Position numbers and translations under genes: made by a program | Part shown: positions 1-64,000 of the stretch, one piece after another | Position numbering within the stretch: the first letter of the stretch is position 1 | How the letters are laid out: each line of letters begins with the position of its first letter | The notes under the pieces: generated by a model | What the model was told of the DNA's origin: nothing | The model's database searches: none | Seen by the model: the letters and a program-made list of their open reading frames with translations, nothing else | Assembly: GCA_947624285.1 (NCBI GenBank) | Contig: CANQJS010000004.1 | Coordinates: forward strand, 1 to 64,000 | Length of the DNA: 64,000 nucleotides | Direction: 5' to 3' | Source: an uncultured Clostridia bacterium | GTDB lineage: Bacteria; Bacillota; Clostridia; Oscillospirales; Acutalibacteraceae

Positions 1-50
1 CCCTCCTGTAGTAGTTTCTTTCATTCTACCACAGGAGGGGCCTTTTTTCT
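1..50. terminator. Hairpin terminator at left edge
   Basis: A stem CCCTCCTGTAGTAG pairs with CTACCACAGGAGGG (one mismatch) across an 11-nt loop. On the plus strand it is followed by GGCC and a run of six T, so it can end a plus-strand transcript coming from outside the window. It may also stop the minus-strand operon ending at position 110, but the bases that would form the U-tract in that direction are outside the window. Confidence 0.7.
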
Positions 51-77
51 ATTGTCCATTTTTACTGGACTTGTGCA

Positions 78-863
78 TTCGCGGAGGGATTTTTGTATTA
101 TTTGTTTGCTTATTGCCTTACAAGCTGGCGTCTTTCCATTATGTATTCATCGGACGCCGGGAACTTATTATCATAGTAAATGGTGAGTGACGCGCTCTTA
201 TTTGATAAAATAAGCAGATTCGCGTGGGTTATATTTACATTTACCACCATATGGTAATCGCCCTCTACGATCTTTCCGCTTGCCACATCTACCTTCACCT
301 TGACATAGCCGCCTTCGTATAATACCTTACAGTTATCGGCAGTCGTTCCTTCAGCCCACTTTACGCCTACCTTCTCAATCGTTGTGTCGATAGCGCCAAG
401 CGAATTGAAGAAGTGACCTTGCGAGTCCATTCCCTTATGGCTCATATTGACCGTCTGCGGAACGATCGTTATCGTTATCGTTCCGTCGCCGTTATCAACG
501 ACTTCACAACTGAGCACATCCTCGGGCGTTACCCTTGAGGTCATCAACGACGCGCCCGTCTCATCTATATCCTGATTGGGATCTCTGTTGGCGCACGGAG
601 GAAGACCGTTTACATTTGACTGGAATATTTTGCTCAAAAGCCCCGGCGCTGCTCCGTTAATCAGAGAGTTCGCTGTTCCGTCAACAAGCAGACTGTCCGG
701 CTTAAGAGTGAGGCTTTCCTCTACAAGGGCTTTGTAGAATACCGCCGTGCCGCCGTCCTCAGTCGTATAATTTGCGGTCTCCGCCTTCGTGGCGTTATAT
801 ACCGTGTTGTAGTAATTTACTACATCCTCAACGCTCTGCAGGCTTACACCGGCATAATCATTC
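78..863. repeat. Copy A of a long direct duplication
   Basis: This stretch, covering most of the gene at 110-1099 plus the right half of a terminator, aligns without gaps that I noticed to 28003-28790. Within it about 340 bp (427-769 against 28354-28697) look identical by eye. The copies lie in the same orientation on either side of the giant gene, so they are direct repeats that could support recombination or gene conversion. Confidence 0.85.
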
Positions 864-1099
864 GGTGTAAAGGTCAGCTGCGGCGCTTCGCTTTCTGCTC
901 CCTCGGGAGCATCGGCGATTTCGCCGAAGCCCCCGGGTTCTACATCGTGCCATGTTCCGTCCTTTATTGCGGTTATGGCATTGTTCATAGCCGTTAAGAC
1001 ATAGTTATATTCTTCCTTTTTAGTGATTCCTACAAATATGCCTGCCGCCACCACCGCGATAACAAGTATGAGAACGATTATGTTGATTGCTTTTCTCAT
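110..1099 (-). CDS. Membrane-anchored extracytoplasmic protein, paralogue A
   Basis: Unknown function. The start at 1099 is chosen over an upstream ATG at 1126 because AAGGAAAGGAG lies 7 nt before it; the product is about 329 residues. It opens with one hydrophobic segment (residues about 4-24) and no lipobox cysteine, so it is predicted to be a single-pass or signal-anchored protein with its body outside the membrane. A short helical stretch (YVLTAMNNAITAIKDGTW) and an acidic linker lead into a domain of about 250 residues containing three cysteines. It starts 24 nt after the stop of the giant gene and is probably co-transcribed with it. Its domain is almost identical to that of the protein encoded at 28035-29006, while the first 70 residues differ clearly. 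No catalytic motif is visible; a partner or assembly role for the giant protein is only an inference from position. Confidence 0.9.
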   Translation of the reverse strand: MRKAINIIVLILVIAVVAAGIFVGITKKEEYNYVLTAMNNAITAIKDGTWHDVEPGGFGEIADAPEGAESEAPQLTFTPNDYAGVSLQSVEDVVNYYNTVYNATKAETANYTTEDGGTAVFYKALVEESLTLKPDSLLVDGTANSLINGAAPGLLSKIFQSNVNGLPPCANRDPNQDIDETGASLMTSRVTPEDVLSCEVVDNGDGTITITIVPQTVNMSHKGMDSQGHFFNSLGAIDTTIEKVGVKWAEGTTADNCKVLYEGGYVKVKVDVASGKIVEGDYHMVVNVNITHANLLILSNKSASLTIYYDNKFPASDEYIMERRQLVRQ

Positions 1100-1122
1100 T
1101 TTCTTTCTCCTTTCCTTATATA

Positions 1123-4100
1123 TCACTTGGAGGCTTTCTTTGCGGCTTTCGCAGCTTTCTTTTCCGCTTTCGCGGCTTTCTTAGCCGCCTTTTTTGCAGC
1201 TTTCTTGGCTTTTCTGCCCTTGGGCGGCTCTTCGCCTTCAACGAGCTGCGGCTCTTCTTCTTCCTCTTTCTTCTTTTTCAGAAGTATAAGTATCAGGATG
1301 AAGAACAGGGTTGCTCCACCGAGTATTGCCCAGTGTACCCAATAGAAGTTGCCTACAGGATACGGTCCGTTGCCGGTTTCATCGCCGGAGCCGCCATCGT
1401 CTGAGCCTTGTACCAACAGACCCATAAGGGCTTCGATTACGCCGTCGATATCATAATCTACAAGATAGCCGAGTATCTGATTTACAATATCCGCGATATC
1501 TCCTGAAAGTCCGATTCCCGCGAGAAGACCCTTGATAGCGTCAAGATTTACCTGAAGATTTTCTACGATATATCTCAGTACACTGATGAATACCGCAGTC
1601 GCATCCGCGTTGATCTTCTTCGCATCCATCTGCTTGCCGTAGTATGTTCTCGCCGAGCGGTAGGTTACCAGCTCTCCGCGACCTGCGAGCTTCGCAAGGT
1701 CAATATTGGTTATCTGGATACCGAGCGGCTGTCCGTTGATATTGATCGAGCCTATCAGGCTGTTTACAAGACCGTCAAGGTCAAGATCCGCGAGCATCGA
1801 AAGGTCAAGGTCAAGCTTATAAATCGGAGCGATCTCATCCAGTATGTTGAATACCGGACCTGCAAGATTTTCTACCAGAGCCAGCGCGCCTCCGTTATAC
1901 AGGAAGTACGCTATATTCGGCAGCATCTCGCAAAGAGTTCTTATCGGCGCCTGGAGCAATTCTTCAACTTTATCGAATACGGGGTTGAGTATGTTCGTCA
2001 ATACCTTATCCGTTGAAGCTTCCTTCGCGTACTGCTGCGGTGATACAAGCTTCGACGGGCTTACTCCCAGCGCTTCGAGAAGCGGGATAACCGCCGTGTT
2101 GTATCCGTCGCCGCCCTTGATTCTGATCGAGCCGAGGATGATAAGGTCTTCACCCGAAAGGATCACTCTAAGTACGGGCTGGATCGGTCTCAGTACAGCG
2201 CTTATCGCTTTAATGAAGCCGTCCTTATCGCCGTCCGTGAAGTTCCATGTGATCGCGTCAAAGTTTACTTCGCTCCACTTTGCGTGCTTGCCGATCTCAG
2301 CAGAAGCGCTGCCGAAATCCTTAAGCATTGCCGCTACGCTCTTGGTTGTCAGATCAAGATCGAGCGCCTCAAATATCTTATTGATATCGATTGAGCCGAT
2401 GTGGATGTTTTCAATGTTCGTGTAAATGAGTTTTGCTACCGTGTTAATAAGGCTGTTCTTGAACAGCATATCGTTCAGTATCGTGGCGAGCGAAATGTTG
2501 AACTGCTCAGGAAGCATTGTGCTTATCATATTATCAAGCTGATCGAGCGCTTGTGTGTAGTCTTCCTTATTGTAGTGTTCGGTGTACTTCGTTTCAAGTT
2601 CCTTGATATTTCTGAATACCCAAGTTACATTGTCGAATACTTCCATCTTCAGAAGGATATTGACTACTATTCTCGCCATTCCGCCTGAGCCCTGCTTAAG
2701 CACATTGGTTATTATCTGACCTACAGTGCCGGTCTTTCCGCCAACAAGATCATACAGTATGTTCTTATTGGCATCCAGCGCCTTGAATACATATTCGAGC
2801 ACTGTCATCAGCGCGTCAGCCGTGCTGCCTGTTATCTTCGTTCCGCTGAGCTTGCCGCATCCGCCGAGCTTCGTCCAGTTGATCGCGGGGATCTTCACGC
2901 TGTAGCTCTTGCCGTTGATCTTAATGTTCGTGAGCATCGAGTTTACAAGCGGGATAAGCTCATTCTGAGCGTTGCTCCACTTCAGGTCTAATCCGAGAAG
3001 GTTGAACGCGAAGTCGAACAGGTCATCCTTAGTTACAAGCTCAAGTACTGCGTCCGCAATATTGATTACGGGATACAGCAGCTCTTCTACGAAGTACTGT
3101 ACGCCGCCCTTGCCGATGAAGTTCGACAATGTGGGAAGTACATCTATCAGTTCCTCTACGGGGTTGGCGAGTATTTCGTCTACCCTATTGAGCAGTGATG
3201 TGATGATGCCCTTGAGCGAGCCGTCATTTACATTCGTTGCACCGAGCGCGTATTCAAGCAGAGGCTTAACGGCGTTATTGAAGCCGTCCGCACCCTTGAT
3301 CGTTACTACATCCGCGATTGTGATTTCGCCCTTGTTCAGGAGCGCGTCTACAAGCGGCTCGAACGGTGCAAGTATCTCTGCAAGCGCGTTGATGAAGCTT
3401 GCCTTATCTTTTACGGTGTATGTCTTATTATTTACTTTCAGATCTAATCCGAGCAGGCCGAATACGGTCTTTACCGTTTCGTTGCCGGCTAAGGAGTTGA
3501 TCGCTTTTGCTACGCTGTTGGCGAGATCGCTTGTATATACAAGTCCGCCTACAAGCTGCGGCAGCGAGGTGTCAAGGAATATATCGAGAGCGTTCTCTAT
3601 CGCCTCTGTCAATATTGCGATGATTTCCTCTATATCGTTAGATGTTACTCCGCTCGGATACTTAACGGTCGTTGTCTTGTAGTTCCTGAACAGGAAGCTC
3701 CAATCTGCTTTATGGTTAGAAGCGTCGAAGCCCTGAAGAACTTTTACTACCGCCTTTACGATATCCTGGCTCTTGTTATCAAGCAGATTCTTGACATAGC
3801 CGTTTACCGTATCTCCGAGTCCGAGTGACTCAACGAGGCTGTCTATTGATTTTCTGTTTTCCTGTACTATATTCCAGATGATGTCAAACAGCGTTACGAA
3901 TGTATCGGGATTATTTCCGTCTACCACAAGGCCGTTTGCCGTTCCGCAAGCCGCAAGAGCAGCGAAGTCAAGGCTGTTGACAGTGAAGCTGTAAGTTCCG
4001 TCGCCTATCGTGATTCCGCCAAGGAAGCCGTTTACGATCTCGGGGATCTTATCGGTGATATTATCCCAAGTGAGACCGGTTGTGCCGAGCATTCCGTTGA

Positions 4101-7100
4101 CATCAACAAGATCGAATACGAAATCAAACAGGCTCTTATCCGTAACGAGTCCAACTATGGGCTCTGCAATATTGAGTATCGGATAAAGCAGTTCTTCTAC
4201 GAAGTACTGTACGCCGCCCTCGTTGATGAAGTTCGTGAGCATCGGGATGAGTCCGAGTACTTCATCTATCGGGTTGTTCAGTATCTCGTCTACTCTGCCG
4301 AGCAGTGAGGTGAGTATGCCCTTGAGCGAGCCGTCGTTTACATTCGTTGCACCGAGCGCGTACTCAAGCAGAGGCTTAACGGCGTTGTTGAAGCCGTCCG
4401 CACCGGTGATGGTGAGCGTATCGGCTACCGTAAGCTTGCCGGTGTTGAGCAGAACATCTACAAGCGGCTCAAACGGTGCGAGTATGTCCGCAAGCGCGTC
4501 TATGAAGCTATCCTTACCCGTTACGGTGTAGGTCTTTTCATTTACGCTGAGCTCTAATCCGAGCAGCGGCAGGATCTGCGCTACCGTATTGTTCTCAGCG
4601 AGGCTGTTGATTGCGTTCTTTACGGTGTCTATCAGGCTCTGCGTGTAGAGCTTGCCGCCTACGAAATCAGCGAGTGAAGCATAATCGCCCTTGAGTATGA
4701 ATTCGTTAAGCGCATTCTCGGCTATTGAGGATACGAGCTTGATCACAGCTTCTACATCCTCGGAGCCCATTCCCTCAGGATATACGGGGCTCTTGCTCTC
4801 GTAATTCTCTGTCAGGAATCTCCAATCAGCGATATGATTTGAAGAATCAAGTCTTGTCAACGCATCTAAGAGTGCTCCGACTACCTCTTCCTTATCCTTA
4901 TCGAGAATGTTGTTTACTATATCCTTTACGGTATCGTCAAGTTTGAGAGCGTCAACAAGTTTATCTATTTCAGCTCTGTTCTCCTGAACAATATCCCATA
5001 TGATATTGAATATCGTTATGAAGGTGTCGGGATCGTTTCCGTCTACCACAAGGCCGTTTGCCGTTCCGCAAGCCGCGAGAGCCGCGAAGTCAAGGCTGTT
5101 GACCGTGAAGCTGTAGGTTTCCGTGTCGATCGTGATTCCTTCAAGGAAGCCGTTTACAAGTTCGGGGATCTTCTCGGTGATATTATCCCAAGTGAGACCG
5201 GTTGTACCGAGCATTCCGTTGACATCAACAAGATCGAATACGAAATCAAACAGGCTCTTATCCGTAATGAGTCCAACTATGGGCTCTGCAATATTGAGTA
5301 TCGGATAAAGCAGTTCTTCTACGAAGTACTGTACGCCGCCCTCGTTGATGAAGTTCGTGAGCATCGGGATGAGTCCGAGTACTTCATCTATCGGGTTGTT
5401 CAGTATCTCGTCTACTCTGCCGAGCAGTGAGGTGAGTATGCCCTTGAGCGAGCCGTCGTTTACATTCGTTGCTCCGAGCGCGTACTCAAGCAGAGGCTTA
5501 ACAGCGTTATCGAACGCGTCGGCGAACTTAACATTGAGTATGCCCGCGATGTTGAAATCGCCTGCATTGAGATATGCGTCTATCAAAGGCTCAAACGGTG
5601 CGAGTATGTCCGCAAGCGCGTCTATGAAGCTTTCCTTACCCGTTACGGTGTAGGTCTTTTCATTTACGCTGAGCTCTATTCCGAGCAGCGGCAGAATCTG
5701 AGCTACCGTATTGTTCTGAGCGAGGCTGTTGATAGCGTTCTTTACGGTGTCTATCAGGCTCTGCGTATAGAGCTTGCCGCCTACGAAATCAGCGAGTGAA
5801 GCATAATCGCCCTTGAGTATGAATTCGTTAAGCGCATTCTCGGCTATTGAGGATACGAGCTTGATCACAGCTTCTACATCCTCGGAGCCCATTCCCTCAG
5901 GATATACGGGGCTCTTGCTCTCGTAATTCTCTGTCAGGAATCTCCAATCAGCGATATGATTTGAAGAATCAAGTCTTGTCAACGCATCTAAGAGTGCTCC
6001 GACTACCTCTTCCTTATCCTTATCGAGAATGTTGTTTACTATATCCTTTACGGTATCGTCAAGTTTGAGAGCGTCAACAAGTTTATCTATTTCAGCTCTG
6101 TTCTCCTGAACAATATCCCATATGATATTGAATATCGTTATGAAGGTGTCGGGATCGTTTCCGTCTACCACAAGGCCGTTTGCCGTTCCGCAAGCCGCGA
6201 GAGCCGCGAAGTCAAGGCTGTTGACCGTGAAGTTGTAAGTTCCTGTGTCGATCTGTATTCCTTCAAGGAAGCCGTTTACGAGTTCGGGGATCTTATCGGT
6301 GATATTATCCCAAGTGAGACCCGTTGTGCCGAGCATACCGTTGACATCAACAAGCTCGAATACGAAATCAAACAGGCTCTCATCCGTTATGAGCGGAAGT
6401 ATAGCGTTGGCAACGCTGATTACGGGATACAGCAGCTCTTCTACGAAGCGCTGTACGCCGCCCTTATTGATGAAGTTTGTAAGCATCGGGATAATACCGA
6501 GGACTTCATCTATCGGGTTGGAAAGTATCTCGTCTACTCTGCCAAGCAGTGAGGTGAGTATGCCCTTGAGCGAGCCGTCGTTTACATTCGTTGCTCCGAG
6601 CGCGTACTCAAGCAGAGGCTTAACGGCGTTATTGAAGCCGTCCGCACCGGTGATGGCGAGCGTATCGGCTACCATAAGCGTGCCTGCGTTGAGCAGAGCA
6701 TCTACAAGCGGCTCAAACGGTGCGAGTATATCCGCAAGCGCATCTATGAAGCTATCCTTACCTGTTACGGTGTAGGTCTTTTCATTTACGCTGAGCTCTA
6801 TTCCGAGCAGCGGCAGGATCTGAGCTACCGTATTGTTCTCAGCGAGGCTGTTGATTGCGTTCTTTACGGTGTCTATCAGGCTCTGCGTGTAGAGCTTGCC
6901 GCCTACGAAATCAACGAGTGAAGCATATTCGCCCTTGAGTATGAACTCATTGAGAGCCGTTTCAAGCGCCGAGGACAGTATGTTGATTACTGCCTGAACA
7001 TCGTCCGCATTCAATCCGTCGGGATATACGGGGCTCTTGCTCTCGTAATTCTCCGTGAGGAATCTCCAGTCGGCGATATGAGCTGATGTATCAAGCGAAT

Positions 7101-10100
7101 CTATGAGATTGAGAATTGCATTGATAACATCTTCGTCTTTATTATTCAGAAGCTTATCAACATAAGGTTTGATCTGCTCGTTAAGTCCGAGAGATTCGAG
7201 GAGAGTATCTATGCTCTCTCTGTTTTCACCAACGATTGCCCAGATGAGCTTGAACAGTGCAACAAATGTGTCGGGATCGCTGCCATCGATTACTAAACCG
7301 TCTGCCTTTCCGCAGGACGCCAGCTTATCAAAGTCAAGCGAATTTACGGTGAAGCTGAGCTTCTGATCTTTTCCGTCTACCGTTACGGTGGCAATATCCT
7401 TAAGGAAGCCGTTTACGATTGCGGGGATCTGATCCGTAATATTATCCCAAGTTACCTTTGTGCCCTCGGGCAATTTGAGAGTCGTGGCAAGGTCAAAGCC
7501 TTCAACGAATTCAGGAATTATATCGAGTACAAAGTTGAAGAGGTCAACATCGGTCTTGCCGTCCGAAACAAGCTCAATAACAGGTGTTGCAACAGCGACT
7601 ATCGGATAGATAAGTTCTTCTACGAAGTACTGTATGCCGCCCTTATTGATGAAGTTTGCAAGCATCGGAAGAATACCGAGAACTTCGTCTACAGGAGCAT
7701 CGGCTATCTCTTCAACTCTTGTAAGCAGAGCGTTGATAACTCCCTCGAGTGAGTGGTCTTCCAAATCCTTCGTGCAACCGAGCGCATATTCAAGCAACGG
7801 CTTAACGGCGTTGTTGAAGCCGTCCGCACCTGTGATGAGCGGGATACCCGCTACGGTGAGTGAGCCCTTATTAAGGAATACATTGATTACCGGCTCGAAC
7901 GGAGCAAGTATATCGGCAAGCGCCTGTGCGAATGTTGCCTTATCGGTAACTACCGTGGTGTAATCAGTGGTGTTTTCTTTGAACTCTATGCCGAGTACCG
8001 AACTGAGAATATCCCTTACGGCGCTCATATTTTCACCGACATAAAACTGATTGATAAGATCTCTTATGATATTTGCAACTGCGCCGTTGAAGAAGCCGTC
8101 TATAAATTCAACCAGTGAATCTGTTCCGGACTCCTTGAGCAGGAGCACATTAATCGCGCCTTGAGCTATATCGGACAGAGTGTTTATAGCATTCTGTACC
8201 TTCTCTTCGGTGAGATCTCCGGTGAGAGTTGACTGATACTTATGACCTTCGGTCAGGAAGCTCCAATCGGCTGTATGGTCTGAGGTGTTCAGCGCTTTGA
8301 TCACATTGAGCAGCGCGCCTACTACATCTTCCATATCCTTATCAAGAACATTATCGATATAGCCGCCGACCTTTTCCTTAAGGTCATCGCTGAGAAGCTT
8401 ATCGATTATGCCGTCGATACCGTCTTTGCTGCCGTCTTCCTTAGTAACATTTCTGTTTTCCTGAACTATATCCCAGATGATTGTGAATATCGCAACGAAG
8501 GTGTCAGGATTGCTGCCGTCTATCACAAGACCGTTTGCCTTGCCGCACGCGGCGATCTTAGCAAAGTCAAGCGAATTTACGGTGAAGCTGAATTTCTCCT
8601 GCTCATCTCCCTCGCCGAGAGTAATTACATCAACAAGGAAGTTATTGATTATTTCAGGAACGAAATCGAAGAAGTTACTCCAAGTGAGAGGCTCTTCGGA
8701 CTTAATGCCGAGCTTCTCCTTGAGGTCGATGTTCATCAGGCTCTGAACGAGGTCAAGAACGAAATCGAAGAATTTAACTTCGGTCTTGCCGTCGCTTATG
8801 AGATTGAGAACGGGAGTAGCTATATTGATTATCGGGTAAATAAGCTCTTCGATGAATTTCTGTATGCCGCCCTTATCGATGAAGTTTGCAAGCATCGGAA
8901 GAACGCCGAGAACTTCGTCTACAGGAGCATTGGCTATCTCTTCAACTCTTGTGAGCAGAGCGGTGAGAACGCCCTTGAGTGAAGGATCGTCAAGACCCTG
9001 CGTGCAGCCGAGCGCATATTCGAGCAGCGGCTTAACGGCGTTGTTGTAACCGTCGGAACCTGTGATGTCAAGTACCTTGGCTATCGTGATCGTGTCGTCG
9101 TTAAGGAACGCGTTTACTATGCCCTCGAACGGAGCAAGCACTTGTGCAAGCGCATCAACGAATGTTGCCTTGCTGTTGACTACCGTTGTGTAATCTGTTG
9201 TGTTCTCTTTAAGCTCTATGCCGAGGAGACCGAGTACCGTTCTTACGGTATTCATATCGTCGCTTACAGCAAGATTATTGAGAACATCTCTGAGTTTATT
9301 TACTATATCGCCGGTGTAAAGCTTTGAGCCGAGGAATCCGGCAAGGTCTGCGTATTCACCCTTGAGTACAAAGCTGTCTATGGCGTTTTCAGCTATCGCG
9401 CTGAGTGTTTCAATAAATTCGTTTACTCTTTCTTCCGTAAGAGTATCGGTGAGAAGCGACTGATACTTATGACCTTCGGTCAGGAAGCTCCAATCGGCTT
9501 CATGCTCTGAGGAATCAAGCGCCTCAAACAACTCTACTATAGCGGTAATTACATCGTTGCCGTCCTTGCTGAGTACATTATTGATGTACTTATCTATCTG
9601 ATCGCCAAGATTGAGCGAGTCGAGAAGCGCATGGATGGTTTCGCTGTTTTCACTTGCTATAGCCCAGATAATATCGAACAGAGTTACGAATGTGTCGGGA
9701 TCGCTGCCGTCTATTACAAGGCCGTTTGCCTTACCGCACGCCGCGAGCGCCGAAAGGTCAAGCGCTTTAAGCGTGATGCTGTACTTCTTCTGCTCAGCGC
9801 CTTCGCCGACGGTGACGATATCCTTCAGGAAATGTTCGCCGATCGCGGGGATCTGATCTGTGATATTATCCCAAGTTACATCCTTTGTGCCGAGCTTAGT
9901 ATCAAGATCGAAATAAGCGAATACCAAATCGAATATGCTTACTTCTTCGCCCTTCTTCTCAACGAGTGAGAGAATGGGATCGATGATGTGGAGCACGGGA
10001 TGGATGAGCTGTTCAACGAAGTACTGGATACCGCCCTTGTCGATGAAGTTGGCAAGCATCGGGATTATTCCGAATACCTCGTCAACAGGCTGAGCCGCTA

Positions 10101-13100
10101 TCTCGTCTACCCTTGCGAACAGAGCTCTGATAAGACCCTGAAGCGTGGGCTCATCAAGATTCTGCGTGCAGCCGAGCGCATACTCAAGCAGAGGCTTAAC
10201 GGCATTTTCAAAACCGTAGGCGCCGGTGATGTCAAGAACTTTGGCAATGTTGATAGTTCCGGCATCAAGGAACGCATTTACTATGCCCTCGAACGGAGCA
10301 AGTACCTCAGCTATCGCGCTGATGAATGTTTCCTTACTGTTGACTACTGTTGTGTAATCCGTTGTGTTCTCTTTAAGCTCTATGCCGAGAACGGTTGCAA
10401 GGATATTTCTAACGGTAACGATATCTTCGCTTGTTGCGAGATTGTTAAGCACATCTTTCAGAGCGTTGACAACTTCGCCCGTGTAAAGCTTATCGGTTAC
10501 GAACGCTGAGAAATCAGCATATCCGTTCGCGTCAAGGAGATAAGCCTTGATAGCCTTTTCGGCAGCGCCTTCAAGAGTATCTATAACATTCTGAACGCCT
10601 GTGGCATCCATACCGTCGGGATATTTCGCCGCCTTATACTCATGATCTTCTGTAAGGAATGACCAATCTGCTGTGTTGGCAGTATGGTTGAAGTTCGAGA
10701 ACAGTTCGAGAACAGCCTTTACGAAATCTTCGCTGTCTTTATCAAGAGCATTGGATATAAATCCGTTGAACTGTGTGGGAATATTAAGAGTTGTGAGAAG
10801 GCTTTCTATCGCGCTTCTGTTTTCCTTAACAATATCCCAAATGAGTGTGAATATCGCTACGAATGTATCGGGATCGTTTCCGTCAACCGCAAGACCGGCG
10901 GCTGTACCGCAAGCCGCGAGCTTGCCGAGATCAAGAGCGTTAACGGTGAGACTCGCCTCAACCTTATACATAGGATTGTCTGTCGTGTCATCCTTGCCGT
11001 CGTTGTCGGAATCTACATATTTGTCGTCAGCTTTGATCTTGATAATGTTGTTGAGGAAGTGATTGATAATAGCGTTGAGCTTATCCTTAGATGTTATGTT
11101 TGCCCAAGTGATGCCGTCTACACCGAGAGTATCCTTGAGATTTACAAAGCTCAAAGCGAAATCGAAGATCGAAACATCATCGCTGCCCTTAGCTTTGATA
11201 AGCTCTACGATAGGCTCTGCAATGCCTACGATGGGATGAAGCAGTGCTTCAACGAATTTCTGTACGCCGCCCACATTTACAAAGTTTGCAAGCGCGGGGA
11301 TAATGCCGAGTACAGTATCTAAGGGATCGTTGGCTGCCGTATCTACCCAATCGAGGAGAGCCGTGATCAGACCCTTGAGAGTGCCGTCTGTAGTTGTGCA
11401 GCCGAGTACATTTTCAAGAACGGGCTTGATGGCATTTTCAAAGCCGTTGGAGCCTGTTATCGTGAGAACGCCTGCGATGTCTAAACCGCCCTCGTTGAGA
11501 AGCGCATCTACTATGCCCTCGAACGGAGTAAGCACTTTGACAAGCGCATTTATGAAGGATTCTCTGTCGGTTACTACTGTTGTGTAGTCCGTAGGATCTT
11601 CAACAAGATCTATTCCGAGGAGACCGAGTACCGTTCTTACGGTGCCCATACTCTCATCCGTAGCAAGCTTGTTGAACAGACCCGCGAGTTTATTGATGAT
11701 GTCGCCCGTGTAAATCTTATTACCGAGCATTTCCGCAAGATTTGCGTATTCGCCTTTGAGAACGAACTCTCTGATAGCATTTTCGGCGATTACGGAAATC
11801 TGATCGATTACCGCCTGAACCTCATCGGAGGTGAACTGCGTATCATCGTCGTGCTTCGGATATACGGGTGACTTGGATGCATAATCCTTGGTAAGGAATG
11901 ACCAATCGGCATTCCAGCCGGACGCGTCAAACGACTTGAATACTTCAACAAGCGCCTTAACTACATCCGTATCGTCCTTTGCAAGAACATTATTGATATA
12001 GCCCTGAAGATCGCTGCTGAGACCGAGCGTGGTGAGAATATCACCGATCGTAGCCTTGTTATCCTGAACTATATCCCAGATAAGCTCAAACAGAGTTACG
12101 AATGTATCTGGCTCGTTCTTGCTGCCGTCTACAACATTATCTGCCGCCTGACCGCAAGCCGCGAGCTTGGCGAAATCAAGAGATTTGAGCGTAATGCTGA
12201 ACTGCTTGTTAATGCTTTCGCCTGTGCCGTCAACTTTTCCGTCGCCGTCCTTATCTTCCTTTTTAAGATTGGCATCGGGAATGCTGATCTTGCCGTCAAG
12301 GAAGTGATCCGCTATCGCGGGGATAAGGTCGACGAGACCGTCCCAAGTGATAGCCGTGCCCTCGGGCAGACCGAGCTTGTCGTTGATATTAACAAAGCCC
12401 TGAACGATGCTGAGAACTATATCGAAGAAGCCGTCCTTTTCGGGAGTGGTGCCGTCTTCGCCGGCTACGGGATCGGGCGTTGCGAGATTAACTATCGGAG
12501 ACGCTATCTGAATTATCGGATAAAGCAGTTCTTCGATGAATTTCTGGAGACCGCCCTTTTCAAGGAAGTTCGCAAGAGTCGGGATGACATCGAGAACTTC
12601 ATTGAGAGGCTTATCGAGGATCTCATCTACTCTGTTAAGAAGAGCGGTAAGTATGCCTTCAAGAGTAGCCGTATCTGCGCCCTCGCAGCCAAGCGCATAT
12701 TCAAGCAGAGGCTTGATGGCGTTGTTGAAGCCCTGTGAGCCTTTGACATCAAGCACGCCGGCAATATTTACGGTGCCTGTGTTGATGAAGGCGTTTACTA
12801 CATCCTTGAAAGGATCGAGAACATCAACAAGAGCCTTAATGAATGTTTCCTTATCGTTTACATAGCTGTAATCGGTGTTGTTTACTTCAAGCTTAATGCC
12901 TATCAGACCGAGGATCGAAACTATTGTCTTGTTGTTTTCATTGGTAACAAGACCGTTGAGAGCCTTAACAATAGTATTGATGAGGTCTGCTGTGTAAAGC
13001 TTGCCGCCGAGAAGCTCGCCGAGAGTAGCGCTTTCACCGAGCAGATACTTCTTGATAGCCTTATCTGCTACCGTTGCAATATCGTCTATGAGCTTCTGAA

Positions 13101-16100
13101 CATCGGCAGAGGTGATACCGTCGGCATATGTGCCGTTCTTATGCGTATAGCCGGTGGTAAGGAATGACCAGTCAGCCGTATGAGTTGAAGAGTCAAGACC
13201 CTTGAACAGGTCAACAACGGCTTTGATAACTTCCTTGTCTTCCCTGCCGAGTACGGTTGTGATATATTTGCCGGCATTATCCTTAACGGATTTGTCAAGG
13301 ACAGTATCAAGCAAATTGTTGATTGTGGCTTTATTTTCCTGAACGATCGCCCAGATGAGCTTGAAGATAGTTACAAATGTATCTTCCTTATCGCCTGTTA
13401 CAACATTTTCTGCTGCCGTGCCGCAGGCGCCGAGCGTGGCGAGATCAAGACTGTTGACGGTGAAGCTGAATTTAGCCTTGTACATATCGGCGCCGGTCGT
13501 GTCGTCCTTGCCGTCGTTATTCTTGTCAACATATTTGTCATCCGCCTTGATCTTAACGATGTCCGTAAGGAATCCGTTTGCGATCTTAGGAATGAGTTTA
13601 ACTATGCCGTCCCAAGTAACTTCTGTGCCCTCGGGCAGTTTAAGAGTATTCGCAAGGTTGAAGTCCTTGATGAATACGGGAAGAAGGTTGAGTACGAAAT
13701 CGAACAAGCCTACTTCTTTGCCCTTCTCCTGAGCGAGCTTAACTATTGGGCTTGCAATGCCGATTACGGGATAGAGCAGTTCTTCTACGAAGAGCTGTAC
13801 TCCGCCCTTATCGATGAAGTTCGCAAGCGTGGCAACGAGTTCAAGTACTTCGTTGACCGGATCGTCAAGTATTTCATCTACTCTGTTGAGCACCGCGGTG
13901 AGCAGACCCTTGAGAGTCTTATCGGTTGCGGCGGTGCCGCCGAGCGCATATTCAATCAACGGGTTGATCGCGTTGGTAAATCCGTCCGCGCCCTTGATTG
14001 TGATAACATCGGCAATATTTACTTCGCCCTTGTCAAGGAAGCCTTTGATTATTCCCTCAAACGGACTGAGAACATCCGCAAGAGCTTCTATAAAGCTATC
14101 CTTGTCGGTTACGGTGTAAGTCTCTGTATTTTCGGTAAGCTCAATATCGAGCATTCCGAGAATCGACCTGATGGTTTCGTTCTTCTCTTCGGTGGCAAGA
14201 CTGTTGAGAGCATTCTTAATCGTGTTGATAAGGTCAACTGTGTAGAGCTTCTTGCCTACGAAATCCTTGAGATCCGCGCCGCCATCCTTAACGACAAATT
14301 CTTGAAGCGCGTTAACTGCTGCGGTGGCAAGCTTCTCTATAACATTTGTTACTTCTTCCTCGGTTACGCCAAGAGTAGTCTCGGGATCTGTGCCGTAGTT
14401 GATAACAGCGGATGTGTAATCCTTTGTGAGCATGCTCCAGTCAGCGTTGTGACCGGTGGCGTCAAAGCCCTTGAATACATCAACAAGCGCCTTGATGATA
14501 TCGCCGTCTTCCTTGTTGAGAACATTTTCGATATATACGCCGGCTTTTGACTTAATGTCAGCATTGAGAAGAGTATCAAGCAGACCGTCTATACCGTCTT
14601 TGCTTTCATCTTCCTTGGTAACACCTCTGTTTTCCTGAACGATAGCCCAGATTATCTTGAAGATAGTTACAAATGTATCTGCCTTATCGCCTGTTACGGC
14701 ATTTCCGGCGGCTGCGCCGCAGGCGCCGAGCGCGGCGAGATCGAGGTTGTTGACGGTGAAGCTGAATTTCGCCTTGTACATATCGGCTTTGGTAGTATCA
14801 TCCTTACCGTCTTTATCCTTGTCAACATAGCTGTCGTTCGCCTTGATCTTAACGATATCCTTAAGGAAGCCGTTTGCGATCTTAGGAATGAGATCGAATA
14901 TGCCGTCCCAAGTAATTTCTGTTTCCTCGGGCAGTTTAAGAGTATTCGCGAGGTTGAAGTCCTTAATGAATACGGGAAGAAGGTCGAGTACGAAATCGAA
15001 GATTCCTACTTCTTTACCCGTCTCCTGAACGAGTGCAACTATCGGGCTTGCAATGGCGATTACGGGATAGAGCAGTTCTTCTACGAAGAGCTGTACTCCG
15101 CCCTTATCGATGAAGTTCGCAAGCGACGCGGCAAGACCGAGAACTTCCTCAACGGGATTGTCGAGTATTTTATCTACTCTGTCGAGCACCGCGGTGAGCA
15201 GACCCTTGAGAGTGGCGTCCGTTCCGGCGGTTGCGCCCAAAGCATACTCAAGCAGAGGCTTAACGGCGTTATTGAAGCCGTCCGCGCCCGTGATGGTGAG
15301 TACATTAAAGATATTTACCTCGCCCTTGTTAAGGAAGCCTTTGATTATTCCGTCAAACGGACTGAGAACATCCGCAAGAGCATCTATAAAGGTTGCCTTA
15401 TTGGTTACGGTGTATGTTTTTTCATTTTTCTCAAGCTTAATGCCGAGCTTGGGAAGCAGATCTATTACGGTCTTGAGGTTTTCGTTTTCAAGAAGACCGT
15501 TGAGAGCATCTCTTATCGTGTAGACAAGATCTGCCGTGTAGAGCTTATTACCTAAGAATTCCTTAAGGTCTGCCGCATCATCCTTAACAACAAACTTGTT
15601 AAGCGCGTTTACAGCCGCCTTGCCGAGATCCGTAATAAGATTTGTGATCTCATCCTTCGTTACGCCGAGAGCGGTGTAATCGATTGTGGCGGGCGTGTAG
15701 CCATCGGTGAGCTTATTCCACTTCGCTGCATGATCGGAAGTGTCAAAAGCATCGAATACATCTACTATCGCCTGAACAACGGTTTCATCCGTCTTTGCGA
15801 ATACATTATCAATATAGCCTTCAACATTCTTATATGTTGTATCATTATTGATAAGATCTTTTATGAGAGTCTTAAGCTCGGTGACATTGGCATTAGCCAC
15901 ATCATCGGCGGGATCATCATACAGATTGCCCCAGATGTAATAGAGTACCGTAAGAAGCGTATCTGATTTGATTTCATCCGAATCCTTAGGAGTATCGGGC
16001 TCATCGGATACGGCACATCCGGCTATATCCTTCCACGAGAGCGGATTAAGCTTGAACGAAAGCTCATACTTATAAATGCTCTGTTCGGGATCGGAGTCGT

Positions 16101-19100
16101 CAACTATTCCGTCGCCGTTCTTATCAAGCTTCTTCAGATCGCTATCGGCTATCTTGAGATCGCCGAGGAAGCTGTTGGCTATATCGATTACGGAATCCTG
16201 AATGGTCGCCCACTCAACACCCTTGCCTTCATTGATACCGCTGAAATCAACAATATCAAACACGCCGAGCAGCTCGATCGCGGTATCGAACAAGCCTTTA
16301 TCGGAAATAAGGGCAACAATCGGATTTACGAAGTTGGTGAGCGGATAAATCAGATCTTGAACGAATTCCTGAACGCCGCCCATAGCTATGAACTTGGAAA
16401 GCTGCGGCAGGATTTCAAGAAGATTGCCCACGGGAGCGGCAAGGACATCTTCCGCCTTTGTAAGAACGGCGGTGAGAACATCCGTAAGCAGATCGCTCAT
16501 CTTGATGGTCTTAGTCTTACCACCCTCAGGAACTTCAGATTCACTGTAATAAGCGGATGTGTCTTTAAGACCGGTAATGCCGAACGCCTTTTCAAGCAGA
16601 GGCTTAACAGCGTTGCCGTATCCGTCAGCGCCGGTGATCGTGATAACATTATCGATATTTATATCGCCCTTTAAGAATACATAGGAAAGTACGATATTGA
16701 AGGGCTCAAGAACTTTTACAAGAGCTTTGACAAATGAAGTCTTGTCGGTTACATTCCACGAAATCTTAGACCAATCGATAGCCTTGAGATCCGTTGCGCT
16801 GTTGATAGCCTCAACTACTTCGGGATATTCGGCAAAGAGTTCTTCAAGCTTAGTCTTGCTGATATCAATGCCGAGATATCCGAGAGTTGTTGTAAGCGAT
16901 TCATTTGCGGCAAGATCTACTATAATCTTCGCAAGAGCGGAGACGATAGAATCCTGATAAAGCTTATCTTTAGCAATCGTTGAAAGGTCAAGCTTCGCAA
17001 ATTCCTTGAGAGCATTGGTCAAAATCTTGGAAAGCTGATCAATAACTTCATTGATTTTCGCCGAATCATATCCGTCAGCGGGATAATGAACATCGGTTGC
17101 CGTTAAGCTAAGATCAGTTTCAAGACCCGTCCAAAGCGTTTCTGCATTGAACGATGAAGCGTCTATGCTGTTGAGAACGGAAACAAGCGCACCGGCTACC
17201 TTCGGGCTCTCGTTACCGAGCAGCTTATCAATATACGGTTTCAGCTTAGAATAGGTATCCTTGCCCTCTTCAAATTTCTTATCGCCGTTCAAAACATTCT
17301 TGGCGATAGCCGAAAGGCGATCTCTATTGAAGTTAACCGCTCTCCAAAGATATTCTACAAGAACAAGATAGGAGTATGATGTAGCCTCATCTTTAGTCTT
17401 TTCCTCAACCTCGGCTGCGCCGCCGTAAGAGGTGAAATCAAGCGGATTTCCGCATACAGCCATCTCATTGAGGAATGTGTTGATATTGGGAATGGTTATC
17501 GTATATGCTTGAGCAACGCCTTTATCGTCCTTAAGAACATTGCCTTTATCATCCTTAAGAACTATGAGATTCTTAAGAACAAGCTGATGTCTTTCGTTGA
17601 TTGAAGCCTCAAGCTTATACTCATCTTTGTTATCTTTATTAAGGTTGTTGATGATTTTTTCAACGATTTCAAAGATCTTTTCATGAGCGTTGGACCATTT
17701 GAAAGCATCGGTTACATCTTTAAGGAAGTAGTCGATAACAAGATCATAAAGCGCATCCGGAGCCACATCATTTTCACCCTCGATATTGCCCGTGATAAGA
17801 GCGATAACGGGATCGAAAATGGAGGTTATCGGATAAAGCAAATTCTGAATGGTGAGCTGGAGACCGCCATCCTTGAGATAATTGGTTAATCTCGGAAGAA
17901 TAGCAAGCAGCTCGGAAACAGGATTGGTGAGAATTTCATCAACTCTGTGAAGCAGCGGCTCAAGTATGCTGAACAATACATAGTGATCGCAGCCAGCCTG
18001 CTTGGGATCGCACTTCTTGGCATATTCCTCAGGTGTAAGCGCTTCACTGCATTTGAGAGCGTTAAGGAGCGGATAAATCGCATTCTTGTAGCCGAACGCG
18101 CCGGAAATATCTATCGTTCCGTCGGCTATGCTGATGGATTCGCCTTCAAGAAGCAATACCTTGAGGAGATCCTTGAACGGATCGAGAACCGCAACAAGAC
18201 CTCTTACGAAGCGGAAGTGAGCCAAAATCTCATCCGCGGAATGGAAATCAAATCCACTGAGATGTGTTGGTTCGGCATTCGTCCAAACATTGTCATAGAA
18301 ACCTTCGGCGTCTTCTACATACCAAAGATCCTCTATACCCTCTTTCTCAACTTGCCACTTGGAGGGATCTTTCTGATCCTTTTCGGGAAGCGGAGCTCCG
18401 TCCGCGCCGAGATATTTGCCATCCTTATCTTTCTTATATTCGGTTAACCACTGAACTTCGGAGAAGGATTTGGCTGCCTTGAGTATATCGGCTATTTCAT
18501 CATAGCCCAAAATATCAAGATCTTCCGCTACCGTATCCTTATCAATGTTGACATTAAACAGACCGAGTATAACATCGAGAGTGTTGTTATCGCCAAGCGG
18601 GAAGATGATGGAAGCAAGAGTTGCTATGATATTATTTTTGTAAATAAGATCTTCGGTGAGATTTGCAATATCAAGATTTGCGAATACCTTAACGGCGGCA
18701 GAAACAGCGCCGGAAAGGGTCGTTATCGCCTTGCTAATCGTTTCCGTAGTCTGACGATCGGGGAGCGTGGGAAGATCAACGCCCTCGGGCAGCTTGCCGA
18801 TATCTTTCCATTTAGCATCGCTTGCAGCGGAGTCGAAGGACGCATTGAGATTCTGCACCAATCTGATAAGAGTTATCAGCAGGGCATCCTTCGTATCCGG
18901 GTTAACAACATTGTGTACATAAGTGAGAACGGTGCTGCGCAAAGTATTGTCTTCAATATTCGCGGTGACAAGCGCGTTGAAGAAGCCTTTTTCATTGGCT
19001 TGAAGCAATCTTGCGATATAGCGGAATACCGTTACGAATGTGTCGGTGGTTTTCTTATCTTCACTTTCGGCAACGCCGCAGCCCGCGAGCTTTGAAAGAT

Positions 19101-22100
19101 CAAACTCGGGGATAGTTACTTCATATTTATTGCCGTTTATTGTTATGTTGCAAATAACAAGGTTTTTGCCATCAAGCTTTGCGTAAACATTATTGGGCTT
19201 ATCTTTATCCTGCTTAAGGAAATTCGTGACGAGATCGAATATATGACCGTGCAGATTATCGAAATCATCATTTATGCCCAAGAAGCCCATGGCGAGGTCA
19301 TAAATCGTAGCGGTTTCTGCGCCGCCCGCTACCATATCATCCGGCAGAGCAAGCCTGAACAGCGGATTGATAAGCTGAGTAAGCGGATAAAGCAGATTTT
19401 CAACAGCTCTTTCAAGGCCGCCCTTGTTGAAGAACGCGGCAAGCTTGGGAAGCATATTGAACAGCGTGTTGCCGGGCTGCTTGATGATACTATCGACCTT
19501 GGCAAGAAGCGGATTGATGAGATAGAACAGTATCTTATCCGTGCCGGGAGTCTTAACTACCCACTTTGTGGGATCGGCCTGATCCTCATCGGGAAGCGCT
19601 TTGCCCGTGGCGTCGGCATATTTGCCATCGCCGTCCTTATAATACTCGTCTTTTACTTCAGACGCGTATTTCGTAAGGTCAACAGTGTCGCATCCGAGCG
19701 CGTCAAGCAGAGGCTTGATAGCGTTTGCATACGCAGGTGCGCCGGTGAAATCTATGGTGCCGGCGATCTTCGTGGTACCGGCGTTGAAAATCGAGTTGAG
19801 CAGACCGCTGAACGGTGAGAGCATTACGGAAACAGCTCTGCCGAAGCGGTAATGCGCAAGCAGATTATCGGGATCAACCGTGGGAACCTGCGCGCCGTCC
19901 GCGCCGCTGTTATAAACATGTGTCTTATAATCGTCGGCGCTTTCTACATACCAAAGCTTATAGGCAACGCCGGGAGTCTTAACTTCGGGCTCTGCGTCCT
20001 CGGGAAGAGGCTCGCCGGTGGAAGTTGTGTAATTGCCGTCGGCATCGGTGTAATACTCATCTACCCACGGAACATCGGAGAGAGTCTTGTATTCCGGCTT
20101 AGCGATAAGCTCGGCAAGCTCCGTGTAGCCGTAATATCTGAGTTTGGCAACGAAATCATCCTTCGTGTAGCTTACGCCGAACAGAGGCAGTATCGTTTGA
20201 ACTACCTTATTATCCACGATTCCGGCGATAGCCTTGGAAATCGTGCCCGCCATCTGATCGTTGAACAGAAGGTTGATAGAGATATACTCACTCTGCTGAG
20301 TTTTGGAGACTATCATTATAGCGGCTTCGATTATCTGCGAAACCATATCGACAAGCTCTTTAACATCAGCAGTTGTGTAGTAATATTCGTCATCGGCTTC
20401 GGTATGACCATCGGTATCTTTCATACCGGGATACTCTTTGGTATCAAGAGCTTTGAGGTCTTTGAAGAGAGTATCGAAGAAGCCGGTGTCGGTTTCGACA
20501 TTTTTATCAACATCTTTACCATACCAGAAGTCGGTCTTGTTATATTCGTGAGTATCGAGAGCGTCCATCATCTGAATGAGAGCCGCCACGATCTCGTTGC
20601 CTTTTGAAGTGAGAATATTGCTGATATACTCGTTGAGCTGGTGCTCTGCTATCTCCATATTATATGTATCTTTCAACAGAGCGGCAAGAAGGTCATCCAA
20701 CGAAGCCATTGTGCCCTTATCATTAAGAACTTTATCCCATACATACTGCCATACATACAGCAGCGTATCGGTCATCTTCTTGATCTTGGCGGCGCTTTCG
20801 CTTGGCGTAGCGGTACCTATTCCCGCCAATTCATCGAATTTGAAATTCGGAATGGTGAGACTGAGCTTTGTGCCTTCAGCTTCATTAATGGTTATTTCAA
20901 TATTGAGAGCCTGTGTAGCGGCGTCGTAGGTTGCGACATCCACAAACATTCCGACAAGCTCAAAAATGTGCTTATGGAGATTTTCCCATGTGATAGTGGA
21001 CTTTTCCTCTTTCGTGCCGAAAATAGCCTCAAGAACCTGCTCGATAATATCTTTGACATCGGTTTCGGGCTTGGGATCGGGAGCGGGCTCTGCGGATTCT
21101 TCCTTGGTGAAATAATCCATAGCAAAGTCAAATACTATGTTCATGAAAGACAAACCTGTCTTATGAGTAAGTATCGGGAGCAGAGTATCAATAAGATTGC
21201 CCACGGGATAAATGAGTTCCTCAACGAAAAGCTGAATACCGCCCTTGTCGATAAAGTTCGCAAGGTTTGGAAGAACGCTGAGAACGGTGCCTACAACGCC
21301 GGAAGTACCTTCGCTTATCTTAAGGTTTGCATCAAGCCACTTGATGAGCGGCGTGATAATGTTTTTGAACGCAAGCGTGTTGTCATCGCTTGCGGCAAGA
21401 GCCTCGAAAGCGTCTACATCGAGCGCGCCGTAGGGCTGAACATCCTTAGCGGAAGTGTCGTAAATGCCGAGAGTCTTGAACAAGGGCAAAACAGCGTTTT
21501 CGTAGCCCCAAGAGCCTTTAAGGGGAACGATGCCCATGATATCGAACTCGCCCGCGTTGAAGAGGAAGTTAACAACAGGCATAAACGGCTGAAGAACGAA
21601 TATGAGAGCGTTGATGAACTTCTCGGAATCGTTCGCAATGTCGAAGCCGTCCTTTTCGCCGATAGTATCCCAGTCTATCTGGCTGAAATTCTTTTGATTT
21701 GCATCGGTGATTTCATGCTCTTCGCCGGCTTCATCCTTATACTTATAGTGCTGAGTAACGCCGTCGGCATCTTTATAGGTAAGCTCCTTAGCGATAGCGG
21801 CAGCTTCCGGATATGCCGATTGCAGTCTTTCAAGGAATTGCTTTGTGGTTTCATCAACATCGAGAACTTTAAGAACATCGCCCGCGCTGTCAAGAAGAGG
21901 ATAGAGTACCTTTGCGAGAGCAGCGGGAACCTGGCTCGTGTAGAGCGTGCCGGAAATGTCGTTAAGGTCGAAATTGAGGAATTGCTTGAGCAGACCGCTG
22001 ACCGTGTTTGAAATGAACTGAATCAGCTTGTTAACATCGGTGGAATCATATTTGCCGGCGTTGTCAGGCTTATCGGGATAAACAACACTTGTTGTTTGCG

Positions 22101-25100
22101 CGGCGTCTTTAAGAATATCCGCCCAAAGGGCTGTGCCGTGGTGCAATGAGGAATCCAGACCCTTGAGAACGGCTAAAACGAGAGCTACGAAATCGTCCTC
22201 TTTCAAGCCTTTTTCTTCGTCAAAAATCGGGATATACTTTGTGATAAGCGTATAGTAGGAGTTAATATCCTCGTTATATCCGATGTAGCCTACTATGCTA
22301 TCCTTATTGGTGAGCACAACTCTCCAAACATACCTGAGAATCTTAACAAGTACGCTTTCTTTATCCGCCGTGATCGTCATATCCGCTTCGCTCTTTGTGC
22401 CGCAGCCGCCGAGAGAAGCCCAATCGATAGCGGGTATTGTTAAATCGAATTCGTCTTTGTAAATGCTTTCACCGGTGTCGTCAACGAGACCGTCGTTGTC
22501 TGTATCAAGCTTTTTGAGTTCAGGGTCTTCTACCTTGAGAACGCCTTTGAGGAATACATTTACAAGATTTATAAGATCGTTTTGAAGATTATCATATTCG
22601 AGCATTCTCTTGCTGGGATCGTCTTCAAATAAGATATCGCAAATAATATCAAATATGCCCGAACCCCAAGGAGTTCTCTTAGCGTTATCGACATATTTAT
22701 CTACGAAATCGTTATCAATCTTAAAGAGATCGAGAATCGCGCTGACAATGTTCCAGAACGGTCTGATAAGCTGAGAAATAACTATCTGCAAGCCGCCGTT
22801 ATCCATAAAGGACGCGAGTGACGGAACAGCGCTGATAAGCGAGCCTAACGGATCGTCGAGATATTGCTTGAGCAGTTTTTCAACCATATCAAGCAAGTTA
22901 TTAAGAGCGTTTGCCGGATCGGTGGCAAAAGCGGTTTCTTCCTTAAGCTCGGTGCCGGGAAGGGAGCCCGCGCCGAGAGCGGCAAGAAGCGCCTTGAGCG
23001 AATTGCCGTAGCCGTTAAAGCCGCTGACCTGGATCGCCTTGCCTATCGTGATGCTGGCGGACGAGCCTGCGCCTTTGATATGACCTGCGAGGATAGCGCC
23101 CGTGAAATCACGCAGCGGATACAATACCGTCTTCAAAGCTTTGAAGAAGCTAGTGATATCCGTAACTTTCCACATATCGTCCTTTATCAAATCGAACGCG
23201 CTGTAAGTTACTTCGCCGCTTTCATTTTTCTCAACATAAACATTTCTCGAGTCGTTGAGAATACCGGAGATTTCGCTGTAACCGGCAGCCAAAGCCTGAG
23301 TTGCAAGCGTTTTCGGCTCAAGATTTATGGTGTGGTTATTGCCGGCGGCATCCTTTATCTCAATGAGAGGAAGGAGCAGGCGAACAGTCTCGCTATCGAG
23401 ACTATATATAGTTTTAAATATTGAGTTTATGGTTTTGCCCGTAAAGACTTTGTCTGTGAGGAAATGTTCAAGATCAATGGTATTTCCCTCTTCGTCCTTA
23501 AACAGGAAGTCGTTGAGCAGATTATCAACCAATTTGCTGAGCGTATCGACCGCCGATTTTGCGTCGTCCTCGGTGTATTTATCGGCAACCTTACCCCATT
23601 CAACGAGCGCCTGAGTCCAATCCCAATCGGCTGACCAGTCGAAATCCTCGGTAGTGTCAACGGGTCTGATAAGCTCGAATAAGCACGCAGCAAATTCGCG
23701 CTCGTCCTTCGCGGACGCGAAAAGATTTGTAAGCAGATGATCCTTCAATTCACCGATTTCATATTTCATATCGGCATCAACCGAAAGACCCTGAACGGCG
23801 TCCTCAAGGAGTTCATCTATCGCAGTTTCATTCTCCGTAACGAATGTAGACAGCCAGTAAATGAGATAAGTAAGTATATCATTCGCCTGTGCATCGGAAA
23901 CGGAGATATTGTGCAAAGTCATCGTGGTGCACTTGGAATTCGGCATAGTGCCGTAAGTGCCCAAGCCGGCGATCTTTGCCCAGTTGAGATCGGGGATGGT
24001 GAATCCGATGCTTGACAGCATACCGCTTAGCAAATTCATTATGAAATCGCCGTCAAGACTGGAGAGACCAAAGCCTTCAACGGTAAGACCGGCAAGCCCT
24101 GTGAGGGGAGCGATTAAGTCTCTGAGACCGTAGCCGTCGTTATTCGCCTGACCCTCGGTGCCGCTTCCCCATGTGGGATCTTTACCGACTATCATATTGA
24201 ATTGAAGCAGATAAGAGAGATTCGGCAGAATTTTAAATATATTTCTAACAACATCGCCGGACAAAATCTCCTCGACTCTGTCGAATATCGTAGTGATAAG
24301 ATATTCAACAAGTTCAGGCCACTGACCGTTGTCTGAGTATGCCTTCGCTTCGGAAAAGTTCTTGATATTTTTGCAGCCGAGCAATTCGAGGAAGGGAACG
24401 ATATCCTTTTCATAGCCGTTATTCCACCACTTGGATATATCGGCATGATAAGTTAAACCAACTACTATGTCGGCTTCCGCTTTTACATTGAAGAGCAAGC
24501 TGTTTACAAGCTTATCAATACATTTGAGGATAGCGCCGACTACCTGAGAAAATTCCTTAACACTGTCAATATGCCAATGAACATTATCCCAGTCGACTAA
24601 GCCCCAGTCATATTGCGCGTTACCGATAGTACGCGCGGCTCTAAGGATATCTTCATCGGTTACGCCAACTTCCGTTAACCTATCTAAAAGATTGTTAGGA
24701 TCGGGCAGCATTATTACGGGATAAATGCCTAAAATACCGTGGCGCACCGCTTCAAGCGCGTTTGAGTTAAGGACGGCAGAGCCTTCCATCGCGTTCTGAA
24801 TCAAGGGCATCAAAGTAAGCAGCAGCGTCTTTATCAGATTATCGGCGCTCTCGCCGGTAATAAGACCGTTGAGCATGCCCATAACAAAATCTTTAAGCGA
24901 AGTAGGCGTTGCCGCCCCGTCTTCGCCGGCGGCAAGCTGACCTATAAGATTCTTTATAGGTTCGCTGTCGAGCAAAGCATCGAGACTGTCGATCAACTTA
25001 GCGGGCTCATTCTTAACCGTGCTGTTGATTTTATCATCAGACTTGCTCTTTTCATCCCAGTTGTAATAATAAGGATAAGAAATTTTATAAGGCTCATGCT

Positions 25101-27204
25101 TCGGTTTATTAAGAAGCTGCTCAATCTTCGGCTCAAGCTGCCAAATTACATTCATATATTTCTGAACTTCGGGGAGCTCCTTAAATCTTTCGGGAAGCTG
25201 ATCGTAGAGAGTTTGAACCTTTTTGATCTTGGATCTGACGGGAACGATATCAAGGGTTGTAAGAGGAGGTATAACGACCCTGTCGCCATCAAGATATTCG
25301 CCGAGGTTTTCTTGCGCTACGGAAAGGAATTTCCTTAAAACATAACGATCATAAGTAACCTGCGCGCTGTATGTGTTACTGTCGCCCTTATGAACATCTC
25401 TCGCGAACTTAAGGGCTTCGGTTGTTATATCTTTATCGTCATCGGGTTTTTCAAAATCGGGACCCGTGGCTTCATAAACAAGATTAGGATCAAGTTTATT
25501 AAGCTGTGTATAGTCGGGTGATTTATAAGTATATGATTCGTCATTGGGTTTGGAGAGGGGATGATTTTTGAGACCGTCGTCATGGGACTCTTCCCAAAGA
25601 AGATCGGCGTAAAGCGAATCCGCTTCATCAAGGAGGGATTTTATCGTTCTGGCTTCTCTGTCGGTTTCAATAAGATATTTCTCTTCATCCGAAGCCTCTT
25701 TATTGTAAATGTCGGAGCAATACTCAAGCTGCTCAACAACATCGATATATGCCTGGGCGACCTTATTGTTCCACAAGCCGACAAAAGTCTGCGGGTCCGT
25801 GGCGCTGTCGCCGCTCTTATAGTAGTAACCGTCAAGAGTGGTCTTCCAACTTGAAGCCTCGGGACGAGTCTTAACAGTACTCGGGAAAACATCCCAAATA
25901 TTGTAAGCGGAGTCAATGAGGGATTTAACTTCGCGCAGCTCGTCAAGAGTCATATCGGAATTGATATGACCTTCGGAGAAGAGTTTCGTTCCGACTTCGA
26001 TAACGGCGTCGCGGAAAACCTCTATCATATGAGACACGAAAGCCTCAAAATAGAGATTAAAGTTTTCCACGCCGGAAATATCACTCATTTTTGAACCGAA
26101 ATAACGCTCATACACTTTTTGAGTGGATTCCTTGCTAAGCGCATCGGATTGAGAATTGACAGTCTGTGAGACTTTTATAACATCTTTGTCCTGTTCCTTT
26201 TCTCTTACGGAATCATATGTGGCGTCATGGCTTGCAGTCCAAATGGCGTTGTAAAGGCCTTCGGCTTTCTCCAAAATCTCAATTTCGGCAGCAAGGTCAC
26301 GATCCAAATTTTCATAGATTTCGTTGGAAAAGTCGTTCCACACATTCGTTGGGAACATGTCGGCGAACGCTTTCAGCTCCTCGGAGTTTATGCGAATGGC
26401 TCTATAATTTTGATTTAACATCGCATCGTAAACTTTATATCTGTTATCAGAGTTGCCAATTGTACGCTGCTGACACTGCCACCAGAAAGCTTTAACGGTT
26501 GTGATAGCATCGTCGGGGATGGCATATAATGAGTTATTATATTGCTTAAACAGATAGTATTCGGGATCCAAAACTACGAATACATTGTTCGCCGCTCTAC
26601 TATAAAGGCCCGGATCAGGCCAGTTCTCAAAACCGACACCGAACCAGTCACCAACAAGATAAGGAGACGCATCATCCCACATGGACAGGTAATCCGTCCC
26701 TGAAGGCTTAGCCATATAGGTTTTAAGCTGATTAATCAACCAGCCATAACCGTCATAAAGCGCCTTAGTATTATTTCGCCTTGTGGAACCTATGCCTTCT
26801 CGGTTTGCTACACCATATTCCAGCATGACGGCTTTCCACGCGTTTTCAACGGCAGTAAGCATATCGCAGTTCTCATTATCAACAAGAAGGGTACCGCGCT
26901 TACCCGTTTCTATATTGTACTTACCGTAATTAGCCTGCCAATCACTACCTGCTGAATTAAAGTAGTGTTGCCCAAAATAAGGACTATTGGTATAGGCTAT
27001 GTTGCTGTACATTCCGGTAGAATCGTAATTACCGTATAATGCATGCGCGATGGCATCTATGTAGTCGCCAACATCGTAAGCCGTATCATAGACTTTATTC
27101 CACTCATTTGGTCTGGCAAACGCCGTAAGCCCCACCGAAAGTGAGGACAGCACCATCAAAAATGATAGGAAAAGGCTTAACATTCTTCTTGTGAATTTTC
27201 GCAT
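1123..27204 (-). CDS. Giant repetitive surface protein (~8,690 aa)
   Basis: The start at 27204 is chosen over an upstream ATG at 27312 because GGAGGGG lies 7-8 nt before it and because it opens a clear signal peptide (MRKFTRRMLSLFLSF, likely cleavage after AFA near residue 31). The chain is about 8,693 residues, roughly 0.95 MDa. Order: signal peptide; about 850 residues of non-repeated, mostly helical sequence; about 18 related modules (residues about 900-8,580); a Gly/Asp/Ser linker; one transmembrane helix (about 8,621-8,641); a KKKK stop-transfer; an acidic run; and a tail of about 30 residues made almost only of Lys and Ala. There is no LPXTG motif. Each module repeats landmarks such as TWDNI, AACG, DTFVTIFxIIWDIVQENR, ADWSFLTE, GFNNAVKPLLEYALG and NFIDKGGVQxFVEELLYP. 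Some modules carry DxDxDG calcium-type loops. The modules look alpha-helical. I recognise no named family; adhesion, cell-surface spacing or a solenoid scaffold are all possible. The frame is open throughout, with no sign of decay. Confidence 0.95.
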   Translation of the reverse strand: MRKFTRRMLSLFLSFLMVLSSLSVGLTAFARPNEWNKVYDTAYDVGDYIDAIAHALYGNYDSTGMYSNIAYTNSPYFGQHYFNSAGSDWQANYGKYNIETGKRGTLLVDNENCDMLTAVENAWKAVMLEYGVANREGIGSTRRNNTKALYDGYGWLINQLKTYMAKPSGTDYLSMWDDASPYLVGDWFGVGFENWPDPGLYSRAANNVFVVLDPEYYLFKQYNNSLYAIPDDAITTVKAFWWQCQQRTIGNSDNRYKVYDAMLNQNYRAIRINSEELKAFADMFPTNVWNDFSNEIYENLDRDLAAEIEILEKAEGLYNAIWTASHDATYDSVREKEQDKDVIKVSQTVNSQSDALSKESTQKVYERYFGSKMSDISGVENFNLYFEAFVSHMIEVFRDAVIEVGTKLFSEGHINSDMTLDELREVKSLIDSAYNIWDVFPSTVKTRPEASSWKTTLDGYYYKSGDSATDPQTFVGLWNNKVAQAYIDVVEQLEYCSDIYNKEASDEEKYLIETDREARTIKSLLDEADSLYADLLWEESHDDGLKNHPLSKPNDESYTYKSPDYTQLNKLDPNLVYEATGPDFEKPDDDKDITTEALKFARDVHKGDSNTYSAQVTYDRYVLRKFLSVAQENLGEYLDGDRVVIPPLTTLDIVPVRSKIKKVQTLYDQLPERFKELPEVQKYMNVIWQLEPKIEQLLNKPKHEPYKISYPYYYNWDEKSKSDDKINSTVKNEPAKLIDSLDALLDSEPIKNLIGQLAAGEDGAATPTSLKDFVMGMLNGLITGESADNLIKTLLLTLMPLIQNAMEGSAVLNSNALEAVRHGILGIYPVIMLPDPNNLLDRLTEVGVTDEDILRAARTIGNAQYDWGLVDWDNVHWHIDSVKEFSQVVGAILKCIDKLVNSLLFNVKAEADIVVGLTYHADISKWWNNGYEKDIVPFLELLGCKNIKNFSEAKAYSDNGQWPELVEYLITTIFDRVEEILSGDVVRNIFKILPNLSYLLQFNMIVGKDPTWGSGTEGQANNDGYGLRDLIAPLTGLAGLTVEGFGLSSLDGDFIMNLLSGMLSSIGFTIPDLNWAKIAGLGTYGTMPNSKCTTMTLHNISVSDAQANDILTYLIYWLSTFVTENETAIDELLEDAVQGLSVDADMKYEIGELKDHLLTNLFASAKDEREFAACLFELIRPVDTTEDFDWSADWDWTQALVEWGKVADKYTEDDAKSAVDTLSKLVDNLLNDFLFKDEEGNTIDLEHFLTDKVFTGKTINSIFKTIYSLDSETVRLLLPLIEIKDAAGNNHTINLEPKTLATQALAAGYSEISGILNDSRNVYVEKNESGEVTYSAFDLIKDDMWKVTDITSFFKALKTVLYPLRDFTGAILAGHIKGAGSSASITIGKAIQVSGFNGYGNSLKALLAALGAGSLPGTELKEETAFATDPANALNNLLDMVEKLLKQYLDDPLGSLISAVPSLASFMDNGGLQIVISQLIRPFWNIVSAILDLFKIDNDFVDKYVDNAKRTPWGSGIFDIICDILFEDDPSKRMLEYDNLQNDLINLVNVFLKGVLKVEDPELKKLDTDNDGLVDDTGESIYKDEFDLTIPAIDWASLGGCGTKSEADMTITADKESVLVKILRYVWRVVLTNKDSIVGYIGYNEDINSYYTLITKYIPIFDEEKGLKEDDFVALVLAVLKGLDSSLHHGTALWADILKDAAQTTSVVYPDKPDNAGKYDSTDVNKLIQFISNTVSGLLKQFLNFDLNDISGTLYTSQVPAALAKVLYPLLDSAGDVLKVLDVDETTKQFLERLQSAYPEAAAIAKELTYKDADGVTQHYKYKDEAGEEHEITDANQKNFSQIDWDTIGEKDGFDIANDSEKFINALIFVLQPFMPVVNFLFNAGEFDIMGIVPLKGSWGYENAVLPLFKTLGIYDTSAKDVQPYGALDVDAFEALAASDDNTLAFKNIITPLIKWLDANLKISEGTSGVVGTVLSVLPNLANFIDKGGIQLFVEELIYPVGNLIDTLLPILTHKTGLSFMNIVFDFAMDYFTKEESAEPAPDPKPETDVKDIIEQVLEAIFGTKEEKSTITWENLHKHIFELVGMFVDVATYDAATQALNIEITINEAEGTKLSLTIPNFKFDELAGIGTATPSESAAKIKKMTDTLLYVWQYVWDKVLNDKGTMASLDDLLAALLKDTYNMEIAEHQLNEYISNILTSKGNEIVAALIQMMDALDTHEYNKTDFWYGKDVDKNVETDTGFFDTLFKDLKALDTKEYPGMKDTDGHTEADDEYYYTTADVKELVDMVSQIIEAAIMIVSKTQQSEYISINLLFNDQMAGTISKAIAGIVDNKVVQTILPLFGVSYTKDDFVAKLRYYGYTELAELIAKPEYKTLSDVPWVDEYYTDADGNYTTSTGEPLPEDAEPEVKTPGVAYKLWYVESADDYKTHVYNSGADGAQVPTVDPDNLLAHYRFGRAVSVMLSPFSGLLNSIFNAGTTKIAGTIDFTGAPAYANAIKPLLDALGCDTVDLTKYASEVKDEYYKDGDGKYADATGKALPDEDQADPTKWVVKTPGTDKILFYLINPLLAKVDSIIKQPGNTLFNMLPKLAAFFNKGGLERAVENLLYPLTQLINPLFRLALPDDMVAGGAETATIYDLAMGFLGINDDFDNLHGHIFDLVTNFLKQDKDKPNNVYAKLDGKNLVICNITINGNKYEVTIPEFDLSKLAGCGVAESEDKKTTDTFVTVFRYIARLLQANEKGFFNALVTANIEDNTLRSTVLTYVHNVVNPDTKDALLITLIRLVQNLNASFDSAASDAKWKDIGKLPEGVDLPTLPDRQTTETISKAITTLSGAVSAAVKVFANLDIANLTEDLIYKNNIIATLASIIFPLGDNNTLDVILGLFNVNIDKDTVAEDLDILGYDEIADILKAAKSFSEVQWLTEYKKDKDGKYLGADGAPLPEKDQKDPSKWQVEKEGIEDLWYVEDAEGFYDNVWTNAEPTHLSGFDFHSADEILAHFRFVRGLVAVLDPFKDLLKVLLLEGESISIADGTIDISGAFGYKNAIYPLLNALKCSEALTPEEYAKKCDPKQAGCDHYVLFSILEPLLHRVDEILTNPVSELLAILPRLTNYLKDGGLQLTIQNLLYPITSIFDPVIALITGNIEGENDVAPDALYDLVIDYFLKDVTDAFKWSNAHEKIFEIVEKIINNLNKDNKDEYKLEASINERHQLVLKNLIVLKDDKGNVLKDDKGVAQAYTITIPNINTFLNEMAVCGNPLDFTSYGGAAEVEEKTKDEATSYSYLVLVEYLWRAVNFNRDRLSAIAKNVLNGDKKFEEGKDTYSKLKPYIDKLLGNESPKVAGALVSVLNSIDASSFNAETLWTGLETDLSLTATDVHYPADGYDSAKINEVIDQLSKILTNALKEFAKLDLSTIAKDKLYQDSIVSALAKIIVDLAANESLTTTLGYLGIDISKTKLEELFAEYPEVVEAINSATDLKAIDWSKISWNVTDKTSFVKALVKVLEPFNIVLSYVFLKGDINIDNVITITGADGYGNAVKPLLEKAFGITGLKDTSAYYSESEVPEGGKTKTIKMSDLLTDVLTAVLTKAEDVLAAPVGNLLEILPQLSKFIAMGGVQEFVQDLIYPLTNFVNPIVALISDKGLFDTAIELLGVFDIVDFSGINEGKGVEWATIQDSVIDIANSFLGDLKIADSDLKKLDKNGDGIVDDSDPEQSIYKYELSFKLNPLSWKDIAGCAVSDEPDTPKDSDEIKSDTLLTVLYYIWGNLYDDPADDVANANVTELKTLIKDLINNDTTYKNVEGYIDNVFAKTDETVVQAIVDVFDAFDTSDHAAKWNKLTDGYTPATIDYTALGVTKDEITNLITDLGKAAVNALNKFVVKDDAADLKEFLGNKLYTADLVYTIRDALNGLLENENLKTVIDLLPKLGIKLEKNEKTYTVTNKATFIDALADVLSPFDGIIKGFLNKGEVNIFNVLTITGADGFNNAVKPLLEYALGATAGTDATLKGLLTAVLDRVDKILDNPVEEVLGLAASLANFIDKGGVQLFVEELLYPVIAIASPIVALVQETGKEVGIFDFVLDLLPVFIKDFNLANTLKLPEETEITWDGIFDLIPKIANGFLKDIVKIKANDSYVDKDKDGKDDTTKADMYKAKFSFTVNNLDLAALGACGAAAGNAVTGDKADTFVTIFKIIWAIVQENRGVTKEDESKDGIDGLLDTLLNADIKSKAGVYIENVLNKEDGDIIKALVDVFKGFDATGHNADWSMLTKDYTSAVINYGTDPETTLGVTEEEVTNVIEKLATAAVNALQEFVVKDGGADLKDFVGKKLYTVDLINTIKNALNSLATEEKNETIRSILGMLDIELTENTETYTVTDKDSFIEALADVLSPFEGIIKGFLDKGEVNIADVITIKGADGFTNAINPLIEYALGGTAATDKTLKGLLTAVLNRVDEILDDPVNEVLELVATLANFIDKGGVQLFVEELLYPVIGIASPIVKLAQEKGKEVGLFDFVLNLLPVFIKDFNLANTLKLPEGTEVTWDGIVKLIPKIANGFLTDIVKIKADDKYVDKNNDGKDDTTGADMYKAKFSFTVNSLDLATLGACGTAAENVVTGDKEDTFVTIFKLIWAIVQENKATINNLLDTVLDKSVKDNAGKYITTVLGREDKEVIKAVVDLFKGLDSSTHTADWSFLTTGYTHKNGTYADGITSADVQKLIDDIATVADKAIKKYLLGESATLGELLGGKLYTADLINTIVKALNGLVTNENNKTIVSILGLIGIKLEVNNTDYSYVNDKETFIKALVDVLDPFKDVVNAFINTGTVNIAGVLDVKGSQGFNNAIKPLLEYALGCEGADTATLEGILTALLNRVDEILDKPLNEVLDVIPTLANFLEKGGLQKFIEELLYPIIQIASPIVNLATPDPVAGEDGTTPEKDGFFDIVLSIVQGFVNINDKLGLPEGTAITWDGLVDLIPAIADHFLDGKISIPDANLKKEDKDGDGKVDGTGESINKQFSITLKSLDFAKLAACGQAADNVVDGSKNEPDTFVTLFELIWDIVQDNKATIGDILTTLGLSSDLQGYINNVLAKDDTDVVKALVEVFKSFDASGWNADWSFLTKDYASKSPVYPKHDDDTQFTSDEVQAVIDQISVIAENAIREFVLKGEYANLAEMLGNKIYTGDIINKLAGLFNKLATDESMGTVRTVLGLLGIDLVEDPTDYTTVVTDRESFINALVKVLTPFEGIVDALLNEGGLDIAGVLTITGSNGFENAIKPVLENVLGCTTTDGTLKGLITALLDWVDTAANDPLDTVLGIIPALANFVNVGGVQKFVEALLHPIVGIAEPIVELIKAKGSDDVSIFDFALSFVNLKDTLGVDGITWANITSKDKLNAIINHFLNNIIKIKADDKYVDSDNDGKDDTTDNPMYKVEASLTVNALDLGKLAACGTAAGLAVDGNDPDTFVAIFTLIWDIVKENRSAIESLLTTLNIPTQFNGFISNALDKDSEDFVKAVLELFSNFNHTANTADWSFLTEDHEYKAAKYPDGMDATGVQNVIDTLEGAAEKAIKAYLLDANGYADFSAFVTDKLYTGEVVNALKDVLNNLATSEDIVTVRNILATVLGIELKENTTDYTTVVNSKETFISAIAEVLAPFEGIVNAFLDAGTINIAKVLDITGAYGFENAVKPLLEYALGCTQNLDEPTLQGLIRALFARVDEIAAQPVDEVFGIIPMLANFIDKGGIQYFVEQLIHPVLHIIDPILSLVEKKGEEVSIFDLVFAYFDLDTKLGTKDVTWDNITDQIPAIGEHFLKDIVTVGEGAEQKKYSITLKALDLSALAACGKANGLVIDGSDPDTFVTLFDIIWAIASENSETIHALLDSLNLGDQIDKYINNVLSKDGNDVITAIVELFEALDSSEHEADWSFLTEGHKYQSLLTDTLTEERVNEFIETLSAIAENAIDSFVLKGEYADLAGFLGSKLYTGDIVNKLRDVLNNLAVSDDMNTVRTVLGLLGIELKENTTDYTTVVNSKATFVDALAQVLAPFEGIVNAFLNDDTITIAKVLDITGSDGYNNAVKPLLEYALGCTQGLDDPSLKGVLTALLTRVEEIANAPVDEVLGVLPMLANFIDKGGIQKFIEELIYPIINIATPVLNLISDGKTEVKFFDFVLDLVQSLMNIDLKEKLGIKSEEPLTWSNFFDFVPEIINNFLVDVITLGEGDEQEKFSFTVNSLDFAKIAACGKANGLVIDGSNPDTFVAIFTIIWDIVQENRNVTKEDGSKDGIDGIIDKLLSDDLKEKVGGYIDNVLDKDMEDVVGALLNVIKALNTSDHTADWSFLTEGHKYQSTLTGDLTEEKVQNAINTLSDIAQGAINVLLLKESGTDSLVEFIDGFFNGAVANIIRDLINQFYVGENMSAVRDILSSVLGIEFKENTTDYTTVVTDKATFAQALADILAPFEPVINVFLNKGSLTVAGIPLITGADGFNNAVKPLLEYALGCTKDLEDHSLEGVINALLTRVEEIADAPVDEVLGILPMLANFINKGGIQYFVEELIYPIVAVATPVIELVSDGKTDVDLFNFVLDIIPEFVEGFDLATTLKLPEGTKVTWDNITDQIPAIVNGFLKDIATVTVDGKDQKLSFTVNSLDFDKLASCGKADGLVIDGSDPDTFVALFKLIWAIVGENRESIDTLLESLGLNEQIKPYVDKLLNNKDEDVINAILNLIDSLDTSAHIADWRFLTENYESKSPVYPDGLNADDVQAVINILSSALETALNEFILKGEYASLVDFVGGKLYTQSLIDTVKNAINSLAENNTVAQILPLLGIELSVNEKTYTVTGKDSFIDALADILAPFEPLVDALLNAGTLMVADTLAITGADGFNNAVKPLLEYALGATNVNDGSLKGILTSLLGRVDEILSNPIDEVLGIIPMLTNFINKGGVQRFVEELLYPVISVANAILPLITDESLFDFVFELVDVNGMLGTTGLTWDNITDKIPELVNGFLEGIQIDTGTYNFTVNSLDFAALAACGTANGLVVDGNDPDTFITIFNIIWDIVQENRAEIDKLVDALKLDDTVKDIVNNILDKDKEEVVGALLDALTRLDSSNHIADWRFLTENYESKSPVYPEGMGSEDVEAVIKLVSSIAENALNEFILKGDYASLADFVGGKLYTQSLIDTVKNAINSLAQNNTVAQILPLLGIELSVNEKTYTVTGKESFIDALADILAPFEPLIDAYLNAGDFNIAGILNVKFADAFDNAVKPLLEYALGATNVNDGSLKGILTSLLGRVDEILNNPIDEVLGLIPMLTNFINEGGVQYFVEELLYPILNIAEPIVGLITDKSLFDFVFDLVDVNGMLGTTGLTWDNITEKIPELVNGFLEGITIDTETYSFTVNSLDFAALAACGTANGLVVDGNDPDTFITIFNIIWDIVQENRAEIDKLVDALKLDDTVKDIVNNILDKDKEEVVGALLDALTRLDSSNHIADWRFLTENYESKSPVYPEGMGSEDVEAVIKLVSSIAENALNEFILKGDYASLADFVGGKLYTQSLIDTVKNAINSLAENNTVAQILPLLGLELSVNEKTYTVTGKDSFIDALADILAPFEPLVDVLLNTGKLTVADTLTITGADGFNNAVKPLLEYALGATNVNDGSLKGILTSLLGRVDEILNNPIDEVLGLIPMLTNFINEGGVQYFVEELLYPILNIAEPIVGLVTDKSLFDFVFDLVDVNGMLGTTGLTWDNITDKIPEIVNGFLGGITIGDGTYSFTVNSLDFAALAACGTANGLVVDGNNPDTFVTLFDIIWNIVQENRKSIDSLVESLGLGDTVNGYVKNLLDNKSQDIVKAVVKVLQGFDASNHKADWSFLFRNYKTTTVKYPSGVTSNDIEEIIAILTEAIENALDIFLDTSLPQLVGGLVYTSDLANSVAKAINSLAGNETVKTVFGLLGLDLKVNNKTYTVKDKASFINALAEILAPFEPLVDALLNKGEITIADVVTIKGADGFNNAVKPLLEYALGATNVNDGSLKGIITSLLNRVDEILANPVEELIDVLPTLSNFIGKGGVQYFVEELLYPVINIADAVLELVTKDDLFDFAFNLLGLDLKWSNAQNELIPLVNSMLTNIKINGKSYSVKIPAINWTKLGGCGKLSGTKITGSTADALMTVLEYVFKALDANKNILYDLVGGKTGTVGQIITNVLKQGSGGMARIVVNILLKMEVFDNVTWVFRNIKELETKYTEHYNKEDYTQALDQLDNMISTMLPEQFNISLATILNDMLFKNSLINTVAKLIYTNIENIHIGSIDINKIFEALDLDLTTKSVAAMLKDFGSASAEIGKHAKWSEVNFDAITWNFTDGDKDGFIKAISAVLRPIQPVLRVILSGEDLIILGSIRIKGGDGYNTAVIPLLEALGVSPSKLVSPQQYAKEASTDKVLTNILNPVFDKVEELLQAPIRTLCEMLPNIAYFLYNGGALALVENLAGPVFNILDEIAPIYKLDLDLSMLADLDLDGLVNSLIGSININGQPLGIQITNIDLAKLAGRGELVTYRSARTYYGKQMDAKKINADATAVFISVLRYIVENLQVNLDAIKGLLAGIGLSGDIADIVNQILGYLVDYDIDGVIEALMGLLVQGSDDGGSGDETGNGPYPVGNFYWVHWAILGGATLFFILILILLKKKKEEEEEPQLVEGEEPPKGRKAKKAAKKAAKKAAKAEKKAAKAAKKASK
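1126..1215 (-). other. Lys/Ala-rich C-terminal tail of the giant protein
   Basis: The last 30 or so residues of the giant protein are built from AKKAAK-type units, encoded by low-complexity DNA on the minus strand. They follow the transmembrane helix and a KKKK stop, so the tail should be cytoplasmic. The composition resembles histone H1-like bacterial proteins that bind nucleic acid; binding to membrane lipid or to ribosomes would fit as well. Confidence 0.8.
4646..6233. repeat. Near-identical 1,122-bp tandem unit
   Basis: Bases about 4646-5111 and 5768-6233 match without a difference when read line by line, at an offset of exactly 1,122 bp (374 codons). The flanks of the unit also match closely, except for a stretch near 5500-5580. 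A duplication this fresh can expand, contract or be collapsed by short-read assembly. Confidence 0.9.
10960..22510 (-). other. Six calcium-type loops in the giant protein
   Basis: Six modules carry a DxDxDG-type loop at the same place, just before the strand that leads to the conserved ACG motif: near 22463-22510 (DTDNDGLVDD), 16070-16135 (DKNGDGIVDD), 14776-14830 (DKDKDGKDD), 13478-13535 (DKNNDGKDD), 12215-12270 (DKDGDGKVD) and 10960-11025 (DSDNDGKDD). These resemble the loops of dockerin and thrombospondin type 3 repeats, where the aspartates bind calcium. The modules encoded below about 10 kb lack them. Confidence 0.75.
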
Positions 27205-27285
27205 AAATTTCCCCTCCAAAATCGTGAAATTTATAAAAATTATATATAATGCGTTTCGGCGGTGGATATACCCCCACTCTTCGCA

Positions 27286-27314
27286 ATTATACAGTAGTAG
27301 TATAGCAAGCATAT
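27286..27314 (-). promoter_or_regulatory. Likely promoter of the giant gene
   Basis: A perfect -10 TATAAT occupies 27291-27286 on the minus strand. The position 17 nt upstream (27309-27314) reads ATATGC, a poor -35, and an 11-bp repeat array begins immediately beyond it. A consensus -10, a weak -35 and abutting activator-type boxes are what an OmpR/PhoB-class activated promoter looks like. It would give a 5' leader of about 75 nt. Confidence 0.6.
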
Positions 27315-27315
27315 G

Positions 27316-27353
27316 TTAACTGTTGGTAAACTTTGCGTTAACTCAGCATAAAT
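27316..27353 (-). promoter_or_regulatory. 11-bp repeat operator, array 1
   Basis: Plus-strand half-sites TTAAC (27316), TAAAC (27327), TTAAC (27338) and TAAAT (27349) recur every 11 bp. This is one helical turn, the spacing typical of direct-repeat sites for OmpR/PhoB-family response regulators. The array sits just upstream of the predicted -35 of the giant gene. The regulator encoded at 29212-29892 is the obvious candidate to bind it, by inference only. Confidence 0.65.
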
Positions 27354-27549
27354 ATTTGGGTGAATTTTCACAATAAATTCACATCGCGTTCATAAATTTT
27401 AACACTTTTCCCAATCCGTGGTAGCTCATCCCAAATGCCGCCCAAAATCGGGGGGAATGAGGCGCGAAAATCGCCGAAAATGCCTGTAAAGTACTTTTGC
27501 CTTACACTTTTGCCATATGTGTAAAAATTACAAAACGATTACGCCCCTG

Positions 27550-27586
27550 TAATACATTTTAATCATTTGTTAAACTTTGTGTTAAT
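27550..27586 (-). promoter_or_regulatory. 11-bp repeat operator, array 2
   Basis: Half-sites TAATC (27560), TAAAC (27571) and TTAAT (27582) recur every 11 bp, with a looser TAATA at 27550. Read on the minus strand the array aligns with array 1: ATTAACACAAAGTTTA here and GTTAACGCAAAGTTTA there. No strong -10 lies at the matching distance, so it may be a distal site for the giant gene or a leftover of promoter duplication. Confidence 0.55.
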
Positions 27587-27666
27587 AATAGCCCTTTGTC
27601 CGCTTTTGGGAGAAGCCGTCCGCACGGTCGGAATATGAGCTCAATATTATCTAAAACAACACCGAT

Positions 27667-27728
27667 AAAACGCCTTATATTTTTTACACGCTTCTCTAAA
27701 ACGCCGTATATTTTTACGCGCACCTCCC
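27667..27728. repeat. Two imperfect 31-bp tandem units
   Basis: AAAACGCCTTATATTTTTTA at 27667 is followed 31 bp later by AAAACGCCGTATATTTTTAC; each unit ends in a pyrimidine-rich stretch. There are only two copies with several mismatches. The function is unknown. Confidence 0.6.
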
Positions 27729-27913
27729 TGCTCCCCCCATTGAGCCTCACTTCACACCCATATTCAATGGTAGCGAGCAGACCCCGCTCGCCCATTGATG
27801 CCCATAGCCGATGTTAGCCGAATGCTAATTATATTCCTATTCACATATGCCTTTGTTGTTCAACTGCCCTCGTATATGTTGTTATATTCAGCCATATTTT
27901 GCCATATATATGA

Positions 27914-27933
27914 TGTTTTAAATATTTAAAACA
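27914..27933. repeat. Perfect 20-bp AT-rich palindrome
   Basis: TGTTTTAAATATTTAAAACA reads the same on both strands. It lies in very AT-rich DNA between the terminator of paralogue B and the giant gene spacer. It could be a dimer binding site or simply a product of base composition. Confidence 0.5.
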
Positions 27934-27988
27934 ATTATATATATAAAATATATACTATCAAATATATATCAAAATAACTTTATACAAG

Positions 27989-28018
27989 AAAATCCCTCCG
28001 TTTTCGCGGAGGGATTTT
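27989..28018 (-). terminator. Terminator of paralogue B gene
   Basis: AAAATCCCTCCG pairs with CGGAGGGATTTT over a TTTTCG loop, 17 bp after the stop of the gene at 28035. T runs flank both sides, so it can act in either direction. Only its right half is found again beside paralogue A (80-94), which marks an edge of the duplicated DNA. Confidence 0.8.
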
Positions 28019-28790
28019 TGTATTGTTTGTTTGCTTATTGCCTTACAAGCTGGCGTCTTTCCATAATGTATTCATCGGACGCCGGGAACTTATTATCATA
28101 GTAAATGGTGAGTGACGCGCTCTTATTTGATAAAATAAGCAAATTCGCGTGGGATATATTTACATTTACCACCATATGGTAATCGCCCTCTACTATCTTT
28201 CCGCTTGCCACATCTACCTTTACCTTGGCATAACCGCCTTCATATATTACCTTACAGTTATCGGCGGTTGTTCCTTCAGCCCACTTTACGCCGATGCCTT
28301 CTATAGCGCCGTCTATCGCGCCAAGCGCGTTGAAGAAGTGACCTTGCGCATCCATTCCCTTATGGCTCATATTGACCGTCTGCGGAACGATCGTTATCGT
28401 TATCGTTCCGTCGCCGTTATCAACGACTTCACAACTGAGCACATCCTCGGGCGTTACCCTTGAGGTCATCAACGACGCGCCCGTCTCATCTATATCCTGA
28501 TTGGGATCTCTGTTGGCGCACGGAGGAAGACCGTTTACATTTGACTGGAATATTTTGCTCAAAAGCCCCGGCGCTGCTCCGTTAATCAGAGAGTTCGCTG
28601 TTCCGTCAACAAGCAGACTGTCCGGCTTAAGAGTGAGGCTTTCCTCTACAAGGGCTTTGTAGAATACCGCCGTGCCGCCGTCCTCAGTCGTATAATTCGC
28701 GGTCTCCGCCTTTGTGGCGTTATATACCGTGTTGTAGTAATTTACTACATCCTCAACGCTTTGAAGACTTACACCGGCGTAATCATTCGG
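28003..28790. repeat. Copy B of the long direct duplication
   Basis: Partner of 78-863. Identity begins inside the loop of the terminator at 27989-28018 and continues into the 5' third of the paralogue gene. The part encoding the membrane anchor and linker (after about 28790) is clearly diverged between the copies, so the two genes are mosaics. Confidence 0.85.
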
Positions 28791-29006
28791 TGTAAATGTC
28801 AGCTGCGGCGCTTCGCTTTCCGCCTCGGAATCTTCGCCCGAGCCCTTTATAATATCCTCCCAAGTGCCGTCTTTTATCGTGCTTATCGCCTTGTTCATCG
28901 CCGCCATAACATAGCTGACTTCTTCATGCTTTATGATGCCGAAGCCGGCGCAGCCCACCACGATCGCGATAACGAGCACAAGAGCTATTATTTTTACAGG
29001 TTTCAT
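28035..29006 (-). CDS. Membrane-anchored or lipoprotein, paralogue B
   Basis: Unknown function, 323 residues. AAGGAGAGG precedes the ATG at 29006. The N-terminus MKPVKIIALVLVIAIVVGC contains VVGC, which fits a lipobox, so this copy may be a lipoprotein; paralogue A has no cysteine there. A helical stretch (YVMAAMNKAISTIKDGTW) and acidic linker are followed by the same domain of about 250 residues as in paralogue A, nearly identical in protein and DNA. It is transcribed from the regulated spacer shared with the divergent response regulator and has its own terminator, so it is probably monocistronic. A role linked to the giant surface protein is suggested by the duplicate that follows that gene, but no activity can be read from the sequence. 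Confidence 0.9.
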   Translation of the reverse strand: MKPVKIIALVLVIAIVVGCAGFGIIKHEEVSYVMAAMNKAISTIKDGTWEDIIKGSGEDSEAESEAPQLTFTPNDYAGVSLQSVEDVVNYYNTVYNATKAETANYTTEDGGTAVFYKALVEESLTLKPDSLLVDGTANSLINGAAPGLLSKIFQSNVNGLPPCANRDPNQDIDETGASLMTSRVTPEDVLSCEVVDNGDGTITITIVPQTVNMSHKGMDAQGHFFNALGAIDGAIEGIGVKWAEGTTADNCKVIYEGGYAKVKVDVASGKIVEGDYHMVVNVNISHANLLILSNKSASLTIYYDNKFPASDEYIMERRQLVRQ

Positions 29007-29055
29007 ACTACCTCTCCTTAAAAAATTGATAATTTAATATACACTATCAGTTTTT

Positions 29056-29061
29056 ACTATA
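29056..29061 (-). promoter_or_regulatory. Candidate -10 of paralogue B
   Basis: TATAGT on the minus strand lies 22 nt downstream of the nearest TTAAC box at 29084, close to the geometry of the giant gene promoter. An alternative TATAAT (29071-29066) overlaps the last box and is less likely if an activator sits there. No good -35 is present for either. Confidence 0.35.
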
Positions 29062-29072
29062 AACTATTATAA

Positions 29073-29110
29073 TAAATTATTTATTAACACAATATTAACT
29101 GATTATAAAC
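29073..29110. promoter_or_regulatory. 11-bp repeat operator, array 3
   Basis: TAAAT (29073), TTAAC (29084), TTAAC (29095) and TAAAC (29106) recur exactly every 11 bp between two divergent genes, paralogue B and the response regulator. The array is upstream of the -10 candidates for paralogue B. It lies at about -60 to -95 relative to the regulator start, so it could serve both activation and autoregulation. Confidence 0.65.
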
Positions 29111-29134
29111 AATGTATATTTTTTATTCATTTAA

Positions 29135-29163
29135 TTGTATTTTGCTTAAACTTGTGCTACAAT
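29135..29163 (+). promoter_or_regulatory. Promoter of the response regulator
   Basis: TTGTAT and TACAAT are separated by 17 nt, placing the transcription start near 29170 and leaving a leader of about 40 nt before the ATG at 29212. The spacer contains TTAAAC, a possible further half-site. Confidence 0.7.
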
Positions 29164-29211
29164 AATCCTGTTTTCGGGATATTCCGTTAAAAATAACGAG
29201 GGGGGCTTAAT

Positions 29212-29892
29212 ATGTTCAACATTCTTGTTGTTGAGGACGATATGGTTTGGATGCAAAGAATATGCACTTTTCTGCGCCGCGAGGGATACAATGCCGTTGC
29301 CGCGTCAAGCCGCGCCGCCGCTCTTCAAAAGCTGGACGATGTGTTTATAGACATCTGCATTTTTGACACCGACGGCTCAGACCCCGAAACATATACTTTT
29401 TTTGAAGCACTTAACAAAAGCAATTATCAATATCTGCCCATAATCGTTACTTCATCAAGCAATTCCTTCAGCGAAATGGAGCGCGCTTTCAATATGGGGG
29501 CGGACGATTATCTTATAAAGCCGTATAATCTTGACGAGCTTTTGCTGAGGATAAAGGCGCTTTTGCGCAGGGCGAGCATCACAAACGAAAAAAAGGTGTG
29601 CATAGGCTCTACCATTCTTGATTTCGATACACTCACCCTAACGCAAAACGGCAGCGAGATACTTCTGCCTCAAAAGGAATTTCTTTTGCTTTACAAGCTA
29701 ATCTCATCTATCAACAAAATCTTCAGCCGCCATCAAATTATGGACGAAATTTGGGGATTTGACAGCGAATCGGACGAAAAAACGATAAACGTGCATATCA
29801 ACAGACTGCGCGAAAAGCTGAAAGACAACAAGGATATTGAGATAAAGACCGTTCGCGGAATGGGATACAAAGCCGTGTTAAAGAATAAATAA
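29212..29892 (+). CDS. OmpR/PhoB-family response regulator
   Basis: A transcription factor of 226 residues: receiver domain (about 1-115) and winged-helix DNA-binding domain (about 125-226). The phosphorylation site looks intact, with the acidic pair D9/D10, the predicted phospho-acceptor D52, T80 and K103 followed by P104. The region after D52 reads TDGSDPET instead of the common LPGMDG, which is unusual. The C-terminal domain has the expected recognition helix (EKTINVHINRLREKL) and wing (TVRGMGYK). AGGGGGG precedes the start. No histidine kinase gene is adjacent, so its sensor is elsewhere or it works without one. Position and 11-bp operator arrays make it the likely regulator of the giant protein locus; control of other genes is equally possible. 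Confidence 0.92.
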   Translation: MFNILVVEDDMVWMQRICTFLRREGYNAVAASSRAAALQKLDDVFIDICIFDTDGSDPETYTFFEALNKSNYQYLPIIVTSSSNSFSEMERAFNMGADDYLIKPYNLDELLLRIKALLRRASITNEKKVCIGSTILDFDTLTLTQNGSEILLPQKEFLLLYKLISSINKIFSRHQIMDEIWGFDSESDEKTINVHINRLREKLKDNKDIEIKTVRGMGYKAVLKNK

Positions 29893-29904
29893 GCCTAAAT
29901 CGCC

Positions 29905-29936
29905 AAAAGCCGTTCTTGCGAACGGCTTTTAATTTT
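29905..29936. terminator. Bidirectional terminator
   Basis: AAAAGCCGTTC pairs with GAACGGCTTTT over a TTGC loop, between the convergent ends of the response regulator and the gene ending at 29967. Confidence 0.85.
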
Positions 29937-29966
29937 GGATGATCGGATTCGTTTATATAATTAAAA

Positions 29967-30524
29967 TTATCTGTCTCCGGGAATCCTCATAAGATTTTGG
30001 CGGATACCTCTGACATCTTGAAGCGCTTTGTAAAGAGCATCGTCGATTTTAAGCAAAGTATCCTCGGCGTAATTGTTGACGGCGGCAACGGATTCCTTCT
30101 TGTTCTTCTGCGCGGCGGCAAGCATATCGTTTGCCTGCGCGGTGGCGTTGCCCAAAATCTCGCTCGCGTGAGCCTGCGCGTCACGAATGGCGGCGTCGCC
30201 CTCCTCCCTGGCTCTGGCAAGGATCTCGGCAGCCTGCGCCTGCGCCGTTTGGGTGATCTGGTCACGGGCAACAAGCTCGCGAGCCTGCTCCTGCGCGTCA
30301 TCGATTATAGCCTTGGCTTCCTTGTGAGCATCCTCAAGAATGGTGTTTCTCGAATCGATTATCGCCTTCGCCTGCTTCGTTTCGTGAGGCGTGTTAAGGC
30401 GTATATCCTCGATGATGGTTTTGATTTTTTCAACATCCACAAGGCTCTTTTTCGTCATCGGCATAGAGGTGGCGTCATCAAGCACATCCTCTAAATCCTC
30501 AAGTAAAATATCTGTATTAGTCAT
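29967..30524 (-). CDS. Ala/Gln-rich coiled-coil protein
   Basis: A soluble protein of 185 residues with no membrane segment. Residues about 50-150 are rich in Ala, Glu and Gln with heptad-like spacing (AKAIIDDAQEQARELVARD), so a long coiled coil is likely; the composition resembles ATP synthase b-type stalks and DivIVA-like proteins without a specific match. It overlaps the end of coaD by 8 bp and is last in the rsmD-coaD operon, which suggests translational coupling. A role in cell-envelope or division scaffolding would be a guess; no enzymatic motif is seen. Confidence 0.85.
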   Translation of the reverse strand: MTNTDILLEDLEDVLDDATSMPMTKKSLVDVEKIKTIIEDIRLNTPHETKQAKAIIDSRNTILEDAHKEAKAIIDDAQEQARELVARDQITQTAQAQAAEILARAREEGDAAIRDAQAHASEILGNATAQANDMLAAAQKNKKESVAAVNNYAEDTLLKIDDALYKALQDVRGIRQNLMRIPGDR

Positions 30525-31008
30525 TATTTACTTCTCCTTTACATCTTGTTATTACATCATCTAAAATCTCGGCAGGAACGAAACCCGAAATGTCGCCGTT
30601 TAGACGGCAGACCTCCTTTACCATACTTGATGACAAAAACATATTTTTCCCCTTGGCGGTGAGAAAAACAGTCTCTATCTCGGGAAACAGGCTTTGGTTG
30701 GTCAGCGCCTGCTGAAATTCATAATCAAAATCCGATACGGCGCGAAGCCCCTTTACTATCGCCACAGCGCCGTTTTTTCTCGCATAATCAACGAGCAGAC
30801 CGTCGTATGTATCAAACTCGATATTATCGCCTTTTACGCACTTTTTGAGAAGCCGCAGACGCTCACTCGTGGAAAACATCGAACTTTTTACGCTGTTGGT
30901 CATAACGAGAACTATTACCCTGTCAAAAAGCTCCGCCGCGCGCTCGATAATATCCTTATGCCCGAGAGTAACAGGGTCAAAGCTGCCCGGGCAAACGGCG
31001 ATTTTCAT
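30517..31008 (-). CDS. coaD: Phosphopantetheine adenylyltransferase
   Basis: Transfers AMP from ATP to 4'-phosphopantetheine, the fourth step of coenzyme A synthesis, in the cytoplasm. The 163-residue length is typical. The nucleotidyltransferase motif is clear at the N-terminus (PGSFDPVTLGHKD, with the TxGH signature), and a C-terminal LSSSMVKE stretch matches the family. It begins 7 nt after rsmD, the common rsmD-coaD pairing in Bacillota. Confidence 0.97.
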   Translation of the reverse strand: MKIAVCPGSFDPVTLGHKDIIERAAELFDRVIVLVMTNSVKSSMFSTSERLRLLKKCVKGDNIEFDTYDGLLVDYARKNGAVAIVKGLRAVSDFDYEFQQALTNQSLFPEIETVFLTAKGKNMFLSSSMVKEVCRLNGDISGFVPAEILDDVITRCKGEVNND

Positions 31009-31015
31009 ATAAGGC

Positions 31016-31552
31016 TCAGTCCTTTCGGTAAATAGTGATCTTCGTTTTGCCGTAGAGCCGCTCCCTCACAAGCGAAAAGCCGCCGAATTTTTCGGGCAGA
31101 GTTTCATCTTTTGAGGTTTCGCACACCGCAAGACCGCCCGCGCTTACCGCGCCGTCAAGAAAAGGAAGGCATCTCTCAATAAGACCTTTATTGTAGGGCG
31201 GATCGAGAAAAACGATGCCGTATTCGGCGGGGCGGGCAAGAAACGAAACGCCGTCGCCCTCAAAAATCCTGCTCCTGTCGGAAAAGCCGCAGCGCTGTGT
31301 GTTTTCACGAACTACCTGCGCGGCGCTTTTGTTATTCTCAACAAAAACGCAGTGCGCCGCCCCCCTTGAAAGAGCCTCTATCCCCAACTGACCCGAGCCG
31401 GCAAAGAGATCAAGAACTTTTTTGCCCTCAATATCAAACTGGATAATGCTGAACAACGCCTCTTTGACGCTTTCAGCGGTAGGTCTTGTTATATCGTCTC
31501 CCCGCAGGGTGGTAAGCCTCCTGCCGCGCGCGCTGCCTGTGATCACTCTCAT
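31016..31552 (-). CDS. rsmD: 16S rRNA (guanine-966 N2) methyltransferase
   Basis: Methylates G966 of 16S rRNA using SAM. The 178-residue protein has the RsmD start (MRVITGSARGRRL), the SAM-binding motif LDLFAGSGQLGIEALSRGA and the catalytic motif FLDPPY. First gene of a minus-strand operon with coaD and the coiled-coil gene, read from the promoter at 31610-31638. Confidence 0.96.
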   Translation of the reverse strand: MRVITGSARGRRLTTLRGDDITRPTAESVKEALFSIIQFDIEGKKVLDLFAGSGQLGIEALSRGAAHCVFVENNKSAAQVVRENTQRCGFSDRSRIFEGDGVSFLARPAEYGIVFLDPPYNKGLIERCLPFLDGAVSAGGLAVCETSKDETLPEKFGGFSLVRERLYGKTKITIYRKD

Positions 31553-31609
31553 AATAATCTAATCCCAAAGGCAGACTTTCGCCCGCCTGCGCATTTTTAT
31601 ACAAATATA

Positions 31610-31638
31610 ATTATACATTTCCGGCATTACTTAGTCAA
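31610..31638 (-). promoter_or_regulatory. Promoter of the rsmD operon
   Basis: On the minus strand TTGACT (31638-31633) and TATAAT (31615-31610) are separated by 17 nt, a near-consensus vegetative promoter about 60 bp before the rsmD start. Confidence 0.8.
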
Positions 31639-31653
31639 GTTTATTTTTATAAA

Positions 31654-33474
31654 TTACATATTATGGAAAAATTTATAAATGCTTTCGGCATTTTTTTTGC
31701 TGATTGATGGGCATTCGGCAAGCTCATCGACCGTGCTTTCCTTGATTTTGGATACCGTTTTAAAATGCTTCAAAAGCGCCTTTGCCTTCGCCTCGCCGAT
31801 ACCTTCAATGCTCAGCAGGCTTGACGACAATGTGCTTTTCTTGTGCTTTTTATGGTGGTAGGAAATCGCAAAGCGGTGAACTTCCTCCTGAATATCCGAA
31901 ACAAGCGTAAACGCGCTGCGGTGGGAATTTATCTCTATCTCTCCCCCGCCGAAGGCTATGGCGCGGGTGCGATGCTTACCGTCCTTCACCATACCGAAAA
32001 CGGGAACATTTAGCCCCATTTTTTCAATTACGGGCAACACGGCGTTTACCTGCGGCTGACCGCCGTCAAGCAGAATTAAATCGGGCAAAATCTTGAAGGT
32101 GCTGCCCTCCTCGTCATTATAATAATGATCAAATCGGCGCGTGAGAACTTCATTCATTGAGCCGACATCGTTTTGACCGTCAAAACCCTTTACGGAAAAA
32201 CGCTTATAAGCGGATTTCATAGGTCTGCCGTTGTGGAATACAACCATTCCCGCCACATTATCGGCGCCGAAGGTGTGCGAAATATCGTAGCTTTCTATAT
32301 ACTCAGGCGGCTTTGGCAAGCCGAGCAGCTTCGCAAGCTCCTCAAGCGCCGTAAATTCCCTGCCGAGCCTGCCCTCGCTCTGCGCAAGATGCTCCGAGGC
32401 GTTTTGAACGCACAGCTTGACTATCGAAAGATGCTCGCCCTTTTGGGGATGAATAAACTCCGTTTTCTTCCCTCTTTGCTTTTCGAGAAACTGTCGAAGG
32501 AGCTCCTCATCCTCAACATCGCCGTCAACGGCTATGCGCGAGGGTATTCTGCTCCGCATCGCGTAATACCGTTCAATAAGCTCAAAACGGGCGGCGGGCA
32601 TATCGTCAACGCTGTCTATTATCCAAAATTCATCATCGGTGAGCCTGCCGTTTTCAAAGCGTATCACCTCAAAGCACGCCTTCTTTTTGCCGTTTACAAG
32701 GGCGAAAACATCCTCCTCCGGCACATTTATGGAAACGACCTTCTGCCTTTCGTCAAGGTGCTTTATTGCCCTTATCCTATCCCTCAGCTTGGCGGCTTCC
32801 TCAAATTGCAAATTTTCAGAGCACTCGTTCATTCGCCGTGTCATTTCACGCACCGCCGCCTTGCTTCCGCCTTTCAAAAACGAAACCGCGTCACGCGTGT
32901 TGGCATTGTATTCCTCTTTTGTTATTCTGCCCGCGCAAGGAGCGGAGCACAGCCCCATAAACCCGTTTAGGCAGGGGCGCGATTTACCGTAATCCCTCGG
33001 AAATTGCTTATTGCAACGCGGCAGCTTAAAAATTTTCAGCGTTTCCTCAACCGCCTGCTTTACGGAAAAGCCCGAAATATACGGCCCAACATATTCCGCG
33101 CCGTCATCTTCAATGCGTTTACACTCCGAAATTCTCGGAAAATCGCCCTTGGTTATCTTGATATAGTTATAGCCCTTGTCGTCTTTCAAAAGAATGTTGT
33201 ATTTGGGCATATGCTGCTTTATGAGCGAGCACTCAAGCACCAGCGCCTCAAATTCCGTGTCAACAAGAATATAATCGAAATCATCAACATTTTCAACCAT
33301 TCTGATGACCTTGAGAGAGTGGTTTGAATGCGAGCCGAAATACGACGACACCCTGTTTTTGAGCTTTTTCGCCTTGCCGATGTAGATAATTTTTTTATCC
33401 TTGTTTTTCATAATGTAAACTCCGGGCTGCATCGGCAGCGCCATCGCCTTTTTGCGAAGCTCCTTTTCGGTCAC
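31654..33474 (-). CDS. uvrC: Excinuclease ABC subunit C
   Basis: Makes the two incisions around bulky DNA lesions in nucleotide excision repair with UvrA and UvrB. At 606 residues it is full length. Domains in order: N-terminal GIY-YIG nuclease (GVYIMKNKDKKIIYIGKAKK, residues about 18-37), a cysteine-containing region, a UVR helix pair that contacts UvrB (FEEAAKLRDRIRAIKHL), an RNase H-like nuclease (SYDISHTFGADNVAGMV) and C-terminal helix-hairpin-helix motifs (IEGIGEAKAKALLKHF). Translation starts at GTG (33474), supported by GGGGAGG 7 nt upstream. It follows the terminator of ptsH, so it is transcribed separately or by read-through. Confidence 0.97.
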   Translation of the reverse strand: MTEKELRKKAMALPMQPGVYIMKNKDKKIIYIGKAKKLKNRVSSYFGSHSNHSLKVIRMVENVDDFDYILVDTEFEALVLECSLIKQHMPKYNILLKDDKGYNYIKITKGDFPRISECKRIEDDGAEYVGPYISGFSVKQAVEETLKIFKLPRCNKQFPRDYGKSRPCLNGFMGLCSAPCAGRITKEEYNANTRDAVSFLKGGSKAAVREMTRRMNECSENLQFEEAAKLRDRIRAIKHLDERQKVVSINVPEEDVFALVNGKKKACFEVIRFENGRLTDDEFWIIDSVDDMPAARFELIERYYAMRSRIPSRIAVDGDVEDEELLRQFLEKQRGKKTEFIHPQKGEHLSIVKLCVQNASEHLAQSEGRLGREFTALEELAKLLGLPKPPEYIESYDISHTFGADNVAGMVVFHNGRPMKSAYKRFSVKGFDGQNDVGSMNEVLTRRFDHYYNDEEGSTFKILPDLILLDGGQPQVNAVLPVIEKMGLNVPVFGMVKDGKHRTRAIAFGGGEIEINSHRSAFTLVSDIQEEVHRFAISYHHKKHKKSTLSSSLLSIEGIGEAKAKALLKHFKTVSKIKESTVDELAECPSISKKNAESIYKFFHNM

Positions 33475-33502
33475 ATTCTCACCTCCCCGAAATATGCTTT
33501 TC

Positions 33503-33534
33503 CAAAAAATAAGGGTACAGAATTACTCTGTACC
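33503..33534 (-). terminator. Terminator of ptsH
   Basis: On the minus strand GGTACAG pairs with CTGTACC over 7 nt and is followed by CTTATTTTTT. It lies between ptsH and uvrC. Confidence 0.8.
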
Positions 33535-33565
33535 GCAATATTTTAAATATTATAAGAGTTTTAAA

Positions 33566-33829
33566 TCAATCGGCAAATCCGCTTTTTACAAGAGCGATAA
33601 GACCCTCAACAGCGTTTTCCTCATCAGAACCGTCTGCAATAATGCGAATGTCGGTGCCGCCCATTATTCCGAGCGAAAGAACGCCTAAAAGTGATTTCGC
33701 GTTAACTCTTCTCTCTTCCTTTTCCACCCAGATAGACGACTTGAATTCGTTTGCCTTCTGAATAAAAAATGTGGCGGGGCGAGCGTGAAGCCCAACCTGA
33801 TTCTCAACTTTAACATCTTTTACAAACAT
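33566..33829 (-). CDS. ptsH: Phosphocarrier protein HPr
   Basis: Carries phosphate from enzyme I to sugar-specific EII proteins of the PTS and, when phosphorylated on serine, acts with CcpA in carbon catabolite control. The start at 33829 (MFVKDVKV) gives 87 residues, the usual length; a longer frame to 33868 has no family support. The active-site histidine is present in GLHARPATFF, which separates it from Crh, and the regulatory serine lies in NAKSLLGVLSLG. It stands alone here, without ptsI next to it. Confidence 0.93.
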   Translation of the reverse strand: MFVKDVKVENQVGLHARPATFFIQKANEFKSSIWVEKEERRVNAKSLLGVLSLGIMGGTDIRIIADGSDEENAVEGLIALVKSGFAD

Positions 33830-33859
33830 TCTTAAAAACCTCTCATCATTCAATAATAG

Positions 33860-33927
33860 AATAAACAAACCGTTTATTATTTATTCAGTTTTCTTACCTA
33901 TTATATCACCAAAGACGATTTGGTCAA
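33860..33927 (-). promoter_or_regulatory. Promoter of ptsH with a nearby inverted repeat
   Basis: On the minus strand TTGACC (33927-33922) and TATAAT (33905-33900) are separated by 16 nt. Downstream, near the expected transcript start, AATAAAC and GTTTATT form an inverted repeat (33860-33878) that could be an operator or a weak leader hairpin. Confidence 0.7.
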
Positions 33928-34012
33928 CCGATTATTTTAAAGTTCGTATGCTTTATGAAACAAATACAAATTATTATGCCCCGTTTTGTGCAAAATTCAC
34001 ATAATTTTTTAC

Positions 34013-34738
34013 TTATTTTAACTGTTTCAAAAATTCTTTATCCGCCTTGTCGAGCTCGGCGGTTTCAAGCATATCGGGGCGGCGTTTCGCGGTGCGTTCA
34101 AGGGATTGACGCCTGCGCCATTTTTTTATATTTTCGTGATGCCCCGTTATCAGTATCTCCGGCACTGTTCTGCCGTGCCATTCATACGGTCTTGTATATT
34201 GAGGATATTCAAGAAGCGAGTCAAAATGGCTCTCATCCTCAAAGCATTCGTCATCGGAAAGCACGCCGGGCAACATTCTTGAAACGGCGTCGGCAAGTAT
34301 CAGCGCGGGCAGCTCACCGCCCGTGAGAACATAATCGCCAACGGAAATTTCCTCGGGCTGTAGCTCCTCTATCACCCGTTCGTCTATGCCCTCGTAGTGA
34401 CCGCATAAAAGAGCGATATTGTCAAGCCGAGCAAGCTCCTTTACGCGCTTTTGCGTAAGCTGCTTGCCCTGCGGCGTAAGATAAATGAGATGGGGCGTTT
34501 TGCCGAGCCTTTTACACAGCGCGCCGAAGCAGTCAAACACAGGCTGCGCCTGCATTATCATACCCATTCCGCCGCCGTAGGGAGTATCGTCTACCCTGCG
34601 GTGCTTGTCCTGCGTATATTTTCTTATATCGGTGCATCTTATTTGCACCTTTCCCGCCTTGCGCGCCCTGCCTATAACGCTTTCACGCAAGTAGGCGTAG
34701 CACATTTCGGGGAAAAGAGTCAATATGTCAATCCTCAT
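34013..34738 (-). CDS. trmD: tRNA (guanine-37 N1) methyltransferase
   Basis: Methylates G37 of tRNAs with a G at position 36, which prevents frameshifting. The 241-residue length is normal. The SPOUT knot region is plain (DYVLTGGELPALILADAVSR) together with PYGGGMGMIMQ. Its start overlaps the end of rimM by 11 bp, indicating coupled translation. The usual downstream neighbour rplS is absent; the next gene on the strand is ptsH, about 180 bp away. Confidence 0.97.
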   Translation of the reverse strand: MRIDILTLFPEMCYAYLRESVIGRARKAGKVQIRCTDIRKYTQDKHRRVDDTPYGGGMGMIMQAQPVFDCFGALCKRLGKTPHLIYLTPQGKQLTQKRVKELARLDNIALLCGHYEGIDERVIEELQPEEISVGDYVLTGGELPALILADAVSRMLPGVLSDDECFEDESHFDSLLEYPQYTRPYEWHGRTVPEILITGHHENIKKWRRRQSLERTAKRRPDMLETAELDKADKEFLKQLK

Positions 34739-35237
34739 CGAAAAGCCCTTTCATCGGAATAATTCCGATAACTTGATATTCCGTGTTTATTTCTTTGACT
34801 ATATCGGGGATCATCGGCACAAGTCTGCGTTTTTTGCCGCTTTCGATTTCGAGAATATCGGACGCGCCGTAGTTTAAAACATCAACTACTCTGCCGTATT
34901 CCTCCTCGGTGTCTGCATTCACAACATAACAGCCGATGAGATCCTGAATATAGTTCGCGCCCTCCTCTATTTTCGCGTCGCCGCGGTTGCCGTAAAGAAT
35001 CTTATTTTTATAATTTTCGGCACTCTCCAAAGAGGTGATCTCATCAAACGAGATCAAAGCGTGATTTTTCTGCTGACGAACGGAGGCAACATTCAGCGCC
35101 CGTTGACCGTTTTCGTCGAGATAAAGCCGTTTAAACTGCTTCAAATATTCAATTGAATCGCACCAGAGCTCCATTTTCATCTCGCCCTTGACGCCGTGGG
35201 TATTTATCAGCCTGCCCACCTCAAGAAATTGCTTCAT
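34728..35237 (-). CDS. rimM: 16S rRNA processing protein RimM
   Basis: Assists maturation of the 30S head and binds ribosomal protein S19. The 169 residues comprise the N-terminal RimM domain (GRLINTHGVKGEMKM) and the C-terminal PRC barrel (DLIGCYVVNADTEEEYGRV). It starts a two-gene unit with trmD and is separated from khpA by a NUDIX gene and a terminator, unlike the common uninterrupted order. Confidence 0.96.
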   Translation of the reverse strand: MKQFLEVGRLINTHGVKGEMKMELWCDSIEYLKQFKRLYLDENGQRALNVASVRQQKNHALISFDEITSLESAENYKNKILYGNRGDAKIEEGANYIQDLIGCYVVNADTEEEYGRVVDVLNYGASDILEIESGKKRRLVPMIPDIVKEINTEYQVIGIIPMKGLFDED

Positions 35238-35291
35238 TTTGCCACCAAATTCGTTTTTATGTTTTAGCCGATACTTTATCTTAAATTGCGT

Positions 35292-35855
35292 TTAAACCTG
35301 ATCATTAAGCTTTTTAATGAGCTTTGAATATATGTTTTCGCAAAACCAGGGCTCTGTTGATTTTTTCAAAGCCTCGTCGAAGGTCAGCCACGCTACCATA
35401 CTGTTTTCGCCCGCTCTCGGAGTGAGCTTTTCATTTTCGTTTGCCTCCAAAAGATAGGTGAAATTCAGATGCAGGTGCGAAGAAACATATTCGCCTCTTT
35501 TAATATGCCCGTCCACGGTCAAAATCTCAACGGAAAATATATCGTTGAAAACGGGAACTACTGTTTTTATCCCGCTCTCCTCCTCCGCTTCCCTGACGGC
35601 TACGCCGAGCAGATCTGTCTCGCCGTCCGCATGACCGCCGATCCACGCCCAAGAGTTGTAGATATTGTGAAACGCCATAAGCACCTTTGTGCGGGCTTTG
35701 TTCACGACCCACGCGGAAACGGTGATGTGAGCCGCCGCGCTTTCGCGTGTGAAAATTTTGCCGTTATTTTCCATAAGCGCAAGAATAAGGCGCTTATCCT
35801 TTTCCTCCTGCTCGTTATACGGAGTATAGTTTTTCAGCTTTTCGGCAACATTCAT
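35292..35855 (-). CDS. NUDIX hydrolase
   Basis: A protein of 187 residues with a complete Nudix box, GGHADGETDLLGVAVREAEEES followed by GI, in which the REAEEE glutamates bind divalent metal. The family hydrolyses nucleoside diphosphates linked to another group; the substrate cannot be told from the sequence. It has its own promoter (35894-35922) and lies between the khpA terminator and rimM, so it may have been inserted into the ancestral ffh-trmD cluster. Read-through into rimM-trmD is possible, with only about 55 bp between them. Confidence 0.93.
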   Translation of the reverse strand: MNVAEKLKNYTPYNEQEEKDKRLILALMENNGKIFTRESAAAHITVSAWVVNKARTKVLMAFHNIYNSWAWIGGHADGETDLLGVAVREAEEESGIKTVVPVFNDIFSVEILTVDGHIKRGEYVSSHLHLNFTYLLEANENEKLTPRAGENSMVAWLTFDEALKKSTEPWFCENIYSKLIKKLNDQV

Positions 35856-35893
35856 ATTTTTCCCTTTTCTTTCGGATTTTTTTCATTTATAAT

Positions 35894-35922
35894 ATAATAC
35901 AACAGGAATATAAAAAAATCAA
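35894..35922 (-). promoter_or_regulatory. Promoter of the NUDIX gene
   Basis: On the minus strand TTGATT (35922-35917) and TATTAT (35899-35894) are separated by 17 nt, about 40 bp before the NUDIX start. Confidence 0.6.
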
Positions 35923-35980
35923 TGACCGGCAATTTTGCCTTTTTACGCTAAATATGAAAGAACTCATTTAAAAAAAAACA

Positions 35981-36017
35981 AAAACCGCCGATAATGCTGA
36001 CGCATATCGGCGGTTTT
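35981..36017 (-). terminator. Terminator of the ylxM-ffh-rpsP-khpA operon
   Basis: AAAACCGCCGATA pairs with TATCGGCGGTTTT over 11 nt. On the minus strand a T-rich run (TTTTTGTTTTTTTTT) follows the stem. It is about 90 bp past the khpA stop. Confidence 0.85.
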
Positions 36018-36063
36018 ACGCGTTATTGTGCAAAATTTCGTGTTTTAAAGAACACGGACTTAT

Positions 36064-36091
36064 CGGCGCTCGAATAAGCGCCTTTGCTTTT
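36064..36091 (+). terminator. Small plus-strand terminator-like hairpin
   Basis: GGCGCT pairs with AGCGCC over 6 nt, followed on the plus strand by TTTGCTTTTTT. No plus-strand gene is seen upstream, so it may stop antisense transcripts or be fortuitous. Confidence 0.35.
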
Positions 36092-36109
36092 TTGAAATCA
36101 TTGAAAAAA

Positions 36110-36352
36110 TCAGTCTATTTCAACCGAAATTCTTTCATCGTTTCTCGTTGCCGCCGCGCGCATAACAACGCGGATAGCCTTGGCGATTCTGCCCTGCTTT
36201 CCTATAACTCTGCCCATATCATCTTCGGCAACATGAAGATGATATACGATAACGCCCTCTTCGTTCGGCTCGTCAACATCTACCGAAACGGCGTCGGGCT
36301 CATTCACAAGTCCCTTTGTAATGGTTATCAACAAATCCTTCAAAGAATACAC
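36110..36352 (-). CDS. khpA: KH-domain RNA-binding protein KhpA
   Basis: An 80-residue single KH-domain protein that in related bacteria pairs with KhpB/Jag to bind RNA and affects cell elongation and division. The GxxG loop is present (GRVIGKQGRIAKAI). It sits directly after rpsP as in most Bacillota and is last in the operon before the terminator at 35981-36017. Confidence 0.95.
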   Translation of the reverse strand: MYSLKDLLITITKGLVNEPDAVSVDVDEPNEEGVIVYHLHVAEDDMGRVIGKQGRIAKAIRVVMRAAATRNDERISVEID

Positions 36353-36376
36353 CTCCGATTTGAACTTTTACAAAGC

Positions 36377-36619
36377 TCAAATAATACCTTCTTTTTTCAG
36401 AATGACCTTAACGGTGTCTGTGGGCTGAGCGCCGTTAGCTATCCATTTCTTTGCTTTTTCGGCGTCGATCTTGATTTCCGCAGGGTCAACCATAGTGTTG
36501 TAGGTGCCTATTTCCTCGATGAAACGCCCGTCGCGCGGAAATCTTGAGTCAGCGACTACAACGCGGTAGAAAGGAGCCTTCTTTGCGCCCATTCTGCGAA
36601 GTCTGATTTTTACTGCCAT
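36377..36619 (-). CDS. rpsP: 30S ribosomal protein S16
   Basis: Structural protein of the small ribosomal subunit. The start at 36619 ([11 protein letters not shown]) has GGAGG upstream and gives 80 residues, the family length; an upstream GTG/ATG-type extension of five residues is not needed. Conserved [20 protein letters not shown] is present. Located between ffh and khpA. Confidence 0.97.
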
Positions 36620-36693
36620 TTTTAGTACCTCCAAAAATATTTATGAATTTATATCTACTAAACCATTTAATACTGAAATGGGTTAATACTTAC

Positions 36694-38094
36694 TTAAAAC
36701 CCGAACGGGTTGCTTTTTCCTCTGCCCGTCATTCCCATCATTTTTTGAGCCATTTCGGGATTTTGACGCATCATTCGCTGCATTTTTTTGCTCATTTTAG
36801 GACCGCCGCGACCGCCGAATTGACTGAGCATTTTCTTCATTTGCTTATACTGTGAAAGGAGTTTGTTAACATCCTCCACCTGCATACCGCAGCCCGCCGC
36901 TATTCTGCGCTTTCTCGACGGATTTATAATATCGGGATGCTCCCTCTCTTTAAGGGTCATCGAATAAATTATCGCCTTGAATTTGACAAACGCCTTTTCG
37001 TCGATGTCGCTTTCCTTTATCTTATTGCCGATGCCGGGAAGCATTTTGATTGTATCCTTAATACTGCCCATTCGCTCAAGCTGCTCGAACTGCGACAGAA
37101 GATCGTTTAAATCAAATTTATTTTTTGCGAGCTTTCTCTCAAGCTCGGCGGCTTTCTTTTCGTCAAGGCTCTGCTCCGCCCGTTCTATGAACGACAAAAC
37201 ATCGCCCATTCCGAGTATTCTTGAAGCCATACGGTCGGGGTGAAAGCTCTCCAAATCGCCTAACTTTTCGCCCGTGCCGACGAATTTTATCGGTTTGCCC
37301 GTTACCGCTCTTACCGAAAGCGCCGCGCCGCCTCTCGTGTCGCCGTCCAGCTTGGTGAGCACAACGCCGTCTATTCCGAGAGTTTCGTTAAAGCTCTTCG
37401 CTACATTTACAGCGTCCTGCCCCGTCATAGCGTCTACCACAAGAAGTATCTCGTTAGGGTGAACGCTTGAACGAATATCCCGAAGCTCCTGCATAAGCTG
37501 CTCGTCTATATGCAGTCTGCCCGCCGTGTCGAGAAAAACATAGTCGTAGCCGTGATCCCTCGCGTGCTTTACCGCCTCTTGAGCGATTTTTATCGGACTT
37601 TCCGTTCCCATCTCAAAAACGGGAACATCTGCCTGAGCGCCGACTACCTGAAGCTGTTTTATAGCCGCGGGGCGGTAAATATCGCAGGCTACGAGCATCG
37701 GTCTGTGCCCCTCGTTTTTCAGTTTAAGAGCTATCTTCGCGCAATGCGTGGTTTTACCTGAGCCCTGAAGCCCGCACATCATAACGACCGTTGGCGGGTG
37801 ATTTGCTATGGCGAGACGGCTTTCCGACCCGCCCATTAGACTTGTGAGCTCCTCGTTTACTATCTTAATGACCATCTGCCCGGGGGTGAGGGATTCCATA
37901 ACATCCTCGCCTACGGCTCTGTCGGTCACGCTCTTTGTAAAATCCTTTGCTACCTTATAGTTTACATCCGCCTCTAAAAGCGCAAGGCGCACCTCGCGCA
38001 TCGCCTCTTTTACATCGGATTCGGTAAGTTTGCCTTTGGCACGGAGCTTTTTAAAGGAATTTTCAAGCCTTTCGGAAAGACCTTCAAATGCCAA
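36694..38094 (-). CDS. ffh: Signal recognition particle protein Ffh
   Basis: SRP54-type GTPase that binds SRP RNA and signal sequences and delivers ribosomes to the membrane with FtsY. The 466 residues comprise the N domain, the G domain (P-loop GLQGSGKTT at residues 108-116, LDTAGR, TKLDGDTRGG) and a methionine-rich M domain at the C-terminus (MSKKMQRMMRQNPEMAQKMM). It follows ylxM by 21 bp and shares its promoter. Confidence 0.98.
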   Translation of the reverse strand: MAFEGLSERLENSFKKLRAKGKLTESDVKEAMREVRLALLEADVNYKVAKDFTKSVTDRAVGEDVMESLTPGQMVIKIVNEELTSLMGGSESRLAIANHPPTVVMMCGLQGSGKTTHCAKIALKLKNEGHRPMLVACDIYRPAAIKQLQVVGAQADVPVFEMGTESPIKIAQEAVKHARDHGYDYVFLDTAGRLHIDEQLMQELRDIRSSVHPNEILLVVDAMTGQDAVNVAKSFNETLGIDGVVLTKLDGDTRGGAALSVRAVTGKPIKFVGTGEKLGDLESFHPDRMASRILGMGDVLSFIERAEQSLDEKKAAELERKLAKNKFDLNDLLSQFEQLERMGSIKDTIKMLPGIGNKIKESDIDEKAFVKFKAIIYSMTLKEREHPDIINPSRKRRIAAGCGMQVEDVNKLLSQYKQMKKMLSQFGGRGGPKMSKKMQRMMRQNPEMAQKMMGMTGRGKSNPFGF

Positions 38095-38115
38095 AACGGG
38101 TCAACTCCTCTGCTC

Positions 38116-38478
38116 TTACTCGCCGAGCATATCGGCGATGGTTTTGATTTTCGCGGCGTTATAGGAAATTTCCTTGGAAAGCCCGTGAGAAAGATTGAAA
38201 TCGTTTATTATCTCGGCGCACTCTTTGATTTGCTCAAGACCCAATTTCATTTCATTAAAACGCTTCGCAAGCCCCAAACGGTTTTCCATATCGAAAAGCT
38301 GATTTTCCGCCCTCTTGATAGCGTCCCTAACTCCTTGGCGGGTTATGTCCTCGTTTTCCGCGATTTCCGAAAGGGAAAGGTCTTCATCATAGTAATATTC
38401 AAGAAAGTCGTGCTGCTTTTTAGTAAGCATCTCGCCGTAAAAATCAAGCAAAAAAGATATTTCAAGATTCTTGGCCAT
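38116..38478 (-). CDS. ylxM: YlxM/p13-like helix-turn-helix protein
   Basis: A 120-residue protein of the UPF0122 family, found next to ffh and reported in streptococci to modulate SRP. The start at 38478 (MAKNLEISF) has GGGAGG upstream; the frame stays open to 38763 but that extension runs through the promoter and is not coding. It has a sigma-factor-like helix-turn-helix (LSLSEIAENEDITRQGVRDA). First gene of the ylxM-ffh-rpsP-khpA operon. Confidence 0.94.
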   Translation of the reverse strand: MAKNLEISFLLDFYGEMLTKKQHDFLEYYYDEDLSLSEIAENEDITRQGVRDAIKRAENQLFDMENRLGLAKRFNEMKLGLEQIKECAEIINDFNLSHGLSKEISYNAAKIKTIADMLGE

Positions 38479-38498
38479 TTTTATCCCTCCCGAAAATG

Positions 38499-38520
38499 TG
38501 TAAAGTATTTCATCTTTACA
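38499..38520 (-). promoter_or_regulatory. Inverted repeat in the ylxM leader
   Basis: TGTAAAG and CTTTACA form a perfect 7-bp inverted repeat with an 8-nt spacer, between the promoter at 38530-38558 and the ylxM ribosome binding site. It could be a protein binding site or a leader hairpin. Confidence 0.45.
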
Positions 38521-38529
38521 GCACAAATA

Positions 38530-38558
38530 ATTATACATTTGCTTTGTCCGTAAGTCAA
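38530..38558 (-). promoter_or_regulatory. Promoter of the ylxM-ffh operon
   Basis: On the minus strand TTGACT (38558-38553) and TATAAT (38535-38530) are separated by 17 nt, a near-consensus promoter about 50 bp before ylxM. Confidence 0.85.
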
Positions 38559-38620
38559 GGGAAAACACACAAATTTTTTTAAAAAAATTTACTCGAAAAC
38601 TATTGACACAATTTGTTGTT

Positions 38621-38800
38621 TTGAGCCTGTCCTCACGGCACAATATAGGGTAGATTATTGAAAAAGCAAATGAACGGACGCCCTCCTGAGGTCCAATAAA
38701 ACAGTATCTAAACAATACCGGCAAAGGGTTCCAAACAGGGGCATAACAAATGAGAACAGACATATCCGGTTTATCGACCGGATATGTCTGATTCTTTTAC
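38621..38800 (+). ncRNA. Candidate small RNA with strong terminator
   Basis: No open frame with a start site is seen here. A promoter-like pair TTGAGC-17 nt-TATAGG (38621-38649) is followed about 105 bp later by a perfect 14-bp stem (CAGACATATCCGGT) with a 6-nt loop and ATTCTTTT. Between them are nested short stems: TTATTG/CAATAA enclosing GGAC/GTCC and CCTC/GAGG, then GTAT/ATAC. The transcript would be about 140 nt. It does not show the SRP RNA tetraloop core or an obvious 6S RNA fold, so no family is assigned. Confidence 0.4.
38757..38800 (+). terminator. Perfect 14-bp terminator hairpin
   Basis: CAGACATATCCGGT pairs with ACCGGATATGTCTG over TTATCG, followed by ATTCTTTTAC on the plus strand. 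No gene on the plus strand precedes it, which is the main reason to suspect a non-coding transcript. Confidence 0.7.
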
Positions 38801-38915
38801 TGGGTAGTCTCTATCAAAATAATAACCGTAGCTTTAATATTGTTATTATCTTTTCGCTATTCTTTCCGCTATTAAATTTTTAATGATAGGCATCTTAATT
38901 ACAATCAAAATCAAT

Positions 38916-39131
38916 TTATTTCATAGCTCCACCCAAGGCGTTCATAAGGTCATTAACTTCATCCGAACTCACACCGTATGCGTCAGCAATATCTCCAACA
39001 TCTTTATCATATTTGCTACCATATCCATATGAACTGTTGCTTGAATACGAACTACTTGATTTCGAGTCACAGTTGGCAAATATTAAAATAATAATAACTA
39101 TAACTACTAAAATCCAAAAAAATTTTTTCAT
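38916..39131 (-). CDS. Small single-pass membrane protein
   Basis: A 71-residue protein with one hydrophobic N-terminal helix (FFWILVVIVIIILIFANC), then a Ser/Tyr-rich linker and an acidic helical C-terminus (DIADAYGVSSDEVNDLMNALG). The cysteine after the helix is preceded by FAN, which is a poor lipobox. AAAGGA lies about 12 nt before the start. It is probably transcribed from the strong minus-strand promoter at 39290-39318 that overlaps the divergent XRE regulator promoter, and so may be controlled by that regulator. Function unknown. Confidence 0.65.
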   Translation of the reverse strand: MKKFFWILVVIVIIILIFANCDSKSSSSYSSNSSYGYGSKYDKDVGDIADAYGVSSDEVNDLMNALGGAMK

Positions 39132-39152
39132 AAATATGACACATCCTTTAAT

Positions 39153-39278
39153 TTAATTTACATGTATTTCATTTTTTGCGACAATAACTCGCTGCCGAAT
39201 ATCCGGCAGATTTTCAGCATTCATTAAATCTAAATCTTTTAATGCCCGTTTTCTACATATTTCTTTCTCCTTTTCCAT
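39153..39278 (-). CDS. Possible 41-aa leader peptide
   Basis: A short frame MEKEKEICRKRALKDLDLMN... ends 22 bp before the small membrane protein gene. Its ATG lies only a few bases after the predicted transcription start, so it would be translated leaderless; no ribosome binding site is seen. An internal CTGCCG/CGGCAG hairpin is present. It may be a real small protein, the rest of an older gene, or just leader RNA. Confidence 0.3.
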   Translation of the reverse strand: MEKEKEICRKRALKDLDLMNAENLPDIRQRVIVAKNEIHVN

Positions 39279-39289
39279 TTTATAGCCAT

Positions 39290-39340
39290 ATTATAGCCCG
39301 TTTACGGGCAATTGTCAATATAAAAACATCAAATTACAAT
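39290..39340. promoter_or_regulatory. Overlapping divergent promoters with palindromic operator
   Basis: Minus strand: TTGACA (39318-39313) and TATAAT (39295-39290) with 17 nt between them, a full consensus promoter. Plus strand: TTGTCA (39312-39317) and TACAAT (39335-39340), also 17 nt apart. The two -35 boxes overlap almost completely. The spacer of the minus promoter contains the palindrome GCCCGTTTACGGGC (39296-39309), which the XRE protein encoded at 39363 may bind. Confidence 0.75.
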
Positions 39341-39362
39341 AATAATTGAGGGAGTTGATTTG

Positions 39363-39569
39363 ATGATAGTTTTTGACAAACTGTGGAAAACCCTTAAAGA
39401 AAGAAACATATCGCAATACAAACTCATTAAAGAATACAAAATCAGCACGGGTCAGCTTGACCGATTGCGAAAAAACGAAAATGTGAACACTTACACACTT
39501 AACACCCTTTGTGAAATACTTGATTGTAAATTAGATGATATTGCCGAATATAAAAAGGAGACCGAATGA
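39363..39569 (+). CDS. XRE/Cro-type transcriptional regulator
   Basis: A 68-residue one-domain DNA-binding protein. The ATG at 39363 has GGGAG 8 nt upstream. The fold is the short Cro/C1 helix-turn-helix type (SQYKLIKEYKISTGQLDRLR, then NTYTLNTLCEILDCKLDDI). It is divergently transcribed from the small membrane protein gene through back-to-back promoters containing a palindrome, the usual arrangement of an autoregulator with one target. Its 3' end overlaps its own terminator. Family members of this size occur on mobile elements and in chromosomes; no integrase or toxin is adjacent. Confidence 0.88.
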   Translation: MIVFDKLWKTLKERNISQYKLIKEYKISTGQLDRLRKNENVNTYTLNTLCEILDCKLDDIAEYKKETE

Positions 39570-39592
39570 AAATCACACGGTCTCCTAATTTT
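39556..39592 (+). terminator. Terminator overlapping the XRE gene end
   Basis: AGGAGACCG pairs with CGGTCTCCT over 13 nt and is followed by AATTTTTTT. The left arm includes the last codons of the regulator gene. Confidence 0.85.
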
Positions 39593-39698
39593 TTTGCCGT
39601 CTCTTTGTTTTCCAACACGAAATGATATTTGATTGAGTAAAGCGACCGAACATCGGCATTTGCCGACAGGTCTCTTCAAGGAAAAAGCTCGATTTTGC

Positions 39699-39731
39699 AA
39701 AAAAAATTGCTCCCTTGCGAGAGGGAGCAAT
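39699..39731 (-). terminator. Terminator after mutS2
   Basis: On the minus strand ATTGCTCCCT and AGGGAGCAAT form a stem followed by TTTTTTT, 17 bp past the mutS2 stop. It closes the long phoH-to-mutS2 gene run. Confidence 0.85.
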
Positions 39732-39747
39732 CGTAATTTATTAAGGA

Positions 39748-42120
39748 TTATTTCAACGCGGCGATGGTGACGCCGTTTTCGCCCTCGCCGTAAACACCGA
39801 GGCGAAATTCCTTTATATTCGGGTGTTTTTTCAGCATATCGGCAACGGCGCTGCGCAGCGCGCCCGTACCCTTACCGTGTATTATCCGTATCTCGCTTAT
39901 GCTGTTTAGCACACATTTATCAATATAAAGACCGAGATTTGCAAGCGCTTCGTCAACGGTCTGACCTCTCAGGTCGATTTCGGTGCGCACATCCGCGTCG
40001 GCGCGTGATGAAGTGCGGTAAAGGCTCGCCGTGCGCCTTTGCTGCGGTTTTTTCTTCTTTTCGGCAAGCATAAGGTCGCAGAGCTTTACACGCGTTTTTA
40101 GCATACCCGACTGCACAAGGGCTTTATCGCCGTTTATCTCAAGCACCTCGCCCTCGCCTATTCCGCGTATTATAACGCCGTCGCCCTTGACGAGCGGGCG
40201 GGGCAGAACATAATCCTCATCCCAATTATCGGCAATTTCACGCGGGTTGACTATATCGTCCATTTCACCGAAACGGTTTTTCATCTCACGCCTTGTTTTT
40301 CTCGCCGTCTCCGTTGCGTTGGAGGCGGTAGCGTCTTTTTTCAGGAGCTCAAGCTGAAGCAAAAAATCGGAGCTCTGCCGTTTGGCGGCGTTTATTATCT
40401 TTTCAGCCTCGCGCTTCGCCTTTTCAATCTCGTTTTTACGAAGCTGCTCTATTCTGTCTTTTTCGGATTTTGCGTTTTCCTTTATCCTGTTTGCTTCCCG
40501 TGTTTCCAGCTCTGCTCTTTCTTTCTCGGCTTCAAGCTCCATACGGGTGCTTTCAAGCTTTCCGAGCACCGCCTCAAACGATCGGTTATCCGTTCCCACA
40601 AGCATTCTTGCGTTATCAACAACGGATTTTTCCATACCCAGATGCTCGGAAATAGCAAAAGCGTTTGACCTGCCCGGAACGCCTATCAACAGCTTGTAGG
40701 TGGGCTTGAGCGTTTCCACATCAAATTCACAGCAGCCGTTTATTACGCCGTTGGTTTCAAGGGCGTATGCTTTAAGCTCCGCATAATGGGTTGTGGCGGC
40801 GATTTTCGCGCCCTTTGAGCGCAGGTTTTCTATTATTGAAACGGCAAGCGCCGCGCCCTCCACGGGGTCTGTGCCCGCTCCGAGCTCATCTATGAGCACA
40901 AGGGAATTTTCGTTTGCCTTATTCATTATGTCTATGATATTCACCATATGCGACGAAAAGGTTGAAAGGCTCTGCTCGATGCTCTGCTCATCGCCCACAT
41001 CTACAAGAACGCTGCCGAATACGGCGATTTTCGACTGATCTGCGGCGGGTATCATCAAGCCGCAGGCGGCCATAACGGTGAGCAGACCTATTGTTTTTAT
41101 AGAAACCGTCTTTCCGCCGGTGTTCGGACCTGTAATAACAAGAGTATCAAAAGCTTCGCCCAATTCAACATTGATAGGCACCGCCTTTTTCGGGTCGAGC
41201 AAAGGATGCCTTGCTTTTTTCAGCTCAATAATTCCATCGCTGTTGAGGATAGGCATTGTTGCTTTCATTTTATATGCGAGGTGCGCCTTGGCGAATATCA
41301 AATTCAGCATCACGGCGCTTTCGTATGATTGCTTTATACTGTCCGCGAAAGTGCCCGCCTGCGCCGAAAGCTCAAAAAGGATCCTCTGTATTTCGTCCCT
41401 TTCCCTGCCCTCAAGCATTTTGATCTCGTTGTTAGCGTCCACCACGGAAACGGGCTCAATAAATACCGTTGCGCCGGAGGCTGATGTGTCGTGCACAAGC
41501 CCCGGAACATTGCCTCTGCTCTCAGCTTTTACGGGGATAACATATCTGCCGCTTCGCTGAGTAACTATGGGCTCTTGCAAATACTTTTGATAATGCGCGC
41601 TATGTATCATCGAATCCAGCTTTTCGCGGATGGAATTGGATTTCGCGCGTATTTTTCTGCGGATCTCCGACAGCTCCTCTGACGCGCCGTCCGCTATCTC
41701 GTCCTCGCCGAGAATCGTTGAGAATATCCTTGTTTCAAGATATTTATTTACGGTAATTCCGTCAAAGAAAAAATCAAGATTTGTTTTTATCCCCGAACAA
41801 TGCCCGTACCATTCGTAAAGAGAACGCACGCACCGCAGAGTGCCGGCGATATTCAGAAGCTCAACGGTGTTGAGAGCGCCGCCCGCCGCCGCTCTTTGAA
41901 GAGGGTTGTTGACATTTTTAAGCCCCGAAAAGGACGGCGCGCCGAAACGCGCCAGCAGAGAGTGGGCGTCAAAGGTCTGCGCAAGCCAAAGCTGCGCTTC
42001 GTTTATATCTTCCGTGGGAGTAAGCCTGAGCGCGAGCTCCCTCGCATCATCGCAGGTGGTCTCCTCTGCAAGCATATCAAGAACGCTGTTAAGTTCAAGC
42101 GATTTACAGTGTTTATTCAT
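39748..42120 (-). CDS. mutS2: Endonuclease MutS2
   Basis: MutS-family ATPase involved in suppressing homologous recombination and, in Bacillus, in rescuing collided ribosomes. The 790 residues match the family. The P-loop GPNTGGKT is at residues 331-338, followed by LIDELGAGTDPVEGAAL (Walker B and signature). A charged coiled coil comes next (about 510-600), and the C-terminal Smr nuclease domain contains IDLRGQTVDEA and HGKGTGALR. The N-terminal mismatch-binding domain of MutS is absent, as expected. It overlaps recO by 4 bp. Confidence 0.97.
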   Translation of the reverse strand: MNKHCKSLELNSVLDMLAEETTCDDARELALRLTPTEDINEAQLWLAQTFDAHSLLARFGAPSFSGLKNVNNPLQRAAAGGALNTVELLNIAGTLRCVRSLYEWYGHCSGIKTNLDFFFDGITVNKYLETRIFSTILGEDEIADGASEELSEIRRKIRAKSNSIREKLDSMIHSAHYQKYLQEPIVTQRSGRYVIPVKAESRGNVPGLVHDTSASGATVFIEPVSVVDANNEIKMLEGRERDEIQRILFELSAQAGTFADSIKQSYESAVMLNLIFAKAHLAYKMKATMPILNSDGIIELKKARHPLLDPKKAVPINVELGEAFDTLVITGPNTGGKTVSIKTIGLLTVMAACGLMIPAADQSKIAVFGSVLVDVGDEQSIEQSLSTFSSHMVNIIDIMNKANENSLVLIDELGAGTDPVEGAALAVSIIENLRSKGAKIAATTHYAELKAYALETNGVINGCCEFDVETLKPTYKLLIGVPGRSNAFAISEHLGMEKSVVDNARMLVGTDNRSFEAVLGKLESTRMELEAEKERAELETREANRIKENAKSEKDRIEQLRKNEIEKAKREAEKIINAAKRQSSDFLLQLELLKKDATASNATETARKTRREMKNRFGEMDDIVNPREIADNWDEDYVLPRPLVKGDGVIIRGIGEGEVLEINGDKALVQSGMLKTRVKLCDLMLAEKKKKPQQRRTASLYRTSSRADADVRTEIDLRGQTVDEALANLGLYIDKCVLNSISEIRIIHGKGTGALRSAVADMLKKHPNIKEFRLGVYGEGENGVTIAALK

Positions 42121-42857
42121 ATCTGTTGCAACCCTTTAAAAAATTCAAGAGCGCTGAGCTTTCGCTGCACCCTTGAAAGCGTGTATTTTTCCGCCAGCTC
42201 CCCAAGGAGCTTTATATTTTCATCACTGAGACTGAACGCGAATATTTTGGCGGGCTCGGTAAGGCATATAAACCGCACCGCCGTTATAACTGTTTTCGGC
42301 ACGGCGAGCGCCTCGCTCTTAGGGCAGTTTTCGCAGTAGATTTTGCCCTCAAGCGTGTCGAAATACATTGTTGGGGTTTCATATGTACCGCAGTTGTCGC
42401 AGGCTAAAACGGAGGGCATATACCCGCCTATGCACATTGCCCGCAGTTCAAAAACGGCTTTTACCTGAAAAATGTTTTTTTCGCCCTTGCACAGCAGATG
42501 AAGAGAATTCAGCGTAAGGCGCAAAAGCTCCTCCTCCGGCTGCTCCTGCGCGCTCATCTCATAGGCAAGCTGGGCAAAATACTGCGCAAGGGAGAGCCTG
42601 TCTATATCCCTGCGAAGCTCAAAAAACACTTCTATAGGCGAAGCGTCATCCACGGTAAAGGCGTCTTTCGTCTTATAAAGCGTAAAATTGCTGTAAGCAA
42701 AAAGCGCCGTTGCCGAGTTCATTTTGCTTTTCATCTGCTTTGCCCTGCGCACAAATGCCTTGATAATTCCGAAATCAGCGGTAAGGAGAGTAACTAAACG
42801 GTCACTCTCCCCTATCGTCTGCTCCCTTATTACCAAACCCTTCGTTGCTCTTTGCAT
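42117..42857 (-). CDS. recO: DNA repair protein RecO
   Basis: Recombination mediator that helps load RecA in the RecFOR pathway. The 246 residues include the N-terminal OB fold (MQRATKGLVIREQTIGESDR) and a zinc site with two CxxC pairs (CDNC and CENC, residues about 150-180). Its start lies inside the end of the short yqzL-like gene in another frame, so the two are likely coupled in translation. Confidence 0.95.
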   Translation of the reverse strand: MQRATKGLVIREQTIGESDRLVTLLTADFGIIKAFVRRAKQMKSKMNSATALFAYSNFTLYKTKDAFTVDDASPIEVFFELRRDIDRLSLAQYFAQLAYEMSAQEQPEEELLRLTLNSLHLLCKGEKNIFQVKAVFELRAMCIGGYMPSVLACDNCGTYETPTMYFDTLEGKIYCENCPKSEALAVPKTVITAVRFICLTEPAKIFAFSLSDENIKLLGELAEKYTLSRVQRKLSALEFFKGLQQI

Positions 42858-42954
42858 TGTTTTCTGCCTTTAATTTATCTTCATTTTGCCTGTATTTCAG
42901 ATATTCATATATATTTCCCGTTTGGGTGAAGCGCACCCAATTATCATCTATCAT
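42802..42954 (-). CDS. yqzL: YqzL-like small protein
   Basis: A 50-residue frame read on the minus strand begins MIDDNWVRFTQTGNIYEYLK. The W..F..TG.I..YL pattern and the location between era and recO match the YqzL family of Bacillota, whose role is unknown. A good ribosome binding site (GGCGGTGA) precedes the ATG but lies in the 3' arm of a hairpin. The last third overlaps the recO start by 56 bp in another frame. The C-terminus is charged and polar and probably disordered. Confidence 0.75.
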   Translation of the reverse strand: MIDDNWVRFTQTGNIYEYLKYRQNEDKLKAENNAKSNEGFGNKGADDRGE

Positions 42955-42961
42955 ATTATCA

Positions 42962-43010
42962 CCGCCAAATAAGAGTAGGCTGCCTCTGCTCTTATTTTAT
43001 CCTATGGCGG
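42962..43010 (-). promoter_or_regulatory. Two-stem hairpin masking the yqzL ribosome binding site
   Basis: In the era-yqzL gap the RNA can fold as an outer stem CCGCCA/TGGCGG enclosing an inner stem AATAAGAG/CTCTTATT. The outer 3' arm contains the GGCGG of the yqzL ribosome binding site. No U-tract follows, so it is not a terminator; it may damp translation of yqzL and the coupled recO. Confidence 0.5.
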
Positions 43011-43030
43011 CATATATAATTTGTGCCATT

Positions 43031-43918
43031 TTAATCCAACCCGAAATTGCGGATAAGACCTTCCCTGTTGCGCCAGTTTTCCTTAACCTTTACCCAAGTG
43101 TGAAGATTTATTTTCACGCCGAAAAACCTTTCGAGGTCTATTCTTGCTCCCGTCGATATTTTTTTGAGCATAGAGCCGTTTTTTCCTATCAGCATACCCT
43201 TGTGGCTCTCCCTCTCGCAATAGATAACCGCGTCTATATCAAGAAGCTCCCTGCCCTCGCGCTCGCGCATTTTTTCTATTGAAACGGCAATGCCGTGAGG
43301 CACTTCCTTATCGGTAAGGCGAAGTATTTTTTCCCTGATGACCTCGGATGCTATCACCCTTTCGGGCTGGTCGGTCAGCGTATCGTCGGGGAAAAAATGG
43401 GGGCTTTCAACGCATAGCTTTTTCATTTCCTCAACGAGGGCTTCCATTCCCTCGCCCGTTGATGCCGACACAGGCGTAACGGCGCAAAAATCATAATATT
43501 TTGAAAGCTCCGCTATTCTCTCTAAAATGCTGTTTTTATTCTTTAAAGTATCTATCTTGTTTATAACAAGAATTACGGGCAGCCTTTCCTGCCTGAATTT
43601 TTCTATAAGCTCAATTTCCTTTTCACCGAGCTCGCCGGACGGCTCCGTCACAAACAAAGCGGCGTCCGTGCCGCCTATACTGTCTCCAACGGCTGTGTTC
43701 ATATGCTCGCCGAGCTTATTGTGGGGCTTGTGAAAGCCGGGGGTATCGGTAAACACAAGCTGTGTTTCGTCAAGCGTGAGAACGCCCATAATTTTAGTGC
43801 GCGTTGTCTGCGGCTTAGGTGAAACAATGGCTATTTTTGCCCCAAGCAATCTGTTTAGAATGGAGGATTTGCCCACATTCGGCTTGCCCACTATGGAAAT
43901 AAAAGCGGTTTTCGTCAT
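43031..43918 (-). CDS. era: GTPase Era
   Basis: Ras-like GTPase that binds the 3' end of 16S rRNA during 30S assembly. The 295 residues include G1 GKPNVGKS (11-18), G3 DTPGFH, G4 NKID and a C-terminal KH domain (IGKNGSMLKKISTGARIDLE). Its start touches the end of ybeY, giving the classic ybeY-era pair. Confidence 0.98.
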   Translation of the reverse strand: MTKTAFISIVGKPNVGKSSILNRLLGAKIAIVSPKPQTTRTKIMGVLTLDETQLVFTDTPGFHKPHNKLGEHMNTAVGDSIGGTDAALFVTEPSGELGEKEIELIEKFRQERLPVILVINKIDTLKNKNSILERIAELSKYYDFCAVTPVSASTGEGMEALVEEMKKLCVESPHFFPDDTLTDQPERVIASEVIREKILRLTDKEVPHGIAVSIEKMREREGRELLDIDAVIYCERESHKGMLIGKNGSMLKKISTGARIDLERFFGVKINLHTWVKVKENWRNREGLIRNFGLD

Positions 43919-44421
43919 TATTTGTCACCCATATAATAGCTGCTGTCTCTCTTCCAGCCTATGCGGGTGAGCACCGTTTCCTCTTTTTCCCTCATATGCA
44001 CTTCCTCAAGGCCGCCTTTTTCGTGGTCATAGCCGAGGAGATGGAGCATTGAATGAACGGTGAGAAAGCCCACCTCGCGCTGAATGGCGTGATTGTAAAG
44101 CTCCGCCTGCTCCACCGCCTTTTCCATAGAAATAACTATATCGCCAAGGAGCTTTGCGCCGGTGTCGCGGTTTATATCGTAAACCCCGTTTTCGCCGAGT
44201 GGGAAAGAGAGAACATCGGTTTCGCTGTCTATATTCCTGTATTCCCTGTTGAGTTCCCTTATCTGCTCGTTATTTACAAAGCGGACGGATACCTCGGCAG
44301 GGCCGTCAAACTTCTCGTTTTCAAGAACTGCGTGGCAACAGCGGCGGATAAGAAGCCTTATCCCCGTGGGTATCCTCACATTTTTCTGGTCGTTTGTTAT
44401 TCTAACCTTTACTGATTTCAT
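43918..44421 (-). CDS. ybeY: Endoribonuclease YbeY
   Basis: Metal-dependent single-strand RNase for rRNA maturation and quality control. The 167-residue protein has the zinc motif HSMLHLLGYDHE (H-x3-H-x5-H). Located between phoH and era with gaps of 0-3 bp, so it is operonic. Confidence 0.96.
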   Translation of the reverse strand: MKSVKVRITNDQKNVRIPTGIRLLIRRCCHAVLENEKFDGPAEVSVRFVNNEQIRELNREYRNIDSETDVLSFPLGENGVYDINRDTGAKLLGDIVISMEKAVEQAELYNHAIQREVGFLTVHSMLHLLGYDHEKGGLEEVHMREKEETVLTRIGWKRDSSYYMGDK

Positions 44422-44424
44422 ACT

Positions 44425-45387
44425 TTATCTTTTATCCTCGTTTTCATATTTTTCGTAAGCCTTAATTATATCCTGCACCAGCTTGTGGCGCACAACATCC
44501 TTTTGAGTGAATTTGCAGATCTCTATATCGTCCACATTTTTCAGTATTTTAATTACTTTTTTCAGCCCTGATTTTTTGCCGTCGGGAAGGTCTATCTGCG
44601 TTATATCGCCCGTAACCACCATTTTTGAATTGAAGCCGAGCCTCGTGAGAAACATTTTCATCTGCTCGGGGGTGGTGTTCTGCGCCTCGTCAAGAATAAT
44701 GAAGCTGTCGTCAAGAGTGCGCCCGCGCATATACGCGAGCGGCGCTACCTCGATAGCTCCCCTTTCATGATAACGCTGGAAATTTTCGCCGCCCAGCATA
44801 TCGAAAAGCGCGTCGTAGAGCGGTCTTAAATAAGGATCAACCTTGCTTTGCAGATCTCCTGGAAGAAATCCGAGCTTTTCCCCCGCCTCCACCGCGGGGC
44901 GCGTGAGGATTATTTTGTTTACCTCTTTGGCGCGGAAAGCGGTCACGGCTTTTGCCACGGCAAGATAGGTCTTGCCCGTGCCGGCAGGACCGATGCCGAA
45001 GGTTATTGTGTTTTCGTCTATCGCCTCGCAGTATTTTTTCTGCCCCAGCGTTTTAGGCTTAACGGGCTTGCCCTTCGCAGAAATACATATTGATTCGCCC
45101 GTCATGGTGTTGAGCTTGTCCTCACTGCCCTCTTTCACAAGCGAAATGGCGTAGCGCACATTCTGCTCGGAGAGTGATTCGCCCTTGTTGATAAGCGTCA
45201 AAAGGCTTTTCAGCGCGCGGACAGCTTGCGACACCTTTTCCTCATCGCCGACCACCTTTAGATCGCTGCCACGGCTTATTACGGAAACGCCGTATTCCCT
45301 TTCGATAAGCTCAATATTCTCGTCAAAAGAGCCAAACAGATTTACCGCCTGCTCCATCGCGTCCAATTCCAAAACATATTCCGTCAT
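44425..45387 (-). CDS. phoH: PhoH-family ATPase
   Basis: A 320-residue protein of the PhoH/YbeZ family, linked to RNA metabolism together with YbeY; the exact reaction is not settled. The P-loop GPAGTGKT is at residues 133-140 and the Walker B region reads SFIILDEAQN. An N-terminal KH-like segment of about 60 residues precedes the ATPase. It overlaps the CBS gene by 4 bp. Confidence 0.95.
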   Translation of the reverse strand: MTEYVLELDAMEQAVNLFGSFDENIELIEREYGVSVISRGSDLKVVGDEEKVSQAVRALKSLLTLINKGESLSEQNVRYAISLVKEGSEDKLNTMTGESICISAKGKPVKPKTLGQKKYCEAIDENTITFGIGPAGTGKTYLAVAKAVTAFRAKEVNKIILTRPAVEAGEKLGFLPGDLQSKVDPYLRPLYDALFDMLGGENFQRYHERGAIEVAPLAYMRGRTLDDSFIILDEAQNTTPEQMKMFLTRLGFNSKMVVTGDITQIDLPDGKKSGLKKVIKILKNVDDIEICKFTQKDVVRHKLVQDIIKAYEKYENEDKR

Positions 45388-46190
45388 TTCTTTATCTCTG
45401 CCTTGATAAGTTCTATTCTTCTGTCCTCAACCTTTTCAACGGTGAAAACTATATTTTCAAATTCAGCCTTTGCGGGACTTTCCTCGCCGCCCGTTGGCAA
45501 AAAACCGAGCAGATTTATAACAAATCCCGCGAGCGTATCATAATCCCCGTCTGGAATAGTTATATTCAGCATTTGGCTGACTTCGTCAGTCCCCGCAGTA
45601 CCGTCAAACAAAAAGGTGTGCTCGTCTATTTTTTTAAATGTTTCCTGCTCGTCGTCGTACTCATCCTGAATATTGCCGACGATGCTTTCAAGAATATCCT
45701 CCATAGTCACAAGCCCCGCCGTTCCACCGTACTCGTCAACAACGATAGCAAGCTGAATCCTCGTTTCGGTCATTTTTGCGAACAGCTTTCCGCACTCTAT
45801 CGTTTCGGGCACGAAAAGAGGCTCGCGTATATAATCCTTCAGGTTTTCATCGGGGGATATCTTTGTGCCTATGAATTTTAGAAGATCCTTTACATAGATT
45901 ATCCCCACAACATTGTCTATATCCTCGTCATAAACGGGTATGCGCGAACAGCCCGCCTTGATGGCAAGCGCCGCCACATCGGCAAGGGAAGCGTTTATAT
46001 CCACCGCCTCAATATCGGTGCGGTGCGTCATTATATCGCCCGCGTTTAAGTCGTCAAGCTGAAAGATGTTGTTTATCATCTCTCTTTGCGATACTTCAAG
46101 CTCGCCCACATTTTTATCATCGTCAACAAGCTGTTTTATTTCCTCTTCCGTAGAGTTCTTTCTAAACAGCTTTATAAGATTACCTGCCAT
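45384..46190 (-). CDS. CBS-domain protein, CorC/HlyC type
   Basis: A 268-residue protein if translation starts at MAGNLIKLF (46190); a TTG six codons upstream is the alternative. It holds two CBS domains (residues about 60-180: MTHRTDIEAVDINASLADVA and later EYGGTAGLVTMEDILESIVG) and a C-terminal CorC/HlyC domain. The DUF21 membrane domain of the long relatives is missing, so it should be cytoplasmic. CBS domains bind adenosyl ligands; a role in magnesium or cobalt transport is annotated for relatives, without proof for short forms. First gene of the run to mutS2. Confidence 0.9.
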   Translation of the reverse strand: MAGNLIKLFRKNSTEEEIKQLVDDDKNVGELEVSQREMINNIFQLDDLNAGDIMTHRTDIEAVDINASLADVAALAIKAGCSRIPVYDEDIDNVVGIIYVKDLLKFIGTKISPDENLKDYIREPLFVPETIECGKLFAKMTETRIQLAIVVDEYGGTAGLVTMEDILESIVGNIQDEYDDEQETFKKIDEHTFLFDGTAGTDEVSQMLNITIPDGDYDTLAGFVINLLGFLPTGGEESPAKAEFENIVFTVEKVEDRRIELIKAEIKK

Positions 46191-46262
46191 AAAGGCATAA
46201 ACCCCCAATAATTTTTTGCCCGTTCGCCGTTTTGCCTATAAAAAACGCACTTAGGCTTTTTA

Positions 46263-46291
46263 ATTATATACTTTTTAAAATTGTTTGTAAA
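46263..46291 (-). promoter_or_regulatory. Promoter of the CBS-phoH-ybeY-era run
   Basis: On the minus strand TTTACA (46291-46286) and TATAAT (46268-46263) are separated by 17 nt, about 75 bp before the CBS gene. It is back to back with the plus-strand promoter at 46307. Confidence 0.75.
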
Positions 46292-46306
46292 GATATATGT
46301 TTTATG

Positions 46307-46335
46307 TTGTAAAAACAGCGATTTTATGTTATATT
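46307..46335 (+). promoter_or_regulatory. Promoter of the FkbM-MscS-TauE-sulfatase run
   Basis: TTGTAA and TATATT are separated by 17 nt, about 45 bp before the first gene. Confidence 0.7.
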
Positions 46336-46378
46336 AGAAATACAAAAAAGCTAAAAAGGATTATACGGAGAAACAATA

Positions 46379-47431
46379 TTGCTTGAAATAAACGAACGCG
46401 ATGTCTGGCAGGTCCTTGCCGAAAGCGACAGACCCACCGTTATCTACGGAATGGGCAACGGAGCGCAGATGATAATATCCGCCCTTGAGCAACGGGGCGT
46501 TAAAACATCCGATATTTTCGCAAGCGACGGCTTTGTCAGAGGTCACTCCTTTATGGGGCACAAGGTGCTTACCTATTCCCAGATCTGTGAAAAATACGAT
46601 GACTTCAATATTGTTCTCGCGTTCGCTGTGCGTCAACCCGAAATGCTTTACAGAATAAGGGAGCTGAGCCGAGAGAGAAATCTGTTTGCGCCTGATGTTC
46701 CGATAGCCGGCGGCGGGCTTTTTACAAGAGAATTTTTTGAGGAAAACAGGGAAAAATTCGAGCTTGTTTACGAACGATTGACGGATGAGGAAAGCAAACG
46801 CGTTTACGGCAACATAATCAATTTTAAAATCAGCGGTAAAGTAGAATACCTTTACAGTTCAACAGAGTACAGCAAGGCAAATATCTTTAAGGATATTTTG
46901 AATTTAAATAAAGACGATATTATTGTTGATATCGGCGCGTATGACGGGGACACCGTTAGGGAATTTACCGAATTTACGGGCGGCTGTAAAAAAATATACG
47001 CCCTTGAGCCCGACGGGAAAAATTACCGCAGACTTGTTAAAAACACCGCCGATATGCCGAATGTAACAACATATAACCTTGGCGCGTGGAGCTGTAAAGG
47101 CAATTTGATTTTTTCCGAAACGGCGGGCAGAAATTCACATATCGGCAGTATCGGTAAGCCCGTTGAGGTTACGGATATAGACAGCCTTATAAATGAGCCC
47201 GTAACCGTTATAAAAATGGATATTGAGGGCGCGGAGCTAAAAGCGCTTGAGGGCTGCGAGCGGACGATAAGGCGGTACGCGCCAAAGCTCTATATCTGCG
47301 CGTATCACCGAAATGACGATCTATTCGCTCTGCCGCTTAAAATACTTCAATTAAACGGCGATTATAAACTCCATTTCCGCCACTCGCCATATATTCCCGC
47401 TTGGGAAAGCAATTTCTACTGCACTGTCTGA
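46379..47431 (+). CDS. FkbM-family SAM-dependent methyltransferase
   Basis: A 350-residue protein starting at TTG, supported by CGGAG 9 nt upstream and by the lack of an early ATG. Residues about 18-115 form a Rossmann-like part (PTVIYGMGNGAQMIISALEQ); the methyltransferase domain follows, with DIGAYDGDTVREF (SAM-binding loop), ALEPDGKNYRRL and KMDIEGAELKALEG. FkbM proteins methylate hydroxyl groups of sugars or other small molecules; the substrate here is not known. It opens the plus-strand run and is 16 bp from the MscS gene. Confidence 0.88.
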   Translation: MLEINERDVWQVLAESDRPTVIYGMGNGAQMIISALEQRGVKTSDIFASDGFVRGHSFMGHKVLTYSQICEKYDDFNIVLAFAVRQPEMLYRIRELSRERNLFAPDVPIAGGGLFTREFFEENREKFELVYERLTDEESKRVYGNIINFKISGKVEYLYSSTEYSKANIFKDILNLNKDDIIVDIGAYDGDTVREFTEFTGGCKKIYALEPDGKNYRRLVKNTADMPNVTTYNLGAWSCKGNLIFSETAGRNSHIGSIGKPVEVTDIDSLINEPVTVIKMDIEGAELKALEGCERTIRRYAPKLYICAYHRNDDLFALPLKILQLNGDYKLHFRHSPYIPAWESNFYCTV

Positions 47432-47447
47432 AAGGCGCCGATACATA

Positions 47448-48485
47448 ATGAAAGAATTTTACATTGCAAACAAAACTTATATCGACATAGCGATAGGCGC
47501 GGTCATTTTCGCGGCGTTTTTCCTGCTGAGAAAAGTGCTTACAAAGTTTCTGCTCACTCTTGTGGGAAAGCTTCTGTTTATGAAAAAGCCCGAGCTGAGG
47601 AACGGATTTGTTGAGAGCCTTACAAGACCCGTTTCGTTCTTCTTTGCGCTTTTGGGGCTTTATCTCGGAGTTTATTTCAATTTTCAAAAGCCCGCCGTCA
47701 CAACCGTTTTTAAAATCCTTATCATAGCTTTTGCCGCCTGGTGCGCAATAAGCTTTATTTCGCAGAATCTTCAAACGATTTTCGATTTAAGGCAAAAAAG
47801 CGCTTCCGTTCACGGCGTTGCCGTTAAATTCATCTCAAACATTCTTATTATTATAACGCTCTGCCTCGCCGCCGTTATGATAGTTTCGGAGCTGGGCTAC
47901 AACATTAACGGGCTCATAACGGGGCTCGGGGTTGGAGGTCTTGCCGTTTCGCTCGCGGCGCAGGATTCGCTTAAAAACCTTATTTCGGGCTTTGTGATAC
48001 TTTATGACAAGCCGTTCGTTCTCGGCGATTTGATAGAAACGCCGGATTACAAGGGCTTTGTTGAGGATATAACGATGCGCTCAACAAGACTTCGCAGGCT
48101 CGACGACGCGGTTATCGTTGTGCCAAATTCCGCTTTGGCGGACGCGTATGTTACAAACTACGCCAAGCTGAATAAAAGGCTTTCGGAGTTTAAAATAGGG
48201 CTTTTGTATTCGACCGAAAGCGAAGCGCTGAAAAAATGCGCCGACGAGATAAGAGAATATCTGCTTAACGAGGAAAGCGTGGACAACGAAACGGTGAGAG
48301 TATGCTTTTCGGATTACGGCGAATCCTCGGTAGACCTGACGATAAGGTTTTACACAGACATTGTTGACATAGAGCTTTACAATAAATTTATGGAGGCTCT
48401 TAATTATAAAATCAAGGAAATCGTTGAAAATAACGATACCGATTTTGCGTATCCGACGAGAAGCATTCGCATAGAAAAGGAATAA
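47448..48485 (+). CDS. MscS-family mechanosensitive channel
   Basis: A 345-residue membrane protein that would release solutes on hypo-osmotic shock. Hydrophobic helices cover about residues 12-30, 62-85, 90-105 and 125-150, and the pore helix region is typical (GLGVGGLAVSLAAQDSLKN). The soluble beta domain follows (VLGDLIE and VVPNSALADAYVTNY). It ends 1 bp before the TauE/SafE gene. Confidence 0.95.
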   Translation: MKEFYIANKTYIDIAIGAVIFAAFFLLRKVLTKFLLTLVGKLLFMKKPELRNGFVESLTRPVSFFFALLGLYLGVYFNFQKPAVTTVFKILIIAFAAWCAISFISQNLQTIFDLRQKSASVHGVAVKFISNILIIITLCLAAVMIVSELGYNINGLITGLGVGGLAVSLAAQDSLKNLISGFVILYDKPFVLGDLIETPDYKGFVEDITMRSTRLRRLDDAVIVVPNSALADAYVTNYAKLNKRLSEFKIGLLYSTESEALKKCADEIREYLLNEESVDNETVRVCFSDYGESSVDLTIRFYTDIVDIELYNKFMEALNYKIKEIVENNDTDFAYPTRSIRIEKE

Positions 48486-48486
48486 A

Positions 48487-49257
48487 ATGTACGAACTTAT
48501 TTACGGAATTATAATTTTATTTGCAACCTTTACCGGCGCTTTTGTGGGGCTCGGAGGCGGAGTCATCATAAAGCCTCTGCTCGACCTTATCGGGCGCGAT
48601 GGCATCGCGGTTGTAAACTTCATTTCCGCGTGCGCCGTTTTCAGTATGAGCATAAGCTCAACGGTAAGGCATATAAAGGCGAAAACAAAAATTGATTTTA
48701 AATTCATAGTAATACTTTCCGCAGGCGCGGTAGCGGGCGGCATAGGCGGCTCAACGCTGTTTGATTATCTGCTCACCGTGTTTGACAATGACTCTCTGAA
48801 ACGCCTTCAAGGGCTTATTCTCGGAATACTGCTTGTGGCGTCGGTCATATATGTAAATGTCAAAAACGCCAAAAGCTTCAAAGTAAAAAATCCCGCGGGA
48901 ATCGTTATCGTGGGTCTCGCGCTCGGCTTCATTGCCTCTTTCCTCGGAGTCGGCGGCGGGCCGATAAATGTGGCGTTTCTTGTGCTGTTTTTCTCAATGA
49001 GTATGAAAGAGGCGGCTGTCTACAGCGTTGGCACGATATTTTTCAGCCAGCTTTCAAAGCTTGTAAGTATGGCTGTAAGCTCAAGCATTCCGGCGGTATC
49101 CCCCACAGTGCTGATAACAGCCGTGGTCTGTGCCGTTGTCGGAGGTATACTCGGCGCGAGAATGAATAAAAAAGGCAATGAAAAAGTAATAAAAACGGTG
49201 TTCACGGTGTGCGTTGCCGCGATAGCCGCCGTTGATTTTTACAACGCGATAGCGTAA
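48487..49257 (+). CDS. TauE/SafE-family permease
   Basis: A membrane protein of 256 residues with about eight hydrophobic helices and two related halves, each with a glycine-rich motif (FVGLGGGVIIKPLL and FLGVGGGPINVAFL). The family exports sulfite, sulfoacetate or related sulfur anions. Position directly before a sulfatase gene suggests a sulfur-handling role, though sulfate rather than sulfite is the sulfatase product. Confidence 0.9.
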   Translation: MYELIYGIIILFATFTGAFVGLGGGVIIKPLLDLIGRDGIAVVNFISACAVFSMSISSTVRHIKAKTKIDFKFIVILSAGAVAGGIGGSTLFDYLLTVFDNDSLKRLQGLILGILLVASVIYVNVKNAKSFKVKNPAGIVIVGLALGFIASFLGVGGGPINVAFLVLFFSMSMKEAAVYSVGTIFFSQLSKLVSMAVSSSIPAVSPTVLITAVVCAVVGGILGARMNKKGNEKVIKTVFTVCVAAIAAVDFYNAIA

Positions 49258-49286
49258 ATACGCTAAAATATTGAAAGGGGTCAATA

Positions 49287-50615
49287 ATGGAAAAGAAAAA
49301 CATCATCTTCTACTTTTCGGATCAGCAGAGATGGGACACTGTAAACGAAACCGTAACGCCGAATCTTATGAAGCTGGCGCAGGAGGGCGTTTTGTTTGAA
49401 AACAACTTCACCTGCCAGCCCGTATGCGGCCCTGCGAGGGCATGCCTGCAATCGGGGCTTTACGCCACGCAGGTGGGCTGCTATTGGAACGGCATCTCCC
49501 TGCCGAGGGATATTCCCCCGCTCGCAAGATATTTCAACGAGGCGGGATATGAAACGGCATACATAGGCAAATGGCATTTGGCGTCCGACCGTTATCCGGG
49601 AATAGGTCTGCACTGTGAAAAGGGAGCGATACCGAAAGAGAGACAGGGCGAATATCAGTATTGGCGCGCCGCCGACTGCCTTGAATTTACCTCTCACGGC
49701 TATGACGGCTATGTTTTCGACGGGGACGGCAACAGAATTGATTTCAAGGGCTACCGTGCCGACTGCATAAACGATTTTGCGCTTGAATACCTTGAAAAAA
49801 ACAGAGACAAGAGCAAGCCGTTCTTTATGTTTGTAAGCCAGCTTGAGCCGCATCATCAAAACGACAGGCACTGCTATGAGGGTTACAAGGAGACTGTTGA
49901 CGATTACAAGGATTACCCGATACCCGATGACCTCACCTTCCTCAAAGGCGATTACAAGGAAATGTACCCCGATTATATTTCCGCCATAAACAGACTTGAT
50001 TATAATTTCGGCAGGCTCGTTGACAAGCTCAAGGAGCTTGGAATTTACGACGATACCATAATCGTTTACACAAGCGACCACGGCAGCCATTTCAAAACGA
50101 GAAATCCCGAATACAAGCGCACCTGCCACGAGAGCGCAAGCCACACCCCGCTTATTATTAAAGGCGGCGGATTTGAGGGCGGAAAGCGCGAAACAAGGCT
50201 TTCAAGCCTTATAGATATGCCGCCTACGCTGCTTTCAATGGCGGGGATAGATATTCCAGAGCAGTATATGGGCGTTGATCTGACGAAGCAGATAGACGAC
50301 CCCGAAAACAAGCGCAAATGCGTGTTTATGCAGATAAGCGAAAGCCAATGCGGCAGAGCCATAAGGACGGACAGATTCAAATACGCCGTGAGAGACGCCG
50401 CGCCCGTAGGCTACATTCACCATTCAAGCAAGGTTTATATGGAGGATTACCTCTATGACCTTGAAAAAGACCCGATAGAAAAGCATAATCTTATCAAGGA
50501 TAAAAAGTATGCCCATGTAAGGCAGGAGCTGAAATACCTGCTTATTGAGCAGATGGTGGCGGCGGACGAGGCAAGACCCGTTATTCTGCCCGCCATAATC
50601 AAAAGGAAAAAATAA
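49287..50615 (+). CDS. Sulfatase (formylglycine type)
   Basis: A 442-residue arylsulfatase-like enzyme that removes sulfate esters, probably from sugars. The formylglycine motif CGPARACLQSG is present, with C47 as the residue to be oxidised, and the metal site starts at SDQQRWD (D12). Further motifs are GKWHLAS and YTSDHGSH. There is no signal peptide, so it acts in the cytoplasm. A cysteine-type sulfatase in an anaerobe needs a radical-SAM maturase, which is not in the window. AAAGGGG precedes the ATG. Confidence 0.95.
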   Translation: MEKKNIIFYFSDQQRWDTVNETVTPNLMKLAQEGVLFENNFTCQPVCGPARACLQSGLYATQVGCYWNGISLPRDIPPLARYFNEAGYETAYIGKWHLASDRYPGIGLHCEKGAIPKERQGEYQYWRAADCLEFTSHGYDGYVFDGDGNRIDFKGYRADCINDFALEYLEKNRDKSKPFFMFVSQLEPHHQNDRHCYEGYKETVDDYKDYPIPDDLTFLKGDYKEMYPDYISAINRLDYNFGRLVDKLKELGIYDDTIIVYTSDHGSHFKTRNPEYKRTCHESASHTPLIIKGGGFEGGKRETRLSSLIDMPPTLLSMAGIDIPEQYMGVDLTKQIDDPENKRKCVFMQISESQCGRAIRTDRFKYAVRDAAPVGYIHHSSKVYMEDYLYDLEKDPIEKHNLIKDKKYAHVRQELKYLLIEQMVAADEARPVILPAIIKRKK

Positions 50616-50636
50616 AAATCACAATACCTACAAAAG

Positions 50637-50668
50637 AAAATCCGCAGGAAAATTCTCCTGCGGATTTT
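50637..50668. terminator. Bidirectional terminator
   Basis: AAAATCCGCAGGA pairs with TCCTGCGGATTTT over 6 nt between the convergent sulfatase and transporter genes. Confidence 0.85.
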
Positions 50669-50705
50669 CTTATAATAATGAAAGGAAAAAAGGATGAAAA
50701 CTTGA

Positions 50706-52331
50706 TTATTCGGCAGACTGTGTTTCGTCAACGGAAACCTCAACATCCTGCGCCTCCGCCTGAGGAGCGTCAGCCTGAGCGGTTGCCGCTTCAAGCGCTT
50801 CTTTTTCTGCGCGCTTTGTGATGAGGATATCAAGGATCTTTGCGTGCTCCTTATCGGTAAGAGCATATTTCAGCGTGGGAATTGCGGAAAGTATCATACC
50901 GATGGCGGGAGGAATGGAGATGAGGAAAAACATCGCGGCGGCAAATTTACCGTCATTGTATTCTACGAACGACGCTCCGTTTGCGAGAGCCTTGTTCATA
51001 GTATCAATATTCACGCCGCTGTAGCCGACCATATCATAGACAACGGCTGAGATTATGGTGGCGATACCCGCCGAAAGCTTTGTGATAAATGACTGACCGG
51101 AGAAGAATACGCCGTCGGTACGAACGCCGTTTGTATATTCCTCATAGTCAACGCAGTCGGCGATCATAACGGACTGAAGAACATTTATGCCGCCCATTGC
51201 CGCGCCTGCGAACAGGAATAAAATTCCCGAAATAATTACCCAGAACATCGACCTGATGTCGCCGTTTGCAAGCTTGTAGATAACAAAGATAGCGGCAAAC
51301 GGAATTGCGCCGACGAGCGAGAAGAAATTGTAAAGCGTTTTCTTTTCGATTTTCTTAACAAGCACGGGCGTGAGACCCATAGCCGCAAACTGACCGACGA
51401 ATACGCCCGCGGCGATTATAAGGAGCTTTATAAGAATATCGAAATCAAGACCCGTAACATTGCCCGCATCGTCCTTTAAAAGGATGTTCATAAAGTCGCC
51501 GTTTGCATAATAATATGTGATAAGCGTGATGGCGATTATCATAAGAAGCTGTATCGGGCTTCTGAGAACGCCCGAAATAAGGATCTGCCTGAAGGGTTTG
51601 TTTTTAAACATAATTTTGAAATTCTGGGCAATTGTGTAGTGCCTTTCGGACTGCTCCACGCGCTCTCTTGTGGATATGCCGGCGAATTCAAACATTATGG
51701 ACGAGATTATCGTCATAACGGCAGCCGTAACGATAAAGCCGTACTGCGACGCCTTGCTCTGCTCCATACCGTTGGCGGCGAATATGCCGGCAACAAGCTG
51801 AGCTATCTGAACGATGAGAACGCTTACGCCCGCAAGACCCGCCGCTATACGGGCAAGACCGAGGATCTTTGAGCGATCGCCCTCGTCCTCCGTCATAAGC
51901 GAAGTAATGCCCCAAAGCGGAATATCGCATACGGTATAAACCATACCCCACGCTATGTAGGAAACAGCCGCCCACGCGATGATGAACACCTTTTGCGTGG
52001 AGCTTTCCGCCTCGGCATAATTTCCGTTGATAAAGGTAAGTATCGTAACTACGCCGATTATCGCAGGAAAGATGATAAGGTATGGGCGGCATTTGCCCCA
52101 TTTGGTGCGGGTTTTGTCAACGATCGTGCCCATCATCGGGTCGTTTATCGCGTCCCAAATTCGAGCGATAGTGAATATCCAGCCCAATGCCATCGCGGGA
52201 AGGCAGATAACATTCTGGAAATAGAAATAAAGACCCGTTGCTATGATATTGTAGATAACATTCTGCCCGAACATACCTACGAGATAGCCCGCAAGCTCTT
52301 TATTGGTGTAGGTTTTGGCTTTTCCTGCCAT
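50706..52331 (-). CDS. GPH/MelB-family sugar:cation symporter
   Basis: A 541-residue permease of the glycoside-pentoside-hexuronide group of the MFS. About twelve hydrophobic helices are seen, and the cytoplasmic loop after helix 2 has the family signature (WDAINDPMMGTIVDKTRTKWG). A hydrophilic C-terminal tail of about 40 Ala/Glu/Asp-rich residues is longer than usual. The likely substrate is a glycoside or uronide; sulfatase and sialidase genes nearby hint at host-type glycans. AGGTGA lies before the start. Confidence 0.92.
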   Translation of the reverse strand: MAGKAKTYTNKELAGYLVGMFGQNVIYNIIATGLYFYFQNVICLPAMALGWIFTIARIWDAINDPMMGTIVDKTRTKWGKCRPYLIIFPAIIGVVTILTFINGNYAEAESSTQKVFIIAWAAVSYIAWGMVYTVCDIPLWGITSLMTEDEGDRSKILGLARIAAGLAGVSVLIVQIAQLVAGIFAANGMEQSKASQYGFIVTAAVMTIISSIMFEFAGISTRERVEQSERHYTIAQNFKIMFKNKPFRQILISGVLRSPIQLLMIIAITLITYYYANGDFMNILLKDDAGNVTGLDFDILIKLLIIAAGVFVGQFAAMGLTPVLVKKIEKKTLYNFFSLVGAIPFAAIFVIYKLANGDIRSMFWVIISGILFLFAGAAMGGINVLQSVMIADCVDYEEYTNGVRTDGVFFSGQSFITKLSAGIATIISAVVYDMVGYSGVNIDTMNKALANGASFVEYNDGKFAAAMFFLISIPPAIGMILSAIPTLKYALTDKEHAKILDILITKRAEKEALEAATAQADAPQAEAQDVEVSVDETQSAE

Positions 52332-52375
52332 AAAAAGATCACCTCAAAAAATTTTAAAATTTATCCCTTATCTAA

Positions 52376-52404
52376 ATTATAACTATAAACAAAATCTAAA
52401 ACAA
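52376..52404 (-). promoter_or_regulatory. Promoter of the GPH transporter
   Basis: On the minus strand TTGTTT (52404-52399) and TATAAT (52381-52376) are separated by 17 nt, about 45 bp before the start codon. Confidence 0.7.
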
Positions 52405-52456
52405 TTATTAAATTTACCCAAACATTTTTATATGGCTTTGTAAATAATGACGAAAG

Positions 52457-52499
52457 CGCCCGAATATGAGGATAAACATTTCCTCGCATTCGGGCGATA
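52457..52499. terminator. Hairpin after the alcohol dehydrogenase gene
   Basis: CGCCCGAAT pairs with ATTCGGGCG and an inner GAGG/CCTC extends the stem. The T content after it on the minus strand is low, so termination may be weak. It lies about 30 bp beyond the ADH stop. Confidence 0.6.
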
Positions 52500-52530
52500 C
52501 GCTAAATCAATACAATATTTTATTTATGAT

Positions 52531-53736
52531 TTATGCCATAAATCTTCTGATAACGCTTTCCATATCCGCATAATTCATAATTACCGGAACGGGATAGCCG
52601 GGATTGCCCTCTTTAAGCGCTCTTGTGATAAGAGTGGGCAGATCCTCTTCCTTTATCATATCAAAGCTTGACGGAATATTCATATCGGCGTTCATCTTCT
52701 TTATCGCCTCTATAAACTTCACCGCCTTATCGGAAACGCTTTCGCCCGTGATGCCTACTATATCGGCAAGCTTTGCAAGCTGGGGATGGATCGCCTTTCC
52801 GTACCATTCAAGCACATAGGGCAGAATGACCGCGTTCGCAAGACCGTGGGGAGTGCCGTATAAGCCGCCCAAATTATGAGCGATCGCGTGAACATAGCCT
52901 ACATACGCGCGTGTAAACGCGCAGCCCGCAAGATACGAGCCCTTGAGCATATTTTCTCTCGCCTCGTAATTCTTGCCGTTTTTATAGGCTTCCTCAACAT
53001 TGTCGAAAATGAGCTTTGTGGCTCTCTCGGCTTGATTTCTCGTTGTTTTGGTGTTGCTTCTGCCGATATATGCCTCAACCGCATGAGTGAGCGCGTCCAT
53101 ACCCGTTGTCGAAGTGATATGGGGTGGCAAACCTACGGTGAGTTCCGGGTCAAGCACGGCATATCTGGGACGAAGGCAGATATCGTTGATAGCGTTCTTC
53201 TCATGTGTTTCGGGATCGGTAACAACAGCGGCAACGGTGGTTTCAGAGCCTGTTCCGGCAGTTGTCGGCACCGCGAAAAACGGTGGCAGCTTTTTAAGTA
53301 CTTTAAGATAGCCCCTCATTTTGCGGACGGTCTGATTCGGCTTAACTACTCTTGCCGCGGCAGCCTTTGCGCAGTCCATCGGAGAGCCGCCGCCGAAAGC
53401 TATAAAGCCTTGGCAGCCATTTTTGATATAAGCCTCGCGCGCCGCCTCAATGTTGGGGATAGTGGGATTGGGCTGGACTTCGTCATAAACGACATATTCG
53501 ATACCTACCTCGGTGAGCTTTTCAAACAGAGGATCAAGCAGGTGAAGCCCCATAAGACCTTTATCGGTGACAACAAGGACCTTGCCTATACCCTTGCTCT
53601 TGATGAATTCGGGGAGACGGAGAACTGAGCCTTTGCCCTCAAGAAGCTGAGGCTCGGACCAGTCAAGAAAATTCATTGCGAGCTTGAAAGCCGTCTGATA
53701 AGTACGATACCAGCACTTTTTCAATGCCCAAAGCAT
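52531..53736 (-). CDS. Iron-containing alcohol dehydrogenase
   Basis: A 401-residue class III ADH that interconverts an alcohol and an aldehyde or ketone with NAD(P). The dinucleotide loop is GGGSPMDCAKA. Metal ligands are expected in GMDALTHAVEAY and in GYVHAIAHNLGGLYGTPHG, all with the usual Asp and His residues. PTTAGTGSE is the family hallmark. Related proteins include butanol, lactaldehyde and 1,3-propanediol dehydrogenases; the substrate is undecided. The start has GGAGG 7 nt upstream, and a promoter lies at 53770-53798. Confidence 0.95.
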   Translation of the reverse strand: MLWALKKCWYRTYQTAFKLAMNFLDWSEPQLLEGKGSVLRLPEFIKSKGIGKVLVVTDKGLMGLHLLDPLFEKLTEVGIEYVVYDEVQPNPTIPNIEAAREAYIKNGCQGFIAFGGGSPMDCAKAAAARVVKPNQTVRKMRGYLKVLKKLPPFFAVPTTAGTGSETTVAAVVTDPETHEKNAINDICLRPRYAVLDPELTVGLPPHITSTTGMDALTHAVEAYIGRSNTKTTRNQAERATKLIFDNVEEAYKNGKNYEARENMLKGSYLAGCAFTRAYVGYVHAIAHNLGGLYGTPHGLANAVILPYVLEWYGKAIHPQLAKLADIVGITGESVSDKAVKFIEAIKKMNADMNIPSSFDMIKEEDLPTLITRALKEGNPGYPVPVIMNYADMESVIRRFMA

Positions 53737-53769
53737 CTTAAAACCTCCTTTACATTTTATTTCTAAATA

Positions 53770-53798
53770 ATTTTACTAAATTTTGTCGGCTTTTGCAA
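53770..53798 (-). promoter_or_regulatory. Promoter of the alcohol dehydrogenase
   Basis: On the minus strand TTGCAA (53798-53793) and TAAAAT (53775-53770) are separated by 17 nt. Confidence 0.55.
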
Positions 53799-53896
53799 TA
53801 GATAAATAAAAAAGATGTTCATATTTTGCCGGAAATATATTATAATGTAACCAAACCGAAACGGAAAACATAGCTTAGCACCGAGGAGGCGCGGGG

Positions 53897-55234
53897 ATGA
53901 ACGATAATACTTTGTTATTTTGCGGCAGGAGTCCGAAATTTCTCAATAAGGAGCTTACCGCTCAAAGCAATAAATCAAACGGCGGAGAGGCGTTTCGCAT
54001 TCCGAGCCTCATAAACGCAAACGGCGTTCTTATAGCCGCGGCAGACCGCGCCTCATCGGGAGCGGACTGGGGATATATCGAAATAGCCGTAAGACGAAGC
54101 GAGGACTTTGGAAAAACTTGGAGCGAGCTTGAGGTAATAGCCGTTCCCCCTGCGAGGGAAACAAGAATTTCGGATGATTGCTTTTCTTCGGGATTTTTCA
54201 TCGACCCGTGTATGGCCGTTGCCCCGAACGGCGACATAATAATGCTTGTTGACTTTTGGCCGGAATGTAAGGGGCTTCATAATACGGCGCTGCTTGAAAA
54301 AGGCAAAGCGGCATATACGCATAAAAACGGCGAAACGCTTTTCGTGATCTACGGCGAAAACGGCAAGCCATATTATGTAAAGCCAAACGGTATTATTATA
54401 GACGGCGGCGAAGCCCCCACCGACTACAGCCTGAAAGGTCTCGGCGAGCTCTATAAAGGCGAAGAATATCTTGGCAATATTTTTCTTAACGGCGCAGAAG
54501 GTGAAAACGAGATGAACGCGAAGCTCACCCACGGCGCGCCGCTGAAAGCAGTAAAGCGATGCTATGTATATATGCTCAAAAGCAGCGATAAAGGCAAAAC
54601 ATGGAGCGAGCCGAAAGACATAACGGGCGAGATATTACTTGAGAGCGACGGCGCATTCCTCGGCGTTGCCCCCGGAGTTGGGCTGACGACGAAAAACGGC
54701 AGGATAATTATGCCGCTTTATACTCTGAAAAACAGCTCTGCCGCCGTTTACAGTGACGATAACGGGAAAAGCTGGAAGAGAAGCGAAAAATGCCCTTACG
54801 CCAAAAACACCGGCGAATGGCAGCTTATTGAGGACGATTGCGGGGCGATTATAGGCTTCGGCAGGCAAAACGGCTACGGCAAAACGCCCGTTTGTGTTTC
54901 GCTTGACTGCGGCGAAAGCTGGAAAAAGCTGAAAAAGACGGGACTCTATGCTCCAAAATGCCAAAAAAGCGTTATCGCCGCGGGGGATTTTATCATCTGC
55001 TCCCACGCGGGAGCGAGGACGAGGAAAAACGGCGTTTTATCCGTTGGCAAGCTATGCCTGAAAAACGGCGATGTGAGCAAAATCAAATGGATTTCTCACA
55101 CAGCGATAAACAGCGGCTTTTTTGCTTATTCCTGCCTTTGCGCCGTAAATGACGGCTCGGTAGGCGTTATGTTTGAATCACAGCCGAGCAGTTATATTGA
55201 ATATAAATCCTTCAAAATCAATGAGATAATATGA
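53897..55234 (+). CDS. Sialidase-like protein (GH33-type, Asp boxes)
   Basis: A 445-residue beta-propeller protein that would release terminal sialic acid. The FRIP motif gives the first catalytic arginine (R34), followed by D50 in AAADRAS. Asp boxes occur as SEDFGKTW, SSDKGKTW, SDDNGKSW and SLDCGESW. No signal peptide or carbohydrate-binding module is present, so it looks cytoplasmic, unlike most secreted sialidases. GAGGAGG lies 8-14 nt before the ATG. No nan genes for sialic acid breakdown are next to it, so another exo-alpha-glycosidase role is possible. Confidence 0.85.
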   Translation: MNDNTLLFCGRSPKFLNKELTAQSNKSNGGEAFRIPSLINANGVLIAAADRASSGADWGYIEIAVRRSEDFGKTWSELEVIAVPPARETRISDDCFSSGFFIDPCMAVAPNGDIIMLVDFWPECKGLHNTALLEKGKAAYTHKNGETLFVIYGENGKPYYVKPNGIIIDGGEAPTDYSLKGLGELYKGEEYLGNIFLNGAEGENEMNAKLTHGAPLKAVKRCYVYMLKSSDKGKTWSEPKDITGEILLESDGAFLGVAPGVGLTTKNGRIIMPLYTLKNSSAAVYSDDNGKSWKRSEKCPYAKNTGEWQLIEDDCGAIIGFGRQNGYGKTPVCVSLDCGESWKKLKKTGLYAPKCQKSVIAAGDFIICSHAGARTRKNGVLSVGKLCLKNGDVSKIKWISHTAINSGFFAYSCLCAVNDGSVGVMFESQPSSYIEYKSFKINEII

Positions 55235-55272
55235 CGGTTTCACCCTAAAATCGCGCAAATTAAAATTAACTA

Positions 55273-55301
55273 TTGCAAAAAAGAAAAAGCTATAATATAA
55301 T
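55273..55301 (+). promoter_or_regulatory. Promoter of the pheST operon
   Basis: TTGCAA and TATAAT are separated by 17 nt, placing the transcript start near 55308 just before the T-box leader. Confidence 0.8.
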
Positions 55302-55307
55302 ATATCC

Positions 55308-55563
55308 GAATTTGAAAACACGGCGACGAAGAAAAGTAGCTTTTATCGTTTCATCAAAGAGAGCAAAACCCTCGGCTGAAAGTTTTGTATGAAAAATAAA
55401 GGTGAAGTTCCCTTCCGAGTGGCCGCGCCGAACGAAAAAGTAAGCGCGGACGGGGCGAGCTCCGTTAAAGGCTCTGCGAGTGTTTGCTCAGTACGATGCA
55501 AAAATCAGGGTGGTACCGCAGGTTTCAATGACTTGTCCCTCACAGACGGGGCAAGTCTTTTTT
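55308..55563 (+). promoter_or_regulatory. T-box riboswitch, tRNA-Phe
   Basis: The conserved T-box GGGTGGTACCGC lies at 55508-55519. Upstream, stem I features are visible (GAGAGC followed by CGGCTGAAAG), and the specifier is probably TTC at 55408-55410, matching phenylalanine and the downstream genes. The terminator is ACTTGTCCC/GGGGCAAGT with TTTTTT (55531-55563). Uncharged tRNA-Phe should stabilise the antiterminator and permit pheST transcription. Confidence 0.93.
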
Positions 55564-55593
55564 GTTCCCGAAATTCAGGAAAGGAAGATTGAT

Positions 55594-56646
55594 ATGAAAA
55601 CACAACTTGAAAAAATCAGGCAGGCGGCGAAAGAGGCTCTTGAGAGCTTTGACACGAAAGAGCAGCTTGAAGAGGCGAGGATAAAATATCTCGGCAAAAA
55701 AGGCGAGCTCACCGCGATATTAAAGCAGATGGGCGGGCTCTCGGCGGAAGAACGCCCCGTGATAGGTCAGCTTGCTAACGAAATACGCGCGGATATAGAG
55801 CAGAAGATAGCCGAAAAGGCAGAATTGCTGAAACAAAACGAAATCAAGCGCGAAATCAACTTAATGCCCGATTTCGATGTTTCTCTGCCGCCCGATCTTG
55901 AAAGAGGCTCATATCACCCGATAACCCTTGTTCAGCGGCAGTGCGAGCGCATATTCAAATCAATGGGCTTCACCGTTGAGGATTACAGCGAGGTAGTAAC
56001 GGATTACGAATGCTTTGAAGCTCTCAACATTCCGAAGCACCACCCCGCAAGAGATATGCAGGACACATATTATCTTGACAACGGTCAGCTTCTTAAGACG
56101 CAGACTTCCGCGGCGCAAAACGCCATTTATCTTAAATATAAGGACGCCCTTATCAATGACGGCGTGCCGATAAAGGCGATTTTCCCCGGGCGCTGCTTCA
56201 GAAACGAGGCGACCGACGCCTGCCACGAAAACACCTTCTTTCAGATGGAGGGCGTTATGGTGGATAAAAACATATCCATTTCAAATCTCATCTACTTTAT
56301 GAAAACCATGCTTTCGGAGGTTTTCCAAAGAGATATAAAGGTGCGCCTGCGCCCGGGCTTTTTCCCGTTCGTTGAGCCCGGCTTTGAGCTTGACATAAAC
56401 TGCCTTATCTGCGGCGGCGAGGGATGCCCCTCATGCAAGCACAGCGGCTGGCTTGAGCTTTGCCCCTGCGGAATGATACACCCCGAAGTACTGCGAATGG
56501 GCGGAATAGACCCCGAGGAATACACGGGCTTTGCGTTCGGGCTCGGTCTTACGAGGCTTGCGATGATGAAATACGGAATCAAGGATATACGCGACCTCAA
56601 CAGCGGAAACCTAAAATCGCTTTCGCAATTTACCGACGACGAGTAA
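55594..56646 (+). CDS. pheS: Phenylalanyl-tRNA synthetase alpha subunit
   Basis: Catalytic subunit of the alpha2-beta2 enzyme that charges tRNA-Phe. The start at 55594 has AGGAAAGGAAG upstream and gives 350 residues; a frame running back to 55480 lies in the T-box leader. An N-terminal coiled coil (1-90) is followed by the class II core, with motif 2 (FPGRCFRNEATDACHENTFF) and motif 3 (GFAFGLGLTRLAMMKYGI). Confidence 0.98.
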   Translation: MKTQLEKIRQAAKEALESFDTKEQLEEARIKYLGKKGELTAILKQMGGLSAEERPVIGQLANEIRADIEQKIAEKAELLKQNEIKREINLMPDFDVSLPPDLERGSYHPITLVQRQCERIFKSMGFTVEDYSEVVTDYECFEALNIPKHHPARDMQDTYYLDNGQLLKTQTSAAQNAIYLKYKDALINDGVPIKAIFPGRCFRNEATDACHENTFFQMEGVMVDKNISISNLIYFMKTMLSEVFQRDIKVRLRPGFFPFVEPGFELDINCLICGGEGCPSCKHSGWLELCPCGMIHPEVLRMGGIDPEEYTGFAFGLGLTRLAMMKYGIKDIRDLNSGNLKSLSQFTDDE

Positions 56647-56666
56647 AAGGAAAGGAATGAAGAATT

Positions 56667-59027
56667 ATGTTTTTATCAATGAATTGGCTCTCTGATTTTG
56701 TGGATTTCACCGGGCTTGACAAAATGAAGCTTATAAATCAGTTCTCCCTTTCCGCCGCGGAGGTAGAAAGCGAGATATTCCATAAAGGCAGCGATATAAA
56801 CGGCGTTGTGGCGGCGGAGATAGTTTCCGTCCTCCCCCATCCCGATTCTCAAAAGCTGCACCTGCTCAAGGTTGACGCGGGCGACGGCGCCCTCACCGAT
56901 GTTGTATGCGGCGCGCCAAATGTGCGAGAGGGTATGAAAACCGCCTTTGCCAAGGTAGGCGCAAGGCTCGGCGATATCGAAATAGCCCCGCGCAAACTGG
57001 CGGGATACACTTCAAACGGTATGTGCTGCTCGGAAAAGGAAATAGGGATAAGCGACGACAACTCCGGCATTATGGAGATAACCGATGATATCCCCAATGG
57101 CACGGATCTTAAAGATGTTTACGACATTGATGATATTATCTTTGAGGTGGACAATAAATCCCTGACAAACCGCCCCGACCTTTGGGGGCATTACGGCATA
57201 GCGCGCGAGTTCGCCGCGCTTGCGGGCAGAGAGCTGAAAGCGATCCCCGTAGGAGACCTTTCAAAATACGATTCCTTGCCGAAAGTTGATATGAAAATTG
57301 AGGACCCGCTTTGCCAGCGTTACTCCTGCCTGCAATTTGAGAATATAAGCAGAAATGTGAGCCCCGTTAATATGCGCATACGCCTTTACTATTGCGGAAT
57401 GAGGGCTATAAATTTCCTTGCCGACCTCACAAACTACCTTATGCTTGAAATGGGTCAGCCGATGCACGCGTTCGACTCGCGCAAGGTTGAAAAAATAAGA
57501 ATAAAGCGCTTTGACAAGCCCTTTGAATTTACAACGCTCGACGGCGTTGAAAGGCATATCGACGAAAACACGCTTATGATATGCAACGGCGACAAGCCCG
57601 TTGCGATCGCCGGAATTATGGGCGGACTTGACAGCGAGATAGTTGACGACACAACGACCCTCACCCTTGAATCCGCCACATTTGACGCTGTTTCAATACG
57701 CAAATCCACCGTGCGCCTTGCCCACAGAACGGACGCGTCGATGCGCTATGAAAAATGCCTCGACCCCGAAATGACGGTAACAGCCATAGCGAGATTTTTA
57801 AAACTGCTCACCGATTACGACGGCGGAGTTAAGGTGGTTTCCTCGCTCACCGACGAGTACGCCTTTAAATACGACAAGGTAAGCCTCACCTTCGACAAGG
57901 CGTTTGTGAACAGATACACGGGTATCGAGATAGCCGACGATCAGATACTCAAAACCCTCAACGCGCTCGGCTTTAAAGCTGAGCTTAAAGACGGGGAGTT
58001 CAAGGTTGATGTTCCGAGCTGGCGCGCCACAAAGGATGTTACGATGAAGGCGGATATTATCGAGGAAATAACGAGAATTTACGGCTACGATAATTTTGAT
58101 GTTCACACCGCCTGCGCCCCCCTCTACCCCGTTCGCGCGGAAATTGAAAAAACGGTTGAGGATAAAATAAAGGATATTCTCGTAAAGCGTTTTTCTCTGC
58201 ACGAGGTACATTCATATGTATGGGCGTATCACGATGAGATGAAGGAGCTCGGCATAGAGATAGAGAACAATGTGAAGCTCGTCAACTCAACAAATCCGAA
58301 TATTGAAACTATCCGCCGCTCTATGATACCCACCCAGCTTTGCCAGCTTAAATCAAATACGGCTTTCGCACCCGATTTCGGAATTTTTGAAATAGGCAGA
58401 GTAGTAGACGGCACCGATGAGCAGGGGCTTTGCGTGGAGCAAAAGAAGCTGGGCATAACGCTTTTCAGCAAGACGAAAACGACCGAGACGCTCTATTTTG
58501 AGCTCAGAGATATGCTCGCCGTCATCTGCGACGATATAAAGCATCAAGCCCTCGCCTATGAAAGCGCGCAGGCTTCGCACTCATATCAGCACCCGAAAAA
58601 CCTCAACAAAATTTTGTGCGAGGGCGTTGAGCTCGGCGAGATAGGCGTTATCCACCCCACCGTGCTCAAAAAGCTTGATAAAAAGGCAAGCGTTGTATTT
58701 GCTCAAATAGATGTTACCGCGTTTTCACAAATTCCCGACGCGGGCATCGTTTACAGGGAGATTTCAAAATATCCCGAAATCGAAGTTGATTTATCATTTG
58801 TAACGGATAAATTTGAGCCTATCGCCAAGGCGGTGGACGCGCTGAAAAATTCCCTGATAAAAAAGATAAAGGTAGTAGATGTTTACAACGGAGAAAATTC
58901 AAAATCCATAACGGTAAGGCTGACCTTCGCCCACTACGAGAAAACTCTCACCCGCGAGGAGGTCACAAAGGTTACGGATAAGCTGATAGACTCCTTGAGC
59001 AAGCTGGGGATAGCTCTGCGCTCTTAA
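56667..59027 (+). CDS. pheT: Phenylalanyl-tRNA synthetase beta subunit
   Basis: Partner subunit of PheS with editing activity. The 786 residues show the tRNA-binding EMAP-like domain near residues 40-150 (VSVLPHPDSQKLHLLKVDAG), B3/B4 editing region, B5 domain and the C-terminal anticodon-binding fold (YPEIEVDLSFVTDKFEPIAK to VRLTFAHYEKTLTREEV). Starts 20 bp after pheS in the same operon. No strong terminator is seen after it. Confidence 0.98.
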   Translation: MFLSMNWLSDFVDFTGLDKMKLINQFSLSAAEVESEIFHKGSDINGVVAAEIVSVLPHPDSQKLHLLKVDAGDGALTDVVCGAPNVREGMKTAFAKVGARLGDIEIAPRKLAGYTSNGMCCSEKEIGISDDNSGIMEITDDIPNGTDLKDVYDIDDIIFEVDNKSLTNRPDLWGHYGIAREFAALAGRELKAIPVGDLSKYDSLPKVDMKIEDPLCQRYSCLQFENISRNVSPVNMRIRLYYCGMRAINFLADLTNYLMLEMGQPMHAFDSRKVEKIRIKRFDKPFEFTTLDGVERHIDENTLMICNGDKPVAIAGIMGGLDSEIVDDTTTLTLESATFDAVSIRKSTVRLAHRTDASMRYEKCLDPEMTVTAIARFLKLLTDYDGGVKVVSSLTDEYAFKYDKVSLTFDKAFVNRYTGIEIADDQILKTLNALGFKAELKDGEFKVDVPSWRATKDVTMKADIIEEITRIYGYDNFDVHTACAPLYPVRAEIEKTVEDKIKDILVKRFSLHEVHSYVWAYHDEMKELGIEIENNVKLVNSTNPNIETIRRSMIPTQLCQLKSNTAFAPDFGIFEIGRVVDGTDEQGLCVEQKKLGITLFSKTKTTETLYFELRDMLAVICDDIKHQALAYESAQASHSYQHPKNLNKILCEGVELGEIGVIHPTVLKKLDKKASVVFAQIDVTAFSQIPDAGIVYREISKYPEIEVDLSFVTDKFEPIAKAVDALKNSLIKKIKVVDVYNGENSKSITVRLTFAHYEKTLTREEVTKVTDKLIDSLSKLGIALRS

Positions 59028-59095
59028 AAATGACTGCACAAAGTCCGTTTTTTCGGCACTTCGGCACACAGAAAATGAATTTTTTAAAAAAAGCA

Positions 59096-59124
59096 TTGTA
59101 ATCAAAGCTAATTTTGTATATAAT
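59096..59124 (+). promoter_or_regulatory. Promoter of the ireB operon
   Basis: TTGTAA and TATAAT are separated by 17 nt. The leader to the ireB GTG is about 125 nt long and shows no riboswitch that I recognise. Confidence 0.75.
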
Positions 59125-59257
59125 TAGATTATAGATGAGGGGAGTCGAACACAATAAGGTTTTTGCGGGCTTATTTACGCAAATACCGCTTCAAACCCCT
59201 TGTCAATACTTATAGTACAAATGCAGTCTTGCAAATTTAACGGGAGGTGACTTTACT

Positions 59258-59503
59258 GTGACTGATAAAACTATGACTTTCAAAATCGGCGATGAGCGCG
59301 AGGAAATTATGAAGGATGTTCTGACTCAGGTTTTTGACGCGCTGAAGGAAAAGGGCTACAATCCCATAAATCAGATAGTCGGCTATATCCTTTCCGAGGA
59401 CCCGACCTACATCACCACGCACAACAACGCGAGAAGTCTTATCAGAAAAATAGACCGCGATGAGCTGTTGTCGGAGCTGGTAAAGTCTTACCTTAACAGC
59501 TAA
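59258..59503 (+). CDS. ireB: IreB-family regulatory phosphoprotein
   Basis: An 81-residue protein of the UPF0297 family. In Enterococcus the homologue is phosphorylated by the PASTA kinase IreK and lowers cephalosporin resistance. Starts at GTG with GGGAGGTGA upstream. The conserved core [20 protein letters not shown] is intact. In most relatives the Holliday junction resolvase gene ruvX follows; here a small unknown gene follows instead. Confidence 0.95.
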
Positions 59504-59526
59504 ATAAAAGTAAAGGAGGATTTTCT

Positions 59527-59823
59527 TTGGCAGAGGTTAAAGATACTTTTCTGACTTATAAGGGAAAGCCTTTGGTGAGATGCGGCAAAACAGTTTACTA
59601 CGGCGATATGTCCGACCCCTATGTGGTTTGCCTGAATATTCAAACGGATAAGGAATTTAAGGATATTACCCTTTCCGAAAAAGTGCTTATTCAGCTTATC
59701 AGCACCGACCCGGAGGTTATAAACCCCAAGGAAAAAATAATAAAAAAGAGCGAAAAAACAGGTCTTTTCACGGCGTTGGATCTCGGCGCCGTCTGGCTTG
59801 AAAGAGAGCTCAAAAAGCAGTAA
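59527..59823 (+). CDS. Conserved-looking hypothetical protein, 98 aa
   Basis: A soluble 98-residue protein starting at TTG, well supported by AAGGAGG 8 nt upstream. It has an N-terminal beta-rich part (YKGKPLVRCGKTVYYGDM) and a charged helical C-terminus (TALDLGAVWLERELKKQ). I do not recognise the family. It is 23 bp from ireB and ends at a strong terminator, so the two form an operon. Confidence 0.85.
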   Translation: MAEVKDTFLTYKGKPLVRCGKTVYYGDMSDPYVVCLNIQTDKEFKDITLSEKVLIQLISTDPEVINPKEKIIKKSEKTGLFTALDLGAVWLERELKKQ

Positions 59824-59826
59824 AGC

Positions 59827-59858
59827 AAATCCGCCGATGATCTATCGGCGGATTTTTA
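59827..59858 (+). terminator. Terminator of the ireB operon
   Basis: AAATCCGCCGAT pairs with ATCGGCGGATTT over 5 nt, followed by more T. The bases after it closely resemble those beside the terminator at 35981-36017. Confidence 0.85.
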
Positions 59859-59962
59859 CGCTTTATTTGGCAAAATTCGTATTTTTCTTCAATCTTAGCG
59901 GGGCGGAATGTTGGGATATTCAAACATTTCTGCATTTTTCGCAATATCCTGTTTCTTTCAAG

Positions 59963-60706
59963 CTACGCCTTTAAACCGTACAGTTTAAACGCATCGTTTT
60001 TTAATTCCTGCGCGTATAGCCCCACCACATCGGATATATTAAAGAGCATAGCCTTTGAATTGCCTATCATTCCGTCTTTGATAATGCCTTTTTCATATGC
60101 CATATTCTGAATTGTGTACCAAGGTTTTACGGGAAAAATTCCCGATTCTATAATCCATTCATCAGGAGGATATATTTTGTTGATTTCATCGCTTAAAGGG
60201 AAATAGTTTTTTATATCGTCGGGGAGTAAATCCTCAACATAGTGCATCGCGGTTAATTTGTAAATATCAACACCGAGCATAAGAGCTTTACCGCCATTGC
60301 TTATTAAATATTGCAGACCGTCCTTGACTTCGTTTTTTGACTTGCCCCAAGCGGAGATGCGGAATATTCCCTCGTTTGTAACAGTATCGGGCATTTGTCT
60401 GAAAGTATCGGCTATAACGCCCATTGCGCTTTGTTTGCAATCTTCGGGTAATATTTGAATTTTAGTTGTAATGCCAAGCAATTTATCTTTTTCAGTCAAC
60501 GGGAACTCTTTACTCAATCTTAAAGATGGCATAAATATACTGCCTTTTTTGCCGACAACATCCTTTAACGCACAAATAACTGTTTTCGCTCCGCCGTCAA
60601 CATATCCAAAGCTGCTTAATGAGCTATGCACTTCAATTTCATCGCCTGTTTTTACGCCTAAGTCAAGCAACCCGTTTATTATATCTTGTTTTGTAACGGT
60701 TTTCAT
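59963..60706 (-). CDS. AAC(3)-family N-acetyltransferase
   Basis: A 247-residue protein of the aminoglycoside 3-N-acetyltransferase family. Family marks are VHSSLSSFGYVDGG near the N-terminus and LMLGVDIYKLTAMHYVED, which holds the catalytic histidine region. Many members are not resistance enzymes but acetylate other amines, so resistance should not be assumed. The ribosome binding site is weak. Confidence 0.88.
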   Translation of the reverse strand: MKTVTKQDIINGLLDLGVKTGDEIEVHSSLSSFGYVDGGAKTVICALKDVVGKKGSIFMPSLRLSKEFPLTEKDKLLGITTKIQILPEDCKQSAMGVIADTFRQMPDTVTNEGIFRISAWGKSKNEVKDGLQYLISNGGKALMLGVDIYKLTAMHYVEDLLPDDIKNYFPLSDEINKIYPPDEWIIESGIFPVKPWYTIQNMAYEKGIIKDGMIGNSKAMLFNISDVVGLYAQELKNDAFKLYGLKA

Positions 60707-60752
60707 AAATCTTATTTATATTCCTTTATTGTTTACTAAATCTTAAAACAAA

Positions 60753-61349
60753 TCAATCCGTATATTCAACCGTGTAATCATCGTTGCTGTTGACTATAAC
60801 GGCCTGATTGTTTGTAAGCACTATAAAATTGAGATTCGGGTATTCGCTTATCGTTTTATCAATCAAAGCGCTGTATTCCTTGCTGCTTTTATAATGGGGC
60901 AGAATATACGCATTTATCAAATTGAGCGATTTATAATCCGTAAGCAGCTTAGCGTCATTTTTATTATCAAGATTGGAAACATATTCGATGGACGGGCACG
61001 CAACACACGAACCCGCGCTTGCGCCGATATAAATCTTTTTATGCGCAAAATCCCTTAATTCGTTTAAAACATTTTTCTGTTTTATCTGCTGTAATAAGTA
61101 AAAACAGTTGCCGCCCGCAACATAAAGCGCGTCAATTGCGTTGAGCTTTTCAACAATTTCTTCTTTGCTCTGTGTTGAAAGCTCAATATCAATTATTTTA
61201 TATCCCATATTTTGCAGATCTGTTTTATTTTGCGCCGTATAACTACGGTCCTTTTCCACTTCGGACGCTGTTGGGATAAAGCCGACCGCGGAGCCCTCTT
61301 TTACATATTTTTTAATTATCCGCATATTGCCCGAAAGTAATATTTCCAT
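60753..61349 (-). CDS. Peptidase family S51 (peptidase E-like)
   Basis: A 198-residue serine peptidase related to PepE and cyanophycinase-type enzymes. The nucleophile elbow is GASAGS (residues 109-114, probable nucleophile S111), and GGNCFYLL matches the family. Family peptidases release N-terminal aspartate or cleave special dipeptides. No signal peptide; cytoplasmic. It lies 46 bp upstream of the acetyltransferase gene and may share a transcript. Confidence 0.88.
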   Translation of the reverse strand: MEILLSGNMRIIKKYVKEGSAVGFIPTASEVEKDRSYTAQNKTDLQNMGYKIIDIELSTQSKEEIVEKLNAIDALYVAGGNCFYLLQQIKQKNVLNELRDFAHKKIYIGASAGSCVACPSIEYVSNLDNKNDAKLLTDYKSLNLINAYILPHYKSSKEYSALIDKTISEYPNLNFIVLTNNQAVIVNSNDDYTVEYTD

Positions 61350-61420
61350 TTAATAGCTTTACCTTTCAGTTACCTTACTGATTTAAAAATATCATAAGGA
61401 GTAATAAAAGTCCAACAAAC

Positions 61421-61468
61421 AAAGATAAGTCAGGGTATCTTGTGATATTCGGACTTATCTTTATAATT
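61421..61468. terminator. Hairpin between methyltransferase and peptidase genes
   Basis: AAAGATAAGTC pairs with GACTTATCTTT over a 20-nt loop; T-rich bases follow on both strands. It lies about 30 bp after the methyltransferase stop. Confidence 0.6.
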
Positions 61469-61494
61469 TGAAATGCGTATCGGATTGTGCTTTT

Positions 61495-62319
61495 TTACTT
61501 AATTCCGATTCGCATACGATAACAAAAGCCGATGTCAAATTCATCGTTACCGTAAATTGATTTTACCTTTTTCTCAAACAGTTCAATATCTTTTTCAATC
61601 AAATCAGGGTGTATTTTGAGTATCGTCTGCAAGCTGCCTTGACTGAGAGCGATGCCGATAAATCTGTTTGCATTGCATTTTTCCTCATTCAGAAAAACAA
61701 TCTCTCTGCAATACCTGAAATAGCCGCTTTGCTTGATATTTTGCAAATGCGTATCCTTATTCCAACGCTGAAAGGTTTTGTTAATATCTTTGCTTTCATG
61801 CTCAATAAATTTAACTTTATTGTACAACTGCATATAGGCCGATTCCGCCTCTAAGCCGCATACAGGCGGCCAATCGCAGTCTATTGTTGCAAACACTCCG
61901 TTAGATTTCAGAATACGATCAACTTCTTTTAAAGTGTTGGCGGGATTCATCCAATGAAACGATTGCGAGCAAATAACAATATCCGTTGAATGTTCGGGCA
62001 AAGTTGTACTGTCGGAATAAGCCTTAATGAATGAAATGCCGTTGCTTTTCCGCTTTGCGATCGAAAGCATTTCATCGTTGGGATCAATGCCGATTATGTT
62101 ATCGCACTTGCCGAGCCAAGCCATAGTTGACAGACCTGTTCCGCAGCCCAAATCAACAATCTGTTCGGGCTTGCGTTCAAGATATTTCATCACCATATTA
62201 CAGGCGGACGCGGGAACAGCAGGTCTGCTGTTTTCATAAAGCTGAGCAAACCCCGAAAAACGGTTTGAATTGATTTTGTCGTTTTGAATATCTTTTAACT
62301 TGTTATCCTTAACTTCCAT
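61495..62319 (-). CDS. Class I SAM-dependent methyltransferase
   Basis: About 274 residues from the ATG at 62319; a GTG two codons earlier is possible. Motif I is VDLGCGTGLSTMAWLG, followed by IGIDPNDEMLSIAK and the FHWMNP stretch seen in UbiE/Tam-like small-molecule methyltransferases. Cytoplasmic, substrate unknown. It starts about 20 bp after the stop of the GH3 gene and may be co-transcribed with it. Confidence 0.9.
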   Translation of the reverse strand: MEVKDNKLKDIQNDKINSNRFSGFAQLYENSRPAVPASACNMVMKYLERKPEQIVDLGCGTGLSTMAWLGKCDNIIGIDPNDEMLSIAKRKSNGISFIKAYSDSTTLPEHSTDIVICSQSFHWMNPANTLKEVDRILKSNGVFATIDCDWPPVCGLEAESAYMQLYNKVKFIEHESKDINKTFQRWNKDTHLQNIKQSGYFRYCREIVFLNEEKCNANRFIGIALSQGSLQTILKIHPDLIEKDIELFEKKVKSIYGNDEFDIGFCYRMRIGIK

Positions 62320-62337
62320 ATTCACACCCGAACGATA

Positions 62338-64000
62338 TTAAATTGATTTCAGCAATGCCGGAAGTCTTAAAAGCGCGCCGCCGATACGCCAGAAAATTTT
62401 AGAAAAGCCGACGAAGCTCGATTCATCATCGTTGAGCATCATCAAAAGACCCTCTGCCATTTTCGGTGAAAATACGCCCATACTCATTGAGATAAAGTTT
62501 CTTATCGGTATCTGCGTTGCCATTGCGGCAAGCATCTTGCCGTCTCCGTTTTCCGCCGAGCCCATATTCACCATTATTTTATTTATCAGGCGGCAGAGTC
62601 TTCCGCCCCACTTGGTATTTCTTGCGTCGTTAAGGCAGCAGTAAATATCGATTTTACTCGCCGCGTCTCTTTCCTTTGACGGCAGTGGCTGACCGTAGAC
62701 CGCCGCCCACTGCTCGCCGTCCATATTCTTAATATCCGCCTTATAATACGCGGGGGCGCTTTCACGAAAATCGGGTATGGCGGCCTCGACAGTTGAATTT
62801 ACCTTAACAGAGGCGGACAGCCTTATATCACGGCTCGACGCGCCGACAAGAATTTCAAAATCGCCCGTTTCTATATGCCAATCGCCTATATTAACATTGA
62901 AATACGCAAACGCCCTCTTGCCGAGAGTTACGGAGACCTCCTTTTCCTCCCCCGCTTTAAGGAACACCTTTGTAAACGCGCGCAATTCCTTTTCGGGTCG
63001 GAATACGGTTGATTTCTTATCGGCAACATAGATTTGAGCGATCTCCGCGCCGTCACGAGCGCCGATATTTTTGATTTTAAAGGAAACGGTGAGCGTATCG
63101 GTATCATCAATATCGCTTGCGGAAAGCCTTATATCGGAATATTCAAAATCGGTGTAGGAAAGACCGAAACCGAACGGGAAAAGAACATCCTTTTTAGCCG
63201 TGTCGTAGTAGCGATAGCCTATGTAAACGCTCTCCTTATGCTCCGAGATAACAGGACCGCCGGGATAATTGCCGAAAGTCGGGTTATCGTCAAAGGAAAG
63301 CGGGTATGTTTCCGCGGTTTTGCCGCTGGGGTTTACAGCGCCGGTCAGTATATTCGCAACGGCAGAGCCGCCCGCCTGACCGCCGAGGCCGGAATTGAGA
63401 AGCGCCTTTACCTCGCCTATCCACGGCATTTCAACAACGCTTCCGCCCGCCAAAACAACAACGGTGTTTGGATTTGCCTGCGCGATGAGGGAAACAAGCT
63501 CGTTGTGATTTGTGGGCAGGCTGATGCTCTCCCTGTCGTAGCCCTCGCCCTCAAGCTCCTCGGTGAGCCCAACGAAAACAACGGCGACATCCGCCTCTCT
63601 CGCCGCCTGAACAGCCTCAACAAACAGTTCCTCCTGCGATTTTCTGTTTTTATCCTTTTTGGAAGGCGCGGCTTTATAATAGCCCTGCGCATATGTAATA
63701 TCCACGCCCAAAGCCGCCAGCGCGTCATATGAATTGTCTATTTTCGTGGGATTTATTACCGATGAGCCCGCGCCCTGATAGCGCGGGGATTTCGCCATTT
63801 CGCCTATTACGGCGATTTTCTGCCCCGATTTCAGCGGGAGCACATCCCCGTCATTTTTCAAAAGCACCATTGAGCCCTCCGCAACTCTTCGTGCAACGGC
63901 GTGATTTGCGTCATAATCAACGGTATGCTCTTTTTCAAGAGCCGCTTTGGATTTGAGTATAAGGTCAACAACGGTATCGACCCTCTCGTCAAGCGCCGCC
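62338..64000 (-). CDS. Glycoside hydrolase family 3 beta-glucosidase, C-terminal part
   Basis: The frame is open to the right edge, so the N-terminal catalytic barrel with its Asp nucleophile lies outside. Visible from the edge: the linker with ARRVAEGSMVLLKNDGDVLP, the alpha/beta sandwich (IAVIGEMAKSPRYQGAGSS, LTEELEGEGYDRESISLP), PFGFGLSYTDFEYS, the fibronectin III-like domain (about 62,770-63,150) and an extra C-terminal region of about 140 residues without a known domain. It would cleave beta-linked glucose or related sugars from short glycans. Confidence 0.93.
   Translation of the reverse strand, partial: AALDERVDTVVDLILKSKAALEKEHTVDYDANHAVARRVAEGSMVLLKNDGDVLPLKSGQKIAVIGEMAKSPRYQGAGSSVINPTKIDNSYDALAALGVDITYAQGYYKAAPSKKDKNRKSQEELFVEAVQAAREADVAVVFVGLTEELEGEGYDRESISLPTNHNELVSLIAQANPNTVVVLAGGSVVEMPWIGEVKALLNSGLGGQAGGSAVANILTGAVNPSGKTAETYPLSFDDNPTFGNYPGGPVISEHKESVYIGYRYYDTAKKDVLFPFGFGLSYTDFEYSDIRLSASDIDDTDTLTVSFKIKNIGARDGAEIAQIYVADKKSTVFRPEKELRAFTKVFLKAGEEKEVSVTLGKRAFAYFNVNIGDWHIETGDFEILVGASSRDIRLSASVKVNSTVEAAIPDFRESAPAYYKADIKNMDGEQWAAVYGQPLPSKERDAASKIDIYCCLNDARNTKWGGRLCRLINKIMVNMGSAENGDGKMLAAMATQIPIRNFISMSMGVFSPKMAEGLLMMLNDDESSFVGFSKIFWRIGGALLRLPALLKSI

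Follow-up and report, generated by a model that had tools for sequence, protein, structure and literature searches.

The stretch of DNA that we analysed (the window) covers the initial 64 kb of a contig with 161,068 bases, which belongs to a genome bin of 1.59 Mb that is 75% complete. On its minus strand, from 27204 to 1123, we found a single open frame of 8,693 codons that encodes a giant modular protein with a calculated mass of 952 kDa; the uninterrupted 26-kb frame of about 8,690 residues that the initial annotation had described is indeed free of stops. The frame begins with an ATG at 27204 and its stop is at 1123. There is an alternative in-frame ATG upstream, at 27312; we prefer 27204 as the start because GGAGGGG directly precedes it and because the signal peptide starts there. 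Hydropathy gave two segments above threshold, one at N-terminal residues 8–30 and one at C-terminal residues 8622–8644. Together with inspection by eye, it bears out the signal peptide (about residues 1–30, with TAFA at its end; relatives have similar starts), the single C-terminal membrane helix and, beyond it, the cytoplasmic tail that had been annotated, all three as predictions. The calculated pI of the ectodomain is 4.3.

Table 1. Features of the giant gene and its immediate neighbours in the window (aa, residues).
Feature	Position	Strand	Remarks
Small membrane protein P0001, 338 aa	110..1126	-	GTG start overlaps stop of giant gene; inner ATG 9 codons on
Giant modular protein gene	1123..27204	-	8,693 aa, 952 kDa, pI 4.4
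Basic Lys/Ala-rich tail, aa 8645–8693	1126..1272	-	Predicted cytoplasmic
Predicted membrane helix, aa 8622–8644	1273..1341	-	Hydropathy
Modules 17 and 18, aa 7938–8599	1408..3393	-	Module 18 truncated; conserved base common to anchored members
Modules 6–16, aa 3492–7937	3394..16731	-	11 modules, one clade
Modules 1–5, aa 893–3491	16732..24528	-	Strongly diverged
N-terminal region, aa 31–892	24529..27114	-	Predicted membrane-distal
Predicted signal peptide, about aa 1–30	27115..27204	-	TAFA at end; by eye and hydropathy; similar starts in relatives
Terminator-like hairpin just 3' of P0002	27988..28019	. (listed on +)	Such sites occur at chance level in the region
Small protein P0002, second copy, 323 aa	28035..29006	-	88% identical to P0001; possible lipobox VVGC
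OmpR-type response regulator	29212..29892	+	Divergent from the cluster

At its C-terminal end the giant has a hydrophobic helix after the truncated last module, and the small gene lies directly downstream, as in a branch of relatives that we refer to as anchored. Several anchored relatives have GN(F/Y)YW(V/A)YW-like segments that resemble GNFYWVHW at the start of the helix; in others the likeness is weaker. The tail of the giant is basic and rich in Lys and Ala (KAAKKAAKKAAKAEKKAAKAAKKASK), whereas the tails of the other aligned anchored members are acidic or mixed, with no Lys/Ala-rich tail. The small partner proteins of four other loci (L064, L085, L088 and L090) have a Lys/Ala-rich stretch at their N-terminus.

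Further along the window, an FkbM-type methyltransferase (46379–47431) lies close to a sulfatase (49287–50615), which is also close to an MFS sugar-transporter-type protein (50706–52331). A T-box leader RNA (55314–55543, plus strand, 123.6 bits) marks the start of the open frame 55480–56646, which is followed by a further one (56667–59027).

The module array

When we compared the giant with itself, the module at residues 6820–7195 matched at 18 places, in agreement with the earlier estimate of about 18 related modules. The modules are approximately 370–591 residues long; the last is cut short, and strong divergence marks the first two. The closest single pair, modules 14 and 15, is 91.6% identical in DNA and 91% in protein, while seven of the 17 other copies are merely 24–33% identical to module 14. 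The longest tandem DNA match within the gene spans 3,039 bases at 82% identity. In nine module pairs, seven of them adjacent, dN/dS is 0.27–0.42, a value that is rough for the three pairs with dS above 1.

These data bear on whether the frame could be an assembly artefact, a case that the initial annotation had raised. We rejected this explanation as unlikely because relatives of 7,574–8,000 aa with the same layout exist (in clusters of 1–225 member sequences, on contigs of up to 325 kb), because dN/dS is in the range given above, and because the module copies can be told apart in DNA, given that the tandem match is only 82% identical and the best pair 91.6%.

To place the modules relative to one another, we used a tree that took in 85 modules, drawn from nine proteins. 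In it, the giant's last and penultimate modules group with those at the same positions in other anchored members (support 0.999 and 1.0); judged by sequence, these two modules are orthologous among the anchored members included. The first two modules pair with the first modules of other giants. Between these ends, 11 consecutive middle modules, with starts from residue 3487 to 7564, are monophyletic (support 0.996) and apparently represent a lineage-specific tandem expansion.

No single stretch of the giant reached a curated cut-off in Pfam or NCBIfam (in NCBIfam nothing came close), and no PDB sequence gave a passing match. We modelled two modules (mean pLDDT 86.2) and found mainly helix with short strand pairs; the modules had been described as helical, which is mostly right but leaves out the strands. 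The model had no significant fold match among solved PDB structures. Searches of Pfam, NCBIfam, PDB sequences and PDB folds thus matched the module to no characterised family, and the family is as unrecognised as it was first taken to be. For the N-terminal region (residues 31–890), Pfam gave no match at E ≤ 1, and FIVAR and GA did not come up at E ≤ 1 when we ran Pfam on the two halves of the giant, on residues 31–890 and on each of the 18 modules. LPxTG-like motifs mark sortase-anchored wall proteins; a search of the whole giant with this pattern found none.

Two Pfam families passed their cut-offs on the C-terminal half when the whole protein was scored, DUF5417 (42.2 bits against 23.9) and Noc2 (30.2 bits against 29.9), yet no single stretch passes for either. 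Scored module by module, DUF5417 reached at best 19.7 bits (E 0.001, below the cut-off) and appeared at E ≤ 1 in three of the 18 modules. We read both whole-protein sums as weak scores added over repeats and rejected both families.

Relatives in the genus of Eubacterium coprostanoligenes

We found that the module profile matches in tandem in the giant as it does in an un-named Clostridia family. A search with a 2.7-kaa relative scored 7,982 candidates, and at least 771 proteins (database clusters) reached E ≤ 0.001. With the C-terminal 4,994 residues of the giant as query and candidates at most 1.75 times as long as this query, 537 were scored and at least 21 proteins of 5,116–8,000 residues were retrieved. 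At 8,693 aa, the window giant is the longest and most module-rich of the members retrieved. None of the 141 relatives listed (P0003–P0143, 120 of them from the 2.7-kaa query) carries a Pfam domain, and among open PMC articles we recognised no paper on the giant-module family. Looking for a phage origin, we found no relative encoded at any of 27 pattern matches in viral contigs, and the two-module base matched nothing in 50,697 phage records.

Among 60 genomes, module matches were present in the window's own genome and in 28 of 36 congeners (weakly in three, G023, G025 and G029), and in none of 23 genomes of other genera. A scan of named genomes gave 73 loci. One of them belongs to a cultured relative, E. 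coprostanoligenes ATCC 51222 (L135), whose member, about 2.6 kaa long, does not differ from the protein of congener G005 (L077); this identity places the window in the E. coprostanoligenes genus. Many of the other loci come from MAGs named for goat, sheep, roe deer, red deer or 'Lapin'. In wider scans, five of 394 genomes of the order had a match (that of the window, three of its congeners and, weakly, one outside the family-level taxon), as did one of 391 of the class, the own genome; at most two candidates per genome were scored in the order scan and four in the class scan, so members can be missed. Low-scoring loci from other Clostridia bins (L150–L156) indicate that distant members exist. 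Judged by sequence, the giant is a member of a large un-named family in the genus of E. coprostanoligenes and its kin, and the search for the same arrangement in related Clostridia, which had been suggested at the outset, found the family genus-wide. Neither the extent of the family nor the conserved gene pair with the small membrane protein is visible from the window alone.

Members differ in the number of modules. Counted for proteins of more than 3,000 aa, 19 loci and the window, module equivalents range from about 2 to 15 across relatives, as compared to 18.5 in the window giant. The tail-less type of 2–2.9 kaa has 2.2–3.4, the type of 3.4–3.7 kaa about 5, P0003 (4.5 kaa) 7, and P0128–P0143 (5.1–7.6 kaa) 8–13. 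In other anchored members we counted 4.3 (L066) and 13.4–14.5 (P0124–P0127). Six of the sixteen proteins P0128–P0143 whose tails we inspected (P0128–P0131, P0140 and P0143) end in an amphipathic-looking helix; in these six, and at L150, L152, L154 and L156, which form a further branch of the family, an end helix of the type FF.K...FFK.LF replaces the membrane helix. At 14 of 15 loci of the tail-less 2–2.9-kaa type (L069–L080, L082 and L083), a protein of one further cluster adjoins on the opposite strand. It is up to 2,087 aa long, in many cases cut at the end of the locus, and at L083 it had no Pfam match at E ≤ 0.1.

Directly downstream of the giant we found the small gene at each of the eight distinct loci that share the window's anchored type. 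It was missing from this place in all 77 rows where no membrane tail was called; these rows stand for 59 distinct proteins once L091 and the fragment of L087 are left out. Two observations count against the functional reading given below: the small gene is absent at three other membrane-tailed loci (L126, L093 and L138), and the small protein, found in 34 of 36 congeners, also occurs without an anchored giant nearby. We rejected an assignment of the small protein to Pfam CFSR, which touched 15 of 28 members over only about 15 residues (best E 0.0012) and scored 18.7 bits in P0002 against a cut-off of 27.

In the window, the gene facing the cluster is an OmpR-type regulator; others face the giant at L086 and L087 and a small gene at L068. 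The window's regulator is 60%, 39% and 74% identical to these three, respectively. At L086 a histidine kinase adjoins the regulator. OmpR-type receivers have a phosphorylated aspartate motif; by eye, the regulator at L068 (2309–2986) seems to be without this aspartate. We dropped a genus-wide link to regulators: at L054, the gene divergent from a solitary small gene (10379–11077) is not a response regulator but encodes a membrane protein in which Pfam recognises a zinc ribbon and a divergent InlB B-repeat. Eleven loci have a member of this gene's cluster, among which L054 was the one scanned.

Variation of the N-terminal region

In pairwise comparisons of seven anchored members, residues 31–850 are less conserved than the 610 residues preceding the tail in 21 of 21 pairs (17.8–68.2% identity as compared to 49.1–89.8%). 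This stretch of the window giant is 18–31% identical to that of the six others. In the pair P0125/P0126, identity is 89.8% at the base and 27.3% at the tip, as we call the distal N-terminal region. Two observations argue against exchange of tips: in P0125/P0126 identity climbs gradually over approximately residues 1,500–2,750 (about 1,250 residues) with no sharp border, and P0124/P0125 keep 62–71% identity over the first 1,750 residues, tip included.

For the tail-less type, we compared 95 of the 141 listed proteins (2.4–2.9 kaa). The C-terminal 620 residues were at least 95% identical in 241 pairs; 231 had an N-terminal match longer than 400 residues and 10 were left out. N-terminal identity was at least 90% in 162 of the 231 pairs, 50–90% in 55 and below 50% in 14, the last involving 13 proteins in three groups. 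In four such pairs that we profiled, identity is 59–77% over the first 100 residues, falls to 23–51% in the bins from 200 to 900, and is 76–100% from 1,300 onwards. Three more pairs, with C-termini 88–95% identical, show a milder N-terminal dip. In P0047/P0053, values of 98.9% and 33% occur within one pair, which a uniformly faster clock can hardly yield; the simplest account that we can infer from these sequences is that N-terminal regions were replaced by recombination. Chimeric assemblies are possible behind single cases but unlikely as the general cause, because three groups are involved and the contigs reach 609 kb. The relatives in which we saw these replacements come from databases and mostly belong to the tail-less type; they are not strains of the window's species.

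Function and comparison with known systems

We lean towards the reading that the giant is a long surface stalk, whose 18 related modules would hold an N-terminal tip, serving recognition, well away from the cell surface. This reading fits because of the layout, the base shared among anchored members, the variable number of middle modules and the replaceable distal region. The initial annotation had thought a surface fibre, adhesin or spacer plausible; that proposal gains strength from the conserved base, from a middle specific to the lineage and from an N-terminus that can be replaced, yet is still inferential, as is adhesion or recognition as the purpose of the giant. Two results count against the stalk: eight of the 36 congeners had no module match, five of these being at least 90% complete, and we recognised no adhesive, ligand-binding or enzymatic domain in the giant, tip included. 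Since most retrieved relatives are without a membrane helix, a stalk is also not the obvious role for those. As a mechanism, the modules would stack as an extended rod whose length is set through tandem duplication, N-terminal regions would be exchanged via recombination, and the small co-encoded membrane protein would hold the base or assemble with it. The tip might bind a gut ligand such as mucin, a diet particle, or a host or bacterial surface; its replacement could reflect selection by ligand change, phages or antibodies. Judging from its position, the OmpR-type regulator beside the cluster may be what controls it.

The array could also be read as the binding part itself, with a weak ligand site on each of the 18 modules and length serving avidity. 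Many related tandem modules under purifying selection would suit such a multivalent binder, and Embp, with 50 fibronectin-binding repeats, is a precedent (PMC9302970). We nevertheless consider it unlikely: the divergence of seven of the 17 copies from module 14 disfavours one conserved site, and what is replaced in relatives is the N-terminal region rather than the array. That replacement of the N-terminal region alone is also what a pure shield fails to explain, in which a coat of long acidic proteins would keep off phages, predators or antibodies or mask adhesins of the cell itself. The acidic ectodomain and the adjoining regulator gene are consistent with a shield, and S. aureus offers a case in which the giant Ebh, SraP and SasG screened other adhesins (PMC6548404); we give it somewhat less weight than multivalent binding. 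Most improbable, in our judgement, is a lipid-handling surface machine, in which the small partner would be a LolA-, RseB- or START-like lipid carrier and the helical modules would hold or pass lipids or sterols. The type species of the genus does reduce cholesterol.

Returning to the stalk with a replaceable tip, we tentatively extend it, at less than even confidence, to the gut Clostridia of the E. coprostanoligenes group as a whole. These bacteria may possess a so far undescribed class of giant surface proteins, with a stalk of up to 18 repeats of a new fold, helical for the most part, a small membrane protein dedicated to its base and a tip cassette of about 1,000 residues. The cassette would be exchanged as an allele, with the signal-peptide region in front of it fairly conserved and the part behind it near-identical, and the resulting surface variation would resemble antigenic or phage-receptor variation. 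A family that takes up 26 kb here and occurs in 28 of 36 congeners and at least 771 clusters has no Pfam domain on its listed members and no significant fold match. If the stalk with an exchangeable tip is correct, a main structure on the surface of this gut lineage, most of it uncultured, would have been named. Surface differences between strains (phage range, IgA, adhesion) would then have a concrete locus, and E. coprostanoligenes ATCC 51222 would be a cultured relative for tests.

Among described giants, Ebh and Embp resemble the window giant in layout: like them it is of about 1 MDa, predicted to be secreted, and built as a long array of repeated modules. Ebh has a C-terminal membrane segment, and its modules are helical, as Tanaka reportedly found in 2008. 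They differ in that they carry FIVAR and GA modules, to neither of which the giant has a Pfam match, and in that the giant has a co-encoded small membrane protein and N-terminal replacement between relatives. Embp modules are 125–170 aa (PMC9302970), as compared to 370–591 aa here. For Ebh, at 1.1 MDa, a reach of 320 nm is predicted (PMC9302970). Its regulation through ArlRS-MgrA (PMC9302970; PMC6548404) is a possible parallel to the regulator gene beside the window cluster.

Periscope proteins such as SasG, Rib and Sgo_0707 have a variable number of tandem folded domains, proposed to set the projection of an N-terminal ligand-binding domain (PMC8201768). The giant likewise has tandem modules whose number varies between relatives; however, high repeat identity defines the periscope class, whereas the best pair in the giant is 91% identical and others go down to 24%, and for the giant we predict a membrane helix and found no LPxTG-like motif. 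Apilactobacillus kunkeei, which has a small genome, encodes the extracellular proteins Giant1–5, of 3,000–8,000 residues, with within-gene recombination (PMC12863079). Giant1–4 have predicted N-terminal beta-solenoids (PMC12863079); in contrast, the modules of the window giant are mainly helical, although its tip may hold a solenoid. The window giant itself belongs to the un-named family P0003–P0143 of E. coprostanoligenes and related Clostridia, whose module it shares by profile and from which it is set apart by its Lys/Ala-rich tail and the second small gene upstream.
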